DNA of 64,000 nt, taken from positions 99,972,278-100,036,277 of the forward strand of contig CP136069.1 in NCBI GenBank assembly GCA_032622095.1, read 5' to 3'. This DNA is from Siphonodentalium dalli. Lineage: Eukaryota > Mollusca > Scaphopoda > Gadilida > Siphonodentaliidae. Shown here in pieces: positions 1 through 64,000 of this stretch. Under the pieces are notes generated by a model. That model was given only the letters and a program-made list of their open reading frames with translations. It did no database searches and was not told where the DNA came from. Numbering within the stretch: position 1 is the stretch's first letter; every line of letters begins with the position of its first letter. The translations under genes were made by a program, and so were the position numbers.

Positions 1-347
1 GAAAAAACGGCCGTATTATAGTATTGGTCTGTCCGGGCGTCCGTTAACCTGGTTTCCGGATGATAACTTTAGTTAGAGTGAACCAAATTTAATAAAATTT
101 GGTATGTGGGTTTATTAGCCGAAAAGTAAGTTCAAGTTTGAATTTGGGTTCTGCCCGCCAATTTTCACCGGAGTTATGCCCCTTATTTGACGTTTTTTGA
201 CTTAGAAAATCCTTGAAATTTGTTGTCCGGATGATAACTTTAGTATAGTTTATCGGAATGAATCCAAATTTGGTATATTACTTTCTCCCACCAAAACACA
301 GGTCAAGTTCGAACTTGGGTTCTGTCCGACCATTTTTGGCTGAGTTA
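1..347 (+). mobile_element. Family D element D1, left part (5' tip outside window)
   Basis: The window opens inside the 5' hairpin of a family D element (GGCCGTATTATAGTATTGGT), followed by a short TCCG tract and core repeats with the units GGATGATAACTTTAG and GAGTTATGCCCCTTAT. The element is interrupted at 348 by a Harbinger-like insertion and resumes at 2032. Its 3' end is at about 2320. Confidence 0.75.
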
Positions 348-2031
348 GGCCAAAAAAAAAAACGTCTCTGTTTCCGGTACCCGGCCTGGCTGAGATTTTC
401 TTGCCGGCCTCAATTTTTTTTTTAATTTTCACGAAGTCCATAGTAACCTGTCTGTCTGAGTTAATGGCTATTGTTTTCCCAATACCAACAGCAGAACTAA
501 CCACCAATCGCATACACACCTGGCGCATGTGTAGGCCATGTGCGCGATTGCGCATTCTTGATAAAAATAAGACAACTAGGTCGGCCATGAACGCAGTGAA
601 TACCGTCGCGTAAATCAAACTCTACCCTGACGAGTCACTACGGAAATCCCCCCGTCTTTTGTGGGCTGTGTACACTACTGTGTATTTTAAAAAATACAAT
701 GTATTAATTATACCGTTAGCTCCCTTAACTTCCTTCGCCTAATTGGGGGCAAAACTTGCCTGAAAGACCATCTGTTCGCGACAAACTTAAACAGTGAAAA
801 GCATGTGCGTTTTTGGCGGGAAAATGACAGTCCGTATTACGTTATCAGTCCTGGAAATTAGCGTCACCAAAATCCGAAATACCCATCACCATTGACAAGA
901 CGAAATCGTCATCAAAGATTAAAATGCATTGGCATCCTTGAATATTCACATAAACCCGATTTTAACCCACTTTAAATAAACAACTTCTGTTATGAATGAC
1001 ACAACAACTGGGTCACTGTGTCACCAACCAATCGCATCAGTGGGTTACGTGAATAAACTCTGTAACTATTTACGACAGACTCTCTTTGATGTTTTCCGAC
1101 CAAGCAGCAGATACCACTGATAGAAACAAATCGCACTGTATGAAAGTATTAAACACACGTTTCTGATCATCTGATGTGCATACATGTACTGCATGTAAGG
1201 ATTATTTGATAACTTGCTGTTAATTACACTGAAAGTTGGCAGGTAATCAATTCTGCTATTTAAAACTTTCCGGGATTGAAACAAAATAAGTCGGAAATAG
1301 GTGACTTTAAACCACAATACTAGTTAGTGATTTGGTAATATGGACAAGTTGTCACTGAAAAATAATGATCATCTATGAAGAGAAATAAGAGGGGATGAAA
1401 ATACAATAGGTTTTTATTGAAATGGCAAGTATTTATTCCATAAAACGATCTCTGTCAACACCAACACCTGTAATATTGCGTCGGCAGTGATAAATAGAAT
1501 GGCATAAAATGTGTAACCTCAGGCCCAATATACACCAGAGATATTCAGGGGAAGATTGGAACAAAACATGTTTATTCCTGCATATCCAAGAAGTCAGTAA
1601 CATTGTTCTGGTCACATGTAATTTGTAAATAAAGGTATCAGATGCTACTGTTGCATTGTGGGCTGGTAGCTACATGGACTACATGAATGTAAGAGGAATA
1701 ACTCTAAACCCATGGCCATAGCCTAATACATTGAATTTTCACACTGGAGCACATACTAGAGCTAGAAAATATCTTTAACACCTAATACATGACATAATAG
1801 TCCAGCAAGCTGCATAATATATTACCAGTTAGCATAATATATTACCAGTTAGCATGTATAAAAGCATGCCAATTTTATAATACATGTTAAAAGGGTGTAC
1901 TACACTATTTTATCACTTTCAAATGGCCGGTTTAAAAAAAAAAAAAAGTGTAAAAAAAAAAAAAACCCTGCCTGCCTACCTGGAAAATTTTCCCCATGTT
2001 ATCGGAAACAGACATGTTTTTTTTTTTGGCC
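348..2031. mobile_element. PIF/Harbinger-like non-autonomous DNA transposon
   Basis: Terminal inverted repeats begin GGCC plus an A run and then C(G/A)T(C/G)TCTGTTTCCG: left at 348-380, right (reverse complement) ending at 2031. The insertion lies in D1, and TTA is present on both sides (345-347 and 2032-2034), giving a 3-bp TTA target duplication. TWA duplications with GG(G/C)CC-type ends are typical of PIF/Harbinger, hence the call. The 1.7-kb interior shows no transposase reading frame. A direct repeat AGCATAATATATTACCAGTT occurs near 1810-1850. Confidence 0.65.
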
Positions 2032-2320
2032 TTATGCCCCTTTTTCGACTCAGAAAATTCAGTTTTTCTAATGTTTTTTGGTTTCCGGATGATAACTTGA
2101 TTTTGGAATGTTTATACGCAAAACTCGTTTTTTTGTGGATTACATATATCGAAATACAGCTCAAGTCCGAATATCTTTTTAATCCGATAATTTTTGCGAG
2201 AGTTATGGCCCCTTTTTTGACGTAATTTGACCGAAAAGACAGCTCAAGTTCGAATTTGGGTTCCATCCGCCAATTTTCCCCAGAGAGGGCGTATTTTGCA
2301 CGCCCAGCGTAGCTCTTGTT
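2032..2320 (+). mobile_element. Family D element D1, right part with 3' end
   Basis: Core repeats resume after the TTA duplication. The 3' end shows subterminal AGGGCGTAT, which is the inverse of the family's 5' start ATACGCCCT. A hairpin GGGCGT/ACGCCC (7-nt loop) follows at about 2287-2306, then the end CTCTTGTT. Confidence 0.75.
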
Positions 2321-3585
2321 GTATCTAGATATACGTGACACCATGTCTGAAATCACAAACATTGAAGCATAAAGGTGCCAATGTAGGTAATTTTGGATGT
2401 GGATATGTCGTTCAGAATAGACCCGCGTGATGGTGATTAATTGCTGCATACATTTGTAATTTGTATCAACAATATGTGGGTTGTCTACAAGGTGCTTTGT
2501 TGCTATCTGTGAAACTCAAGTTATATATGTTTAGAATTATGTTTAGAATTTTAGATAACCAATGCAGTTTATATGAATAAAATTCAATATTGATTTCCCA
2601 TATAGCCGCCATTATGCGCGATAAAACATAGTGGTACATATATGAAACCTTAAAACAACCGGTATGTTACATTCTTGAATGGACGTCATTCTGTGCGGCC
2701 AGTAATCTGTGACAGAATTCCTAGAATTTTCTACTTTCAGTTCCTGTCTATCCACCAGGAAATCTAACATGTTTCCTAAAATTTTGTGTCTGCATTATGG
2801 AATTGTTTCACGCTGAAGCTGAAGGATCCAAATGCAGACAATTTTGACAAACATTGAAAGAAATTTGTGTAGGCAATTAATAGCATTTCCCTCTCTGAAC
2901 TACTGTCATGTAGGTGTTTGATCTGTTGTCGGTAAAAGATTGAACAGAAAACTACCATTGGACTACACAATTATACCTACATGAACAGTGAACCTGTTTC
3001 AGAGTGTGTCAAATCTTTTAAAAATAATGTAGACAAATGATTTCCATGGGGTTTGCGATAAGTTGATTGAATTTTCTTACTGACACTTATTGTGTTAAGT
3101 TCAACATGGCATAACTAGATAGAAATTACATGCAACTTATCACAAACCCTCAATGAGAGTGACTTGCCTACTTCATGAATTTCATCATTTAACACCATGC
3201 TGTTCAACAGAGGTTTATGGAAAGTAACAAAGTATCCAAGTGACTGAACAATAACCACCTGATACGATTCAAGATTCTATTTGATGTTGATATCAAGGAA
3301 GGAGAATTGATATCGAGATTCGATTCGATACTAAAGCCTTGATTCGCAGATCCTTATATTCAAATTTTTTTTCTGCATTTTCCGATCTAGAAATATATAT
3401 ATTTTTTTGTCCTTCCGAGCAGATTCTCCATTACGGTTGATGAATCTCATTTTCACTTAGATTGCCGACTGAGCTCTCAAACTAATAAACTAGTGTGGAA
3501 TATTAAACGATTAGATAGTTATTTGCTTTGTTGGAATTGTAATCTGTTTACCGTCTTTCATTAATTAATATTTGTTTTGTCCTAG
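2321..3585. other. Intron upstream of exon 1, nothing identified
   Basis: This is AT-rich single-copy-looking intron with no supported gene or complete mobile element. A short degenerate GATATCGA/GATTCGAT-rich patch lies near 3300-3350. The pyrimidine-rich acceptor of exon 1 ends at 3585. Confidence 0.5.
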
Positions 3586-3659
3586 ATGTATGGCGGAGGA
3601 TTTCCACCGGGCTATTATCCAGGCATACCAAGACCCCCGTATCCCTATGATCATGCAAG
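3586..3659 (+). CDS. PRRC2: PRRC2-like exon 1 of window (Gly/Pro/Tyr-rich)
   Basis: This 74-nt internal exon follows a pyrimidine-rich acceptor ending TTTTGTCCTAG and is followed by donor GTGGGT. Read in phase 0 it encodes MYGGGFPPGYYPGIPRPPYP then YDHA plus two bases of an Arg codon that exon 2 completes. The first codon is ATG, but I read it as an internal Met. It directly follows a good acceptor, and in vertebrate PRRC2A a comparable Pro/Tyr/Met-rich stretch lies about 200 residues into the protein, just before the conserved GWAGA motif. The segment is low-complexity and probably disordered. The preceding exon is not visible in 1-3585. Confidence comes from the exact phase match with exon 2 rather than from composition. 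Confidence 0.82.
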
Positions 3660-3676
3660 GTGGGTACAATCTAATG

Positions 3677-3716
3677 ATGAACCGATATTGGGGAAACCAC
3701 CATCGGCCGATACCCG
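3677..3716. repeat. Inverted-repeat partner of 59313-59350
   Basis: About 39 bp (GAACCGATATTGGGGAAACC then ACCATCGGCCGATACCC) matches the reverse complement of 59313-59350 with only a few differences. It starts 17 bp after the exon 1 donor. It resembles the end of a hAT-type element (ACCGATA/TATCGG motifs), but no complete element can be drawn. Confidence 0.55.
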
Positions 3717-3740
3717 ATTGATAAAATTTATTTTCTGCTG

Positions 3741-4540
3741 ATGCTGATTAACTCCTATATATTTTGGAACGTCTCTCTGTCTGTATGTTTGTTATTTGTA
3801 GACTCGAAAAATGCTCACATTTGGTATGTAGGCCTACTCTGATCCCAGGAACAAATATGGGCAGGTCCAATTTCATGTGCAACCATATCCTTGACCTTGA
3901 TCTCGCTCATGTTTCTGGACCTCGACCAATCCGACTCAAATTGGGGATGTATCCTTCTTTGATCCCGGGAACAATATGGGCAGGTCCTTAGGCACACTCT
4001 ACAGGTCCTTAGGCACACTCTACAGGTCACATCTCTCATTCAATCGTCGGCAAACTTCATATGAATCTTCGGGGTGACCTCTAGATTGGAGCCTCCTATT
4101 TTGACCGAAATTCATCAAAAATAGCTTGGATTTCAAATTTGATTCCATTGGCATACCCTGCAGCCCGCATCTGACATCCAATGGTCGCCAAACTTCATAT
4201 GGATCTTCGGGGTGACCTAGATGGGAGCCTCCTATTTTGACCAAAATTTGTTAAATAACATTGCGCTGGCAGCCATTTTGGATTTTACTGTTTGCGTGAC
4301 AAAATCCTTTGGCACACCCTACATGGACCAATTTCCTAATCCGATCATCACTAAACATCTTAAGGAATTTCTGGGTGACTCTAGATGTGAGCCTCCTATT
4401 TTGACCATAATTTGTTAAAAAACATGGTAGCCAGCACTCCTCGTCCGTCCGTTAAGAATCATCTTCTCCTCCAGAACCGTAAGACGGAATGGGTTCATAT
4501 TTGGTGTGGATGTTCCCTAGGTGAATATGTTGTTACAAAT
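3741..4540 (+). repeat. Degenerate family C-like core repeats joined to a family B-like head
   Basis: Units with GATCTTCGGGGTGACCT, GAGCCTCCTATTTTGACC and GCAGCCATTTTGGATTTTAC recur at roughly 130-180 bp. They resemble diverged family C cores (GGGCTACAGG, CAGCCATCTTGGATTTTAC). At about 4430 the sequence changes to family B head sequence (CACTCCTCGTCCGTCCGT, then GGGTTCATATTTGGTGTGGA) without the B hairpin, so the block is chimeric. Confidence 0.55.
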
Positions 4541-5437
4541 TACTGTGCCGATATTAAAATCATATCAATATATATATCATTCTAGGTAGTCCCTATTGTA
4601 CAGGTAGTACAATGTCATAGTTTGTCATTCTTTATATCGGCTTAAATTAGTTCATGTCCTTCAAAAAGTTCTCCATACAGGGCAATTCCATATTGGAGAG
4701 AAACAAATGCAAAAATTCTAAAAGAATTGTACTTTTTTTCTGACATTGTCCCTTTTGAAGACATATAAAAGGATAGAAAAATGTGCATTTTGTTATCTCC
4801 AAAACCATTTTACACACTTTTACACATCCTTGAACATTGGGTATGTAATTCTAGAAAAAACTTATTTTTTGTATACTTTTCAAGATTGTTGATGAAATCA
4901 TATCAAACACTATCAAATTAATTGCATGTCTCATTATGAAGCGCAGGCAATCACAAGTCAAATAATACCATTTTGGAGAGGTGGCTCCCCTCATTCAGGG
5001 TAAAATATTCCAATTACTTCTCACCTTGTTGATTGACAAGTTAAAATGTTATGAAATAAATGGATATAAAATTTATTTGATATAAAACGGAATATTGTCT
5101 TTCATTAGGCCAAAACAAAATGGGTTTTGTTTCACGGGCACCGGCGCGTCGACTTTTAACCCCCGCGTCAGTGCTTTTTATTGGTATTTTGACCCCAGAA
5201 AATATAAAATAGACCTAATTCCAAGAAATACCACGAAAATAGGTAACAGCAAATACAACTCGCGATTTTACATCAAGTAAGCTTTAATATTCTGTCTTGT
5301 TTATTACCTATGTAAAGGTGTCATTCAACTGGATTCAGAGTGTAAGTATTCCACAAACAAATCCGGGGAACTTGCCAGAAAAGGAGAGTTTATTTATATG
5401 CAAAAAAGTATTCATTTTGGATCGATCGATTGGTTTT
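4541..5437. other. Intron with one dispersed repeat (4681-4810)
   Basis: No gene is seen. The stretch 4681-4810 (GGCAATTCCATATTGGAGAG ... TTTTGAAGACAT) has a close copy at 21335-21471. The rest is AT-rich and unassigned. Confidence 0.5.
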
Positions 5438-6297
5438 TATGTTTACCCATACCATAGTATGGTAAACATAGTGTCGTCCGGATTGACCACTCGTCGTTCG
5501 TCCGTCTGTCTGTACGTCTGTCCATAGACACTTTACGAGTAATGCGATGACTCAAACATTTTCTATACGTTCCGAACCAAATTTTGTATATGGGTTTCTC
5601 AGCCGAAAATGCGAACTCATTCTAGGTAATGGTCAGGTAAAGTAAGTTCGTCCGTCTGTCCATAGACACTTAACGAGTAATGCGATAACTCAAACATTTT
5701 CTATCCGTTCCGAACCAAATTTTGTAAATGGGTTTCTCATCGGAAAATACAGATAGAGTTCGAATTTGGGTTTGATCCGAGTTTTTGTTACAGAGTTATT
5801 ATGGCCCTTTTACGACTTAGAATTAACGCATTTTGCCATAACTCAAACATTTTTTATCTGATTGGAACCAAATTTGGTATGTGAGTTTCAACATACAGAT
5901 CGACTTCGAATATGGGTTTGATCCGATTTATTTTAAAGGAGTTATGCAGTCTTAACGTACACTGCCATATAATTGCCTCAGATCTGTGGAGAAACACAGT
6001 GCAAGGCCATTAAAATTATTCCTTCCACAACACTGGGCATATACGCTATACTGTATGACACTTTTTCGAGAAAAAAATTTGAAGAAATTGTTTGTTATTT
6101 TATTTAAATTTATTTTTAACTTTTATAATAATAATAATAAACAAAAATGTCATTGAGTCTTTCATTTGTTTTCATTTAGATATTGATGATTATGATACAA
6201 GTTGATTAAAAGGTTCCCAATGTGTCCCTTTAAATATTTAGTAATGAACCCATAAATTAATAGTGTTAAGGTGCCATTACATGACTGAGCCGTTTTT
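5438..6297 (+). mobile_element. Family A element A1 (5' part)
   Basis: The 5'-terminal hairpin is at 5438-5470: arms TATGTTTA/TAAACATA and CCATAC/GTATGG, one bulged C, loop CATA. A TCCG/TCTG tract follows, then core units with GCGATAACTCAAACATTTT, ACCAAATTTTGTATATGGG and GAGTTATGGCCCTTTT. The element passes into the (ATA)n and GATATTGATGATTATGAT region typical of family A. Family B element B1 starts at 6298. The 3' end of A1 was not located. Confidence 0.7.
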
Positions 6298-9200
6298 AGC
6301 TCACCTGAGACGAAGTCTCCGGTGGAGCTATAGTCATCACTCCTCATCTGTTGTCCGTCCGTCTGTCCGTCCGTCAACTTTTTTAAAAACATCTTCTCCT
6401 CTGAAACCATTATACCGAATTGGTTCATATTTGGTGTGGATGTTCCCTAGGTGACTCTCATTCAGATTTGTTCAAATGAGGTCACTGGGTCAAATAGTTG
6501 CGAAACAAGGGCCATAACTCTATTCCTCCATAGTAATTCTTACAACAACTTCTTGTCCATAACCATTGTTCCGATTTAGCTAATATTTGGTATGGAGGGT
6601 CATTGGGTGACTGGTGTTCAGATTTGTTCAAATGAGGTCACCCGGTCAATTAGTTGAGAAACCAGGGCCATAACTCATAGTAATTCTTGCAATGACTTCT
6701 TCTAAAAAAAATATTGGGCCGATTTAGCTTATATTTTGTACTGAGGCACCTTGGGTGACTGGGAATCAGATTTGTTCAAATTGGGTCACTGTGTCAAATA
6801 GTTGCGAAACCAGGGCCATAACTATATTCCTCCTTGGTAATTCTTATAACGACTTCTTGTCTAGAACCATTATGCCGATTTAGTTTATATTTGGTATGGG
6901 GGGTCATTGAATGACTGGGGTTCAGATTTGTTCACATGGGGTCACTGGGTCAAATAGGGGTGGAGCCAGGGCCATAATTCCAAAAAAAATAATAAAAAAT
7001 TCAGGAACTCCTGGATCGATTTAACATAAAAAAAAAAAATTATCACCTCCCCCCCCCCCCCCCACATAACCCAGAACCCCACCCTGCCCCCAACCAACAG
7101 CATTCCACCCTATCTCATCTCCTAACTCACAGGATCTCTCCCACCAGCAGATTCAGTCAATTGTATTAGCTACAGACAGAGAGGGAGGTAATATAAATAC
7201 ACACAGTCATCAATTGAGATGTTTATCAGGCTGACATGTGTGAACTAATGCTTAGCTAGCACTCATGCCAATGTGTGTTATTAAAATAAAATCAAAACAA
7301 ATTATTGTTCTCTAACCTGAATTTAGTGTGTCTGGCATTTGCAGAATGAGGTTCCCAGAGGGTGAATTTAGTTATGCTACCCTGCACAGCAGTCTAGCAT
7401 CACCATTCTGCTTAGGCCTCATCTTCTGGGAAGTATATATGCACTTAAATTGACATTTTTACTTTTTCCCTTCTGTTTAGTTTCTATATCCCCTAATTTG
7501 TGAATATAAAATGCATAATTGAGGTGCCCAATGGGTGCACATCACCAACTTTAACTGGTGAACTTAAATCTAATGCTATGTCTCCCATAGCAGTTGAGGC
7601 CTACACAGAATGAGGTTCCCAGAGGGTGAATTTGGTGATGCTAGCCCGCATTGTAGGATTGTGTCATTAAATTCACCCTTTGGGGATCTCATTCTGCAAA
7701 TGTCAGGCTTGGCTTTTCGAATATTATGTTCTTAACCACCAGTATCCAGTTGAACTCATTATACCTGATTTTGCAAAGAAAACTTGGGGGGCATATTGCA
7801 TTGAATTTGTCAGTCTCTATGTCAGACTGTTTTCCCATCCATCCATCTGTCATTATGTCTCTATCCGTCCATCAATTGTTTTCTTCTCCAGATACATATT
7901 AAAGACCAAATGGGTTTATATATTTAGGTGTGGATGTAAATCCTTGTTTTGATCACAGCTGTAGGAGTAACACAATACATTGGTATTGCTGGGCAAAATG
8001 TTTGTGCCATCATTAATTATATCCATGTCAATAGGTCTCCCAGACATTCTGGTAGCTGATAGTGGCTTTATGAATGGAATTTTATCCCATGTTTATCTCC
8101 GATACAAATTATCTGTTTGACAGAAAGTTTATTTTTACTATTAATATTAACCATTTCATGACCAGAGTTGTGCTGGTGAGAGCAATGAAGACCCTGTGCT
8201 TGTGCATTCTCTTATATATGCTCCCATGGGAAGCCTCCCATATAAAAGAGAATGCACTGGCTTTCAAGGTCATGGTAATTTTGTTGAGCCAATAGGCATT
8301 CAAATAAATCATGTATGTCATATTCTTGCAGGGATGTCGCCACTGTGTGGGGGGGGGGGGGGGGGGGGGGCGGTGATTTACAGATTTGTTCAATGAAATG
8401 TAATTTTTGAGCTCACATCTTCTCTAGACTGAATGGGTTCATATTTGGTGTGGATGTTCCCTAGGTGACTTACATTCAGATTTGTTTAAATGAGGTCACT
8501 CTATCAAATGGTTATGGAGGCAGGGCCATAACTCTTGCCCTCCACAGTAATTCTTAAAAACTACTTCTTCTGCGGTACCATCAGGTTGAATGGGTTCATA
8601 TTTGGTATGAACAGTCCTTGGTGACCCGGAGTTCAGATTTTTTTTCAAATGGGGTCTTTGGTTTTAAATGGGGTCACCTGGTCAACTAGGGGTCAAGCAA
8701 AGGACAGTTTTCCTCTTAATATGCTTCCTTCACACAGACCATCAGGTCTATTTTACTGATATTTAGTATGAAGGGTTCTTTGGTGTCTGGGATTCAAATT
8801 TATTCAGATGGGGTCACCAGATTAAATAGAGTGGGACCAGGGACATAACTGTTTGTCTCTATAGTAATACTTAAAAATGTCTTCTCAAGAGAGGTTGGAC
8901 TATTTAGCTTACATATAGTATGGAGGATCCTTTTGTGACTGAGATTCAGATTTGTTAACATGAAGTCAACCTGTTAAGAAATGACGGGGCTATGGGGACT
9001 TCACTTAAAACATCTACCTTGGAACTACCTGACAGATTAATCTGACATATATATGGTGTTTTCGGGTTCATGGATAATTGGGCTTCAAACATGTCTAAAT
9101 AAAAAGGTGCTTGTGAGATTGGTAATTTCGAACAATTGAGAAAGTTTGAGACGTCAGTTGTGAAATTCCAACCTAAGACTTGGGAATCTGGAGCCCGGTC

Positions 9201-9431
9201 AGGAGGGGATATGTTGAGCTGGAGGGGGGTGATCTGTAGTGTTCCATTGGTAATTTAAAGGTAGATATTCACTGATCGACATGAAGCCTCTCTAGCCACA
9301 TATCCTGTTTCTAAAGATCCACTTCTTTTAAAGTGATTATGAAAAGTTCTGACTGTTATGGTCTCAAGAGTCCCAGTCTTATCAGTATTTGCAGTCTGGT
9401 GAGCGACCCCACAGTCTTTGACTGTCTTGTT
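6298..9431 (+). mobile_element. Family B element B1, complete (3.1 kb)
   Basis: The 5' hairpin is at 6298-6329 (AGCTCACCTGAGAC, loop GAA, GTCTCCGGTGGAGCT). It is followed by TAGTCATCACTCCTC, a TCCG/TCTG tract and core units carrying GGTTCATATTTGGTGTGGAT, CAGATTTGTTCAAATG and AGGGCCATAACTC. Inside are a poly-C tract (about 7050), a palindromic module (7325-7710) and a poly-G tract (about 8350). The 3' end has subterminal GTCTGGTGAGC (inverse of GCTCACC..GAC), hairpin ACAGTC-TTT-GACTGT (9411-9425) and terminal CTTGTT. Confidence 0.75.
7325..7710. repeat. Palindromic module inside B1
   Basis: Starts TGTCTGGCATTTGCAGAATG and ends with its near inverse (CTCATTCTGCAAATGTCAGG). A second inner palindrome pairs CAGAATGAGGT..CCAGAGGGTGAATTT with AAATTCACCCTTTGGGGATC. 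Copies sit at the same relative place in B2, B3 and B4. Confidence 0.65.
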
Positions 9432-9569
9432 GCTTACAGCACGGATCCCCCATTAATGTCAAGTAGCAGTTAAATAACAGAATTCCTCCTGATATCTGAT
9501 AAAAAACAGGTGTAGTTCACAATATTGGAGTGTACTATATAGACTGCCACTGGTTAATAGAATGTTATT

Positions 9570-9966
9570 ATCCCCCGCCAAATTGAAAATTTGCAGGGGA
9601 TATAGGAATGGGTTCCATCCGTCTGTCCGTCCGTCCCGAATTTGTAAGTCATAACTTGAACGAGTGTCAATGGATTTTTAAAGATTTGTGGTATATGAGT
9701 TCACCTGGCCATTACCTAGAATGAGTTCGCAAGCCAGATCCGGCCGGATATTTTTACCGGAGTTATTGGACTTTGTTTATTATTTTTGTTGAATTTACCA
9801 AATAGCAAATAGACGACTTCACAGGGCTCATTTCCACAAATGTCAACGGATTTCAAAGATTTTTGGTATATGAGTTCACCAGTATCTAGAACGAGTTCGC
9901 AAACCAGGTCCGGCCGGATATTTTCAGCAGAGTTATTGGACTTTGTTTATTGGTATATTTATTCCC
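9570..9966 (+). mobile_element. Family F element, 5' part
   Basis: The 5' hairpin (ATCCCC..CCAAATT, loop GAA, AATTTGC..GGGGAT; 9570-9602) is followed by a TCTG/TCCG tract and two core units about 178 bp apart (GGTATATGAGTTCACC; CCGGCCGGATATTTT). It has the same layout as families A-E but its own sequence. It is interrupted at about 9967 by a hAT-like end, and no 3' end was found. Confidence 0.6.
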
Positions 9967-10644
9967 ATGACTAGTGATGTAACGATACGGGGGTTATCGG
10001 TGATAGCCGATATTTTCAGCAGAATTATCGGCCGAAACGATACAGATACCGATAAGTCTTGTACGTGAACAAAACTCCATATCAATTTGTCTTTTAAATT
10101 GCAAAGTATTGTCGACAAAGAACCGATAACCTGGTCGCAAAAAAAAGTTTAGTTTATGTTCCCCAAAAACCCTGGCAAAACGATTTAATATTTCATTGCA
10201 TTCAAAAGATTTCTTCAATATTTGTTTGATTCCGTTACTGTGCCTTACGGAATCAGTCCATAATCCATTTGAGTCAATAATCAAATTCACTCAATGTCAA
10301 TTTGCCAAACTCAATCTTTTTCAGAAGTTGAACTCGCATTTAATAACACCTGCAATGTCCCGCATAAATGATTTTCTCTGCCCATGACGGCAGATACAAA
10401 TCCCGCCCATATAGCACTCTTGATTTGTTCAGATGGTTCAATCAAACAAGTTAGTCACCTCCTCCATCTTCAGTAATCGTATATCAGAACGTCAATCAAT
10501 TTGAATCAAGGGCACTTTAAACACACGCACTTAAATGTTGTTAACACATGTTTCTATATAACGAGGAATAGTGAGTAACGACTGCGGCGACTTTAATGCA
10601 AACTGGTCAAATGTGACTCGTCTATTTATAAACACTGTGATTTT
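9967..10644. mobile_element. hAT-like element, left part (interrupted by A2)
   Basis: Begins TAGTGATGTAACGATAC, similar to the hAT ends at 15328 (TAGTGATGAGCCGAT). Sequence at 10560-10644 is an inverted relative of 46040-46110 inside the hAT element at 45772 (shared TTTATAAATAGACGA). The match resumes at 13851 after A2, so A2 lies inside this element. The right end and the target duplication were not found. Confidence 0.5.
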
Positions 10645-13600
10645 TATGTTTACCCATACCATAGTATGGTAAACATAGTGTCGTTGCCCGGATTGACCAC
10701 TCGTCGTTCGTCCGTCCGTCTGTCTGTCTGTCCTGTCCGTAGACACTTTATTAGTAATGCGATAACTGAAACATTTTCTATCCGATCGAAACCAAATTTT
10801 GTATATGGGTTTCTCAGCCGAAAATGCGAACTCATTCTAGGTAATGGTCAGGTAAAGTAAGTTCGTCTGTCTGTCCATAGACACTTTACAAGTAATGCGA
10901 TAACTCAAACATTTTCTATCCGTCACGGCTGTAATGACTAATGTGAGTGTCCGCTAAAATAAACAATAAGGACTAACTAACAAAGGAGTTGCAAAAGCTT
11001 TTAGTTTTATTGCTAAAGCTTTTATTAATTAATGGCCTCCCTTAATTAATGCCAACCCACTGGTATAATCCGATTAAAGCAATAAACTTCGACAATTTTA
11101 TTTACGGAAGCGGTCTATTCAAAAAGTGCGACCCGGTCTCATCCAAAAGTGCGACGCGTTACCGAAACGAACTTCCGAAGCGCCTGATACATAGTTACTC
11201 TGATAATGTCGTAATTGTTTTATATCTGAAAATCGGGACGGCGGTCTTTTAAGTTAATTAAAACATTTATTTGTGACACTCACGATGGTCAGTAACAACA
11301 CAGATGCGAACATCTCATCGTGTTTTCAGCGTGTCAAAACATTCGTGATTAACATTCATTACTGCAAGGGAACAAAGGCGATTGAATAACAACACAAAAC
11401 AATAGGTCATATTTTATTTTTTATTTTAAACACTTGGGTCTTTGTCTCTGCATCGTTGTTTCTTTTTGGGATGGCCGCCACAATTCATCTATATACGGAC
11501 ATGTCTACACACAAAAAAAACTAAAAAAAAAAAAAAAAAAAAAAATCCCCCTAAAATTGAAGGCGACTTCGATTTCGCCTTAGAGCGAGGATAGGGCGAA
11601 GTCAGCGACAGTAAGGCGACAATCTCGCCCGAGTCGCCTTGTGAGCTGAGGCCTGTTCCGAACCAAATTTTGTAAATGGGTTTCTCATCGGAAAATACAG
11701 ATAGAGTTCGAATTTGGGTTTGATCCGAGTTTTAGTTACAGAGTTATGGCCCTTTTACAACTTAGAATTAACGCATTTTGCCATAACTCAAACATTTTTT
11801 ATCTGATTGGAACCAAATTTGGTATGTGAGTTTCACCGCCCAAAATACAGATCGAGTTCCAATATGGGTTTGATCCAATGAATTTTAAAGGAGTTATGAC
11901 CCTTTTTCCAGAAATAAAAAATTTTTTGTTTTAGATTTAGCTCCTTGTTTTACTCATTGTGTTCATATTTTATATGCATGTATATGATGACACATGGCTC
12001 ACCTGTATAGTGTTTGGTATCGGTTGGTTGATCGGTTTAGAAAATAATTAACCCTGCTTACAAATGCTATCTGATGCATCAAAGTCAAACAATTTTCTTC
12101 TGATCTGCCTCATATTTCTTATCTAGGTCTTTCTTAGCACGTTCTTCATCTGTATGGATTTTGGTATTGTTTAGTTAACCCTTTCCACTCTTGTTTTTAA
12201 ATAGAATTCATACATATCAGGTGCGAATATGGGTTTGATCCGGTATATTTTAACAGAGTTATGGGCCCTTTATAATTCATACCTCTTTTCCATACACTAT
12301 TAAATTTGAATAGAACAAGACACAACACATGCCTGTGTTATTGGAATGAGATAATTTATTGCTTTGGACACCTGAGTACCACTGGTGGCTGCAGACTTAT
12401 AAACATCTGTCAAACTTTGATTGATGTCAGACTCTTTATTCCAGTTCTGTTCTCTGTGTTGAAACCATGCAATTCATGGCATTATTGTTTACAGAGACAC
12501 TGTTGTCATATCTTAGAAAATAATTAATACAGGCATTTTTTAGTTCCATCATATGATGTCATTGATTAACCCTCTGCACACATCATATGGTCTTAGAACT
12601 GATGTTTTTTATTTGATCATTCTCCTATTCTATGTCCATGTTGATGGTGATCCACTTTTAACTTGCATGGATTTGGGATTAAAATTAACCCATTTGATAG
12701 ACACATATTATCCGATAGACATATATTTAACTTTGAGCCAGGTTCAGTCAGTGTTTCAAGAAATGACCAATTGAATATTCATCATTAGAGGAAATGTATT
12801 TTTTTGAAATTCCCTCAATTGCATTTGGGCTGCAGGATAAATTAACAGTGCTGGGATTCTTGAGACTGACTTATTGTATGGGTTTCTAAATCCAATGACA
12901 TGCTTTTTGTTGACTTCTCTGTGTTTATCAGTTCATTAGTTTGGTTGGGTAAGATTAATCCCTTACTATCCGATTTGATAACTCAAATATTTCCATTGAT
13001 TATGTTTATAGTTCTGGCACAGTTTATGATAACACACCTCTAACCTGCATAGTGAGGGTCATTTGGTTTATTTGCTTAAATATATGAACATCCTTCACCA
13101 ATCCTGTTGACACAATGTGATAGCTAAATATTTTTTGGATGATCACTCTATAAATAATCACATCTGTGATAATCATGACATATTCTTCACCTGTATATAT
13201 TTTTGTATTGATCGAATGGTTTTAAAAATATTAACCTTAACATTAATTATATTTAAACTGTTCACAAACAGAAGAATGATCAACTTAGAAGAAAATTAAC
13301 ATTTATATGCAATCATTAGCAATCATATTTTATATCCAGGTCTATACATCCCTCACTTGTATAGTTGATCAGGTGTTGATTTTTTTGTGGTGAAATATTA
13401 ATAAGTTGCTATGAATTTTTAATATGCAGCGGACACAAAATATAATAAACAAAAAAATAGAAATGATAATAAAAGAAAAACACACAATATGTTATGTCTC
13501 ATATTCCAATGTAATAAATAGATAAATTGAGCTGCTATGATGTTCATCTACTTAATTTCTTAACTATTTTATATTTAACAGCTATGGTGCTTCTCTCCCA

Positions 13601-13850
13601 CTATGGATTGAGCTTAATTAGCTTTATCACTCTCTGAGACATATCTGTGTTGGAGTCACTAATAGGTTGAAATCAAAGCCAATTCTGTGTTAACATTGTG
13701 TTAATGTGAGCAAGGTGCCCACCCAATAAGTGTGAACTGTTTAAAGTTTTGCACTCATGAAAAGGATGGGGTAAGGATTTATGAAAATAGCTCATCGCTG
13801 TCGCCAAGGTATGGGTTAAACATCTACCGATCGTGATCGGCCTCCTGTTA
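10645..13850 (+). mobile_element. Family A element A2, near complete, carrying a 0.73-kb insertion
   Basis: The 5' hairpin is at 10645-10677. Core repeats match A1 (shared variant ATTCTAGGTAATGGTCAGGT) and are broken at 10923 and resumed at about 11655. A long AT-rich 3' region (about 12000-13800) has paralogues at 43000-44480. The 3' end has subterminal GGTATGGGTTAAACAT (13809-13824, inverse of ATGTTTA-CCCATACC), then hairpin CCGATC-GT-GATCGG and terminal CCTCCTGTT. Flanking hAT-like sequence is continuous on either side. Confidence 0.72.
10924..11656. mobile_element. Unclassified 0.73-kb insertion inside A2
   Basis: It interrupts CTATCCG|TTCCGAACC, which is uninterrupted in A1 at about 5700. 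The first half (10930-11295) has imperfect inverted ends sharing GTGAGTGTC. The second half contains an A run and a GC-rich tail with repeated GGCGA/TCGCC motifs (11560-11640). No coding sequence is seen. It could be two nested short elements. Confidence 0.5.
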
Positions 13851-14340
13851 GTTTACTGTGTCATCTGTCAACACGTGGCTTATTAGTGATTCCTACTCTA
13901 TGACATCAAATGCATGCAAATAATCGTTTGATATTACCGCCCGGCACCCGCCTTGGTAAGATAATAACCATGTGACAAGATACTGTCGCACGTGGCGCGG
14001 AATTAATTTCACACCCACATGAATATATCACTAATGATACATCAGTCTGATTCAGTCATAGGAAGATTCCATTCTCACGCTAATGCCAGGGGTGTCAGTT
14101 ATTCGCTTTCAACATGTGCTACTCGGCACTCGCAAGTAATTTTTAATTGTATACAGTTTATGTTTTAACTTAAATTATAAAGCGTATGGAACTACAGTAC
14201 CTTTTGAAATTTTTATTTGGGTCATGAGTGTACCAGCAGTCCCCTGTCGATGTTGTCATTATGGTATATCACGTATGTGATGGAGGGCTGACCCGTACGT
14301 AAAATAGTTGCTATTTTTTTCTGAAATTTCCGTCATTTAT
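13851..14340. other. hAT-like interior, right of A2
   Basis: AGTTTACTGTGTCATCTGTC continues, in inverted orientation, the sequence found at about 46010-46050 of the other hAT element (GACAGGTGACACAGTGAACT). The rest to 14340 is unassigned. Confidence 0.45.
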
Positions 14341-15011
14341 TTAATATTAAAGTCGGAATCGGACATAACTATACGTCTCTATAGTAATTCTTAAAATGTC
14401 TTCTCAAGAGAGTTTGGACTATTTAGCTTTAATACATATAGTATGGAGGAATCGGGAGGATCCTTTAGTGACTGAGATACAGATTTGTTAAAATGAGGTC
14501 AACCTGTCAAGAAATGGCAGTCTATGGGGACTTAACACTTTTGTGTCCAATAAAATCATCGAAGTACCAAATTCATTAAAACATCTACCTTGGAACCACC
14601 TGACTGATTGGTCTGACATACATGTATTGTGTTTTGGGTCCATGGATAATTGGGCTTCAAACATGTTTAAATGGTTTTAGAAAAAGGCGCTTGTGAGATT
14701 GGAAATTTCCAACAATTGAGAAAGTTTGAGGTGTCGGTTGTGAAATCCAACCTAAGACTTGGGAGTCTGGAGCCCGGTCGGGAGGGGACTTGTTGAGCTG
14801 GAGGAGGGGGGTGATCAGTAGTGTACAGTTGGCAATTTCAAGGTGGATTTTCACCAAGCTACATACTTGAAGTCTCTCTAGCCACATATCCTGTTTAAAT
14901 CTACTTCTTTTAAAGTGATTATGAAAAGTGCTGACTGTTTTGGTCTCCCGAGTCCCAGTCTTATCAGTCTTTGCTGTCTGGTGAGCGACCCCACAGTCAT
15001 TGACTCTTGTT
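14341..15011 (+). mobile_element. Family B 3' fragment
   Basis: Matches the 3' regions of B1 and B3 (GACTTGGGAGTCTGGAGCCC, CTCTCTAGCCACATATC). It ends with GTCTGGTGAGCGACC, a degenerate hairpin and CTCTTGTT. The 5' part of this copy is missing. Confidence 0.65.
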
Positions 15012-15327
15012 ATTGCAATGCCTGATGTTATGACAAAAATACTTTTTTTGAAAAAACAAAACTTTTTTATTTTTTATACGCCCTTTTTGAAAAAAGGTCG
15101 TATTATGTTATCAGTCTGTCCGTCCGTCTGTCTGTCTGTCCGTCCGTCCGTCCGTCCGTCCGTCTGTCTGTCTGTCCGTCCGTCCGTTAACATTTTTGGT
15201 TTCCGATCGATAACTCCAGTTTGGATTATTTGATCTGAACCAAAGTTGGTATGTGTATTTCCCAGCTAAAGATACAGGCCAAGTTCGAATATAGGTTCCG
15301 TCCAAATATTTTTACATGAGTTACGGC

Positions 15328-16487
15328 TAGTGATGAGCCGATAATCGGGAACGACAATCGGAATCGGCCGATTGTGGCCCATCGGATGACAATCGGTACT
15401 CGGGGTTTGAACATCGGGATTTCCGATTGTCTAAATAATAAATAGGTGCTTGTTTTTCTTCAATGAACTGGTTTAAATATGACGATGTTTTGTTGCATAA
15501 ATGACCTGCAAACATGGGGAAAGTGATCCCAAACACAAACTTGATATAAAGACATGTCCTCTTCAATACCCCGGCCGTACCTGGGTCTATGTTTGAACAA
15601 TATATAGTGGGGATCACCGGGAAGCACGTGACACTTTGTGTTAGAGTGACGCTGCAAGCATGACGCCATGATTGCGCATAATCATTAATTATTGGCATAC
15701 CGGAACAGTCGTTTCAGTCGATTGATTTCATTAGCATTATGATGTACACATCATGGGACTCATGTACGCCCATAGGTAACTTTATTGTTCGTCAACATGT
15801 AGACATATTGATTTATGTCAGACTATCAAAAATAAAGATGTATGCATACGGAGTACAACAGAGCTATCTATATAGTGCATACAGCGTAACAGGTATAAAC
15901 TATACTATAGAAACCGAAAGTGCATGTCACGTGGCTTTAAATAGTCAAAGACCATGTCATTCCATGATCCAGTCAGCCTCGTGTGACGTCGCGTATAGGT
16001 CACCACCAATGATTATTATGATGACCATGCTGAAATCGAATCGTGTCTGTGAAATTGACATGAACACGGTGTTACTTGCAACTAGTTCAGTCGGCTCATT
16101 TCCTTTGATGTGATGTCTTTGAATTGGGATCAAAGAAAAATGCCGTTTGATGAATTGTTATCAAAAACGAACCGTGGACATGTCGTCATGTCATCAAACT
16201 TTCAAACAATTTGTTATGGAATAGCCTAAAATAGATGGGTAAGTTGCCTGTATTCGATCACAAGTCCGCCCATGCCCACCTATATATACTTACCCAAACA
16301 TATACTTATGTATACTGTGTACTGGCATATTATTTCGTTTGTTGCTTGCTTCTATAATTCTAAGTATTATATAACACATATAACATATATTCTGCTATAA
16401 TTATTGAAATAATCTGAATCGGCCGATTGTGATCTCAAATAATCAGCAATCGGCGCAAGGCTCTATTTGACAATCGGCTCATCACTA
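15328..16487. mobile_element. hAT-like non-autonomous transposon, copy 1
   Basis: Terminal inverted repeats TAGTGATGAGCCGAT/ATCGGCTCATCACTA are exact over 15 bp. The flanking 8-bp duplication is GTTACGGC (15320-15327) and GATACGGC (16488-16495), one mismatch. The host D2 core is continuous across it. The 1.16-kb interior is rich in CGATTGTC/AATCGG near the ends and has no recognisable transposase. Confidence 0.72.
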
Positions 16488-17168
16488 GATACGGCCCTTT
16501 TTCGACTTAGAATTTGACTGTCATTTAACATTTTTGGTTTCCGACCGATAACTCCAGTTTGGATTATTTGATCTGAACCAAAGTTGGTATGTGTATTTCC
16601 CAGCTAAAGATACAGGCCAAGTTCCAATATGGGTTCCGTCCAATTATTTTTACATGAGTTACGGCCCTTTTTCGACTTAGAATTTGACTGTTGTTAACAT
16701 TTTTGGTTTCCAACCGATAACTCCAGTTTGGATTATTTGATCTGAACCAAAGTTGGTATGTGTATTTCCCAGCTAAAGATACAGGCCAAGTTCGAATATG
16801 GGTTCCGTCCAATTATTTTTACATGAGTTACGGCCCTTTTTCGAATTTGATCGTCGGTTAACATTTTTGGTTTCCGACCGATAACTCCAGTTTGGATTAT
16901 TTGATCTGAACCAAAGTTGGTATGTGTATTTCCCAGCTAAAGATACAGGCCAAGTTCGAATATTGTTTCCGTCCAGTTATTTTTACATGAGTTACGTTTT
17001 TTTTTCAACTTCGAATTTGACCAATTTCATAACATTTTGGTTTCCGACCGATAACTCCAGTTTTGATTATTTGAGCTGAACCAAAGCTGGTATGTGTATT
17101 TCCCAGCTAAAGATACAGGCCAAGTTCGAATATAGGTTCCGTCCAAATATTTTTACATGAGTTACGGC

Positions 17169-18329
17169 TAGTGATGAGCCGATAATCGGGAACGACAATC
17201 GGAATCGGCCGATTGTGGCCCATCGGATGACAATCGGTACTCGGGGTTTGAACATCGGGATTTCCGATTGTCTAAATAATAAATAGGTGCTTGTTTTTCT
17301 TCAATGAACTGGTTTAAATATGACGATGTTTTGTTGCATAAATGACCTGTAAACATGGGGAAAGTGATCCCAAACACAAACTTGATATAAAGACATGTCC
17401 TCTTCAATACCCCGGCCGTACCTGGGTCTATGTTTGAACAATATATAGTGGGGATCACCGGGAAGCACGTGACACTTTGTGTTAGAGTGACGCTGCAAGC
17501 ATGACGCCATGATTGCGCATAATAATTAATTATTGGCATACCGGAACAGTCGTTTCAGTCGATTGATTTCATTAGCATTATGATGTACACATCATGGGAC
17601 TCATGTACGCCCATAGGTAACTTTATTGCGTCAACATGTAGACATATTGATTTATGTCAGACTATCAAAAATAAAGATGTATGCATACGGAGTACAACAG
17701 AGCTATCTATATAGTGCATACAGCGTAACAGGTATAAACTATACTATAGAAACCGAAAGTGCATGTCACGTGGCTTTAAATAGTCAAAGACCATGTCATT
17801 CCATGATCCAGTCAGCCTCGTGTGACGTCGCGTATAGGTCACCACCAATGATTATTATGATGACCATGCTGAAATCGAATCGTGTCTGTGAAATTGACAT
17901 GAACACGGTGTTACTTGCAACTAGTTCAGTCGGCTCATTTCCTTTGATGTGATGTCTTTGAATTGGGATCAAAGAAAAATGCCGTTTGATGAATTGTTAT
18001 CAAAAACGAACCGTGGACATGTCGTCATGTCATCAAACTTTCAAACAATTTGTTATGGAATAGCCTAAAATAGATGGGTAAGTTGCCTGTATTCGATCAC
18101 AAGTCCGCCCATGCCCACCTATATATACTTACCCAAACATATACTTATGTATACTGTGTACTGGCATATTATTTCGTTTGTTGCTTGCTTCTATAATTCT
18201 AAGTATTATATAACATATATTCTGCTATAATTATTGAAATAATCGGAATCGGCACCTGAATCGGCCGATTGTGATCTCAAATAATCAGCAATCGGCGCAA
18301 GGCTCTATTTGACAATCGGCTCATCACTA
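17169..18329. mobile_element. hAT-like non-autonomous transposon, copy 2 (tandem duplicate)
   Basis: Nearly identical to copy 1 and offset by 1841 bp, with the same flanking duplication (GTTACGGC at 17161-17168). Because flanks and target duplication are both copied, this is duplication of a whole segment, not a second insertion. Small indels near 17630 and 18245 distinguish the copies. Confidence 0.72.
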
Positions 18330-19173
18330 GATACGGCCCTTTTTCGACTTAGAATTTGACTGTCATTTAACATTTTTGGTTTCCGACCGATAACTCCAGT
18401 TTGGATTATTTGATCTGAACCAAAGTTGGTATGTGTATTTCCCAGCTAAAGATACAGGCCAAGTTCGAATATGGGTTCCGTCCAATTATTTTTACATGAG
18501 TTACGGCCCTTTTTCGACTTAGAATTTGACTGTTGTTAACATTTTTGGTTTCCAACCGATAACTCCAGTTTGGATTATTTGATCTGAACCAAAGTTGGTA
18601 TGTGTATTTCCCAGCTAAAGATACAGACCAAGTTCGAATATGGGTTCCGTCCAATTATTTTTACATGAGTTACGGCCCTTTTTCGAATTTGATCGTCGGT
18701 TAACATTTTTGGTTTCCGACCGATAACTCCAGTTTGGATTATTTGATCTGAACCAAAGTTGGTATGTGTATTTCCCAGCTAAAGATACAGGCCAAGTTCG
18801 AATATTGTTTCCGTCCAGTTATTTTTACATGAGTTACGTTTTTTTTTCAACTTCGAATTTGACCAATTTCATAACATTTTGGTTTCCGACCGATAACTCC
18901 AGTTTTGATTATTTGAGCTGAACCAAAGCTGGTATGTGTATTTCCCAGCTAAAACTACAGACCAAGTTTGAATATAGGTTCTGTCTAATTATTTTTACAT
19001 GAGTTATGGCCATTTTTTCGACTTCGAATTTGACCACATTTTGGCATTGAAATTAGGGGTATATATTATCAGATTTTCTTCAAATGTAAGCTCAAAGTAT
19101 TATCTTATTTTATGATAGTACAATTCGAAATGGTTAAAGGGCGTATTTTGCCACGCCCTAGCGATGCTCTTGT

Positions 19174-21512
19174 TTTCCAATAACTTTGACGTCACTAGAA
19201 AGTTCTGTTGGCTGGGGTGGCAACATTCTCTCCTGTCAGTATTGGCTGGAGGTAATGATGTTAGTCATATTACTGTTGGATAAAGGGTATTAATGGGAAA
19301 TAAACTACAAATAGTGGTGCCAAAATCAAGGTCAATCCACCTTGAAACCCATATAAATATATATACAAAAACTCATTGTCCAATGGCTTAATTTTCACCA
19401 AAATGTGCCAAATTTTGAAGACTTAATTAACCGCAGACCAAGTAATACTTGTCCTTTTGTCAAAGTTTCTGTACCAGTACCAGGGTCAATATTGAAAAAA
19501 GGTGCAAAATGGTGTTACTTGGGTTGACATGAACACATGTCAGTTAGCACACTAATAACCTGGAATAATTGTATTTATTTGTGATGGTGGTATCATCGGG
19601 GGTTACTTAAAATTGTTATAAGTGAACTTATTGAGATTCCAAATTTATTCCAAGCTCAGTATTAGAGCCACATACCAGTTTTATTGATGTTACTGGTCAT
19701 ACCAACCTAATTTCATGAGAAATTCTCAAGATAATTATATAGCAAATGATAGGTATCTATTATTTTTATTTATCACAAAACTCTGCTCTTTTTGAAATAA
19801 ATCACAAAAACATGACAAGACATCATATTTAAGATTTTTACTTGTTTTGCACCGTTACTGATTTCTGTGTCATTGGCGTTACCATGTTGATAATCCTCCT
19901 TAATAAGATGATAAGAATCAGTCTAGGATAAGAAAACACCACTGGTTGGTAGAATATTTCAAGGTAATTGCTTGGAAAGATAAAGTGGTGGCATCAACTG
20001 TTTATGTTTTTCAAAATTTATTACAGAGTTTCAAAATGTCCTTGAGTATGTTAATTGCTTGTCATTGGTGTTACCGCAATATGGTAAACATTCTGTTATA
20101 GAACAAAACAGATTTATATGCATTTTATACATTAAATGATTCTTAGAAAAGAAATTGAGAAATGGCAAACAAAATTCCTTGACTTTTATCTGAAAATTTC
20201 ATTTTACCTAAAAAATGTCATTGGTGTTACCGTCATTGGTGTTACCACAAAAAGTAACACCAATGACATTACAAATATAAATCATCATAATTTGTTCTTA
20301 AGTTGCCAATGAAATAGTCTCGAAGATATTTTCATGGTTTTGGACCTCTATATACAAAACAAATCAGTTTTGTTAAAAATTGAAGAAGTGTTAAAGTTAA
20401 AATTATAAAGTGACAAGACAATTAATGTGTTAATGTCCACCGGGGCGTGGCTTAATCTCTGTTAGGGAGGGGTGTTCACCTTGGAATTTCCCCCACCCCA
20501 TTGAACCAAACCAAACTCACAAGTTTGTGTAGTTTCATTTGCATTTGCACCTCCTCCCCCACTTGGGTTCTTTGATTTTCCCCCAACTGTTAACTGTTCC
20601 CTCACAAGCCTGGACAGTAGCATATTCTAAATGGATCCGTAGTCTTGTGGACATTAGTCAGGGGAGGAACATAATCCACTGGGCTAGTATTCATGAGACA
20701 ATTTTGAGATCTGATCTAGGAAATTGCAAAATCCTAAAATAAAGTGGTCTAACGGCAGGTGAATTCACGTACACCCCAATTTGTTTTTCTTAAATTAATT
20801 AGAAGTTGTTCACTGGCCGCATGGTAGGGAACAGGAGACACTCCAGGCCATGGGTTGGCCAGTGGGAGAAAATATTGAAATCTGAACATGATGGAAATTG
20901 CAAAATCCTAGCATATATAGACTGTCATCAATCTTTCCATTGTTTGAAATTTCCAACCTGACACCGCCCCTGAGGTTGGAAAATTTCCAACCGAATGAAC
21001 CGATGGCTATGTCAGTCCAAAATTTTGAGAAAAAAACTAGAAAGATAGGCAAAGTTTGGTCTAAATACAGCTAATTCCCCACTAATAAATTGTTGGAAAA
21101 TCAAACTCGGGAGTACAATTTAAACCTATTGTTGGTGTGAAATTTCCAACTACAGGGGTAATGTGTCAGAAATGAATTTTCCAACTGTATAAATCTGATT
21201 ATATTGCATTCATACTGCTTGATGCAACACATGTATAGCTAATAGCCAATTTTTAGTGTTCACACACCTGTGGTACTATTATTTCCCTTTTAAATGTTAT
21301 GTATCTTGTTATCTGTTTGAAATATTGCTATATTGGGCAATTCCATGTTGGAGAGAAAAAATTGCAATTTTTTTTTAAAGAATTGGTCTTTTTTTCTGAC
21401 ATTGTCCCTTTTGAAGACATTATATAAAAGGATAGAAAAATGGGAATTTTGTTATCTCCAAAACCATTCTGAATGGGACGTCCGTTACCTTGGAATCGCC
21501 CTAATGTGTTTT
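19174..21512. other. Intron, mostly unassigned
   Basis: No gene is seen. It holds GGTGTTACC motifs and a perfect hairpin (19870-20270), a short stretch similar to family B 3' sequence (TTGGAAATTTCCAACC type, about 20940-21130), and a copy of the 4681 repeat at 21335-21471. Confidence 0.5.
20218..20267. repeat. GTCATTGGTGTTAC direct and inverted repeats
   Basis: Two direct copies of GTCATTGGTGTTACC (20218-20232 and 20232-20246) are followed by the exact inverse GTAACACCAATGAC (20254-20267). This gives a 14-bp perfect stem with an 8-nt loop. Related copies occur alone near 19871 and 20060. Confidence 0.7.
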
Positions 21513-22599
21513 TATGTTTACCCATACCATGGTATGGTAAACATAGTGTCGTTGCCCGGATTGACCACTCGTCGTTGGTCCGTCTGTCCGTCTGTCTGTC
21601 TGTCCGTCTGTCTGTCCGTAGACACTTTACGAGTAATGCGATAACTCAAACATTTTCTATCCGATCGAAACCAAATTTTGTATATGGGTTTCTCAGCCTA
21701 AAATATCGAGTTAAAATTTGGGTTTCATCCGAGATTTTGTTAGTGAGTTATGGCCCTTTTTCAACTTAGAATTCACGCATTCTGCCATAACATTTTTTAT
21801 CTGATTGGAACCAAATTTGGTATGTGAGTTACACAGCCCAAAATACAGATCCAGTTCGAATATGGGTTTGATCCGATTAATTTTAAATGAGTTATGCCCC
21901 TTTTTCGAAAACAAATTTGAAGAAAAGAAATCGATTTAAAAAAAAAATTACTTTTAACTTTTATAATAATAATAATAAAAATGTCATTGACATTGTCATT
22001 TGTTTTCACTTAGATATTGATGATTATGATAAAAGTTGATAAAAAGATTTCCAATGTGTCCCTTTAATTTTTTAAAATAATTAAAAAGTTTTTAAGTTAA
22101 AAAAAATTGAAAAACTAACACCATTATAACTCTGCCAAGGGTACCCCGAATCACCACACCAAATTTGATTAAATCGGTCCAAAATCTTGTGATATGTACT
22201 GCTAAATCTGTTTGGAGCAACATTAAATCCAATTCACCAATTGCCTTTGGACTACTTAGCTATTGATAAGGCTATATTATTTTCTGATGTCTCTTATGCC
22301 AATGTGCAAATAATCTGATAAAGAAGGCTATGGTATCTAATTTAAAATAAAGATTCAACAATAAACATCACATGATATTAACAGTAGACATCTCTGCTGC
22401 AGAGTTATATCTTCAGATGGTCTGATATCATTATAATTGTTATTGGTTTAATAGAGAGGTCAGTGTTCAACATAAACAATTCCTGTGATATTTTGACAGC
22501 TCTGCTATATAATTGATATTAATGGGTCAGTGGTGAGGTTGCTTATCTGTATACTAGGACACATTATTATTGTAAGCTTAAATTGGACTCTCTTAACCT
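21513..22599 (+). mobile_element. Family A element A3, ending just before exon 2
   Basis: The 5' hairpin is at 21513-21545, followed by a TCTG tract, core units and the 3' region (GATATTGATGATTATGAT, GCCAAGGGTACCCCGAATC, TAGAGAGGTCAGTGTTCAAC). It is almost collinear with A8 (53057-53975). Similarity runs to CACTTAACC/CTCTTAACC at about 22599, seven bases before exon 2. The terminal hairpin and CTCGTT end are absent, so the copy is 3'-truncated at the exon. Confidence 0.72.
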
Positions 22600-22606
22600 C
22601 TTTCAG

Positions 22607-22783
22607 ATACAGAGGTCCACCCCCACCACTCCCACAGCAGCAGCGTCCTACTGAGACCGGCTCAACGGATGATAGTGTGAAGAGACCAGCTATTATATCT
22701 GAAAAAGAATTGAAGGACTTTGATACTTTGTTGGAGGAACATGACGAGGGATGGGCTGGTGCTCAAGGAGAAATTGATTATAG
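22607..22783 (+). CDS. PRRC2: PRRC2-like exon 2 of window, conserved GWAGA motif
   Basis: This 177-nt exon has acceptor CTCTTTCAG and donor GTAATT, and enters and leaves in phase 2. It encodes YRGPPPPLPQQQRP, a Ser/Thr/Asp linker, then KRPAIISEKELKDFDTLLEE and HDEGWAGAQGEIDY, and ends in two bases of a Ser codon. The block from RPAII to IDY corresponds to the strongly conserved PRRC2 segment (in human PRRC2A, a GRPSI...DDGWAGA...EEVDY run), which makes it the best evidence for gene identity. The motif is acidic with an invariant-looking Trp. The intron sequence just upstream, to about 22599, belongs to repeat element A3, so the acceptor lies within a few bases of transposon-derived DNA. Codons are intact and nothing suggests a pseudogene. 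Confidence 0.92.
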
Positions 22784-22799
22784 GTAATTTCCCCATAAC

Positions 22800-23220
22800 C
22801 AGGTTTCCTCCCCCATGACTAAATCCTTTGGCACGGGCTACAAGTCGTAACTTTTGTCAGATCATTATGAAATTTCTCATGGCTGTTGACATTGACATGT
22901 AGATGGGAACAAGTCATTTTGGGGTCATTCGGCAAAACAGCCATCTTGGATTTCAAAATTCAACTAAACTAAATCCTTTGGCAAGTCGTACCTTTGGTTT
23001 GTCATGGATGTTAACATTGACATGTAGATCAGAACAAGTCATGTTGGGGTCTTTTGGCCATAAAACATGGCTGCTGGCAGCCATCTTGGCATGACTATCG
23101 TTTGGCACACCTTACAAACCCCATCCCTCTTCAGTTCACCACCAAACTTCCTAATGGATCTTCAAGGTGACCTCTAGATGGAGCCATAAAATTTTTCTGA
23201 ATTTCATCGATAAACATCTT
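22800..23220 (+). repeat. Family C-like core fragments after exon 2
   Basis: Diverged C units are present: GACTAAATCCTTTGGCACGG, GACATTGACATGTAGATGGG, CAGCCATCTTGG. No 5' hairpin or 3' end is seen. The stretch 23221-23595 that follows is unassigned. Confidence 0.6.
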
Positions 23221-24584
23221 CGCCAATTTGGATTTTACCCTGTGTATGACAAATCCTACAGACCGTATCCAGGCTTTCCGCTAGTAGGACAGGGGGTCCC
23301 TTTAAGGGTCCCATTCCCCCAGCCAATTTTTCCTCTTCTGTCATACCACAGGACATATTTCATACCGGTATGTGTAAAGGTATAAAGATGTTTACTTCTC
23401 AATTTTGTTGGGACAGTACTAAGAAATTTAAATACATGTAGTTGACAACTTTATTTGATTTCTACCGAGAATACACACTCGGACTGATCTAACACTAAAA
23501 GTTGGATGTCAGTATGTCTGTAGGCCGGAGCTAACATTCAACGCGCAGGGTCCATGTGTTCCATTTAGAATATAGAGTACACTTTTTTTGTTTTTAGCTC
23601 ACCTGAGACGAAGTCTCCGGTGGAGCTATAGTCATCACTCCTCGTCCGTCATCCGTCCGTCCGTCAACAATTCTTTGAACAAATTCTCCTCTGGAACTGT
23701 AAGACCGAATTGGTTCATATTTGGTGTGGATGTTCCCAAGGTGACTCTCATTCAGATTTGTTCAAATGATGTTACTGGGTCAAATAGTTGCGAAACCAGG
23801 GCCATAACTCTATTCCTCCATAGTAATTCAGTTATTCTTATGACTTCTTGTCCAGAACCATTGGGCCGATTTAGCTAATATTTGGTATGGAGGGTCCTTG
23901 GGTGACTGGTGTTCAGATTTGTTCAAATGATGTCACCCGGTCAATTTGTTGAGAAACAAACTCATAGTAATTCTTAGAATGACTTCTTCTCAAAAAATAT
24001 TTGGTACGGCGGGACCTTGGGTGACTGGGGTTCAGATTTGTTCAAATGGGGTCACTGGGTCAAATAGGGGCAGAGCCAGGGACATAACTCTAAAAATATT
24101 TTTTTTGCATTTTGACCTTTATTTTTTTTTTAGACACAATCACAGCCTCATATTTCTTTCCTAGATTTGTCTTAGCACGTTCATCTGTCTGGATTTTGGT
24201 AATATTGTTTATTTAACCCTTTCCACTCTTGTTTTTATATAGAATTCATCCAAGACAGGATTACTCTAACATTTTTCATCTGATCGACACCAAATTTGGT
24301 ATATGAATTTGAAACTTATATACAGATATATTTTAACAGAGTTATGGACCTTTATAATTCACACCTCTTTGCTATGCACTATGAATTTTTAAGAGAACAT
24401 GATAACACTGAAGCCTGTATTATTGAAAAAGCCAATTTATCAGTGTGGACACCTGATACTCTGGCTGAAGACTGCTTGCTTCAGACCAGTTTACCATCTG
24501 TCATTACATGACATGACATTAGTTAAACACCTATTCTACAAGAATAAATAGGAATAGTCCATTGTTCATTTCTTCAAGCCTGGA

Positions 24585-25017
24585 CATAGTGTGTCTGACA
24601 TTTGCAGAATGAAGTCCCCAGATTCTGAATTTAGTGTTGCTACCCCGTACAGCAGGCTAGCATCACCAAATACACCCTACAGGGACCTCATTCTGCTTAG
24701 GCCTCATCTTCTGGGAAGTATCCGAAGTATCAAATCGAAATGTTGTTTTAGTTATTTTTTGACTTGTTCCTACCTGTTCAGTTTCAATGTCCCCCTAATT
24801 TGCAGAAGATAAAATGCATAATTGAGGTGTTCAATGGGTGTGCATCACCAATTTCAACTGTAGAACTTCAATCTGTTCCTAGGTTTCTTTGGCTGTTGAG
24901 GCCTAATTCAACGGCCTAATCAGACTGAGAATGAATTCAGTGATGCTAGCCCACCTTGCCGAATAGTGTCATTAATTTCACCTTTTGGGGACCTTATTCT
25001 GCAAATGTCAGACACAA
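24585..25017. repeat. Palindromic module inside B2
   Basis: Begins GTGTCTGACATTTGCAGAAT and ends ATTCTGCAAATGTCAGACAC, an exact 20-bp inverse. The inner arms are more diverged than in B4. Confidence 0.65.
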
Positions 25018-25019
25018 TA

Positions 25020-27469
25020 AATTCATAACTCTTTTTAAAAAATACATTTTTTTAGATTGAACAAGGGTAATCTATGTAAAATATGACAACTTGAACTTGA
25101 TATTTATATTGGATTATGTATTATTTCTTAAGTGGTGATTTTATATTTCCAAATAGTGCAATATGAACATTAATATGAACATTAAATCGGCCACAGCTAA
25201 GCAAAATCTCAGCGTGACAGTTGCGGAACTGGCCATTGGGATGTTTTTCCTGTCGAGTTCCATTATGATTGTCACTTCATCCGTGAACATGAAAAAAGAT
25301 TTTTATAATAATATTTTTTTTTAATGGACTAACATAATGAAGGCACGTATTTCCACCTTGCCTTCCTAAATATTAAAAAATGTTGACATAGAGTATGTTC
25401 TCAGTCTCGTATTGGCTGACAAAATGAAAACAAACGAAACAGAAACACGTGGTTCACTGGTAGCGAATTTTCGACTAAGACGAAATTTGATCAATATTTA
25501 ATGTAGGTGAACTTCTCCACAAACCAAATGTTGTGAAACATATTCATTAAGTGTCACAATTGTTGTTTAATTTGAGAACTCGAACATTGCAATTCCAAAT
25601 TGATGACTCAAAGTGGATCTTTCTGCATTTATTGCACAAATTTACTCTGCGAAATCATGTTATGTCGGAGCATCGGAATATTATTTCTGGTTGTAATGTA
25701 ACTACGGACGCGGCCGTTGTTGTGCTATCGGCGGGATTCTTTCTAAACACATAATTAAAACTTTTTTATATATATTATCTACAAATTTAGTATAATAAAT
25801 TGATGAGATATTACTTTTATATATCCATCTGTTCAAGATTTCAAATATACCGCGCAAAAGACCATGGACCCTGATCGATCGAGAAAGAAATCAATAAAAA
25901 AAAATATCTCCTGGTTTGACATCAAGTCAGCCCAATGCGGGTGCTTCTAAATAAAGGCGAGTTTACAGTTGACATGCAGATATCTCAAATTCATCTTGGG
26001 AAGCTTCTTTGCGTGTATGCATATATAATGACCGACTATAAAGTAATAATGTACTTATATCAACGCAATGTCAATAAAACAAAGAATATCCCAAGCGACA
26101 CATTCGAGCACCTGCTGGCGACGTCTTACTAAGTTAGCCCACTGCCATTTCGAACAATTCGCTCTCGTTTTCTGTCATCTAATTAGCATCAATGGGGAAA
26201 CTCCACCCCTAAACTTGAGCTAATGAAATCAGTTCAAACTTCTAATCATTGATGTCATTGGTTGTCAATGAAAACATTCTTAGAATCAACAAAAAGTGAC
26301 CTTTGAACATGTGGTTTTTGCACGAAAATTTACAAACTTTCACAAAGCAACGTGACGTAATTGCTAATAATTTGCGCTTTTATCGGAAGTCTTTTTACGA
26401 CTTTGTCAAATCATGGTTTATATGATTAATGCACATCAAATATAAAGACATTTGGTTTAATTATTTTATTTATAATACGCTTTTTTGTTTTCAAAAATGA
26501 TGAATTATTCTTTTTTCAATCGGGACACGAATCCGTGGGTAAACAAACTTAAAGGACACACTCGCATAGGCATACCGTAAATTTGCATAAAATGTCATTT
26601 TTGACTCACATTTGTGATAAAATGAAGATAAACGGTTGTTTATATGCACATATTTAGTTCGTCTATTGGTTTATGTTTCCATTATCGTATTCACAGATGA
26701 CACTTAACTTAAGTCTTAAGTGAAAGCATGCTTGTTGTTGCATATCGGATGATACACATGGCACATTTACCTGTGGCCAGTGTGGGGAAACACCCAATGA
26801 TATTATAACGTCAAATTCCTGTTGGCTAACGTAATTACCTTCATACCTGTTGACGTTGGCTATATGACGTGGTTTAACTACATGTGCTGTTGGGAAAAGG
26901 GTTAACTACCAAAAAAAAAATACTAAACAAAAAAATCATAATTTTAATTTTTTTGGTTTTATATATTTTAAAAAAATTTTAATTAATATTTAATTCCTTG
27001 CTCATATTTAATTTTTTGTTTAAACTTATTAGAACAAAACAACTAACACCATTATAACAGCCATCAGGTTGACCACACCAAATTTGATTTAAATCAGTCT
27101 AAAATCAAGAACATGCAAACAGCAGACACTTAGAGCAAGGTTCCAGAGTAGACAGAATATTTACTTTAATAACAGTATACTAGTATAGAAGTCACATTGT
27201 GCTGGCTAATGTGATTAATGAGATGGCAGTATTAACAAAATATGCTTGGAGTGAAAGCTTTGGTTGTTGTCTTGGAGATATCTGCCTGGTTGAGAGTTGT
27301 ATATAAGGCCAAACAAAATAATACCTGTGTTTAGGGTTACATGGTCCAAAATAATTAGGGTAGGTAGGTAGAATTGGATCACTGGGTCAAATAGGGGCAG
27401 AGCCATGGACATAATTCTTTCCCTTAATAGTTATTATTAAAACATCGTCTCAAGAACCATTTGGCAAGT
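25020..27469. other. Intron, unassigned
   Basis: AT-rich sequence without a supported gene. A CCATCAGG/ACACCATTATAAC patch near 27040-27110 resembles family A 3' sequence, and 27370-27450 resembles B cores (CACTGGGTCAAATAGGGGCA). Confidence 0.45.
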
Positions 27470-28071
27470 AACTTACAATTAATGAATACCTGCTTCTCTG
27501 TGAGCAAGATAAAAGACAATATAGTTTATTGCTTTGAGAGTTATTTATAGCCCTCATATGTTAGGTCTGTATAAGAGACACAGTGAATTATTGGATAAAT
27601 TGATTTAGCTATCTATTTAACCACAACTTAGCCAGGTGAATTTATTTAACTAGACCAATGGAGCTCTCTAAGTCCTTGGATGATGGGACTACATTGGATC
27701 AAACAGGGCAGAGATAGGTGATTTAACCCCTTTTACCCATTCCATGTCTTTTAACCTTTTCCATTAAATAAATAATTATATTATTTTGATATCTCACATG
27801 GCAATTTGCAACAACATGAATAGAACTGCTCACACTATGATAGTGGTGACAGGCTCTAGAGTTTAGATGTTATATTAACCGTTCTATATTGACTCATACA
27901 TTCCAATAATTTGTGTTATTACTGGTTATTATGTACATTTGTCATATACTACTTTAGATCATAACAGTATACTCTATAATTCAACATTAAAAGATTATGA
28001 TTCTGATCTTAACAATTTACTATCGCCAAGGGATGGGTTAAACATCTGCCGATCGTGATCGGCCTCTCGTT
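27470..28071 (+). repeat. Family A 3' segment, near-identical to 42293-42892
   Basis: About 600 bp (from TAACTTACAATTAATGAATA to CGGCCTCTCGTT) is shared with 42293-42892 with few differences. It ends in the family A signature: GGGATGGGTTAAACAT, CCGATC-GT-GATCGG, CTCTCGTT. Confidence 0.72.
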
Positions 28072-28523
28072 TTAAATGGGTTCAACCAGTCAAGAAATGA
28101 CATTTGGTGTATATGGCCTATGGAGAGTTGGGATCAATATCTGTTTTGATTGCGGTCCACCATTAAAAAGGGGGGGGGGGGCATGTCCGGTTGGAACTTT
28201 GCAACAGTTACGATAGCTTGAGGTATCAGTTGTACAATTCCAACATGTGCAAAGGAATTTTACGAACTTGAGAGTGTGTTTGCTTCATTGGGAGTGTGTT
28301 CACTTCAGTTAGGTGGGAGCAGATTATGTAGGGTGGGGGTGATCAGGGCCATGCAGTTGAAAATTTAAAAGTGCTTAATGGAGACCCACTAGCTACATCC
28401 CTCTTTAGGACTACTTGTTTTAAATTGATTTTGACAAGTACTATTTCTTTTGGTCTTCCTTGTCCCAGTCTTCTCAGTCTTTACAGTCTGGTGAGCGTCT
28501 CCACAGTCATGGACTGTCTTGTT

Positions 28524-28702
28524 GGTATTGATTGGTTGATCGGTTTAGAAAATAATTAACCCTTTACACACATGTTATCCAATGCAATAAGTTGAACATA
28601 TTTCTTCTGATCTGCCTCATATTTCTTACCTAGGTTTTTCTTAGCACGTTCTTCATCGGTATGGTTTTTGGTATTGTTTAATTAACCCTTTTCACTCTTA
28701 TT
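28524..28702 (+). repeat. Family A 3'-region fragment
   Basis: GGTATTGATTGGTTGATCGG to CCCTTTTCACTCTTA is shared with 43005-43190 and, more diverged, 12010-12200. Confidence 0.6.
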
Positions 28703-31409
28703 AGCTCAACTTTACTTTGTAAAGTTTGAGCTATTGCCATGGCATTGTCGTCCGTCGTCCGTGTGTACGTGTGTACGTAAGGCGTCAACAATGCAGTCTA
28801 CAGGTCGTACCTTTGGTTGGATCATTATGAAATTTGTCATAGCTGTTGACATCAACATTTAGACCAGAATGATTAATTTTGGGGTCATTCGGTAAAAAAA
28901 CATGGCCGCCAGTGGCCATCTTGCATTTCAAAATTCAATCCATTAGCACGGGCTACAGGGCGTACTGTTTGTCTGATCGTCATGAAATTTGTCATGGATG
29001 TTAATATTGACATGTAGATGGGAACGAGTAATTTTGGGGTCATTCGGCCCAAAAACATGGCCGCCAGCAGCCATCTTGGATTTTACTCTTTGTATGACTA
29101 AATTCTTTAGCACGGGCTACAGGTCGTACTTTTAGTCTGATCATCATAAAATTTGTCAAGAATGTTAATGACATGTAGATGGGAACGAGTCATTTTGGGG
29201 TCATTCGGCCAAAAAACATGGCCGCCAGCAGGCATCTTTGATTTCACTCTTTGTATGACTAAATCCTTTAGCACGGGCTACAGGTCGTACCTTTAGTCCG
29301 ATCATCATAAAATTTGTCATGGCTGTTGAAATTGGAATGTAGATGGGAACGAGTCATTTTGGGGTCATTCGGACAAAAAACATGGCCGCCAGCGACCATC
29401 TTGGATTTCAAAATTCAATCCATTAGCACGGGCCACAGGTCGTACTGTTCGTCTGATCATCATGAAATTTGTCATGGATGTTAATATTGACATGTAGATG
29501 GGAACGAGTAATTTTGGGGTCATTTGGCCAAAAAACATGGCGGCCAGCAGCCTTCTTGGATTTTACTCTTTGTATGACTAAATTCTTTAGCACGGGCTAC
29601 AGGTCGTACCTTTAGTCTGATCATCATCAAATTTGTCATGGATGTTAATATTGACATTTAGATGGGAACGAGTAATTTTGGGGTCATTCGGCCAAAAAAC
29701 ATGGCCACCAGCAGCCATCTTGGATTTTACTCTTTGTATGACTAAATCCTTTAGCACGGGCTACAGGTCCTACTTTTAGTCTGATCAGCATAAAATTTGT
29801 CATGAATGTTAATAATGACATGTAGATGGGAACGAGTCATTTTGGGGTCAATCGGCCAAAAAACATGGCCGCCAGCAGCCATCTTGGATTTTACTCTTTG
29901 TATGACTAAATCCTTTAGCACGGGCTACAGGCCGTACCTTTAGTCTGATCATCATAAAATTTGTCATGGCTGTTGAAATTGGAATGTAGATGGGAACGGG
30001 TAATTTTGGGGTCATTCGGCCAATAAACATGGCCGCCAGTGGCCATCTTGGATTTCAAAATTTAATCCATTAGCACGGGCCACAGGTCGTACTGTTCGTC
30101 TGATCATCATAAAATTTGTCATGGATGTTAACAATGACATGTAGATGGGAACGAGTAATTTTGGGGTCATTCGGCCAAAAAACATGGTCGCCAGCAGCCA
30201 TCTTGGATTTTACTCTTTGTATGACTAAATCCTTTAGCACGGGCTACAGGTTGTACCTTTAGTCTGATCATCATAAAATTTGTCGTGAATGTTAATAATG
30301 ACATGTAGATGGGAACGAGTCATTTTGGGGTCATTCGGCAGAAAAACATGGCCGCCAGCAGCCATCTTTGATTTTACTCTTTGTATGACTAAATCCTTTA
30401 GCACGGGCTACAGGTCGTACCTTTAGTCTGATCATCATAAAATTTGTCATGGCTGTTGAAATTGGAATGTAAATGAGAACGAGTCATTTTGGGGTCATTC
30501 AGCCAAAAAACATGGTCGCCAGCAGCCATCTTGGATTTTACTCTTTGTATGACTAAATCCTTTATCACGGGCTACAGGTTGTACCTTTAGTCTGATCATC
30601 ATAAAATTTGTCGTGAATGTTAATAATGACATGTAGATGGGAACGAGTCATTTTGGGGTCATTCGGCAGAAAAACATGGCCGCCAGCAGCCATCTTTGAT
30701 TTTACTCTTTGTATGACTAAATCCTTTAGCACGGGCTACAGGTCGTACCTTTAGTCTGATCATCATAAAATTTGTCATGGCTGTTGAAATTGGAATGTAA
30801 ATGGGAACGAGTCATTTTGGGGTCATTCGGACAAAAAACATGGCCGCCAGTGGCCATCTTGGATTTCAAAATTTAATCCATTAGCATGGGCCACAGGTCG
30901 TACTGTTCGTCTGATCATCATGAAATTTGTCATGGTTGTTAATATTGGATTTTACTCTTTGTATGACTAAATTCTTTAGCATGGGCTACAGGTCGTACCT
31001 TTAGTCTGATCGTCATAAAATTTGTCATAGATGTTAATAATGACATGTAGATGGGAACGAGTCATTTTGGTGTCATTCGGCCAAAAAACATGGCCGCCAG
31101 CAGCCATCTTGGATTTTACTCTTTGTATGACTAAATTCTTTAGCATAGGCTACAGGTCGTACCTTTAGTCTGATCATCATAAAATTTGTCATGGATGTTA
31201 ACGATGACATGTAGATGGGATACAATCATTTTGGGGTCATTCGGCCGAAAACATGGCCGCCAGCAGCCATCTTGGATTTTACTTTCTCTTCATGTCTATA
31301 AACTAGTATTAGACATTCAACTTTCCACATTCCTAATCGCTCCATTGACTGTAATACATTAAATTATTCCCTTTCCAAGTTGAGCTACAGTGTCATTGAC
31401 ACTTTCATA
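28703..31409 (+). mobile_element. Family C element C1, complete, 15 core units
   Basis: The 5' hairpin is AGCTCAACTTTAC, loop TTT, GTAAAGTTTGAGCT (28703-28732). The tract GTCGTCCGTCGTCCGTG follows. Core units can be counted at CATGGCCGCC: 28901, 29056, 29217, 29381, 29536, 29700, 29864, 30028, 30183, 30347, 30511, 30675, 30839, 31089, 31252. Spacing is 155 or 164 bp depending on unit type, apart from one 161-bp step, one 163-bp step and one irregular 250-bp step. The 3' end has AAGTTGAGCT (inverse of the 5' terminus), hairpin AGTGTC-ATT-GACACT (31389-31403) and TTCAT. Confidence 0.82.
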
Positions 31410-31694
31410 TTGATCATCGCGGTGACCACAAGATGGGAGTTATCAAATTTTTAGTAAATTTTTATGGTTTGGCGAGGTCTGTAGCCTTCCGGGCGGGCAT
31501 GAGATCGATAAGGCAATAACTAAAAAAAATCTCAACTGTTTTCATTCATATTTGTGTATGGGTCTGTTGTAACAATATCTGATACGAGTTCGAAAACCAG
31601 CTTTGTCCAATGTTTTATACGAGATGGCACTTAGTTTGTCTATTTGTAGCGATTTTGATCGTCCTCAAACTTTTCTCATCCCATCGTTACCAAA
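31410..31694. other. Intron, unassigned
   Basis: Short stretch between C1 and a truncated family A element. Degenerate core-like wording (CGAGTTCGAAAACCAG) suggests another diverged repeat, but it is not assignable. Confidence 0.4.
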
Positions 31695-33542
31695 CTGCAT
31701 CCGTCCGTCTGTCTGTATGACTATGTCCAGAGTCATATGTCCATAGACTATGTCCATAGACACTTTACGCATAATGCGATAACTCAAACATTTTTATCCG
31801 ATCGGAACCAAATTATGTATATGGGTTTCTGAGGCCAAAATACTAATAGAGTTCGAATATGGGTTTTATTCGATTTATTTTAAAGGAGTTATGCAGCTGA
31901 GTTATGACCCTTTTTCGAGAAGATTTTTTTTTTATTTTATTAAAAAAAAAATGTCATTGGCACTTTCATTTGTTTTCATTTAGATATTGATGATTATGAT
32001 TCAAGTTGATAAAAAGGTTCCCAATGTGTCCCTTTAAATATTTAGTAATATTTAGTAATGAAACCATAAATTAATAGTGTCAGTGTGTTTAGAGACCCAG
32101 AGCATAAGCTGAGGTAATTACAGGTTTAGAGTGTCGTTTCACTCTATATATTATCTCTGGCTCTGGCCTTTGGTTAGATGAAGTCAAAGATAAACAACAC
32201 TGCTGGCATCTGTCAAATTTGATTAATGGCAGCATGAAACTCTAGTTTCTCCTATTCTTGAAATTCCATTATAGGGTGTGATGTCCTCACCTATATATAT
32301 AATGTGTCTTCTATATCCCATTGATCTGCTTTGAAAATAATGAACCCATTCCAAGGTTCCCATAGACATATGCTATAATGTACAACGACTCTTCCTCATA
32401 TCTCTTATCTATGATTATCTTTGCACACTAGTCACTTCTATTGATTTTGTTATTGACTGATTAATTGACTTTTGAAAAATATATTAACCCTTCAGGCACA
32501 TGCTTCAATGTGAAATTAAAATAATGACTGATAGCCAATTTGATTTATCTATGAAATAGGTAACAGGCAGATAAATTTACATGATTATTGTAAGTGATGC
32601 CTTGTTTTGAAAATCAAGATAATAGATGGCAGATGTTGTTAATTTTTCCAGGAACCTTATTTTCCCATTTGTTCATATTGTCATGGTTGGTTGAATTGTG
32701 GGGGCCAGAGAGCACTTAAAAGTTTAACATTGAAGGCTATGGATTTTAGTGTCGGCTACATGTAAAACATTGTAATGTGGGAAACTATTTGATTGAGGGC
32801 TACTCACTTTCTTTTATATGAACTATGGTAATCTGTTTCGATTTAGGGGTCATAAGGGCCAGAATCATATGTCTGTATAACATTATATAGATCTATAACA
32901 CTTTTGTATTGTATTGTATAAACAACATATATTTTTGAAAACCATACACCCCTGTTATGAAACACTTAATCTTGCATGTACCTAACAATATAAGCATTCA
33001 TTATTACAACTGTCAGATCTAATCGTATTTGTCTGACATGTTTGATAAACAAATAACAACTGGGGAGAATGGGGGGGGGGGGGGGGTAATTAAAGTACAA
33101 TTTAAATATGAGATGGAATCCCATGCATACATGTTGTTCTAAGCAGTCTGTCTTGTCAACAAATTATAATTTCTCTTTGGAAGTGAATGAATTTTGAATA
33201 TCTGGCAGGTCAAAAGTGGCAGAGATTGGAGTTTATTACTTTTGCTTTCAACGAATTAACTTAAACTCTTAAACATATCCTTCGAAATCACTTAACCATT
33301 GGATCTCAGTGAGAGGTCCTTGGGGTGAATAGGGACAGAGTTATGAGATTTAAAACTAAGTACTCCTCCCCACCCCAAATACTTTAACCCATCTTAAGAC
33401 AGAATATTTGAGCTTTTGATTTCAAGTTGGGTACTGATATATGGATTCCTGTGATCATATCTTTGACAAATTATCAGTTATAGCTAATCGCGATCGTCAA
33501 GGTATGGGTTAAACATCTGCCGATCGTGATCGGCCGATCGTT
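31695..33542 (+). mobile_element. Family A element A9 lacking the 5' hairpin
   Basis: Starts at the TCCG/TCTG tract, with core units (GCATAATGCGATAACTCAAA, GTATATGGGTTTCTGAGGCC) and a 3' region. Its last 240 bp are shared with 41085-41326 (GGATCTCAGTGAGAGGTCCT). The 3' signature is GGTATGGGTTAAACAT, CCGATC-GT-GATCGG, GATCGTT. A poly-G run lies at about 33072-33086. Confidence 0.65.
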
Positions 33543-34219
33543 ATTTACTTGAGTTATGGCCATGAGTTCTGTGATATGATTCTTTAGTTCGTCCTTTTTT
33601 AGTTATTCTCGGTCGAACAGATTCACTCGTTGGACAAAAAAACTTGACCAAGCCATCTTTGATGAGCAACCCTTGTTTTGAATGTCATTGGAAAATATTG
33701 CAGCCATCTTTGATTTTACTTTTATAAATGTTTCTTCATGTTGTGATCTAGTATTAGTTAGACACTTTCCGTATTCCTAATCAGAAGTAGGTTTGCGACC
33801 TTTTATTTGACTTAGAAAGCGCTGTTTTCGTGTTTTCCGCATAGTAACTTGAGCAATATTCAACAGAATTTCTTGATATTTGGCACATAGTTCCCATTCC
33901 AGAAGACGCAGGCCAAATTATATTTTATTCAATTTAGAAATAACATTTGTGTTGTCTCAATGATAGATTGAGCATTCTTCAAAAGAATCTATTGATACTT
34001 GGTGAGTGGCTCATCTTTGAGAACATGCAGGTCATCTAGTTTGAGTCAAATTTTGTCAGAATTTTAATTCTTTGTTCTTAAAAACAGCCAACGTTCCAGA
34101 AAGCCACCTCTATTCGGGGGACGTGGGGTCTGCGACAGTTTATGTACATAAGCAAAATTGACTACTCATTAGCGTTTAATATTTGTGAGTATTACAAAAT
34201 GGGATACCTTGAATTTCAG
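33543..34219 (+). repeat. Degenerate core repeats upstream of exon 3
   Basis: Units with CATAGTAACTTGAGCAATAT / TTGATATTTGGCACATAG and a tail TTCGGGGGACGTGGGG (about 34113) resemble a decayed relative of family E, whose 3' inverted repeat is TCGGGGGACA. The exon 3 acceptor ends at 34219. Confidence 0.5.
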
Positions 34220-34285
34220 TGCTAAATTGGTGTTTAGTGATGATGAAGACTCTGAGGCCCAAGCTAGTAGCAGTGGTAGTAAGAG
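34220..34285 (+). CDS. PRRC2: PRRC2-like exon 3 of window, acidic KLVFSDDE motif
   Basis: This 66-nt exon has acceptor TTGAATTTCAG and donor GTGAGT, phase 2 at both ends. With the two bases from exon 2 it encodes SAKLVFSDDEDSEAQ then ASSSGSK plus two bases of Arg. It completes the conserved PRRC2 run EIDY-SAKLVFSDDE (vertebrates: EVDYTEKLKFSDEE). SDDEDSE is a typical acidic CK2-type phosphorylation stretch; phosphorylation itself is inference. The exon is short enough to be missed by gene finders, but phase and homology on both sides support it. It sits in a mostly unassigned region between degenerate core repeats and the compact family E element at 34471. Confidence 0.9.
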
Positions 34286-34470
34286 GTGAGTTAGTCTATA
34301 ATAGAAAACAGGAGAACAAAAGAAGTTCTCTATTAACAAATTTTATGTTTTCAATTTTTAATGCCTGCACACATGAAGGGGTCTCCCAGATGTAGTGAAA
34401 GGCTTTTATCAACCCATCTACCTACAGACATAAATTTGCTCATTGCCCTCAATATCTAAATAAATTTTAT

Positions 34471-35019
34471 TGTCCCCCGAAAAATTTATTTTTGGAGGAC
34501 TATAGAAACGGGGTCCGTCCGTCCGTCCGTCCGTCCGTCCGTTCGTCGTGCCGTCCGTTCGTCCGTCCGTCACACTTTTGAGTACCTTCATGGTGTAATC
34601 ATCTCCTACAGATTTCATCCCAGAGATTTGAAAACTTCAGAATATTGTTGCCCATATATTGAAGATGTGCAACATGTATATAGATGACGGAAAAATTATT
34701 TTTTGACAGAGTTATTAACCCTTTTCGACTTAGAAAATTTCAACATTTTTTATGATTTTCTGTATGAGGGTACCTTCATGGTGTAATCAACTCCTCCTAC
34801 AGTTTTGATTGTAGATATTTGAAACTTCAGAGTATTGTTATCCACATATTGGAGATGTGCAACATGTATATAGAGGACGGAAAAATTATTTTTTTACGGA
34901 GTTATTAACCCTTTTCGACTTAGAAAATTTCAACATTTCAAAATTTCAAAAAAATTTCTTTAACAAAGCGGCATCGACTTGCCACTTTTTCGGGGGACAC
35001 TGTGGTCAGCTGACCTTTT
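34471..35019 (+). mobile_element. Family E element, complete and compact (0.55 kb)
   Basis: The 5' hairpin pairs GTCCCCCGAAAAAT with ATTTTTGGAGGAC (34472-34500). A (TCCG)n tract and two core units about 188 bp apart (GTACCTTCATGGTGTAATCA at 34582 and 34770) follow. Subterminal TCGGGGGACA (34990-34999) is an exact inverse of the 5' start TGTCCCCCGA. A perfect palindrome GGTCAGCTGACC (35004-35015) and a T-rich end complete it. Confidence 0.75.
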
Positions 35020-35723
35020 ATTAACTTTTATTTCTTCATTAATAATTCTTTGATTAATCAATGTACCAGGAATTGTTTACAGACTTTTTTTTTGCTGTAT
35101 TCAAATTTAATAAAGTGAACTTATATTTTGCATGGTCTGTTTTGTCTCTATTATTGTGCTTGTGGTACCCAATGCTAATTAACTCTTTGAACTGGTTGGT
35201 TTGATGCATGCAAATACAATGTTGAAAATTGTGTAAACTTGGAAGTTCTTGATTCGAACTTTATTAATGAGATACAAAGAAGCTGAAGTATTTCTATCTA
35301 TTGTTCCCAAGGACAAAATGAATGAATTGGAATGTGTGAAAACTAAACTGGTGGAGCTGAAAAACTAAAAAACATTCCAACACATTTGTGTCCGAGATCT
35401 CGTCAAATTGCTTGATCAAACGAGGAGCATCTGGCAATCAGCTGCTTGCAATCTTTCACTGTGGGAAGGTTGCTATCACATGTAAGCAAGTGATATGAAA
35501 GTGTATATTCTGTATACCGATTTTTAACAAGAACTAAGGCAAAAAGAATAAAGATGAGTTTGTCGAATATGGATCTTATGGAGTAGACGAACCACCATCG
35601 AATGGACCGCAGAGGGAGTCAACTTCCGGTGAAAGAGATCATGAGCTATTATCACCAAGTGTTTTATGAGCAAGTCTCTGCGAATCTAACATCAAACAGA
35701 CAATTCTACAGCTATGCTCTCAG
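35020..35723. other. Intron; contains a short coding-like stretch at 35540-35668
   Basis: The stretch 35543-35668 reads openly as GKKNKDEFVEYGSYGVDEPP then SNGPQRESTSGERDHELLSP and stops with TGA. It has no start codon, an in-frame stop just upstream, and I recognise no family. It could be a relic of a gene or retrocopy, or chance. The rest is unassigned. Confidence 0.35.
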
Positions 35724-38074
35724 TAAGCGACCTGTTTAACGAGGTTATGGGCCGGTCCATACCGTGGTAATACCACAAAAATACAGCGGTAATCATTCTG
35801 TACTGCGACGGAGGGCGGTACTGGTACGGTATTTTTACCGTTGGTTACTGCAGGTCACCGCGTTATTGGGGTTCGTTACCGCCGTACACTGCGTTATTTT
35901 TTTCGTGACCGCGTTCAATTTACCGCTAACGGCCCTCACATCGTGGGTAAATGATTATGAATAACTTTTGTATTGAATGAATACATGTATAAGCTGCACA
36001 TAATATTATGTATAAGTAATGAATATAAATGAATTTACATGGGTTTACATGTAACATATTACAAATTTACACGTACATCACTTTTAATCTCGAGTCATGT
36101 ATATATATGAAATATTTTTACCAGAAAATCTGATTATTATAATATTTTTTAACCACGTCGGCGGTTTTTGAACTCTGCTATAGTTGCTTACGGCGATTAC
36201 GCAAAGTATCGTGGAGTAATAGTTTTGTTGTTGGCATCTATCTTACATATCGTCAAACGATTTACGCACCCGATTCCTATATAGGTTTCCACTAATGCGG
36301 AATTTTTTTTTCTGTTTGTGTTTCCGAAATCTAAATTTCTTATAAAATTGGAGGAGTAAATCCTCCATTTATCTGAATTTGGTGGAAAACCAGCGGAGAC
36401 GGTGCATTAGTAATAGTCTGATTTTAGTCTTAGAGGCAAGGGCGGCGTTCATTGCAGAAATATTCATATTAGTTCAAATCGAGTTTGTTCAAATGCCAAA
36501 CATAATCGGCATGTAAAAATTTATTGTCGTCAAGACGTACGATAGTAAAGCAATTTACAAACATTTGCGCCTTAAGATTTCTTGTCGGTGCTAATCGGTG
36601 GGAATAGAATGTATAACTAAGAAAGCGTGGCACATGTCATGCAGCAAAGTTGTTATCATCACCAATGTGCGCGACAAAAGACACACGCAAAACACCAAAC
36701 TTTGAAAGACACAACGTTGTCAAATCAGTCTTTGATGTTGTTACGTGAACATTCATTGAGCTCACGAGTGTGTCAACCTCTAAATATGTTTGTTTGGTTT
36801 TATACAGAGGTTAACATTGTAACATAATTATTTTAAGTGATCGAATTCGGTGTGTTTTAGTTCTTGTTAGTTTATTCCCGATATGGTAGCAATAAAGAGC
36901 GTTTGTCTCACTTTGGTGAGACAAATATTTATAAATAGCTATTACGTGCACAACATTTTAAAGATCGAATGAGCCTTGTCTACTTAAAGCCACGTGGCGT
37001 TTTGCTCCCCAAAATACACATATTATTCGCAATAACAAAATAGATCGTTAAATATCTGAACTACCTTCTACGAGCATTATGGAAGCTAAACGGACGCATT
37101 GAAGTAATGAAAATACAAGTGTCCAAAACACAAAACAGTCATTCGCGCGTCACGTGTGTAGTTCTACTGATAGCACCATCAACAAAACACAAATATTTAT
37201 TTCACCCATTAAGGCCAGTTATAAATTGAGGCCTATATTAACATAATCTATACCAGCTGGAGTATGACGTAATCAGTGACACGTGCTTTTGCACAGAATG
37301 TATTTGTTTTCCCTGGATATATATACGGCAGTTCCACTTTGTCTTCTATTGCTAGGACAATAATTCCCTTTATACGAACAAATGGTGTTTGTGATTTGAA
37401 GTTAATGAATGTCAATAAAGTTAACAACTATATTTATTCTGGGAACTATTTAAATATAATCGTTATCATTCAATTTGGGGATCACGTACATCTGAACATT
37501 GATATAGACTATATATACGGGATTTACCGAGCTAAAATGGCCGAAATCATTTGTTCCCTTCCCGATAACCCACAATGCTCATAAAATAGTGTCATTCACG
37601 GGGTTTTGGGCAATAAAACAAGACTAGAAGTGTTATTATAATATTCACATTTAATTTAAAAATTACTTTCTCAAAGTAACTTTTACTTAATCTGGAAGCC
37701 GGGTATATTTCCCCGATACTCGGCTTGCATCTATTTCAATATTTTAATAATACACTTCACGGTACACAATCATGGACGGAAATCGTGAGAACGACCGTCC
37801 TATTTTGGAAGACTGACGGTCAGACATCGAATCCCGTCATTAACCTCGTTACACAAACGCTACCACGTAGCGGTATTGTCACTGCGTATGTGTGGTGCAT
37901 AACAGCGTGTCACCGCGGTACCAAAATTCGTTACCGCTGGTAGTGCAGTGGTACCGTGAACGTCGCGGTGGTACCGCGGTACGCGCGTGGTAGTGCAGCC
38001 GCGAATCGGCGGTATGTCGCGGTATTGCACCGCGGTATTAACGCATGTACACCTCGTTAAAAATGGTCGCTTAA
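35724..38074. mobile_element. GC-rich-ended DNA transposon with terminal inverted repeats
   Basis: The left end TAAGCGACCTGTTTAACGAG is inverted at the right end (CTCGTTAAAAATGGTCGCTTA, 38053-38073 on the + strand), with a small indel. Further in, both ends carry repeated ACCGCGGTA/TACCGTGGTA motifs (35758-35930 and 37900-38045). The 2.35-kb interior is AT-rich and without a transposase. The superfamily is not determined, and no clear target duplication is seen. Confidence 0.55.
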
Positions 38075-38278
38075 TTTGAGCAGTGTTGGAAGTTGATAGA
38101 TTTCTTGATTTGTTTCCCTTTGTATTATCTGAAAGTCGGCACACGATAACAAATAATACACTTCCGATGATGTTGTATGACTAGTCATAATTAAAAACTC
38201 ACTTGCCAGAAAATTGGCAAGTGGCAGCACGAACCCTGATTGACTTTCTTTTTTTAATTTTTATATATATTTTTGCAG

Positions 38279-38369
38279 AGAAGAGAAGGTCAAGGAGACA
38301 GAGAAGGAAAAGGGTAAAAGTGAAGAATCTGCTGATTATTGTGAGAAGCCGAAGCAGGATAAGTACAAG
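38279..38369 (+). CDS. PRRC2: PRRC2-like exon 4 of window, Lys/Glu-rich
   Basis: This 91-nt exon has a T-rich acceptor ending TTTTTGCAG and donor GTGAGT. It enters in phase 2 and leaves in phase 0. The encoded stretch is (R)EEKVKETEKEKGKSEESADY then CEKPKQDKYK: a highly charged, probably disordered or helical linker following the acidic motif. Low-complexity Lys/Glu sequence lies in the equivalent place in vertebrate PRRC2 proteins, but I see no residue-level match, so identity rests on phase, splice sites and order. The following intron of about 21 kb is the longest in the window and carries its deepest transposon nests. Confidence 0.85.
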
Positions 38370-38656
38370 GTGAGTAACATTTGTTATTATCCACATTAGT
38401 GCTGAAACGAATAGTGGATTTTGATAAATATTTTAATATGCGTTCTTTGTATTCAAATAGTATTTCCCACACCATGAGTATACATATCGGTAGCACATTT
38501 TCAAACGTGGTTACAGAATGATCAGTTGTGAGAACAAGAATGACAAATGGTATTTAAGATAAAAAGATACTAGTGCTGCCACTGTAAGAGCTGTTATATT
38601 GGAAGTCGTTCTATTGTCGGTTTGTGATGGATCAGGCATGGTCAGGAATGATTTTT

Positions 38657-39167
38657 AGCTCAACTTGAAAAGTCAAACTTGAGCTATTGCCATGGTTTGG
38701 CGTCTACGTCCTTATGTGCATCCATCAACAATTTCCTTTGGCTTGACCTACAGGCCGCATCTCTAATCCGATCATCACCAAACTTCAGCTATAGTCATCA
38801 CTACTCGTCTGTCCGTCGTCTTGTCAAGAATAGTTTTCTATAGGACCAAATGGGTTCATATTTTGTGTGGATGTTCCCAGGTGACTCGCATTCAGATTTG
38901 TTCAAAGAGTTGTGAAGCCAGGACCATAACTCTCTTCCCCCCCCCCCCCCCCCCCCCCCCAATAGTAATTCTTAAAACAGCTTATTCAACCATAAGACCG
39001 AATGGGTTCATATTTTATGTGAATGTCCCGTCCCGATGGTGACTCTCATTCAGATTTGTTCAAATGAGGTCACCAGGTCAAATAGTTGTGAAGGACCATA
39101 ACTCTTTCCTGCCATAATAATTCTTAAAATGACATCTCTCGAACCATCAGGCCAATTTAGTTTTATT
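38657..39167 (+). mobile_element. Chimeric fragment: family C head joined to family B head
   Basis: The C hairpin is at 38657-38685 (AGCTCAACTTG..CAAACTTGAGCT), followed by a C-type leader. At about 38793 the sequence becomes the B leader (AGCTATAGTCATCACTACTC), then the TCTG tract and B core units. A 22-base C run lies at about 38938-38960. No 3' end of either family is seen. Confidence 0.6.
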
Positions 39168-39450
39168 ATGTTTACCTATCCGTACATCGTCTGTCCATTG
39201 AAACTACGCATGGTGTGAAAACTCAAAATTTTTCTATCTGATCGGAACCACATTTTGTATATGCATTTCTTAGCCCAAAAGACAGATAGGGTTCGAATAT
39301 GGGTTTGATTAGACTATTTTTTACTGGGTTATGATGGCCCTTTTTCGAAAAATATTCACTGTTAAAAAAAAAAATTGATTGAATTTCTTGCTGAATTTAA
39401 CCAAAAAACTAAAAACTAAAAAAATTGAATATAAGGTCAAACAAAAATAG
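39168..39450 (+). mobile_element. Family A fragment with degenerate 5' end
   Basis: TATGTTTACCTATCCGTACA keeps only part of the hairpin. One core unit follows (GTGTGAAAACTCAAAATTTT, GTTCGAATATGGGTTTGAT), then an A-rich tail. Confidence 0.55.
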
Positions 39451-39523
39451 TTTTTTGATTCTCAGGCAATTTTTTTTGAGAATCGATGAGGGAGCGAGGG
39501 TTTTATTTTTAATTTTTATTTTT

Positions 39524-40003
39524 ATACGCCCTTTTGAAAAAATGGCCGTATTATAGTATTGGTCTGTCCGTCCGGGCGGGCGGGCGTCCGGGCATCCGTC
39601 CGTTAACCTGTTGTCCGGATGATAACTTTAGTTAGAGTGAACCAAAATTAGTCAAATTTGGTATGTGGGTTTATTAGCCGAAAAGTAAGTTCAAGTTCGA
39701 ATTTGGGTTCCGCCCGCCAATTTTCACCGGAGTTATGCCCCTTATTTAACGTTTTTTGACTTGGAAAATCCTTGAAATTTGTTGTCAGGATGATAACTTT
39801 AGTATAGTTTATCGGAATGAATCCAAATTTGGTATATTACTTTCTCCCACCAAAACACAGGTCAAGTTCGAACTTGGGTTCTGTCCGACCATTTTTGGCA
39901 GAGTTATGCCCCTTTTTCGACTCAGAAAATTCAGTTTTTCTTATGTTTTTTGGTTTCTGGATGATAACTCGATTTTGGAATGTTTATACGCAAAACCCGT
40001 TTT
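39524..40003 (+). mobile_element. Family D element D3, left part
   Basis: 5' hairpin ATACGCCCTTTTGAAAAAAT..GGCCGTAT, then a tract of TCCG and GGGCG units and core repeats. Broken at CAAAACCCGTTTT by family A elements. The same D sequence is uninterrupted at 45047-45075 in D4, and D3 resumes at 44481. Confidence 0.75.
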
Positions 40004-41326
40004 TATGTTTACCCATACCATAGTATGGTAAACATAGTGTCGTTGCCCGGATTGACCACTCGTCGTTTGTCTGTCTGTCTGTCTGTCTATCTGTCTGTCT
40101 GTCCTGTCCTGTCCTGTCCTGTCCTGTCCTGTCCTGTCTTGTCTTGTCTTTTGTCTTTTGTCTTTTGTCTTTTGTCTTTTGTCTTTTGTCTTTGTCTTTG
40201 TCTTTGTCTTTGTCTTTGTCTTTGTCTTTGTCTTTGTCTTTGTCTTTGTCTTGTCTTGTCTGTCACTTTACGAGTAATGCGATAACTCAAACATTTTCTA
40301 TCCGATCGGAACCAAATTTTGTATATGGGTTTCTCAGCCCAAAATACAGATCGAGTTCGAATTTGGGTTTGATCCGAGTTTTTGTTACAGAGTTATGGCC
40401 CTTTTTCAACTTAGAATTCACGCATTCTGCCAACTCAAACATTTTTTATCTGATTTGAACCAGATTTGGTATGTGAGTTTCACAGCCCAAAATACAGATC
40501 GAGTTCGAATATGGGTTTGATCCGATTAATTTTGTGACCCTTTTTGAGAATTTTTTTTTTTTTTTTAATCGATTTTTTTTAGATTTAGATCCTTAGTAAA
40601 TTTAGCATATACAAATATTCAATTTTGTTTGAACTTTAATATAAACAATAAAAAAAATTTTTAAATAATAAAAAAAAATTTGACACTTTCATTTATTTTA
40701 GTTTTATACGATTAATTAGGTGTGATATCCTGTTTTGAAAATATGAAGATTTTATTGCAATAGTTTCATGTAATATAATGATATCAATAAATTACCATGT
40801 GATCATCCAACATCCAGATATTATATGAGAGGACATTTTATAGATGTTGTCATTCCAAGTGAAATCTGTTATGAAATGAGTGATGACGTATGATACAGAG
40901 CTATTTTACTCTTTGTATGACTAAATCCTTTAGCACGGGCTACATGTCGTGCCTTTAGTCTGATCATCATAAAATTTGTCATGGATGTTAACAATGACAT
41001 GTAGATGGGAACGAGTCATTTTGGGGTCATTCAGCCAAAAAACATGGCCGCCAGCAGCCATCTTGGATTTTACTCTTGGATCTCACAGTGAGAGGTCCTT
41101 GTGTGAATAGGGACAGAGTTATGAGATTTAAAACTACATGTACTCCTCCCCAACCCAAATACTTTAACCCTTTCTTAAGACAAATTATTTGAACTTTTGA
41201 TTTCAAGTTGGGTACTGATATATGGATTAATTCCCGTGATCATATCTTTGACAAATTATCAGTTATGGCTAGTCGCTATCGCCAAGGTATGGGTTAAACA
41301 TCTGCCGATCGTGATCGGCCTCTCGT
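40004..41326 (+). mobile_element. Family A element A4, complete (1.3 kb)
   Basis: 5' hairpin at 40004-40036, a large composite microsatellite (40067-40264), core units, a family C core unit (about 40907-41080), then the A 3' segment and its terminus. The terminus is GGTATGGGTTAAACAT (41286-41301), hairpin CCGATC-GT-GATCGG and CTCTCGT. The next family A 5' end follows without a spacer. Confidence 0.75.
40067..40264 (+). repeat. Composite microsatellite: TGTC, CCTGT, TGTCTTT(T) series
   Basis: Consecutive blocks: (GTCT)n with one GTCTATCT, then (CCTGT)n, two TGTCT steps, a 7-base unit (TTTTGTC) array, a 6-base unit (TTTGTC) array, and a return to TTGTC and TGTC. It occupies the normal (TCTG/TCCG)n position of family A. 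Confidence 0.85.
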
Positions 41327-44300
41327 TATGTTTACCCATACCATAGTATGGTAAACATAATGTCGACGTCCGGATTGACCACTCGTCGTGTGTCCGTCCG
41401 TCCGGTCTGTCTGTCTGTCCGTCCGTGGACACTTTACGCATGGTGCGATAACTCAAAAAATTTCTATCGGATCGGAACCAAATTTTGTATATGAGTTTCT
41501 CAGACCAAAATACAGATAGAGTTCAAATATGGGTTTGATCCGAATTTTTTTTACGGAGTTATGGCCCTTTTTCGACCTCGAATTCACGCATTCTGTCATA
41601 ACTCGAACAATTTTTATCTGATCGGAACCAAATTTGGTATGCGAGTTTCAGAGCCCAAAATACAGATCGAGTTCGAATATGGGTTTGATCCGATTTATTT
41701 TAAAGGAGTTATGACCCTTTTTATGTTTACCCATACCATGTATGGTAAACATAGTGTCGTTGTCCGGATTGACCACTCGTCGTGTGTCCGTCTGTCCGTC
41801 CGTCTGTCCGTCCGTAGACACTTTACGTGTAATGCGATAACTCAAACATTTTCTACCTGATCAAAACCAAATTTTGTATATCGGGTTTTCAGCCCAAAAT
41901 ACAGATCGAGTTCGAATATGGGTTTGATCCGACTTTTTTTTACAGAGTTATGGCCCTTTTTCGACTTAGAATTCACGCATTCTGCCATAACTCAAACATT
42001 TTTTATCTGATTGGAACCAAATTTGGTATATGAGTTTCTCAGACCAACATACAAATTGAGTTCGAATATGAGTTTGATCGGATTTTTTTTAATGGAGTTA
42101 TGGTCCTTTGACATATAATTCACACATACTTCGATAAATCAACCATTTTTCATCTGATAGGAACCAAATTTGGTATGTGAGTTTCTCAACTCAAAATACA
42201 GAACGAGTTAGAATATGGGTTAGATCCAATTTGTTATACCAGAGATATGGCCCTTTTTCAACTAAGAATTATCCAATTATAACCCAAGTAACTTACAATT
42301 AATGAATACCTGCTTCTCTGTGATAGAGAGATAAAAAGACAATATGGTTTATTGAGAGTTATTTATAGCCCTCATATGTTAGCTCTGTATAAGAGACACA
42401 GTTAGTGAATTATTGGATAAATTGATTTAGCTATCTTTTTAACCACAACTTAGCCATGTGAATTTATTTAACTAGACCAATGGAGCTCTCTAAGTCCTTG
42501 GATGATGGGACTACATTGGATCAAACAGGGCAGAGATAGGGGATTTAACCCCTTTTACCCATTCCATGTCTTTTCACCTTTTCCATTAAATAAATAATTA
42601 TATTATTTTGATATCTCACATGGCAATTTGCAACAACATGAATAGAACTGCTTACACTATGATAGTGGTGACAGGCTCTAGAGTTTAGATGTTATATTAA
42701 CCCTTCTATATTGACTCATACATTCCAATAATTTGTGTTATTACTGGTTATTATGTACATTTGTCATATACTACTTTAGATCATAACAGTATACTCTATA
42801 ATTCAACATTAAAAGATTATGATTCTGATCATAACAATTTACTATCGCCAAGGGATGGGTTAAACATCTGCCGATCATGATCGGCCTCTCGTTTCAAAAA
42901 TAAAATTAAAAAAACAAAAATCCGATGCTAAAACCGAAGTATAGTTTGTCCGATTGTGTTCATATTTGATATGTAGGTTTATGATGACATGCCCCTCATC
43001 TGTATAGTTTTTGGTATTGATTGGTTAATCGGTTTAGAAAATAATTAACCCTTTACACACATGCTATCCAATGCAATAAGTTGAACATATTTCTTCTGAT
43101 CTGCCTCATATTTCTTACCTAGGTTTTTCTTAGCATGTTCTTCGTCTGTATGGTTTTTGGTATTGTTTAATTAACCCTTTTCACTCTTATGTTTACTTAG
43201 AATTCACCCAAGCTGCTATGACTCAAAACATTTTTCATCTGATCAGCACCAAATTTGGTATATGAATTTATCACCCCTAAATACAGATCGAGTTCGAATA
43301 TGGGTTTGATCCGATATATTTTAACAGAGTTATGACCCTTTATAATTCAAGTAATTACTGCTGGGAATTTTAAGAGAACATATCTCGCAGACCATGTGTG
43401 TAATTGAAATGAGTTTATTATCACTAGGGACATGCTATAAAGCCTGATAGTGGTACTGTTGGCTGGCAGGATTTGTTATCATATTAATGTCAAATTGATT
43501 GATGGCTATCTGGTGGAGTTCTGTTTTCTGTGCAATATTAAGTTAACCCCTTTACTGAAACAGGTTCATTACTAAAGTTTATGTAAACACTATAGGACAC
43601 CTATTCTAAAATATTAAATTGGAATAGTCCATTGTTACTTTGTAGGGATGTTTTACAGACATTGTTGTCTACATACACTGTTGTCTTATCTTAGACAAAA
43701 ATTAATCCACACATTCCCAGTTCCATGATATGATGTCATTGCAAATGATTAACCCTCTCCACACATCATATGGTTTTGATGCTTTTCATTTGATCATTAA
43801 CCTATATTATGTCCAGGTTGATGGTGATCCACTTTTGATTTGCATGGATTTGGGATTAAAATTAAACCATTCCATAGACACATGTATATTATGCGATAGA
43901 CAGATATAATATTATCCATTTCACTTTGATCCAGGTTCAGTAAGGGTTTCAATAAATCGCCAATTATATATTCATTATTAGAGGAAATGTCTTATTTTGA
44001 AATTCCCTCAATTGCATTTGGGCTCCAGGGTAATATTAATGGTGCTGGTATTCTTGAGACTGACTTATTGTATGGGTTTCTAAATCCAATGACATGCTTT
44101 GTATAGACTATTTTGTGTTTATCAGTTCATTAGTTTGGGTAAGATTAACCCTATTCTATCCGATTTGATAACTCAAATATTTCCATTGATTATGTTTATA
44201 CATGTAGTTCTTGGCATAGTTGACAAGAACACACCCCTAACCTGCATAGTGAGGGTCATTGGGTTTATTTGCTTAAAAATATTAACATCCTCCGCCAATC

Positions 44301-44480
44301 CTGTTGACACAATGTGATAACTAAATATTTTTCACATGATCACTATATTAAGTGTGAATTGTTGAAACTTTAACACTCATGAAAAGGTTGATGTAAGGAT
44401 TTATAAAATTTATAAAAATAGCTAATCGCTATCGCCAAGGTATGGGTTAAACATCTGCCGATTGTGATCTGCCTCTCGTT
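41327..44480 (+). mobile_element. Family A element A5, complete, containing A6
   Basis: 5' hairpin at 41327-41359, core units, insertion of A6 at 41722, then a 3' region (42893-44425) paralogous to A2's 3' region. The terminus is GGTATGGGTTAAACAT (44439-44454), then a hairpin with one change (CCGATTGTGATCTG) and CTCTCGTT. D3 sequence (TTGTGGATTACATAT) resumes at 44481, fixing the boundary. Confidence 0.75.
41722..42892 (+). mobile_element. Family A element A6, complete, nested in A5
   Basis: 5' hairpin at 41722-41753 (one base shorter), several core units, then a 3' segment near-identical to 27470-28071, ending GGGATGGGTTAAACAT, CCGATC-AT-GATCGG, CTCTCGT. The A5 core (GAGTTATGACCCTTTT | TTCAAAAATAAAATT) is restored across it. 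Confidence 0.75.
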
Positions 44481-44565
44481 TTGTGGATTACATATTTCAA
44501 AATACAGCTCAAGTCCGAATTTCGTTTTAATCCGATAATTTTTGCGAGAGTTATGGCCCCTTTTT
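44481..44565 (+). mobile_element. Family D element D3, continuation
   Basis: TTGTGGATTACATATTTCAA to GAGTTATGGCCCC is the D core that directly follows CAAAACCCG in D4, so it is the right flank of the A4/A5 insertion. It ends at the 5' start of D4. Confidence 0.7.
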
Positions 44566-45377
44566 ATACGCCCTTTTGAAATAAAGGCCGTATTATAGTA
44601 TTGGTCTGTCCGTCCGGGCGGACGTTCGGGCGGGGCGGGCGTACGGGCGTTCGTCCGTTAACCTGTTGTCCGGATGATAACTTTAGTTAGAGTGAACCAA
44701 AATTAGTAAAATTTGGTATGTGGGTATATTAGCCGAAACGTAAGTTCAAGTTCGAATTTGGGTTCCGCCCGCCAATTTTCACCGGAGTTATGCCCCTTAT
44801 TTAACATTTTTTGACTTGGAAAATCCTTGAAATTTGTTGTCCGGATGATAACTATAGTTTAGTTTATCGGAATGAATCCAAATTTGGTATATTACTTTCT
44901 CCCACCAAAACACAGGTTAAGTTCGAACTTGGGTTCTGTCCGACCATTTTTGGCTGAGTTATGCCCCTTTTTCGACTCAGAAAATTCAGTTTTTTTAATG
45001 TTTTTTGGTTTCCGGATGATAACTCGATTTTGGAATGTTTATACGCAAAACCCGTTTTTTTGTGGATTACATATATCAAAATACAGCTCAAGTGGGAATT
45101 TCGTTTTAATCCGATAATTTTTGCGAGAGTTATGGCCCCTTTTTTGACGTAATTTGACTTAGAAAATCCATGAAATTTGTTGTCCGGATGATAACTTAAG
45201 TAGAGCTTATCGGATTCAATGATAATTTGGTATATTACTTTCTCCCACCAAAACACAGGTCAAGTTCAAATTTGAGTTCCGTCCGCCAATATATTTTACC
45301 AGAGTTATGCCCCTTTTTTACCAGTTTCCGCCGACCCAAGAGAGGGCGTATATTACACGCCCAGCGTAGCTCTTGTT
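44566..45377 (+). mobile_element. Family D element D4, complete (0.8 kb)
   Basis: 5' hairpin ATACGCCCTTTTGAAATAAA..GGCCGTAT, a short TCCG/GGGCG tract, and core units. The 3' end has AGGGCGTAT (inverse of the 5' terminus), a GGGCGT/ACGCCC stem and terminal CTCTTGTT. It serves as the uninterrupted reference for the D3 insertion site. Confidence 0.78.
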
Positions 45378-45771
45378 GTTATGGGGATAATACCCATAGT
45401 TAGCATGGGTTATTATACCTTCCCAGGAGAACATGTAAGGAGAACATGTGCGTTTTGCGTCCGTAATATCGTACGCAGAGGTGACCGTTTAGCAACGTCC
45501 AATTTATACCAACCAACAAACCATTTGACTTAATAAACTTGGGGTTGGGGCAGCTTGTGGTGACAATATACCTGGTAGTTTATCGTTGCCTAGTGTCTGT
45601 TTTGGAATACCAACCCATACATCAATGTATGTCTATCATATTCGATGTTTGAAACATAAATAATTTCCGTTTTCTAGTTTCCTATTTTCGTGTTATCATT
45701 TGACAGATTCGGTCGAATTGAAAATCGTAATAAATTGGTTCAACGCGGGCCTTTTTACCAGACGTGGCTAT
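45378..45771. other. Intron, unassigned
   Basis: No gene or complete repeat is recognised. A local inverted pair (GGATAATACCCAT / ATGGGTTATTATACC) lies near 45383-45420. The last 8 bases, GTGGCTAT (45764-45771), form the left target duplication of the following hAT element. Confidence 0.5.
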
Positions 45772-46777
45772 TAGTGTTGAAAACGGTTGACCTATTTTTG
45801 TAGCCGGTTAACCGCGACGTGTAACCGGATCATAACCGGATATCCGCTATTTTCAACCTATGACTTTACACTTATTATTTACACCATAATAAGAACCAAT
45901 ATATAATCATAATTTGATGTATTAACTGTATGGCGAACTCACATAATGTTTACACAGATATAGCTTGTATTAAACGATTGAAAATCACCAAACACGAACG
46001 GTAAACAGCCATGCGTTGACAAATTGACAGGTGACACAGTGAACTAAAACTCGCAGTGTTTATAAATAGACGAATCATGCTTGACCTGTTTGTATTGCAG
46101 TCGTGACTGCTGCCCGACTTGTCGTTCTCGTTTGGGAAGAATATTGCGTGACCTATATAAAATTTCGTACATGCAAATCGCGGCAGCTTTTTATTGTCAT
46201 TATAGCGATTAAGGGACTGGGCAAATATTAGGTCATGTGATTATTCGGCGATTTGAGATGCAAAGGATCACCAACGGCAGATAACACAATTATGAAGTGT
46301 CATGAACGTTATGTAGTTGACGAATGGAAATAAAAAAAATCTGCTGAAAACAGTGTTTTCTGTTAGAACACAATCAAATGCTGAGAATTAATCAATAGGT
46401 TACAAATGAGTCCGACTGCATTGCAACACCACTTCGATGCGAGTTCATCCACTGAGATTACTCAAACTCGGTAATGTTAGAAGAATGACCATGCTATGTA
46501 AATAGGGTTAATTCTACAGAGTTCGCATTCTGCGAATTTCTTTTTATGTTTACCCATACCATAGTATGGTAAACATAGTGTCGTTGTCCGGATTGACCAC
46601 TCGTCATTAGTCCGTCCGTCTGTCTGTCTGTAGACACTTTATGCATGGTGCGATAACTCAAGCAATTTCTATCCGACCAGAACCAAATTTTGTACATGGG
46701 TTTCTCAGCACCAAATACAGATCGAGTTCGAATATGGGTTTGATCCGAGTTTTTTTTAGGGAGTTATGGCCCTTTTT

Positions 46778-49700
46778 AGCTCACCTGAGACGAAGTCTCC
46801 GGTGGAGCTATAGTCATCACTCCTCGTCCGTCGTCCGTCCGTCTGACCGTCCGTCCGTCCGTCCGTCCGTCAACAATCATCTTCTTCTCCAGTATCATAA
46901 GGCCAAATGAGTTCATATTTGGTGTGGATGTTCCCTGCTTGACTCAGACTCAGATTTGTTAAAATAAGGTCACTGAGTCAAATAGTTGCGAAGCTAGGGC
47001 CATAACTCTTTCCCGCATAGTAATTCTTAAAACAACTTCTTTTCAAGAACAATCAGGCCTATTTAGCTTATATTTGGTATGGAAGGTCCTTGAGTGACTG
47101 GGGGTCAGATTTGTTCAAATGGGGTCACTGGGTCAAATAGGGGCAGAATCAGGGACATAACTCTATTCTCCCTAGTAATTATTAGAATGACTTCTTCTCC
47201 AGAATCATCAGGCCGATTTAGCTAATATTTTGTATGGTGGGTCCTTGTGTGACTGGGGTTCAGATTTGTTCAAATGGGGTCAGTGTGTCAAATAGGGGCC
47301 GTGTCAGGAACATAACTTAAAAATTTTTTTTTAATTTTTTTTTTTTAAATATTGTTAAATTTAAATCCTTGCTCAATTCAAAAAACAAATCACAATTCAA
47401 AATGAACCAATACAAAAATATTTTTTTCATTTTAACCCCTGATTTTTTGTATTTTTTTTAGACACAAAACACCCCATTCCACCCCTTTCCCTCCTCACCC
47501 CTCTACACCCCTGTCCCCACTACCACCCCCCCCCCCCCCCAATCTGCGCCGCCCTGCACCCACTGCAGTCAAGAAAAAATTAATTAGAAAAACTGACACC
47601 TTGTAACATCCATAAAGTATGGTATTAGCCCCAGACAGAAAGAGTTAATAACAGTCATCAATTCAGATGTTATCTAGCTTGCTGACAGCTAGGTGTAAAC
47701 AGTCATGCTCTGTGTGTATCATTAACATATCATATCAAAACAAAATGCTGTATGTCTGACATTTGCAGAATGAGGTCCCCAGAGGGTGTTTTAGTGATGC
47801 TACTCTGCACAGTAGGCTAGCATCACCAAATACACTCTCCATGGACCTCATTCTGCTTAGGCCTCATCTTCAGGGAAGTATACAGGTCTTAAATTGACAT
47901 TTCTACTTACTTTTTCCCTTCTGTTCAGTTTCTATATTCCCTAATTTGCTGTCAGAAGATAAAATTGATAATTGAAGTGCCCAATGGGTGCACATCACCA
48001 ATTAACTGGACAACTTCAATCTGTTCCTATGTCTCCCATGGCAGTTGAGGCCTAAGCATAATGAGGTCCACAGAGGGTGAATTTGGTGATGCTAGCCCAC
48101 CTTACAGGATTGCAGCACTAAATTCACCCTTTAGTGACCTCATTCTGCAAAAGTCACACTATATTCAGGCTTGGCTGTTCCACTATTATATTCTTAACCA
48201 CCACCTATCCAGTTGTACTCATTATACCCTGATTTGCAAAGAAAACTTGGGGGGGGGGGGTATATTGGATTGAATTTGTCTGTCAGTATGTCCTCCCGTC
48301 CATCCCTCTGTTGGGATGTTTCCATCCGTCCATCAATTTTGTTCTTCTCCCCATACATATTAAAGACCGAAATGGTTTATATATTTTGACTCACATTCAG
48401 ATTTGTTCAAATGAGTTCATCAGGTCATATAGGTGAGAAGCCAGGGCCATAACTCTTTCCCTCCATAGTAATTCTTCAGAAACCATCAGGCCTATTTAGC
48501 TTTTGGTATGGAGGGTCCTTTGGTGAGTGGGGTTCAGATTTGTACACGTGAGGTCATTTTTAGGAAACTTTTGAGGAAAATCAGTTTTCTTCAACTCTTA
48601 AAATCTACCGTTTGAAATTTCTAGATGAATAGATCTCATAGATGGGGATTCACATTTGTTCAAATAAGGGCAGAGATAAGAGATTTAACTCTCAACCACC
48701 CACCCTACCTGTATGTATGCTGTTTGATACTGGTATAATAATATATAGATTCCTATTGATTTCTAAGCTGCCTGGGTGGAGGCAATTAGGCTGTAGATTT
48801 GATTTTTCAACCAGTAACAGTCCACATTTTCCTACTTCGGGTTAACTCTTTCGTTGCCGAGCTAATTTTACACCTAAATTGCCGGAGAATTTATGAGAAA
48901 ACTGATTTTATTGTGGAAAAGTATGATACAATAATAGTCTTCTTCTTATGAAATAATGTTTCAAATATCAAGGACATGTATGTAGGTGATTAGCCAAAGA
49001 ATTGCAGGTGAATATTTTGCCGAAGAATATTCACGACAATTAAGGGGCATAACTCCTTGTCATCCAAGGGAAATAACTCCAAATAAGGATTTTTTTGCAA
49101 TAATCCAATTGAAAAATGGCCCACAACCTGCTATATTCAATATTGGTTTTCTGAGACAGTATTCCAACGATGATGATCTGATAAATCTTTCTACTGTCTT
49201 TCTCATTTAAAAATTTAATAAATTAGGGTCTAGTTCTGGTATAGCTGGACCATATGTGAGGAGCTACACAATGCAGGAGCCAATTTAGACTTTAGTTGCG
49301 ACAGTTTACTACGAAAATAGCTAGGTTTTTTAATTGAGGAAAATGGCAATTTTGACTGTCAAAAAACAAAACAAAAATTGTGATATATAATTAAATCTCT
49401 AACTACAAGCTTATCATCATTGTGCTATAAATAAAATAACAAAAATGACACATATGCATGTGGTCTAAACTGTCACTGAGGCACGCTGGGGCCTGTGGGA
49501 GTTTATAATCACGCCGTTTATTTTAGTGAATTACGTTTTTACCTTGAAAAATAGGTGATTCATTCAGCAAAAACGGCAATTTTGACTATTAAAAAAACTA
49601 ATAAAACAATCTAAAGTACACATAATCTTTATTGTAATGTCAGGTTATCATACTATCATGTTTAAATTAGTTAATGCATTGGTAAAATGCAGATCTTTCA

Positions 49701-50812
49701 TATAAATAATTGTCTAAAAATATTTTTCTGAAATTGTCGGCCATTTTGGATTTCCGACTGCGGATCTTACATTTTTTTTACAAACTTATTTCATTATTTT
49801 AATTTTCAAACGTCTTAAAAAGGATTAAAAATCAGATATATACTGCAGAATTTAATTAGAAACAATTAAAACAATAATTTTATGAAACTTGAAAAACTTT
49901 TTTATTATTGTTATACGGTTGTGATCAAAATAATTACGGTTACAATTATGGCCGATAATATCGGCCCTGGCAATTTACCGACCGGATATTTGGGCCGATA
50001 ATATCGGCCCCTGGCAATCAAAGAGTTAAACTGTTCGACCGAAATCGCCACAAATGTTAACAGGTCTATTTTGCTGATATGTAGTATGAAGGGTTCTTTG
50101 GTGTCTGGTATTGAAATTTATTCAGATGTGGTCACCAGGTTAAATAGGGTGGGACCAGGGACATAACTGTATGTCTCTATAGTCATTCTTAAATTGTCTT
50201 CTCAAGAGAGGTTGGACTATTTAGCTTACATATAGTATGGATGATCCTTTAGTGACTGATATTCAGATTTGTTAACATCAGGTCAACCTGTTAAGAAATG
50301 ACGGGGGCTATGGGGAGTTAACAATTTTGTGTTTAAAAAATCATTGAAATACCAAATTCATTAAAACATCTTCCTTGGAACTACCTAACTGATTAATCTG
50401 ACATACATGTATGGTGTTTTGGGTCCATGGATAAATGGGCTTCAAACATGTCTAAATGGTTTTATAAAAAGGTGCTTGTGAGATTGGAAATTTCCAAAAA
50501 TTGAGAAAGTTTGAGATGTCTGTTGTGAAATTCCAACCCAAGACTTGGGAGTCTGGAGCCCGGTCAGGAGGGGACTTGTTGAGCTGGAGGACGGGGGGTG
50601 ATCAGTAGTGAACAGTGGGCAATTTCATGGTGGATATTCACCTTGAAATTACCCACTGTACACTACTGAAGCCTCTCTAGCCACATATCGTGTTTAGGTC
50701 TACTTTTTTCAAAGTGCTTATGAAAAGTTCTGACTATTGTGGTCTCCAGAGTCCCAGTCTCATCAGTCTTTGCAGTCTGGTGAGCGACCCCACAGTCTTT
50801 GACTGTCTTGTT
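46778..50812 (+). mobile_element. Family B element B3, complete (4.0 kb), nested in A7
   Basis: 5' hairpin at 46778-46809, TCCG tract, B core units, poly-C (about 47527-47540), palindromic module (47755-48160), poly-G (about 48250) and a B 3' region. The end is GTCTGGTGAGCGACC, hairpin ACAGTC-TTT-GACTGT (50792-50806) and CTTGTT. The A7 core GAGTTATGGCCCTTTTT|CAACTTAGAATTC is restored on removal. The stretch 48840-50040 inside is unassigned AT-rich sequence with a GGCCGATAATATCGGCC palindrome near 49950-50010. Confidence 0.75.
47755..48160. repeat. Palindromic module inside B3
   Basis: TGTCTGACATTTGCAGAATG..AGGTCCCC at the left is answered by GTGACCTCATTCTGCAAAAG at the right. Inner arms are AGAGGGTGAATTTGG and AAATTCACCCTTTAG. 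Confidence 0.6.
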
Positions 50813-52293
50813 CAACTTAGAATTCATGCAAGCTGCCATAATTAAAAAAAAATTCATCCGACCATAACCAAATTTGGTATGCGAGTTGCTCAGTCCAAAA
50901 TACATATCGAGTTCGAATATGGGTTTGATCCGATATTTTTTAATGGAGTTATGGCCCTTTGACATAGAATTCATGAATGTTTCGATAAATCTACAATTTT
51001 TCAACTGATAGGAAACAAATTTTGTATGTGAGTTTCTCAACTCAAAATACAGGTCGAGTTCGAATATGGGTTTGATCCGATATATTTTAATGGAGTTATG
51101 GTGTTTTTATTATTTTATTTATCGCTAAAATATATCAAAGATACCCAGTTTGCACTGTCCAAATAGAATCTAATAAATCCGGTTTGAAGTTGTCTTCTCA
51201 CACAGTTTTAGTATCCAGTTACAATGCCATGAAGTGTCTCTCTCTCTCTTGCATTGAGATAATTAACTACTAGGAGATGTGTATGCTGAGATAGCATAGA
51301 TGGAATGTTTCTACTATATATTTTATATGCATGGTTATTTAAATTCCATCTTAAAGGCATAATCTGGTTTCATTGTTTAATAGCATTACTATTGGAGATT
51401 AATAATGTGATTGTGTTTAGTAGATTTGTTGGACATTAATTTCAATTGATTACAAATGTGAATTGAAATATTAAAGGGCACACCAGGTTTGATATATTTT
51501 TCTTGTACTCTGCAAGTACACTTTAGGCATAATGCGATAACTCTAACATTTTCTATTTGATCGGAACCAAATTTTGTATATAAGTTTCTCAGCCCACAAT
51601 ACAGTTTGGGTTCGATCCAATTTATTTTAAAGGAGTTATGACCCTTTTTCGAAAACAAATTTGAAAAAATATTATAATAATAATAATAAAAAATGTCAGT
51701 GACTCTTTCATTGGTTTTCATTTAGATATTGATGATTATGATACACGTTGATAAAAAGGTTCCCAATCTTTTTTTTTAATAAGTTAAAAAAATTTGAAAA
51801 ACTAACACAATTATAACTCTGCCAAGGGTACCCCGAATCACCACACCAAATTTGTTTAAATCTGTCCAAAATCTTGTGTTATGTACTGGTAAATCTGTTT
51901 GGAGAAACATTAAATCCAATTCACCAATTCTATCCCATGCCTTTGGACTACTTAGCTATTGATAAGGCTATATTATTTTCTGATGTCTCTTATGCCAGTG
52001 TGCAAATAATGTGATAAAGAAGGCTATGGTACGGTATCCAATTTAAAATAAAGATTCAACAATAAACATCACATGATATTAACAGTAGACATGTACATCT
52101 GTGCTGCAGAGTTATATCTTCAGATGGTCTGAGGTCATTATAATTATTATTGGTTTAATAGAGAGGTCAGTTTTCAACATACACAATTCCTGTGATTGTT
52201 GAGAGCTCTGCTATATAATTGATATTAATGGGTCAGCAGTGTGGTGGCTTATCTGCATACTATATTATTGGTATAATTTGACACATTATTATT
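50813..52293 (+). mobile_element. Family A sequence (A7 core and 3' region)
   Basis: Core units run to about 51110, then an unassigned stretch to 51520. A further truncated A core (AGGCATAATGCGATAACTCT) and the A 3' region (51660-52290) follow, which is paralogous to A3 22000-22590 and A8 53340-53960. It may comprise two A copies. Confidence 0.55.
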
Positions 52294-54320
52294 AGCTCAA
52301 CTTTACTTTGTAAAGTTTGAGCTATTGCCATGGCTTTGTCGTCCGTCCTCCATGTGTGTGCGTGGTCCATCAACAATTTCCTTTAGCACAGGCTACAGGT
52401 CGTACCTTTGGTTGGATCATTATGAAATTTGTCATGGCTGTTGACATTGACATGTAGATGGGAATGAGTCATTTTGGGGTCATTTGGAAAAAAAGACATG
52501 GCCGCCAGTGGCCATCTTGGATTTCAAAATTCAATCCATTAGCACGGGCTACAGGTCGTACTGTTCGTCTGATCATCATGAAATTTGTCATGGATGTTAA
52601 TATTGACATGTAGATGGGAACGAGTAATTTTGTGGTCATTCGGCCCAAAAACATGACCGCCAGCAGCCATCTTGAATTTTACTCTTTGTATGACTAAATC
52701 CTTTAGCACGGGCTACAGGTCGTGCCTTTAGTCTGATCATCATAAAATTTGTCATGGATGTTAACAATGACATGTAGATGGGAACGAGTCATTTTGGGGT
52801 CATTCAGCCAAAAAACATGGCCGCCAGCAGCCATCTTGGATTTTACTCTTTGTATGACTAAATCCTTTAGCACGGGCTACAGGTCGTACGTTTAGTCTGA
52901 TCATCATGAAATTTGTCATGGATGTTAACAATAACATGTAGATGGGAACGAGTCATTTTGGGGTCATTCGACCAAAAAACATGGCCGCCAGCAGCCATCT
53001 TGGATTTTACTCTGTGTGTGACTAAATTCTTTACTGCTCATTTTTACACTCCTTTTTATGTTTACCCATACCATAGTATGGTAAACATAGTGTCGTTGCC
53101 CGGATTGACTACTCGTCGTTGGTCCGTCTGTCTGTCCGTAGACACTTTACGAGTAATTCGATAACTCAAACATTTTTTATCTGATTGGAACCAAATTTGG
53201 TATGTGAGTTTCACAGCCCAAAATACAGATCGAGTTCGAATATGGGTTTGATCCGATTAATTTTAAAGGAGTTATGACCCTTTTTCGAAAGAAAAAAATG
53301 GAGAAAAAAATCGATTTAAATTTTTTTTACTTTTAACTTTTATAATAATAATAATAAAAAAAATTGACATTGTCATTTGTTTTCATTTAGATATTGATGA
53401 TTATGATAAAAGTTGATAAAAAGATTTCCAATGTGTCCCTTTAATTTTTTTAAATAATTAAAAAGTTTTTAAGTTAAAAAAAATTGTAAAACTAACACCA
53501 TTATAACTCTGCCAAGGGTACCCCGAATCACCACACCAAATTTGATTAAATCGGTCCAAAATCTTGTGATATGTACTGGTAAATCTGTTTGGAGCAACAT
53601 TAAATCCAATTCACCAATTATCTTTGGACTACTTAGCTATTGATAAGGCTATATTATTTTCTGATGTCTCTTATGCCAATGTGCAAATAATCTGATAAAG
53701 AAGGCTATGGTATCTAATTTAAAATAAAGATTCAACAATAAACATCACATGATATTAACAGTAGACATCTCTGCTGCAGAGTTATATCTTCAGATGGTCT
53801 GATATCATTATAATTGTTATTGGTTTAATAGAGAGGTCAGTGTTCAACATAAACAATTCCTGTGATATTTTGACAGCTCTGCTATATAATTGATATTAAT
53901 GGGTCAGTGGTGAGGTTGCTTATCTGTATACTAGGACACATTATTATTGTAAACTTAAATTGAACTCACTTAACCTAAGTATTCCATGTCCAGGTCACAC
54001 CTTTCGCATTTAACCCAAGGCTGTGGTGGTTTAGCATTACCGATCCTGTAAGAGTGTATTCTCTTATATAAATGCCAGTGACCCATAAATTCCAATAATT
54101 TGTGTGATGTACATTTGTCTATAATAGTACATAACAGTATACTCTATAATTCAACACCAAAACTCTCATTTATCCGATCATAGTAAATTTTTATCGCCAA
54201 GGGATGGGTTAACATCTGCCGATTGTGATCGGCCTCTCGTTAATCTCTCTATTCATTGCTCATCACAAAAAAATTACCTTCTTTACAAAGTTGAGCTACA
54301 GTGTCATTGACACTTTCATT
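52294..54320 (+). mobile_element. Family C element C2, complete, containing A8
   Basis: 5' hairpin at 52294-52323, leader and four core units (CATGGCCGCC near 52497 and on). A8 is inserted at 53057. The C 3' end is AAGTTGAGCT (54288-54297), hairpin AGTGTC-ATT-GACACT (54300-54314) and TTTCATT. Confidence 0.72.
53057..54240 (+). mobile_element. Family A element A8, complete (1.2 kb), nested in C2
   Basis: 5' hairpin at 53057-53089, short TCTG tract, one core unit and the 3' region almost collinear with A3. The end is GGGATGGGTTAACAT, CCGATTGTGATCGG, CTCTCGT. It shows what normally follows the point where A3 stops at exon 2 (TAAGTATTCCATGTCC). Confidence 0.75.
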
Positions 54321-55039
54321 TCTAGAAAGTGTAAATTTGGTGTCACTTTCCCAATGAAGATCGGTTGCCTACTGAGAAGGCACATGGAAAATATTTGTGT
54401 GATGGATTAAATGATTTTTTATTTTTTATAATTTGTCATAAATATATATATAATTCAGAATATATAATTCGTGATCGGCCTCTCGTTGTTTTCTGAAATG
54501 CGCCCAGACATCTGATATACGCATTTCTTCAGTATCCATGATACTGTCTACACGTAGTGAGTTGGAGAGTAAATGTCAAATGACCAGGCCTTACTCCATT
54601 GAAAATGATTGCATTGATCTTTGCCGACGACTCAGTGGCGTCAGTGCACGTGTTTTACCGGACATCGGAACATCAAAGATGACGGCATGCATCTTTGATG
54701 TTTAGCCGCCAAAGCCAGACTATACTAGTATGTAACTTGCCATTCATGGAAGACTTTTTATCTCGCACCAGATTTTGACTTTTAATACACGTAATTTCGA
54801 CTATACTCCTCAGTGATAAAGATTGTAGCACACGTGTAGTACACGTGTTTAAAACTACTGTTATCAGGCTCGTGCTGATTAAGAACCTAATATGTTCGTT
54901 TTTGTCGTTGGCATCGCGTGTGTGCAATACGTAGCGGTTAACCGGTTGATAGTAGTTCAACCGGTTGTCAACCGGATATCCGTTTCAGCACTAGTGGCTA
55001 TGCCCGAGAATCAAAAACTTTTTTTTTTTGGCCTAAATT

Positions 55040-55413
55040 ATTATTATTTTTGCTCAATTTAAATTTTTTTTTTTTATAAAGTTAAACAAATTTGATAAAC
55101 AAACACCATTGTAGCCCGAGTCACCACACCAAATTTGGTTTAAATCGGTCCAAATCTTGTGTTATGTACTTGGAAATTTGATTGGAGCTATTTTAAACCC
55201 AATTCCACCCCATGCCTTTGGATTACTTAAAGTTTTTAGTATGGCTATATTATTTTATGATGTCTCTTATGCCAATGTGCATATAAAGAAAGCTATTGTA
55301 TCTAAATTAAAAAAAAGAAAGTTTCATGTTATTAACAGACTAGAAAATATTTGCTGCATTGCACAGCTGTATCACTACAGATGTTCTGAGATCATTATAA
55401 ATGTTAGGTTTAA
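55040..55413 (+). mobile_element. Family A 3'-region fragment, left of piggyBac-like insertion
   Basis: AATTTGATAAACAAACACC..CACACCAAATTTGG to ATTATAAATGTTAGGTTTAA matches A3/A8 3' regions. It is interrupted at TTAA (55410-55413) and resumes at 56427. Confidence 0.6.
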
Positions 55414-56426
55414 CCCTTTGAACCCTGGCTCCCCACAACGATCGACGCCCTGACCCTGGGATCCCAGGGGTATTTTGACATATTGTAGACTGTGTTCAGG
55501 AGCATGGTGCTGCATTGTATGCATTTTCTTCTGCCATATTGTTTACACCAATGGAAAGATTATTAAATTCTAAATTCAGCACATCACAATCTATTTCAAT
55601 ATCTTAAATCCAGAAAAAGTTATAAAAAATTTAAAACTTATTTGGATTTATAATATAAACTGCCAAAAAATGTTATGTAACGTCACAGTTCCAACGTAAA
55701 TACATGACGTTATATGGGCTTTAGCCAAAACAAACTCTGGGTGTTCTCTAAACACCCCACCAATAACTAAAATAGCGGCATTGTGCGGTCTATTGGCTTA
55801 TGCCAACTTAAAGACAAGATTCTGAACTTTATTCTCGTGTAAATCTATATAGCGTTTACTTTTGGGCAAAAAAAGTTATTTTTTAATGAACTCAGAAGTT
55901 TGTATATTCTTGAACAAAACTCGTATGACATGTGTTTACATCCGACAATCGTTGGCGCAAATTACGTAATATAGCGAGAATTTCTTCACACACATTTGGG
56001 AGTTATAAATACCACAAGAATACGTCACTAAAATTTCTACCTTTAAATATATTTTTAGATAATTTATGAGCCATATAAGGCTATATGACCTAACGCGAAA
56101 CAAGAGGTCGCGAGAAGCAATATGGTGGCGCTGTATTGCAGAAATGTGATAAAATGGAGACTGCATTCGGTTTTTAATCGGCTGATACTTCGTTGTGCGA
56201 AACACAAACTCGATAATTTTCGGACAGCTAACACAGTTATAATATGAATTTTATGAAACACTGTGTTATTTTTCTTTCCATTGAGTATTTATGGAAATAT
56301 AAAAATAAAATGCAGCATTGCGACGCCGACGGTAGAACGAGATTACGTCATGGCCGGAAAACCGTCCAGTCGCGTATATATGCATTTACGTTTTGCCCGG
56401 AATACCGGCCAGCCAGTTTCAAAGGG
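55414..56426. mobile_element. piggyBac-like non-autonomous transposon
   Basis: Ends CCCTTTGAACCCTGGCT and (inverted) CCCTTTGAAACTGGCT are flanked by TTAA on both sides (55410-55413, 56427-56430). The uninterrupted paralogous site is TTGGTTTAATAGAGAGGTCA (about 52150 and 22445). The 1.0-kb interior has no transposase. TTAA duplication and CCC-starting ends are the piggyBac hallmark. Confidence 0.72.
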
Positions 56427-56752
56427 TTAAAAGAGATGCCAAGGTTCAGCATAAACAAAACCAGTGATTAGTTGACAGCTCTGCTATATAATTGATATTA
56501 ATGGGTCAGCAGTGAGGTGGCTTATCTTGATGGCTGTGTTATTGGAGGATTTGATATATTATCATTGTAAACTTAAATTGGACTCTATTAACCCAAGTAT
56601 TCCATGTCTGGGTCCCCTTTTCACATTTAATCCAAGGCTGCGATGGTGCAACATTACAGATCCGGTGCCAGTGCATTCTCTTATATATGCGAATGACCCA
56701 TAAATTCCAATAATTTGTGTTTTGTACATTTGTCTATAATAGTAGGCCTGGT
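56427..56752 (+). mobile_element. Family A 3'-region fragment, right of piggyBac-like insertion
   Basis: AGAGATGCCAAGGTTCAGC to TTTGTCTATAATAGTA matches A8 53835-54130 and is interrupted by the next insertion. The family A sequence resumes at about 59008 (GTACGTAACAGTACACTCTA). Confidence 0.6.
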
Positions 56753-59007
56753 GTTGTGGAAATCCAGGGTGGCAAAAATCGCCTTCCTTAGACTTGCTTA
56801 GGAGAGCAATTTATTAGGAGAGCAAATTGCTCTCCTTAACAATCTTTATTTTGCACCAAAAACACACTCAATTGAGTCAAATACCAAGTAAACAGTGAAT
56901 TTGTAATGTTAATCAATCTAGAAGAATATTTATAAGCAGATTAATTACATAATCTTTAAGCCGAATAAAGATCCCAGGGATAACTGCTGTGCTGCAGATT
57001 TTGAGAGAGTGCTCAAAATTAGATTAAGACATTTTAATTTGAACATAATCGTCATGCAATTGCATGTTCAGGCAAAATTTCAATCAAAGTAATACAAATT
57101 AACAATACTACTACTGTCTAGTAGTCAAATACAACACGTAGACTCTCAGACTACAGAGTCAGTTAAACTTCATGCTGCAATCATGTCATATTTAACAACC
57201 ACAATGATTATGAACTGTCAGTTATGCTGGTAGGATGAATGATGGATCTATGCACTCTCAATCATCCAATACCATGTCCCCATTCTTATGTTTAACTGTG
57301 CCTTTGCCTTTGGCATAAATATGGTTAACGGTATCCAATTGTTATTGAAACTCAAACATAAACAATTGAACGAAACTGAAACTACATTCCAGGAAATTTC
57401 CGAAAAGTATACCTCTGCGCAAGTGCGAATATTCTGCCAGTCATCAGATCAAAGCATGCACTGCCTGACTTCGCGACATCGTATACGCATAACTCCGACG
57501 GATGACACATAGTCTCTGATTGATGTCTGCACTTCAAAGGCTTGATGCCGCGCTCATTGAACACCCTATATACCAGGGTTTCCGCCAAGGGGAAATTAAT
57601 GAGTCCGTATCGGGTGAAAATTTTGTTATTTGACACTGAAAAGTAGCCATTTCCTTGCACCTGAGTGTCCCACAAAGTAATCCAAAGCTACGTATATTAT
57701 GCAAGTCGATCCGTGGGTGCATTAATTCTGTTGATGGTATCCAGATAATTAATCATGTAATTACGCACATAAGACTATATCAAGCTACAAGTTACAGTGT
57801 TTAAAAATTTATAACTTTATACAATAAGATTCCGACAGGTATAATGAAACTAAACACTAAAAAACATCTATGCATTGTCGGACCAATAATACATAGCTGG
57901 GAGAATTGAATTAAGTATTTCCTAGAATTTCAAGTAGCTTCCGTGAAAATGAAACTGATATATTCCATGTATTCTTGTCAATCGTAAAACTATTTGTGCA
58001 CTGTGACGTCATATATACTGCAGGGTTTGTCTGCAGGAGATATTTATAGCGGCGAAATATAATTGAGTTTTGGCGGGAAATGGGAACATGTGCGCCGTTG
58101 TTTGTGTTTGGGGACCCAGGCGGGACAACGAAACTATTATTGACCGTACTTTGACTATCTCCATATTTGAGGGGGGGGGGGGGGGGGGGTATGTTTTTTT
58201 TGTGTTTATCCTCCAAGCATGTAATATGGTCAAATGAATGGTGTTGTCACTATGAATTCCCGCTATAAAGACTGATTTGGGACAGGTTCCGTATTGTAAT
58301 AGTACGATAGCACGGGATCTCGGAGGTAGATACCTCCTTTGGTATGAGAACCGCCTGTTGGCGTATTATGTTGATCCCTACTCTGCCTAACTCAGCAATT
58401 CGGCATTCTTTGATCAAATTATGTAATCGTACGATAGCACGGGATCTCCGAGCATGAGTAGTTTCAACGACAGAAATCACATTCAAAATAATATCCGTAC
58501 TCAGCAGTCCGACATTCTTTGATGTTACAGCGACATTTATTACGCTGTATATAACGTCGCTATTTCAATGCACACCAAACATTACGTTGTAGTTTTGTTT
58601 TGTAGTTTTGATTTAAAAGGGTTACGCTGTACCGGTAACACACTGTGCACAATTGACCCGCTTTTTCACCAGTATTCTGTTTAACCCCCCGAACTCCCGT
58701 TGCAGCCAGATTTTTTATGACATATTGCTGCTGACTTTTGGTACATGTATGAATCAAACAGATCATCTGCGAGGGGAATGGGTCCGTGGGACGGACCCGC
58801 AGCCGGCCTGGCGGAAACCCTGTATATACAGATGTGTTATCAAGCGATCTCATGTTCCATGATTGGGATACTATGAACCGATCTATTACCTATCTCACAT
58901 ATGGAACATCGCTGCACTCAGGCACATGGAAAAACGCGTACGTGGAATTAAAATTGCGGAAGCAGTAGACAAGCGATAAAATCACGTGCCTGATAACGCC
59001 AGGCCTG
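56753..59007. mobile_element. Unclassified TIR insertion containing a hAT-like element
   Basis: Ends GGCCTGGTGTTGT and (inverted) GGCCTGGCGTTAT interrupt a family A site known uninterrupted at 54120-54140 (ATAATAGTACATAACAGTA). GTA is present on both sides. The superfamily is uncertain. No transposase is seen. A poly-G run lies near 58172-58190, and the repeat CGATAGCACGGGATCTC occurs twice (about 58306 and 58432). Confidence 0.5.
57574..58822. mobile_element. hAT-like element with CAGGGTTTCCGCC ends
   Basis: The left end CAGGGTTTCCGCCA is inverted exactly at the right end (TGGCGGAAACCCTG). The flanks carry TATATAC on both sides (57567-57573, 58823-58829). CAGGGTTTCC-type ends and duplications of 7-8 bp suggest hAT. 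The interior is non-coding. Confidence 0.62.
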
Positions 59008-59381
59008 GTACGTAACAGTACACTCTATAATTCAACATCAAAACTCTAGTTTCTTGTTGGTACATAGTAGGGCAAATTTTGTACCCGATTTCTACCGTCA
59101 ATTTGGCTTACATGAGCGACTTAGCAAGTGAAATCTCAGTCTGTTATAGACGAGATATCAAAGATACGCAACCTTTCCCTGTTTTGTGTGCAGTTGGCAT
59201 ATTTTGTCCAGTTATAGAGCATTTGAAAAGTTAGTGTTATTGGTAGTGTTGCACATCTTTTTGTACTATAAATAGAACAATCGATATCAACTATTTGTAA
59301 ATTTTGGCAACTGGTTATCGGCTGATGGTGGTTTCCCCATATCGGTTCATTGAACTAGCAAAATCTTTAAATACTTTGTAG
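59008..59381. other. Intron before exon 5
   Basis: The first about 50 bp are family A 3' sequence; the rest is unassigned. The inverted partner of 3677-3716 lies at 59313-59350. A T-rich acceptor ends at 59381. Confidence 0.5.
59313..59350. repeat. Inverted-repeat partner of 3677-3716
   Basis: GGTTATCGGCTGATGGTGGT then TTCCCCATATCGGTTC is the reverse complement of the sequence just after exon 1, with few differences. It lies 31 bp before the exon 5 acceptor. Confidence 0.55.
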
Positions 59382-59468
59382 GATGAGCAAGGACCACCTC
59401 CACCCCGAGAGGCTTGGGAAATGTCTCAGCAGCAATACAGAGGCCAACCAAGGCCACCTATGGATGGG
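59382..59468 (+). CDS. PRRC2: PRRC2-like exon 5 of window, Pro/Gln-rich
   Basis: This 87-nt exon (29 codons, phase 0 to 0) has acceptor ATACTTTGTAG and donor GTATGT. It encodes DEQGPPPPREAWEMSQQQYR then GQPRPPMDG. It is Pro/Gln-rich with a central Trp, as in the Pro-rich part of PRRC2 proteins after the acidic motif. Being a multiple of three in phase 0, it could be skipped without a frameshift. Just upstream of the acceptor (59313-59350) lies an inverted copy of a roughly 39-bp sequence found just downstream of exon 1. No domain can be assigned from sequence alone. Confidence 0.82.
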
Positions 59469-59642
59469 GTATGTTTAGATGTTACGATTAATATAAACAT
59501 GCTCTCATATAATCTCAATTGGACATTTTTCTGGAAAATCAACAAATTGGCTGAAAACATTTGAACTTGGACTGCGCCATAAATTGCAGTTGAGGTAGCT
59601 ATTATTGTTAGATATACTTAACCCTGTTTAATAATTATTGTT

Positions 59643-60632
59643 AGCTCAACTTTACTTTGTAAAGTTTGAGCTATTGCCATGGCTTGGTATCCGTTATCCG
59701 TGTGTGTGTGCGCATGTATGCGTGTGTGGGTGTGTGATTCGTCAACAATTTCCTTTAGCACGGGCTGCAGGACTTACCTTGTGTCGGATCATTATGAAAT
59801 TTGTCATGGCTGTTGACATTGACATGCAGATGGGAACGAGTCATTTTGTGGTCATTCAGCAAAAAAACATGGCCGCCAGCAGCCATCTTGGATTTTAAAA
59901 TTCAATCCATTAGCACGGACTGGCCATACTATTTGTCTGATCATCATGAAATTTGTCATGGCTGTTAATATTGACATGTAGATGGGAACGAGTCATTTTG
60001 GGGTCATTTGGTAAAAAAACATGGCAGTCGGCAGTAATCTTGGAATGTACACTTTGCATGACTAAATCCTTTCGCATGGACTACAGGTCATACCTTCGGA
60101 TCATCATGAAATTTGTCACAGATGTTGACAATGAGATGTAGGTGGCAACGAGTCATTTTGGGGTCATTCGGCAAAAAACATGGCTGCCAGTGGCCATCTT
60201 TGATATCAAAATTCAATCCATTAGCATGGGCTACAGGCCATACTCTTTGTCTGATCATCATGAAATTTGTTGTGGATGTTAATATTGACATGTAGATTGG
60301 AACGAGTCATTTTGGGGTCAATCGGAAAAAAAACATGGCTGCCAGCAGCCATCTTTGATTTTAAAATTCATTCAATTAGCAGACTACAGGCCGGTGTGTG
60401 GGTCTGATCATCATAAAATTTGTCGTTGAAGTTTACATTGACATGTAAATGGGAACGAGTCATTTTGGGGTGTCATTCGGCAAAAAAACATGGCTGCCAG
60501 TGGCCATCTTGGATTTTACTCATTGCATAACTAACCTTTCAACTTTCCACATTCCTAATCACTCCATTGACTGTAACACATGAAATTATTCCCTTTCCAA
60601 GTTGAGCTGCAGTGTCATTGACACTTTCATTT
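59643..60632 (+). mobile_element. Family C element C3, complete (1.0 kb)
   Basis: 5' hairpin at 59643-59672, a GTGTGTG-rich leader, and core units (GACATTGACATG, CATGGCNGCCAG, GCCATCTT). The 3' end has AAGTTGAGCT (60599-60608), hairpin AGTGTC-ATT-GACACT (60611-60625) and TTTCATT. It fills most of the intron between exons 5 and 6. Confidence 0.8.
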
Positions 60633-60787
60633 CAGCTAGATTTGATGCACACAAGTTTGAATAGTAAAATTTATGAATGTCACGCTGTAAAATGGTCTGT
60701 CCATACTTAGCCATTTTCTGCATATATTCTACTTGTGGATTCCTTACCATTTTTCTATTAAATTTGTGATGCTTGTTATGTTCACAG

Positions 60788-60880
60788 CGATGGATGCATA
60801 TACCTCCATATGATATGATGGGTCCAAGAGGTCCACCATATCCACCATTCAGAATGAGACATCCACCTCCACCTAACCAG
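60788..60880 (+). CDS. PRRC2: PRRC2-like exon 6 of window, Pro/Met/Arg-rich
   Basis: This 93-nt exon (31 codons, phase 0 to 0) has acceptor TTATGTTCACAG and donor GTAATT. It encodes RWMHIPPYDMMGPRGPPYPP then FRMRHPPPPNQ. The Gly/Pro/Arg/Tyr-rich composition matches the low-complexity Pro-rich region of PRRC2 proteins, with RG and PPYPP motifs typical of RNA-associated disordered segments. The intron before it is short (59469-60787) and is largely one complete family C element. A family B element begins 31 bp after the donor. No further exon was found between 60881 and the window end. Confidence 0.82.
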
Positions 60881-60910
60881 GTAATTGTTAACTAGAATCC
60901 AACACTTTTT

Positions 60911-62318
60911 AGCTCACCTGAGACGAAGTCTCCGATGGAGCTATAGTCATCACTCCTCGTCTGTCCGTCCATCGGAACGTCCGTCCGTCCGTCAACAATT
61001 CTTTAAACATCTTCTCCTCTGAAATCATCAGACCAAATGGGTTCATGCTTGTGTGGATGTTCCCTAGGTGACTCATTCAGATTTGTTCAAATGAGGTCAC
61101 TGGGTCAAATAGTTGCGAAGCCAGGGCCATAACTCTTTCCCTCCATAGTATTAAACGACTTCTTGTCTAGAACCATTGGGCCGATTTAGCTTATATTTGG
61201 TATGGAGGGTTCTTGAATGACTGGGGTTCAGATTTATTCAAATGGGGTCACTGGGTCAAATAGTGGTGGACCCAGGGAATAACTCCAAAAAAAATGATAA
61301 AAAACTTTAAAATTCAGTTCGAACTCCTTGATCAATTTAACATACAAATTTTTTTTATTAGTTTAAAAAAAGAAACATTTTTAAAAATTAGAAAAACTAA
61401 CACCGTTGTAACATCCGCAGAGTTATGAAAATCTTTAATGAAATCATGGAAACTCCCTTTCCATCACCCCCCCCCCCCATGACCCAGACCACTACCCTGC
61501 CCCAAACCAACAGCATCCCACCCCCATCTCATCTCCTAACTCTTTGGATCTCTCCCACCAGCAGATTCAGTCAATTGTATTAGCTACAGACAGAGAGAGA
61601 GGGAGTTAATATAAATACACAGTTATGTTATCAGATGTTATCAGGCTGACATGTGTGAACAAATGCAATAGCTAGCACTCCTGCCAGTGTGTCAATAAAA
61701 TCAAAACAAATTATTGTTCTCAAACCTGAATTTAGTGTGTCTGACATTTGCAGAATGAGGTCCCCAGAGGGTGAATTTAGTTATGCTACCCTGCACAGCA
61801 GGCTAGCATCACCAAATACTCTAGCCAGGGTCCTCATTCTGCTTAGGCCTCATCTTCTGGGAAGTATATAGGGTCTTCAATTGACATTTTTACTTACATT
61901 TTCCCTTCTGTTTAGTTTCTATATCCCCTTATCTGTAGAAGATAAAATGCATAATTGAGGTGCCCAATGGGTGCACATCACCAACTTTAACTGGAGAACT
62001 TCAATCTGATGATATGTCTCCCATAGCAGTTGAGGCTTAAACAGAATGAGGTCCCCAGAGGGTGAATTTGGTGATGCTAGCCCGCATTGCAGGATTGTGT
62101 CATTAAATTCACCCTTTGGGGACCTCATTCTGCAAATGTCAGACACTATGTTCAGGCCTGGCTGTTCGAATATTATTTTCTTAACCACCAGTAACCAGTT
62201 GAACTCATTATACCCTGATTTTGCAAAGAAAACTTGGGGGGGGGGGGGGGGAGGGGTATATTGAATTGAATTTGTCTGTCTCTATGTCAAACTGTTCTCC
62301 CATCCATCCATCTGTCAT
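60911..62318 (+). mobile_element. Family B element B4, 5' part
   Basis: 5' hairpin at 60911-60942, TCCG tract, B core units, poly-C (about 61470), palindromic module (61735-62150) and poly-G (62236-62252). It is collinear with B1 to ..CCATCTGTCATTA, where family G begins. The B 3' end is not in the window. Confidence 0.7.
61735..62150. repeat. Palindromic module inside B4 (best preserved)
   Basis: Outer arms GTGTGTCTGACATTTGCAGA and its inverse (TCTGCAAATGTCAGACACTA) lie about 400 bp apart. An inner palindrome at 62043-62135 pairs CAGAATGAGGTCCCCAGAGG then GTGAATTT with AAATTCACCCTTTGGGGACC then TCATTCTG. Confidence 0.7.
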
Positions 62319-62898
62319 TATACCCCCTTTTATACTGTTTTGCACCTGTCCGTCCGTCCGTGCATGTCTGCGTCCGTCCGTACGTCCGTCCGATGTCTGT
62401 TCATGTCATAACTTGAACAGTAGTGCTCTAATCTCAATGAAATTAGGTATGGATGTTCACTACTATGAGGACATTAAATAGAGGGTTCCATCGTTTTGTT
62501 CGGATTTTCCATTCTAGATTTATTCATCTTTGTTTATCTGGATATGTTGGCTTTTTGGTCTGTCTGGTGTCTTCATGTCGTAACTCCAACAGTTGTGCTG
62601 GGATCTCAATGACATTTGGTATGGATGTTCACTACTATGAGGACATTCAATAGAGGGTTCCATTGTTCTGTTCCGCTTTTCCATTCTAGAGTTATTCATC
62701 TTTGTTTATCTGAAAATGTTGGCTGTTTTGTCCATCTGATGTCTGTTCAGGTCATAACTTGGAACAGTAATGCTCGGATCTCAATGAAATTTTGTATTGA
62801 TGTTCACCACTATGAGGACATTTAATGGCACATTCAACTGTTTTTTTTTGGTTTTTTGTTCTATAGTTATTCATCTTTGTTTATTATACCCCCTTTTT
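62319..62898 (+). mobile_element. Family G element (5' part), inserted in B4
   Basis: Starts TACCCCCTTTTATACTG, followed by a TCCG tract and three core units about 173 bp apart (TATGGATGTTCACTACTATG at 62448 and 62620, a variant at 62795). A second TATACCCCCTTTTT head at 62885 is cut by C5. The hairpin is weaker than in the other families. Confidence 0.55.
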
Positions 62899-64000
62899 AG
62901 CTCAACTTACTTTTGTAAGTTTGAGCTATTGCCATGGTTTGTCGTCCGTGTGTCAGTGTGTCCGTCAACAATTTCCTTTGGCGCGGGCTACAGGTTGTAC
63001 CTTTGGTCTGATCTTCATGAAATTTGTCATGAATGTTGACATTGACATGTAGATGGGAACGAGTCATTTTGGGGTCATTCGGCCAAAAAACATGGCCGCT
63101 GGCAGCCATCTTGGATTTCAAAATTCAATCCATTGGCGCGGGCTACAGGTCGTACTGTTCATCTGATCATCATGAAATTTGTCATTGATGTTAATAATGA
63201 CATGTAGATGGGAACGAGTGATTTTGGAGTTGTTCGGCCAAAAAACATGGCCGCCAGCAGCCATCTTTGATTTTACTTTTTGCATGACTCAATCCTTTGG
63301 CGCGGGCTACAGGTTGTACCTTTGCTCTAATCTTTATGAAATTTGTCATGAATGTTGACATTGACATGTAGATGGGAACGAATCATTGTGGGGTCATTCG
63401 GCCAAAAAACATGGCCGCTGGTGGTCATCTTAGATTTCAAAATTCAATCCATTGGCGCGGGCTACAGGTCGTACTGTTCGTCTGATCATCATGAAATTTG
63501 TCATGGATGTTAATATTGACATGTAGATGGGAACGAGTCATTTTGGGGTTGTTCGGCCAATAAACATGGCCGCAGGCAGCCATCTTGGATTTTACTCTTT
63601 GCATGACTAATCCTTTGGCGCGGGCTACAGGTCGTAGCTTCGATCGGAACATCATGAAATTTGTCATGGATCTTAACAATGACATGTAGATGGGAACGAG
63701 TGATTTTGGGGTCGTTCGGCCGAAAAACATGGCCCCAGCAGCCATCTTGGATTTTACTCTTTGCATGACTAAATCCTTTGGCCCGGGCTACAGGTCATAC
63801 CTTTGGTCTGATCTTTATGAAATTTGTCATGAATGTTGACATTGACATGTAGATGGGAACGAGTCATTTTGGGGTCATTCGGCCAAAAAACATGGCCGCT
63901 GGCAGCCATCTTGGATTTCAAGATTCAATCCATTGGCGCGGGCTACAGATCGTACTGTTCGCCTGATCATCATGAAATTTGTCATTGATGTTAATAATGA
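62899..64000 (+). mobile_element. Family C element C5, runs off the window
   Basis: 5' hairpin at 62899-62927 (AGCTCAACTTAC, loop TTTT, GTAAGTTTGAGCT), TCCG leader, and core units with GGCGCGGGCTACAGG and CATGGCCGC continuing to the last base. The unit types alternate (TTTCAAAATTCAATCC versus TTTGCATGACTAAATCC) as in C1. Confidence 0.78.

Follow-up and report, generated by a model that had tools for sequence, protein, structure and literature searches.

Non-autonomous Helentron-like elements of different families share a strand in the genome of the scaphopod Siphonodentalium dalli

In this study, we show that copies of different families of Helentron-like elements share a strand over tens of kb in Siphonodentalium dalli, here over about 240 kb. 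A host gene could be recognised in six places, and in all six of this small sample the elements lie on the gene's sense strand. We analysed a stretch of 64,000 nucleotides (the window; Table 1) and its surroundings; positions outside the window are given relative to it. The layout of the elements is already known. Strand sharing among families was not found in print, including the accessible parts of PMC3288121, PMC10294476, PMC13286980 and PMC1431729, a survey outside which most subscription papers lie.

Table 1. Features located in the window
Feature	Position	Strand	Basis and remarks
Probable host-gene exon	3586..3659	+	by eye; proline/glycine/tyrosine-rich, AG|..|GTGGGT
A 5' end (hairpin), then tract and A cores	5439..5476	+	end scan; flank common to copy at -557 (segmental duplication)
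B element, both ends	6298..9431	+	ends paired by nesting, not by empty site
F 5' end, tract, core	9567..9960	+	related stretches at 133728, 68976
A element	10646..13849	+	end scan; empty site
B 3' end, no recognised 5' end	14976..15013	+	end scan
D element	15076..19174	+	internal 98% duplication (15188-17168 / 17030-19010)
5' and 3' ends of A	21514..28071	+	paired by nesting; B 5' end inside
5' and 3' ends of B	23596..28523	+	paired by order; overlaps A pair 21514..28071, so one pairing may be wrong
C element	28703..31408	+	~13 core repeats of 164 bp
A 3' end	33501..33542	+	end scan
E element, complete, 552 bp	34471..35022	+	end scan
C 5' end, diverged (80%)	38657..38695	+	end scan
D 5' end with cores, split by A elements	39524..40004	+	end scan
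Two A elements head to tail	40005..44480	+	junction 41327/41328; one target, D-element T-run
A element nested in core of second A	41723..42893	+	empty-site paralogues
D element, complete, behind D core T-run	44566..45377	+	end scan; 3' end by eye
A 5' end to partial A 3' end	46546..54487	+	paired by nesting; contains B, C, another A
B element in A core T-run (GGCCCTTTTT|CAACTT)	46778..50812	+	empty site
C element containing A 53058-54241	52294..54321	+	near-copy at 161504-163605
A element nested in C	53058..54241	+	end scan
C element, 990 bp	59643..60632	+	end scan
B 5' end	60911..60956	+	end scan
G 5' end, tract, 172-bp cores	62317..62898	+	core similarity to A
C 5' end and cores behind G T-run	62899..64000	+	extends beyond window

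Families A to E consist of a 5' hairpin, a GTCC/GTCT tract and core repeats of 140-190 bp, after which the inverse of the 5' end recurs subterminally, before a 3' hairpin and a T-rich terminus. This common layout, put forward in the preliminary description of the window, is real: ends, hairpins, tract and core repeats were located, and the paired end motifs claimed for the five families are present in five of five cases. A tolerant scan of both strands of the 64-kb window detected eight 5' ends and seven full plus one partial 3' ends of A, four 5' and four 3' ends of B, five 5' and three 3' ends of C together with three partial matches of a related hairpin, three 5' ends plus one partial and one 3' end of D, and one end of each kind of E. 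All of these are on the plus strand; the sole minus match is a palindromic echo of the D 5' end at 15076. That all copies lie on one strand was not mentioned in the preliminary description. Core periods by TRF are 140-150 bp (A), 148-156 (B), 155-164 (C), 169-170 (D), 190 (E) and 172 (G). The 3' ends given earlier are corrected to ..CTCGTT (A), ..CTTGTT (B), ..TTCAT or ..TTCATTT (C), ..CTCTTGTT (D) and ..TTTTATT (E). The 3' hairpins of A, B, C and E fold clearly (-5.0 to -8.0 kcal/mol), that of D weakly (-2.9 and -4.4 kcal/mol). For F, the 5' end, tract and core were seen and a 3' end was not found. Coding capacity is nil, as in HINEs (no frame between stops in the window exceeds 179 codons), and Rfam and ARAGORN gave no match in the window.

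The match between 5' and 3' subterminal sequences was evaluated with at most one mismatch in nine copies, with 300 shuffles per copy. It spans 10-16 bases in all nine, against shuffle means of 6.4-6.9. Compared with the best shuffle it is longer in three copies (A2, C2, E), equal in four (A, B, B2, D2) and one base shorter in two (C, D). Since it beats the best shuffle in a minority of copies, single copies are not decisive; decisive is the repetition over copies and five families. The 5' hairpin arm, the inverse adjoining the 5' subTIR, measures 8-13 bases in nine of nine copies, a figure without shuffle control.

Element 5' ends sit directly behind Ts. TT precedes the 5' end in 24/24 A, 6/6 B, 11/11 C and 5/6 D cases, the sixth D being the palindromic echo; the E 5' end, as bounded, is not preceded by TT. 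Nesting and one head-to-tail pair were observed. Paralogous empty sites confirm the proposed insertion behind Ts and reveal none of the target-site duplications named as a refuting check, beyond an ambiguous TT that may equally be duplicated or element-borne. For the A element at 10646, the empty site is an uninterrupted repeat in opposite orientation (86% over 72 bases, 46024-46095). The D target of the head-to-tail pair has uninterrupted paralogues at 45010-45109 (96%), 152858-152958 (96%) and 2073-2192 (94%), the nested A at 41723 has such paralogues at 91-93%, and the B at 46778 has uninterrupted A cores at 89-91% over 99-100 bases. The joined flanks of one further, sense-oriented copy equal an uninterrupted paralogue at 98/98 bases, so this copy is probably young. 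In the 264 kb around the window, the 54 5'-end matches have 50 distinct 5' flanks.

With subTIRs, hairpins and insertion of this kind, the elements in this window are Helentron/HINE-like derivatives, as had been proposed. Canonical Helitrons, which are not known to carry subTIRs, begin with 5'-TC, end in CTRR-3' and insert between A and T. Canonical identity was rejected for the present elements, which start with ATG, AGC, ATA or TGT, end with GTT, TTT or ATT and lie behind Ts; these end and target criteria derive partly from passages of PMC4067079 and PMC4778049, the latter giving 5'-TC and CTAG-3'.

Across the 264 kb, 53 of 54 5'-end matches and 43 of 44 3'-end matches are on the plus strand, i.e. 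96 of 98. The 48 5' ends starting at the first base comprise 47 on plus and one palindromic echo. Moreover, of 39,577 core bases 39,361 are on plus only, 209 on minus only and 7 on both, and tracts number 47 on plus and one on minus; the minus exceptions are one C fragment and one tract. Other repeats of the same 264 kb, which served as strand control for that region, gave 125 direct versus 49 inverted matches more than 3 kb apart, and 28 of their 74 families occur in both orientations. Asymmetric supply of T-runs was rejected as the cause of the one-way orientation by near-equal counts on both strands outside cores and ends (T5 671/A5 641, T6 265/246, T7 140/136).

On C1, 169 ends of A, B and C switch strand 48 times, compared to 82.3 +- 6.3 after shuffling, and none of 20,000 shuffles was as low. 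Adjacent pairs of different families are on the same strand in 7/8 cases at 0-5 kb, 25/26 at 5-20 kb, 17/21 at 20-50 kb and 9/15 at 50-100 kb; past 100 kb no more than half agree. Domains flip from plus (9.24-9.38 Mb) to minus (9.58-9.71) and back to plus (9.73-9.85), the gaps between them measuring roughly 18-206 kb. Against this stand A-B pairs closer than 10 kb, which agree in just 5/8, and two mixed loci among 17 small ones, L035 (A plus, B minus) and L039 (A and D plus, C minus). Agreement also falls below half for A-A at 160-320 kb (13/41), A-B at 320-1000 kb (81/204) and, at 200-400 kb, C-C (39/118), also A-C (24/102) and B-C (23/77), all of these being pairs that are not independent.

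Host-gene exons were recognised in six of 18 places, and in 6/6 the elements run in the sense direction of the gene (sign test 1/64, one-sided, on a small sample mostly from places chosen for holding A ends). Elements match the gene strand for BAT2_N (+), Innexin (+), PDZ (-), Transket_pyr (-), RRM (+) and aminoacylase-1 (+). The BAT2_N exon lies on the plus strand about 43 kb upstream of the window start (Pfam, E 5.6e-28), and the exon in the window is taken as part of this BAT2/PRRC2-like gene, whose other frames have no Pfam match and were assigned by eye. The exon in L034 lacks a Pfam match and was assigned by its aminoacylase-1 match in the PDB set (E 4e-9); at the innexin place the elements are located 3' of the reading frame. 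No exon was recognised in the mixed loci L035 and L039, nor in 10 other places, and Pfam gave no match for exon candidates in L005, L007, L033 (its second candidate), L035 and L036. A kinase motif pattern on C1 matched at 60 places, of which 21 belong to a single tandem array, too few for gene strands.

Judged from the sequence, the most likely explanation is Helentron insertion at T-runs bared on the non-template strand during transcription. When a gene is transcribed, a T-run on its displaced non-template strand would be exposed as ssDNA, and a single-stranded element joined to it would take its orientation from transcription, while T-runs of the template strand, covered by polymerase or RNA, would rarely be used. 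The full reading, in which A to E, along with F and G, are HINEs (non-autonomous Helentrons), transcription fixes their strand and one or more Helitron_like_N proteins are the partner, has in our view about an even chance of being right. At least 151 matches to Helitron_like_N occur in the genome and, among the matches listed, nine lie in open frames of 2,239-2,864 codons, for example at C1:169483708, C1:214418025 and C8:4875782; the partner may be one or more of the genome's Helitron_like_N proteins. Helraiser, whose nuclease showed activity only on ssDNA, inserts preferentially into expressed genes. Its authors list replication and transcription as candidate ssDNA sources, including transcription-driven supercoiling; the sections available do not discuss strand relative to transcription (PMC4778049).

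The main rival is selection: insertion would be random in orientation, and antisense copies in introns would be removed because of cryptic splicing, premature polyadenylation or antisense/dsRNA. We regard this as possible though rather unlikely. It likewise predicts sense orientation within genes and mixed places between them. However, such signals are similarly frequent on the two strands of 11 elements, any overall excess being in sense (sense/antisense: AATAAA 24/21, ATTAAA 25/18, donor-like 8/9, pyrimidine-AG 5/2), and the probably young copy is already sense. Intronic biases known from other elements also look far weaker than the HINE bias here, which counts against selection.

Oriented self-nesting, in which an early copy sets the direction and later ones enter its core T-runs or the site behind its 3' TT, is improbable. 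Seven of the 48 5' ends do lie in recognised core T-runs, those at 41328 and 93603 directly follow A 3' ends, those at -28244 and -7817 follow, by eye, B- and D-like ends, and T5 outnumber A5 runs inside cores and ends (268/140). Yet 41 of 48 5' flanks match no core, T-runs outside are near symmetric, and self-nesting predicts neither agreement with gene direction nor agreement between families at 5-50 kb. Bacterial IS608 inserts into ssDNA of the lagging-strand template. A strand set likewise by replication direction would follow the same HUH logic and is an option named in the accessible part of PMC4778049; it appears quite improbable, since the C1 domains flip across gaps that fit genes better than replicons and gene sense agrees in 6/6 places.

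The preliminary description held that families with unrelated termini keep re-evolving one layout under a single machinery. The ends do differ, and comparing the B and C cores with A gives no clear similarity in forward orientation, but some families are related: the cores of A and D are homologous (alignment z 24-38 over shuffles), with links between D and E (z 7.3-7.6) and between A and G (z 5-14). Repeated re-evolution, unsupported where it could be assessed, is very improbable, the published oyster set also having related and unrelated groups (PMC7492417, in part). The links among A, D, E and G point to shared descent with ends exchanged or diverged. Three end patterns gave 0, 0 and 2 places in viral_contigs, the two being rejected by eye as chance matches in unrelated coding DNA.

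The HINE blueprint is not new. According to the portion available of PMC7492417, the 11 Cg_HINEs of the single Crassostrea gigas genome have a 5' subTIR with adjacent inverse, mostly a microsatellite with a 4-base unit (GTCY in several), core repeats of satellite type, usually 140-180 bp long and in fixed orientation, a 3' subTIR with palindrome, and TT insertion with no duplication; A to E resemble them in layout and insertion, as judged from this description. Cg_HINEs are reported to integrate in both orientations, whereas in S. dalli adjacent copies share a strand across families; that portion draws no relation of orientation to genes or neighbours. The bivalve elements Pearl (cores ~160 bp), DTC84 and MgE are of comparable architecture, again by description (PMC7492417, same portion). 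HINE-Mo and DINE-1 (INE-1) share subTIRs, a 3' stem-loop and T-rich/TT targets, with palindromic subTIRs in HINE-Mo and tandem repeats in some (PMC4067079, in part). HINE-like INE-1 copies in introns of the Drosophila fourth chromosome are reported in both orientations (PMC5624886, in part), so the strand effect is not universal. Helraiser and canonical Helitrons resemble our elements in rolling-circle logic, 3' hairpin, ssDNA cleavage and preference for expressed genes (PMC4778049, in part).

The source of ssDNA for eukaryotic Helitron-type HUH transposases is an open question. A gene-linked strand bias would help to choose between replication and transcription from sequence alone and is testable at once in any annotated HINE-rich genome; it would likewise account for intron growth by layered, co-directed elements and supply a strand-specific marker of germline transcription. 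Somewhat more tentatively, Helentron targets may be non-template T-runs of germline-transcribed genes, and HINE orientation a fossil record of the germline-transcribed strand. If true, this strand would be readable per region without RNA data.

Motif scans and copy-wise checks of the window bore out the end motifs, hairpins, tracts and cores that the preliminary description had assigned to repeat families A to E, read as non-autonomous Helentrons (HINEs). The window, G000:C9:99972278-100036277, carries 5' ends of A (8), B (4), C (5), D (3 and 1 partial) and E (1), and 3' ends of A (7 and 1 partial), B (4), C (3), D (1, and 1 by eye) and E (1); families F and G are included in the table. Its repeat types appear similar to bivalve repeats. 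Neither tRNAs nor Rfam matches at gathering score were found in it, and its stop-to-stop frames do not exceed 179 codons.

The elements of the window lie on one strand. GTCY tracts (3 per 30 bases) number 31 on the plus and 0 on the minus strand, and comparison of the window with itself gives 749 direct versus 23 inverted matches. With 100 kb added on each side (264 kb), 96 of 98 end matches and 47 of 48 tracts are on the plus strand; one minus end is the echo of a palindromic D end, the other a genuine C 3' end (71039) accompanied by 209 core bases. Fifty of 54 5' flanks are distinct. Three pairs of copies have a 5' flank in common, and two of these pairs belong to long duplications. Other repeats of the 264 kb show no such uniformity: of 74 families, 28 occur in both orientations, in a set that still holds unmasked HINE parts and thus inflates the direct count. 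Moreover, a non-LTR type endonuclease frame (L029:4100-5659) lies on the minus strand and a weak hAT-like match (L013:3200-5584) on the plus strand, so other elements of the region are not strand-uniform.

Across the genome (2.227 Gb, 9 contigs) the 3' end motifs of A (2647/2609), B (1886/1800) and C (6268/6221) are balanced between strands. Positions were analysed for the first 100 matches listed of each, all on contig C1. Among these, A-A and B-B pairs within 20 kb share the strand in 13/13 and 8/9 cases, and A-B pairs agree in 5/8 (<10 kb), 7/7 (10-20 kb) and 9/11 (20-40 kb). In C1 0-23 Mb (34 A, 35 B and 100 C ends among the matches listed), adjacent pairs of different families agree in 7/8 (0-5 kb), 25/26 (5-20 kb), 17/21 (20-50 kb) and 9/15 (50-100 kb). 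All pairs at 50-100 kb agree in 25/33 (C-C), 23/31 (A-C) and 21/29 (B-C); at 100-200 kb agreement is not above half for C-C (23/49), A-C (20/40) and B-C (20/39), and is 9/11 for A-B. It falls below half at 200-400 kb (C-C 39/118, A-C 24/102, B-C 23/77, A-B 13/38) for pairs that are not independent, as are the A-B pairs at 320-1000 kb (81/204, also below half). Strand domains on C1 alternate and span tens to about 130 kb; that of the window, about 240 kb, is long.

Element direction agrees with that of the host gene in the few places where an exon was recognised. Plus-strand frames at 3586-3659 and up to 142 kb downstream resemble, by eye, parts of the same gene as a BAT2_N exon upstream, so the window appears to be intronic. 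Fifteen of 17 small C1 loci (L003-L010, L031-L039) are strand-uniform, 8 of these with family A only. Two or more families occur in nine, of which L006, L008, L010, L032, L033, L036 and L037 are uniform and L035 and L039, the only two among the 17, are mixed. In L035 a plus-strand A element lies between minus-strand B ends. L031-L039 were picked because they hold A ends that have another A on the same strand within 20 kb, so agreement among A elements is not independent in these loci; the other families and the genes are independent of this choice. Five loci yielded recognisable exons, and gene and element strand coincide in 6/6 places, the surroundings of the window included. At L034, two aminoacylase-like exons (2834 and 7728, the latter identified by eye) flank an A element at 5021-7013.

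Features of the window, its surroundings and the small C1 loci (positions count from window start)
Feature	Position	Strand	Observation
F	9567		5' end, tract, cores
G	62317		5' end, tract, cores
BAT2_N exon	43 kb upstream of window	+	E 5.6e-28
RRM exon	small C1 locus	+	elements on gene's strand
Innexin	small C1 locus	+	elements on gene's strand
PDZ	small C1 locus	-	elements on gene's strand
Transket_pyr	small C1 locus	-	elements on gene's strand
Aminoacylase-1 exon	L034	+	elements on gene's strand
A	40005-44480 (in window)		joined flanks match uninterrupted paralogue
A	41723-42893 (in window)		joined flanks match uninterrupted paralogue
B	46778-50812 (in window)		joined flanks match uninterrupted paralogue
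A	10646-13849 (in window)		joined flanks match uninterrupted paralogue
A	53058-54241 (in window)		joined flanks match uninterrupted paralogue
A	-14253..-11593 (outside)		uninterrupted paralogue, 98/98 bases
A	-78865..-73670 (outside)		uninterrupted paralogue
A	-59991..-58763 (outside)		uninterrupted paralogue
A	126961-129034 (outside)		uninterrupted paralogue
A	162183-163376 (outside)		uninterrupted paralogue; duplicate of 53058 copy

Joined flanks of elements were searched for uninterrupted paralogues in two tests of 48 and 60 pairs. Such paralogues exist for 10 of the 48 pairs, a set that took every same-family combination within 12 kb and hence includes many wrong pairs; a joined flank merely spanning another element's end and one 73% match were left out of the count. 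Elements start immediately behind at least TT (for A and B mostly TTTTT) and end in TT, with no other duplication. One D target carries a head-to-tail A-A pair. Both A 10646 and A 126961 have targets that also occur uninterrupted in the opposite orientation.

Pairwise comparison of core consensus units (60 shuffles per pair) gave z scores of 24-38 for A-D, 7.3-7.6 for D-E, 3.2-6.5 for A-E, 5.2-13.9 for A-G, 4.0-4.4 for D-G, 2.2-5.2 for C-G and up to 2.9 for B-G; A-B and A-C showed no similarity in the forward sense with the same shuffles. These scores point to common core ancestry of several families despite differing ends. The reverse complement of one B unit matches one A and two D units (z 5.0-5.7), on which no conclusion is based.

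Within a D element, the stretch 15188-19010 is a recent tandem duplication (98%, about 1.8-2.0 kb), and a 3.9-kb direct duplication (99.25% identical; -3946..-100 and 2032..5896, one copy in the window) takes in an A 5' end and the sequence flanking it. In the tract of one A element (40063-40260), GTCT units give way to TGTCC and then to TGTCTT-like units within 200 bases, a microsatellite evolving inside a HINE. Of the 23 inverted matches in the window, 21 stem from four imperfect palindromes (7316-7706, 24575-25025, 47753-48173, 61721-62160; arms of about 75-135 bases) in or beside B elements. C-like 3' hairpin relics (90-95% over 20 bases) behind A cores at 6148, 21982 and 31952 may be the captured end of another family. 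Elsewhere, a tandem array (G000:C7:8897842-8899615) makes up 21 of 60 kinase-motif matches, spaced mostly by 84, then 89 bases, i.e. a kinase-like motif repeated as satellite or repeated exon.

Matches to Helitron_like_N number at least 151 in the genome, where 150 of 457 candidates were scored. Those with the highest scores lie in frames of no more than 1,697 codons; 11 among those listed (about 91-111 bits) have frames of 1,835-2,864 codons, a size typical of Helentrons with an endonuclease.

Nesting of elements explains part of the shared strand. Selection for one orientation is a less likely cause, as the elements have no evident signal on which it could act, and replication domains fit poorly. 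Supply of T-runs fails to account for the strand: in the 264 kb, their numbers outside cores and ends differ little between the strands. Strand choice may instead stem from single-stranded DNA exposed by transcription, which would explain the gene sense, the mixed places between genes and the sharing of a strand by unrelated families. Since both orientations are reported for INE-1 within Drosophila introns (PMC5624886), the strand bias may depend on lineage or enzyme.
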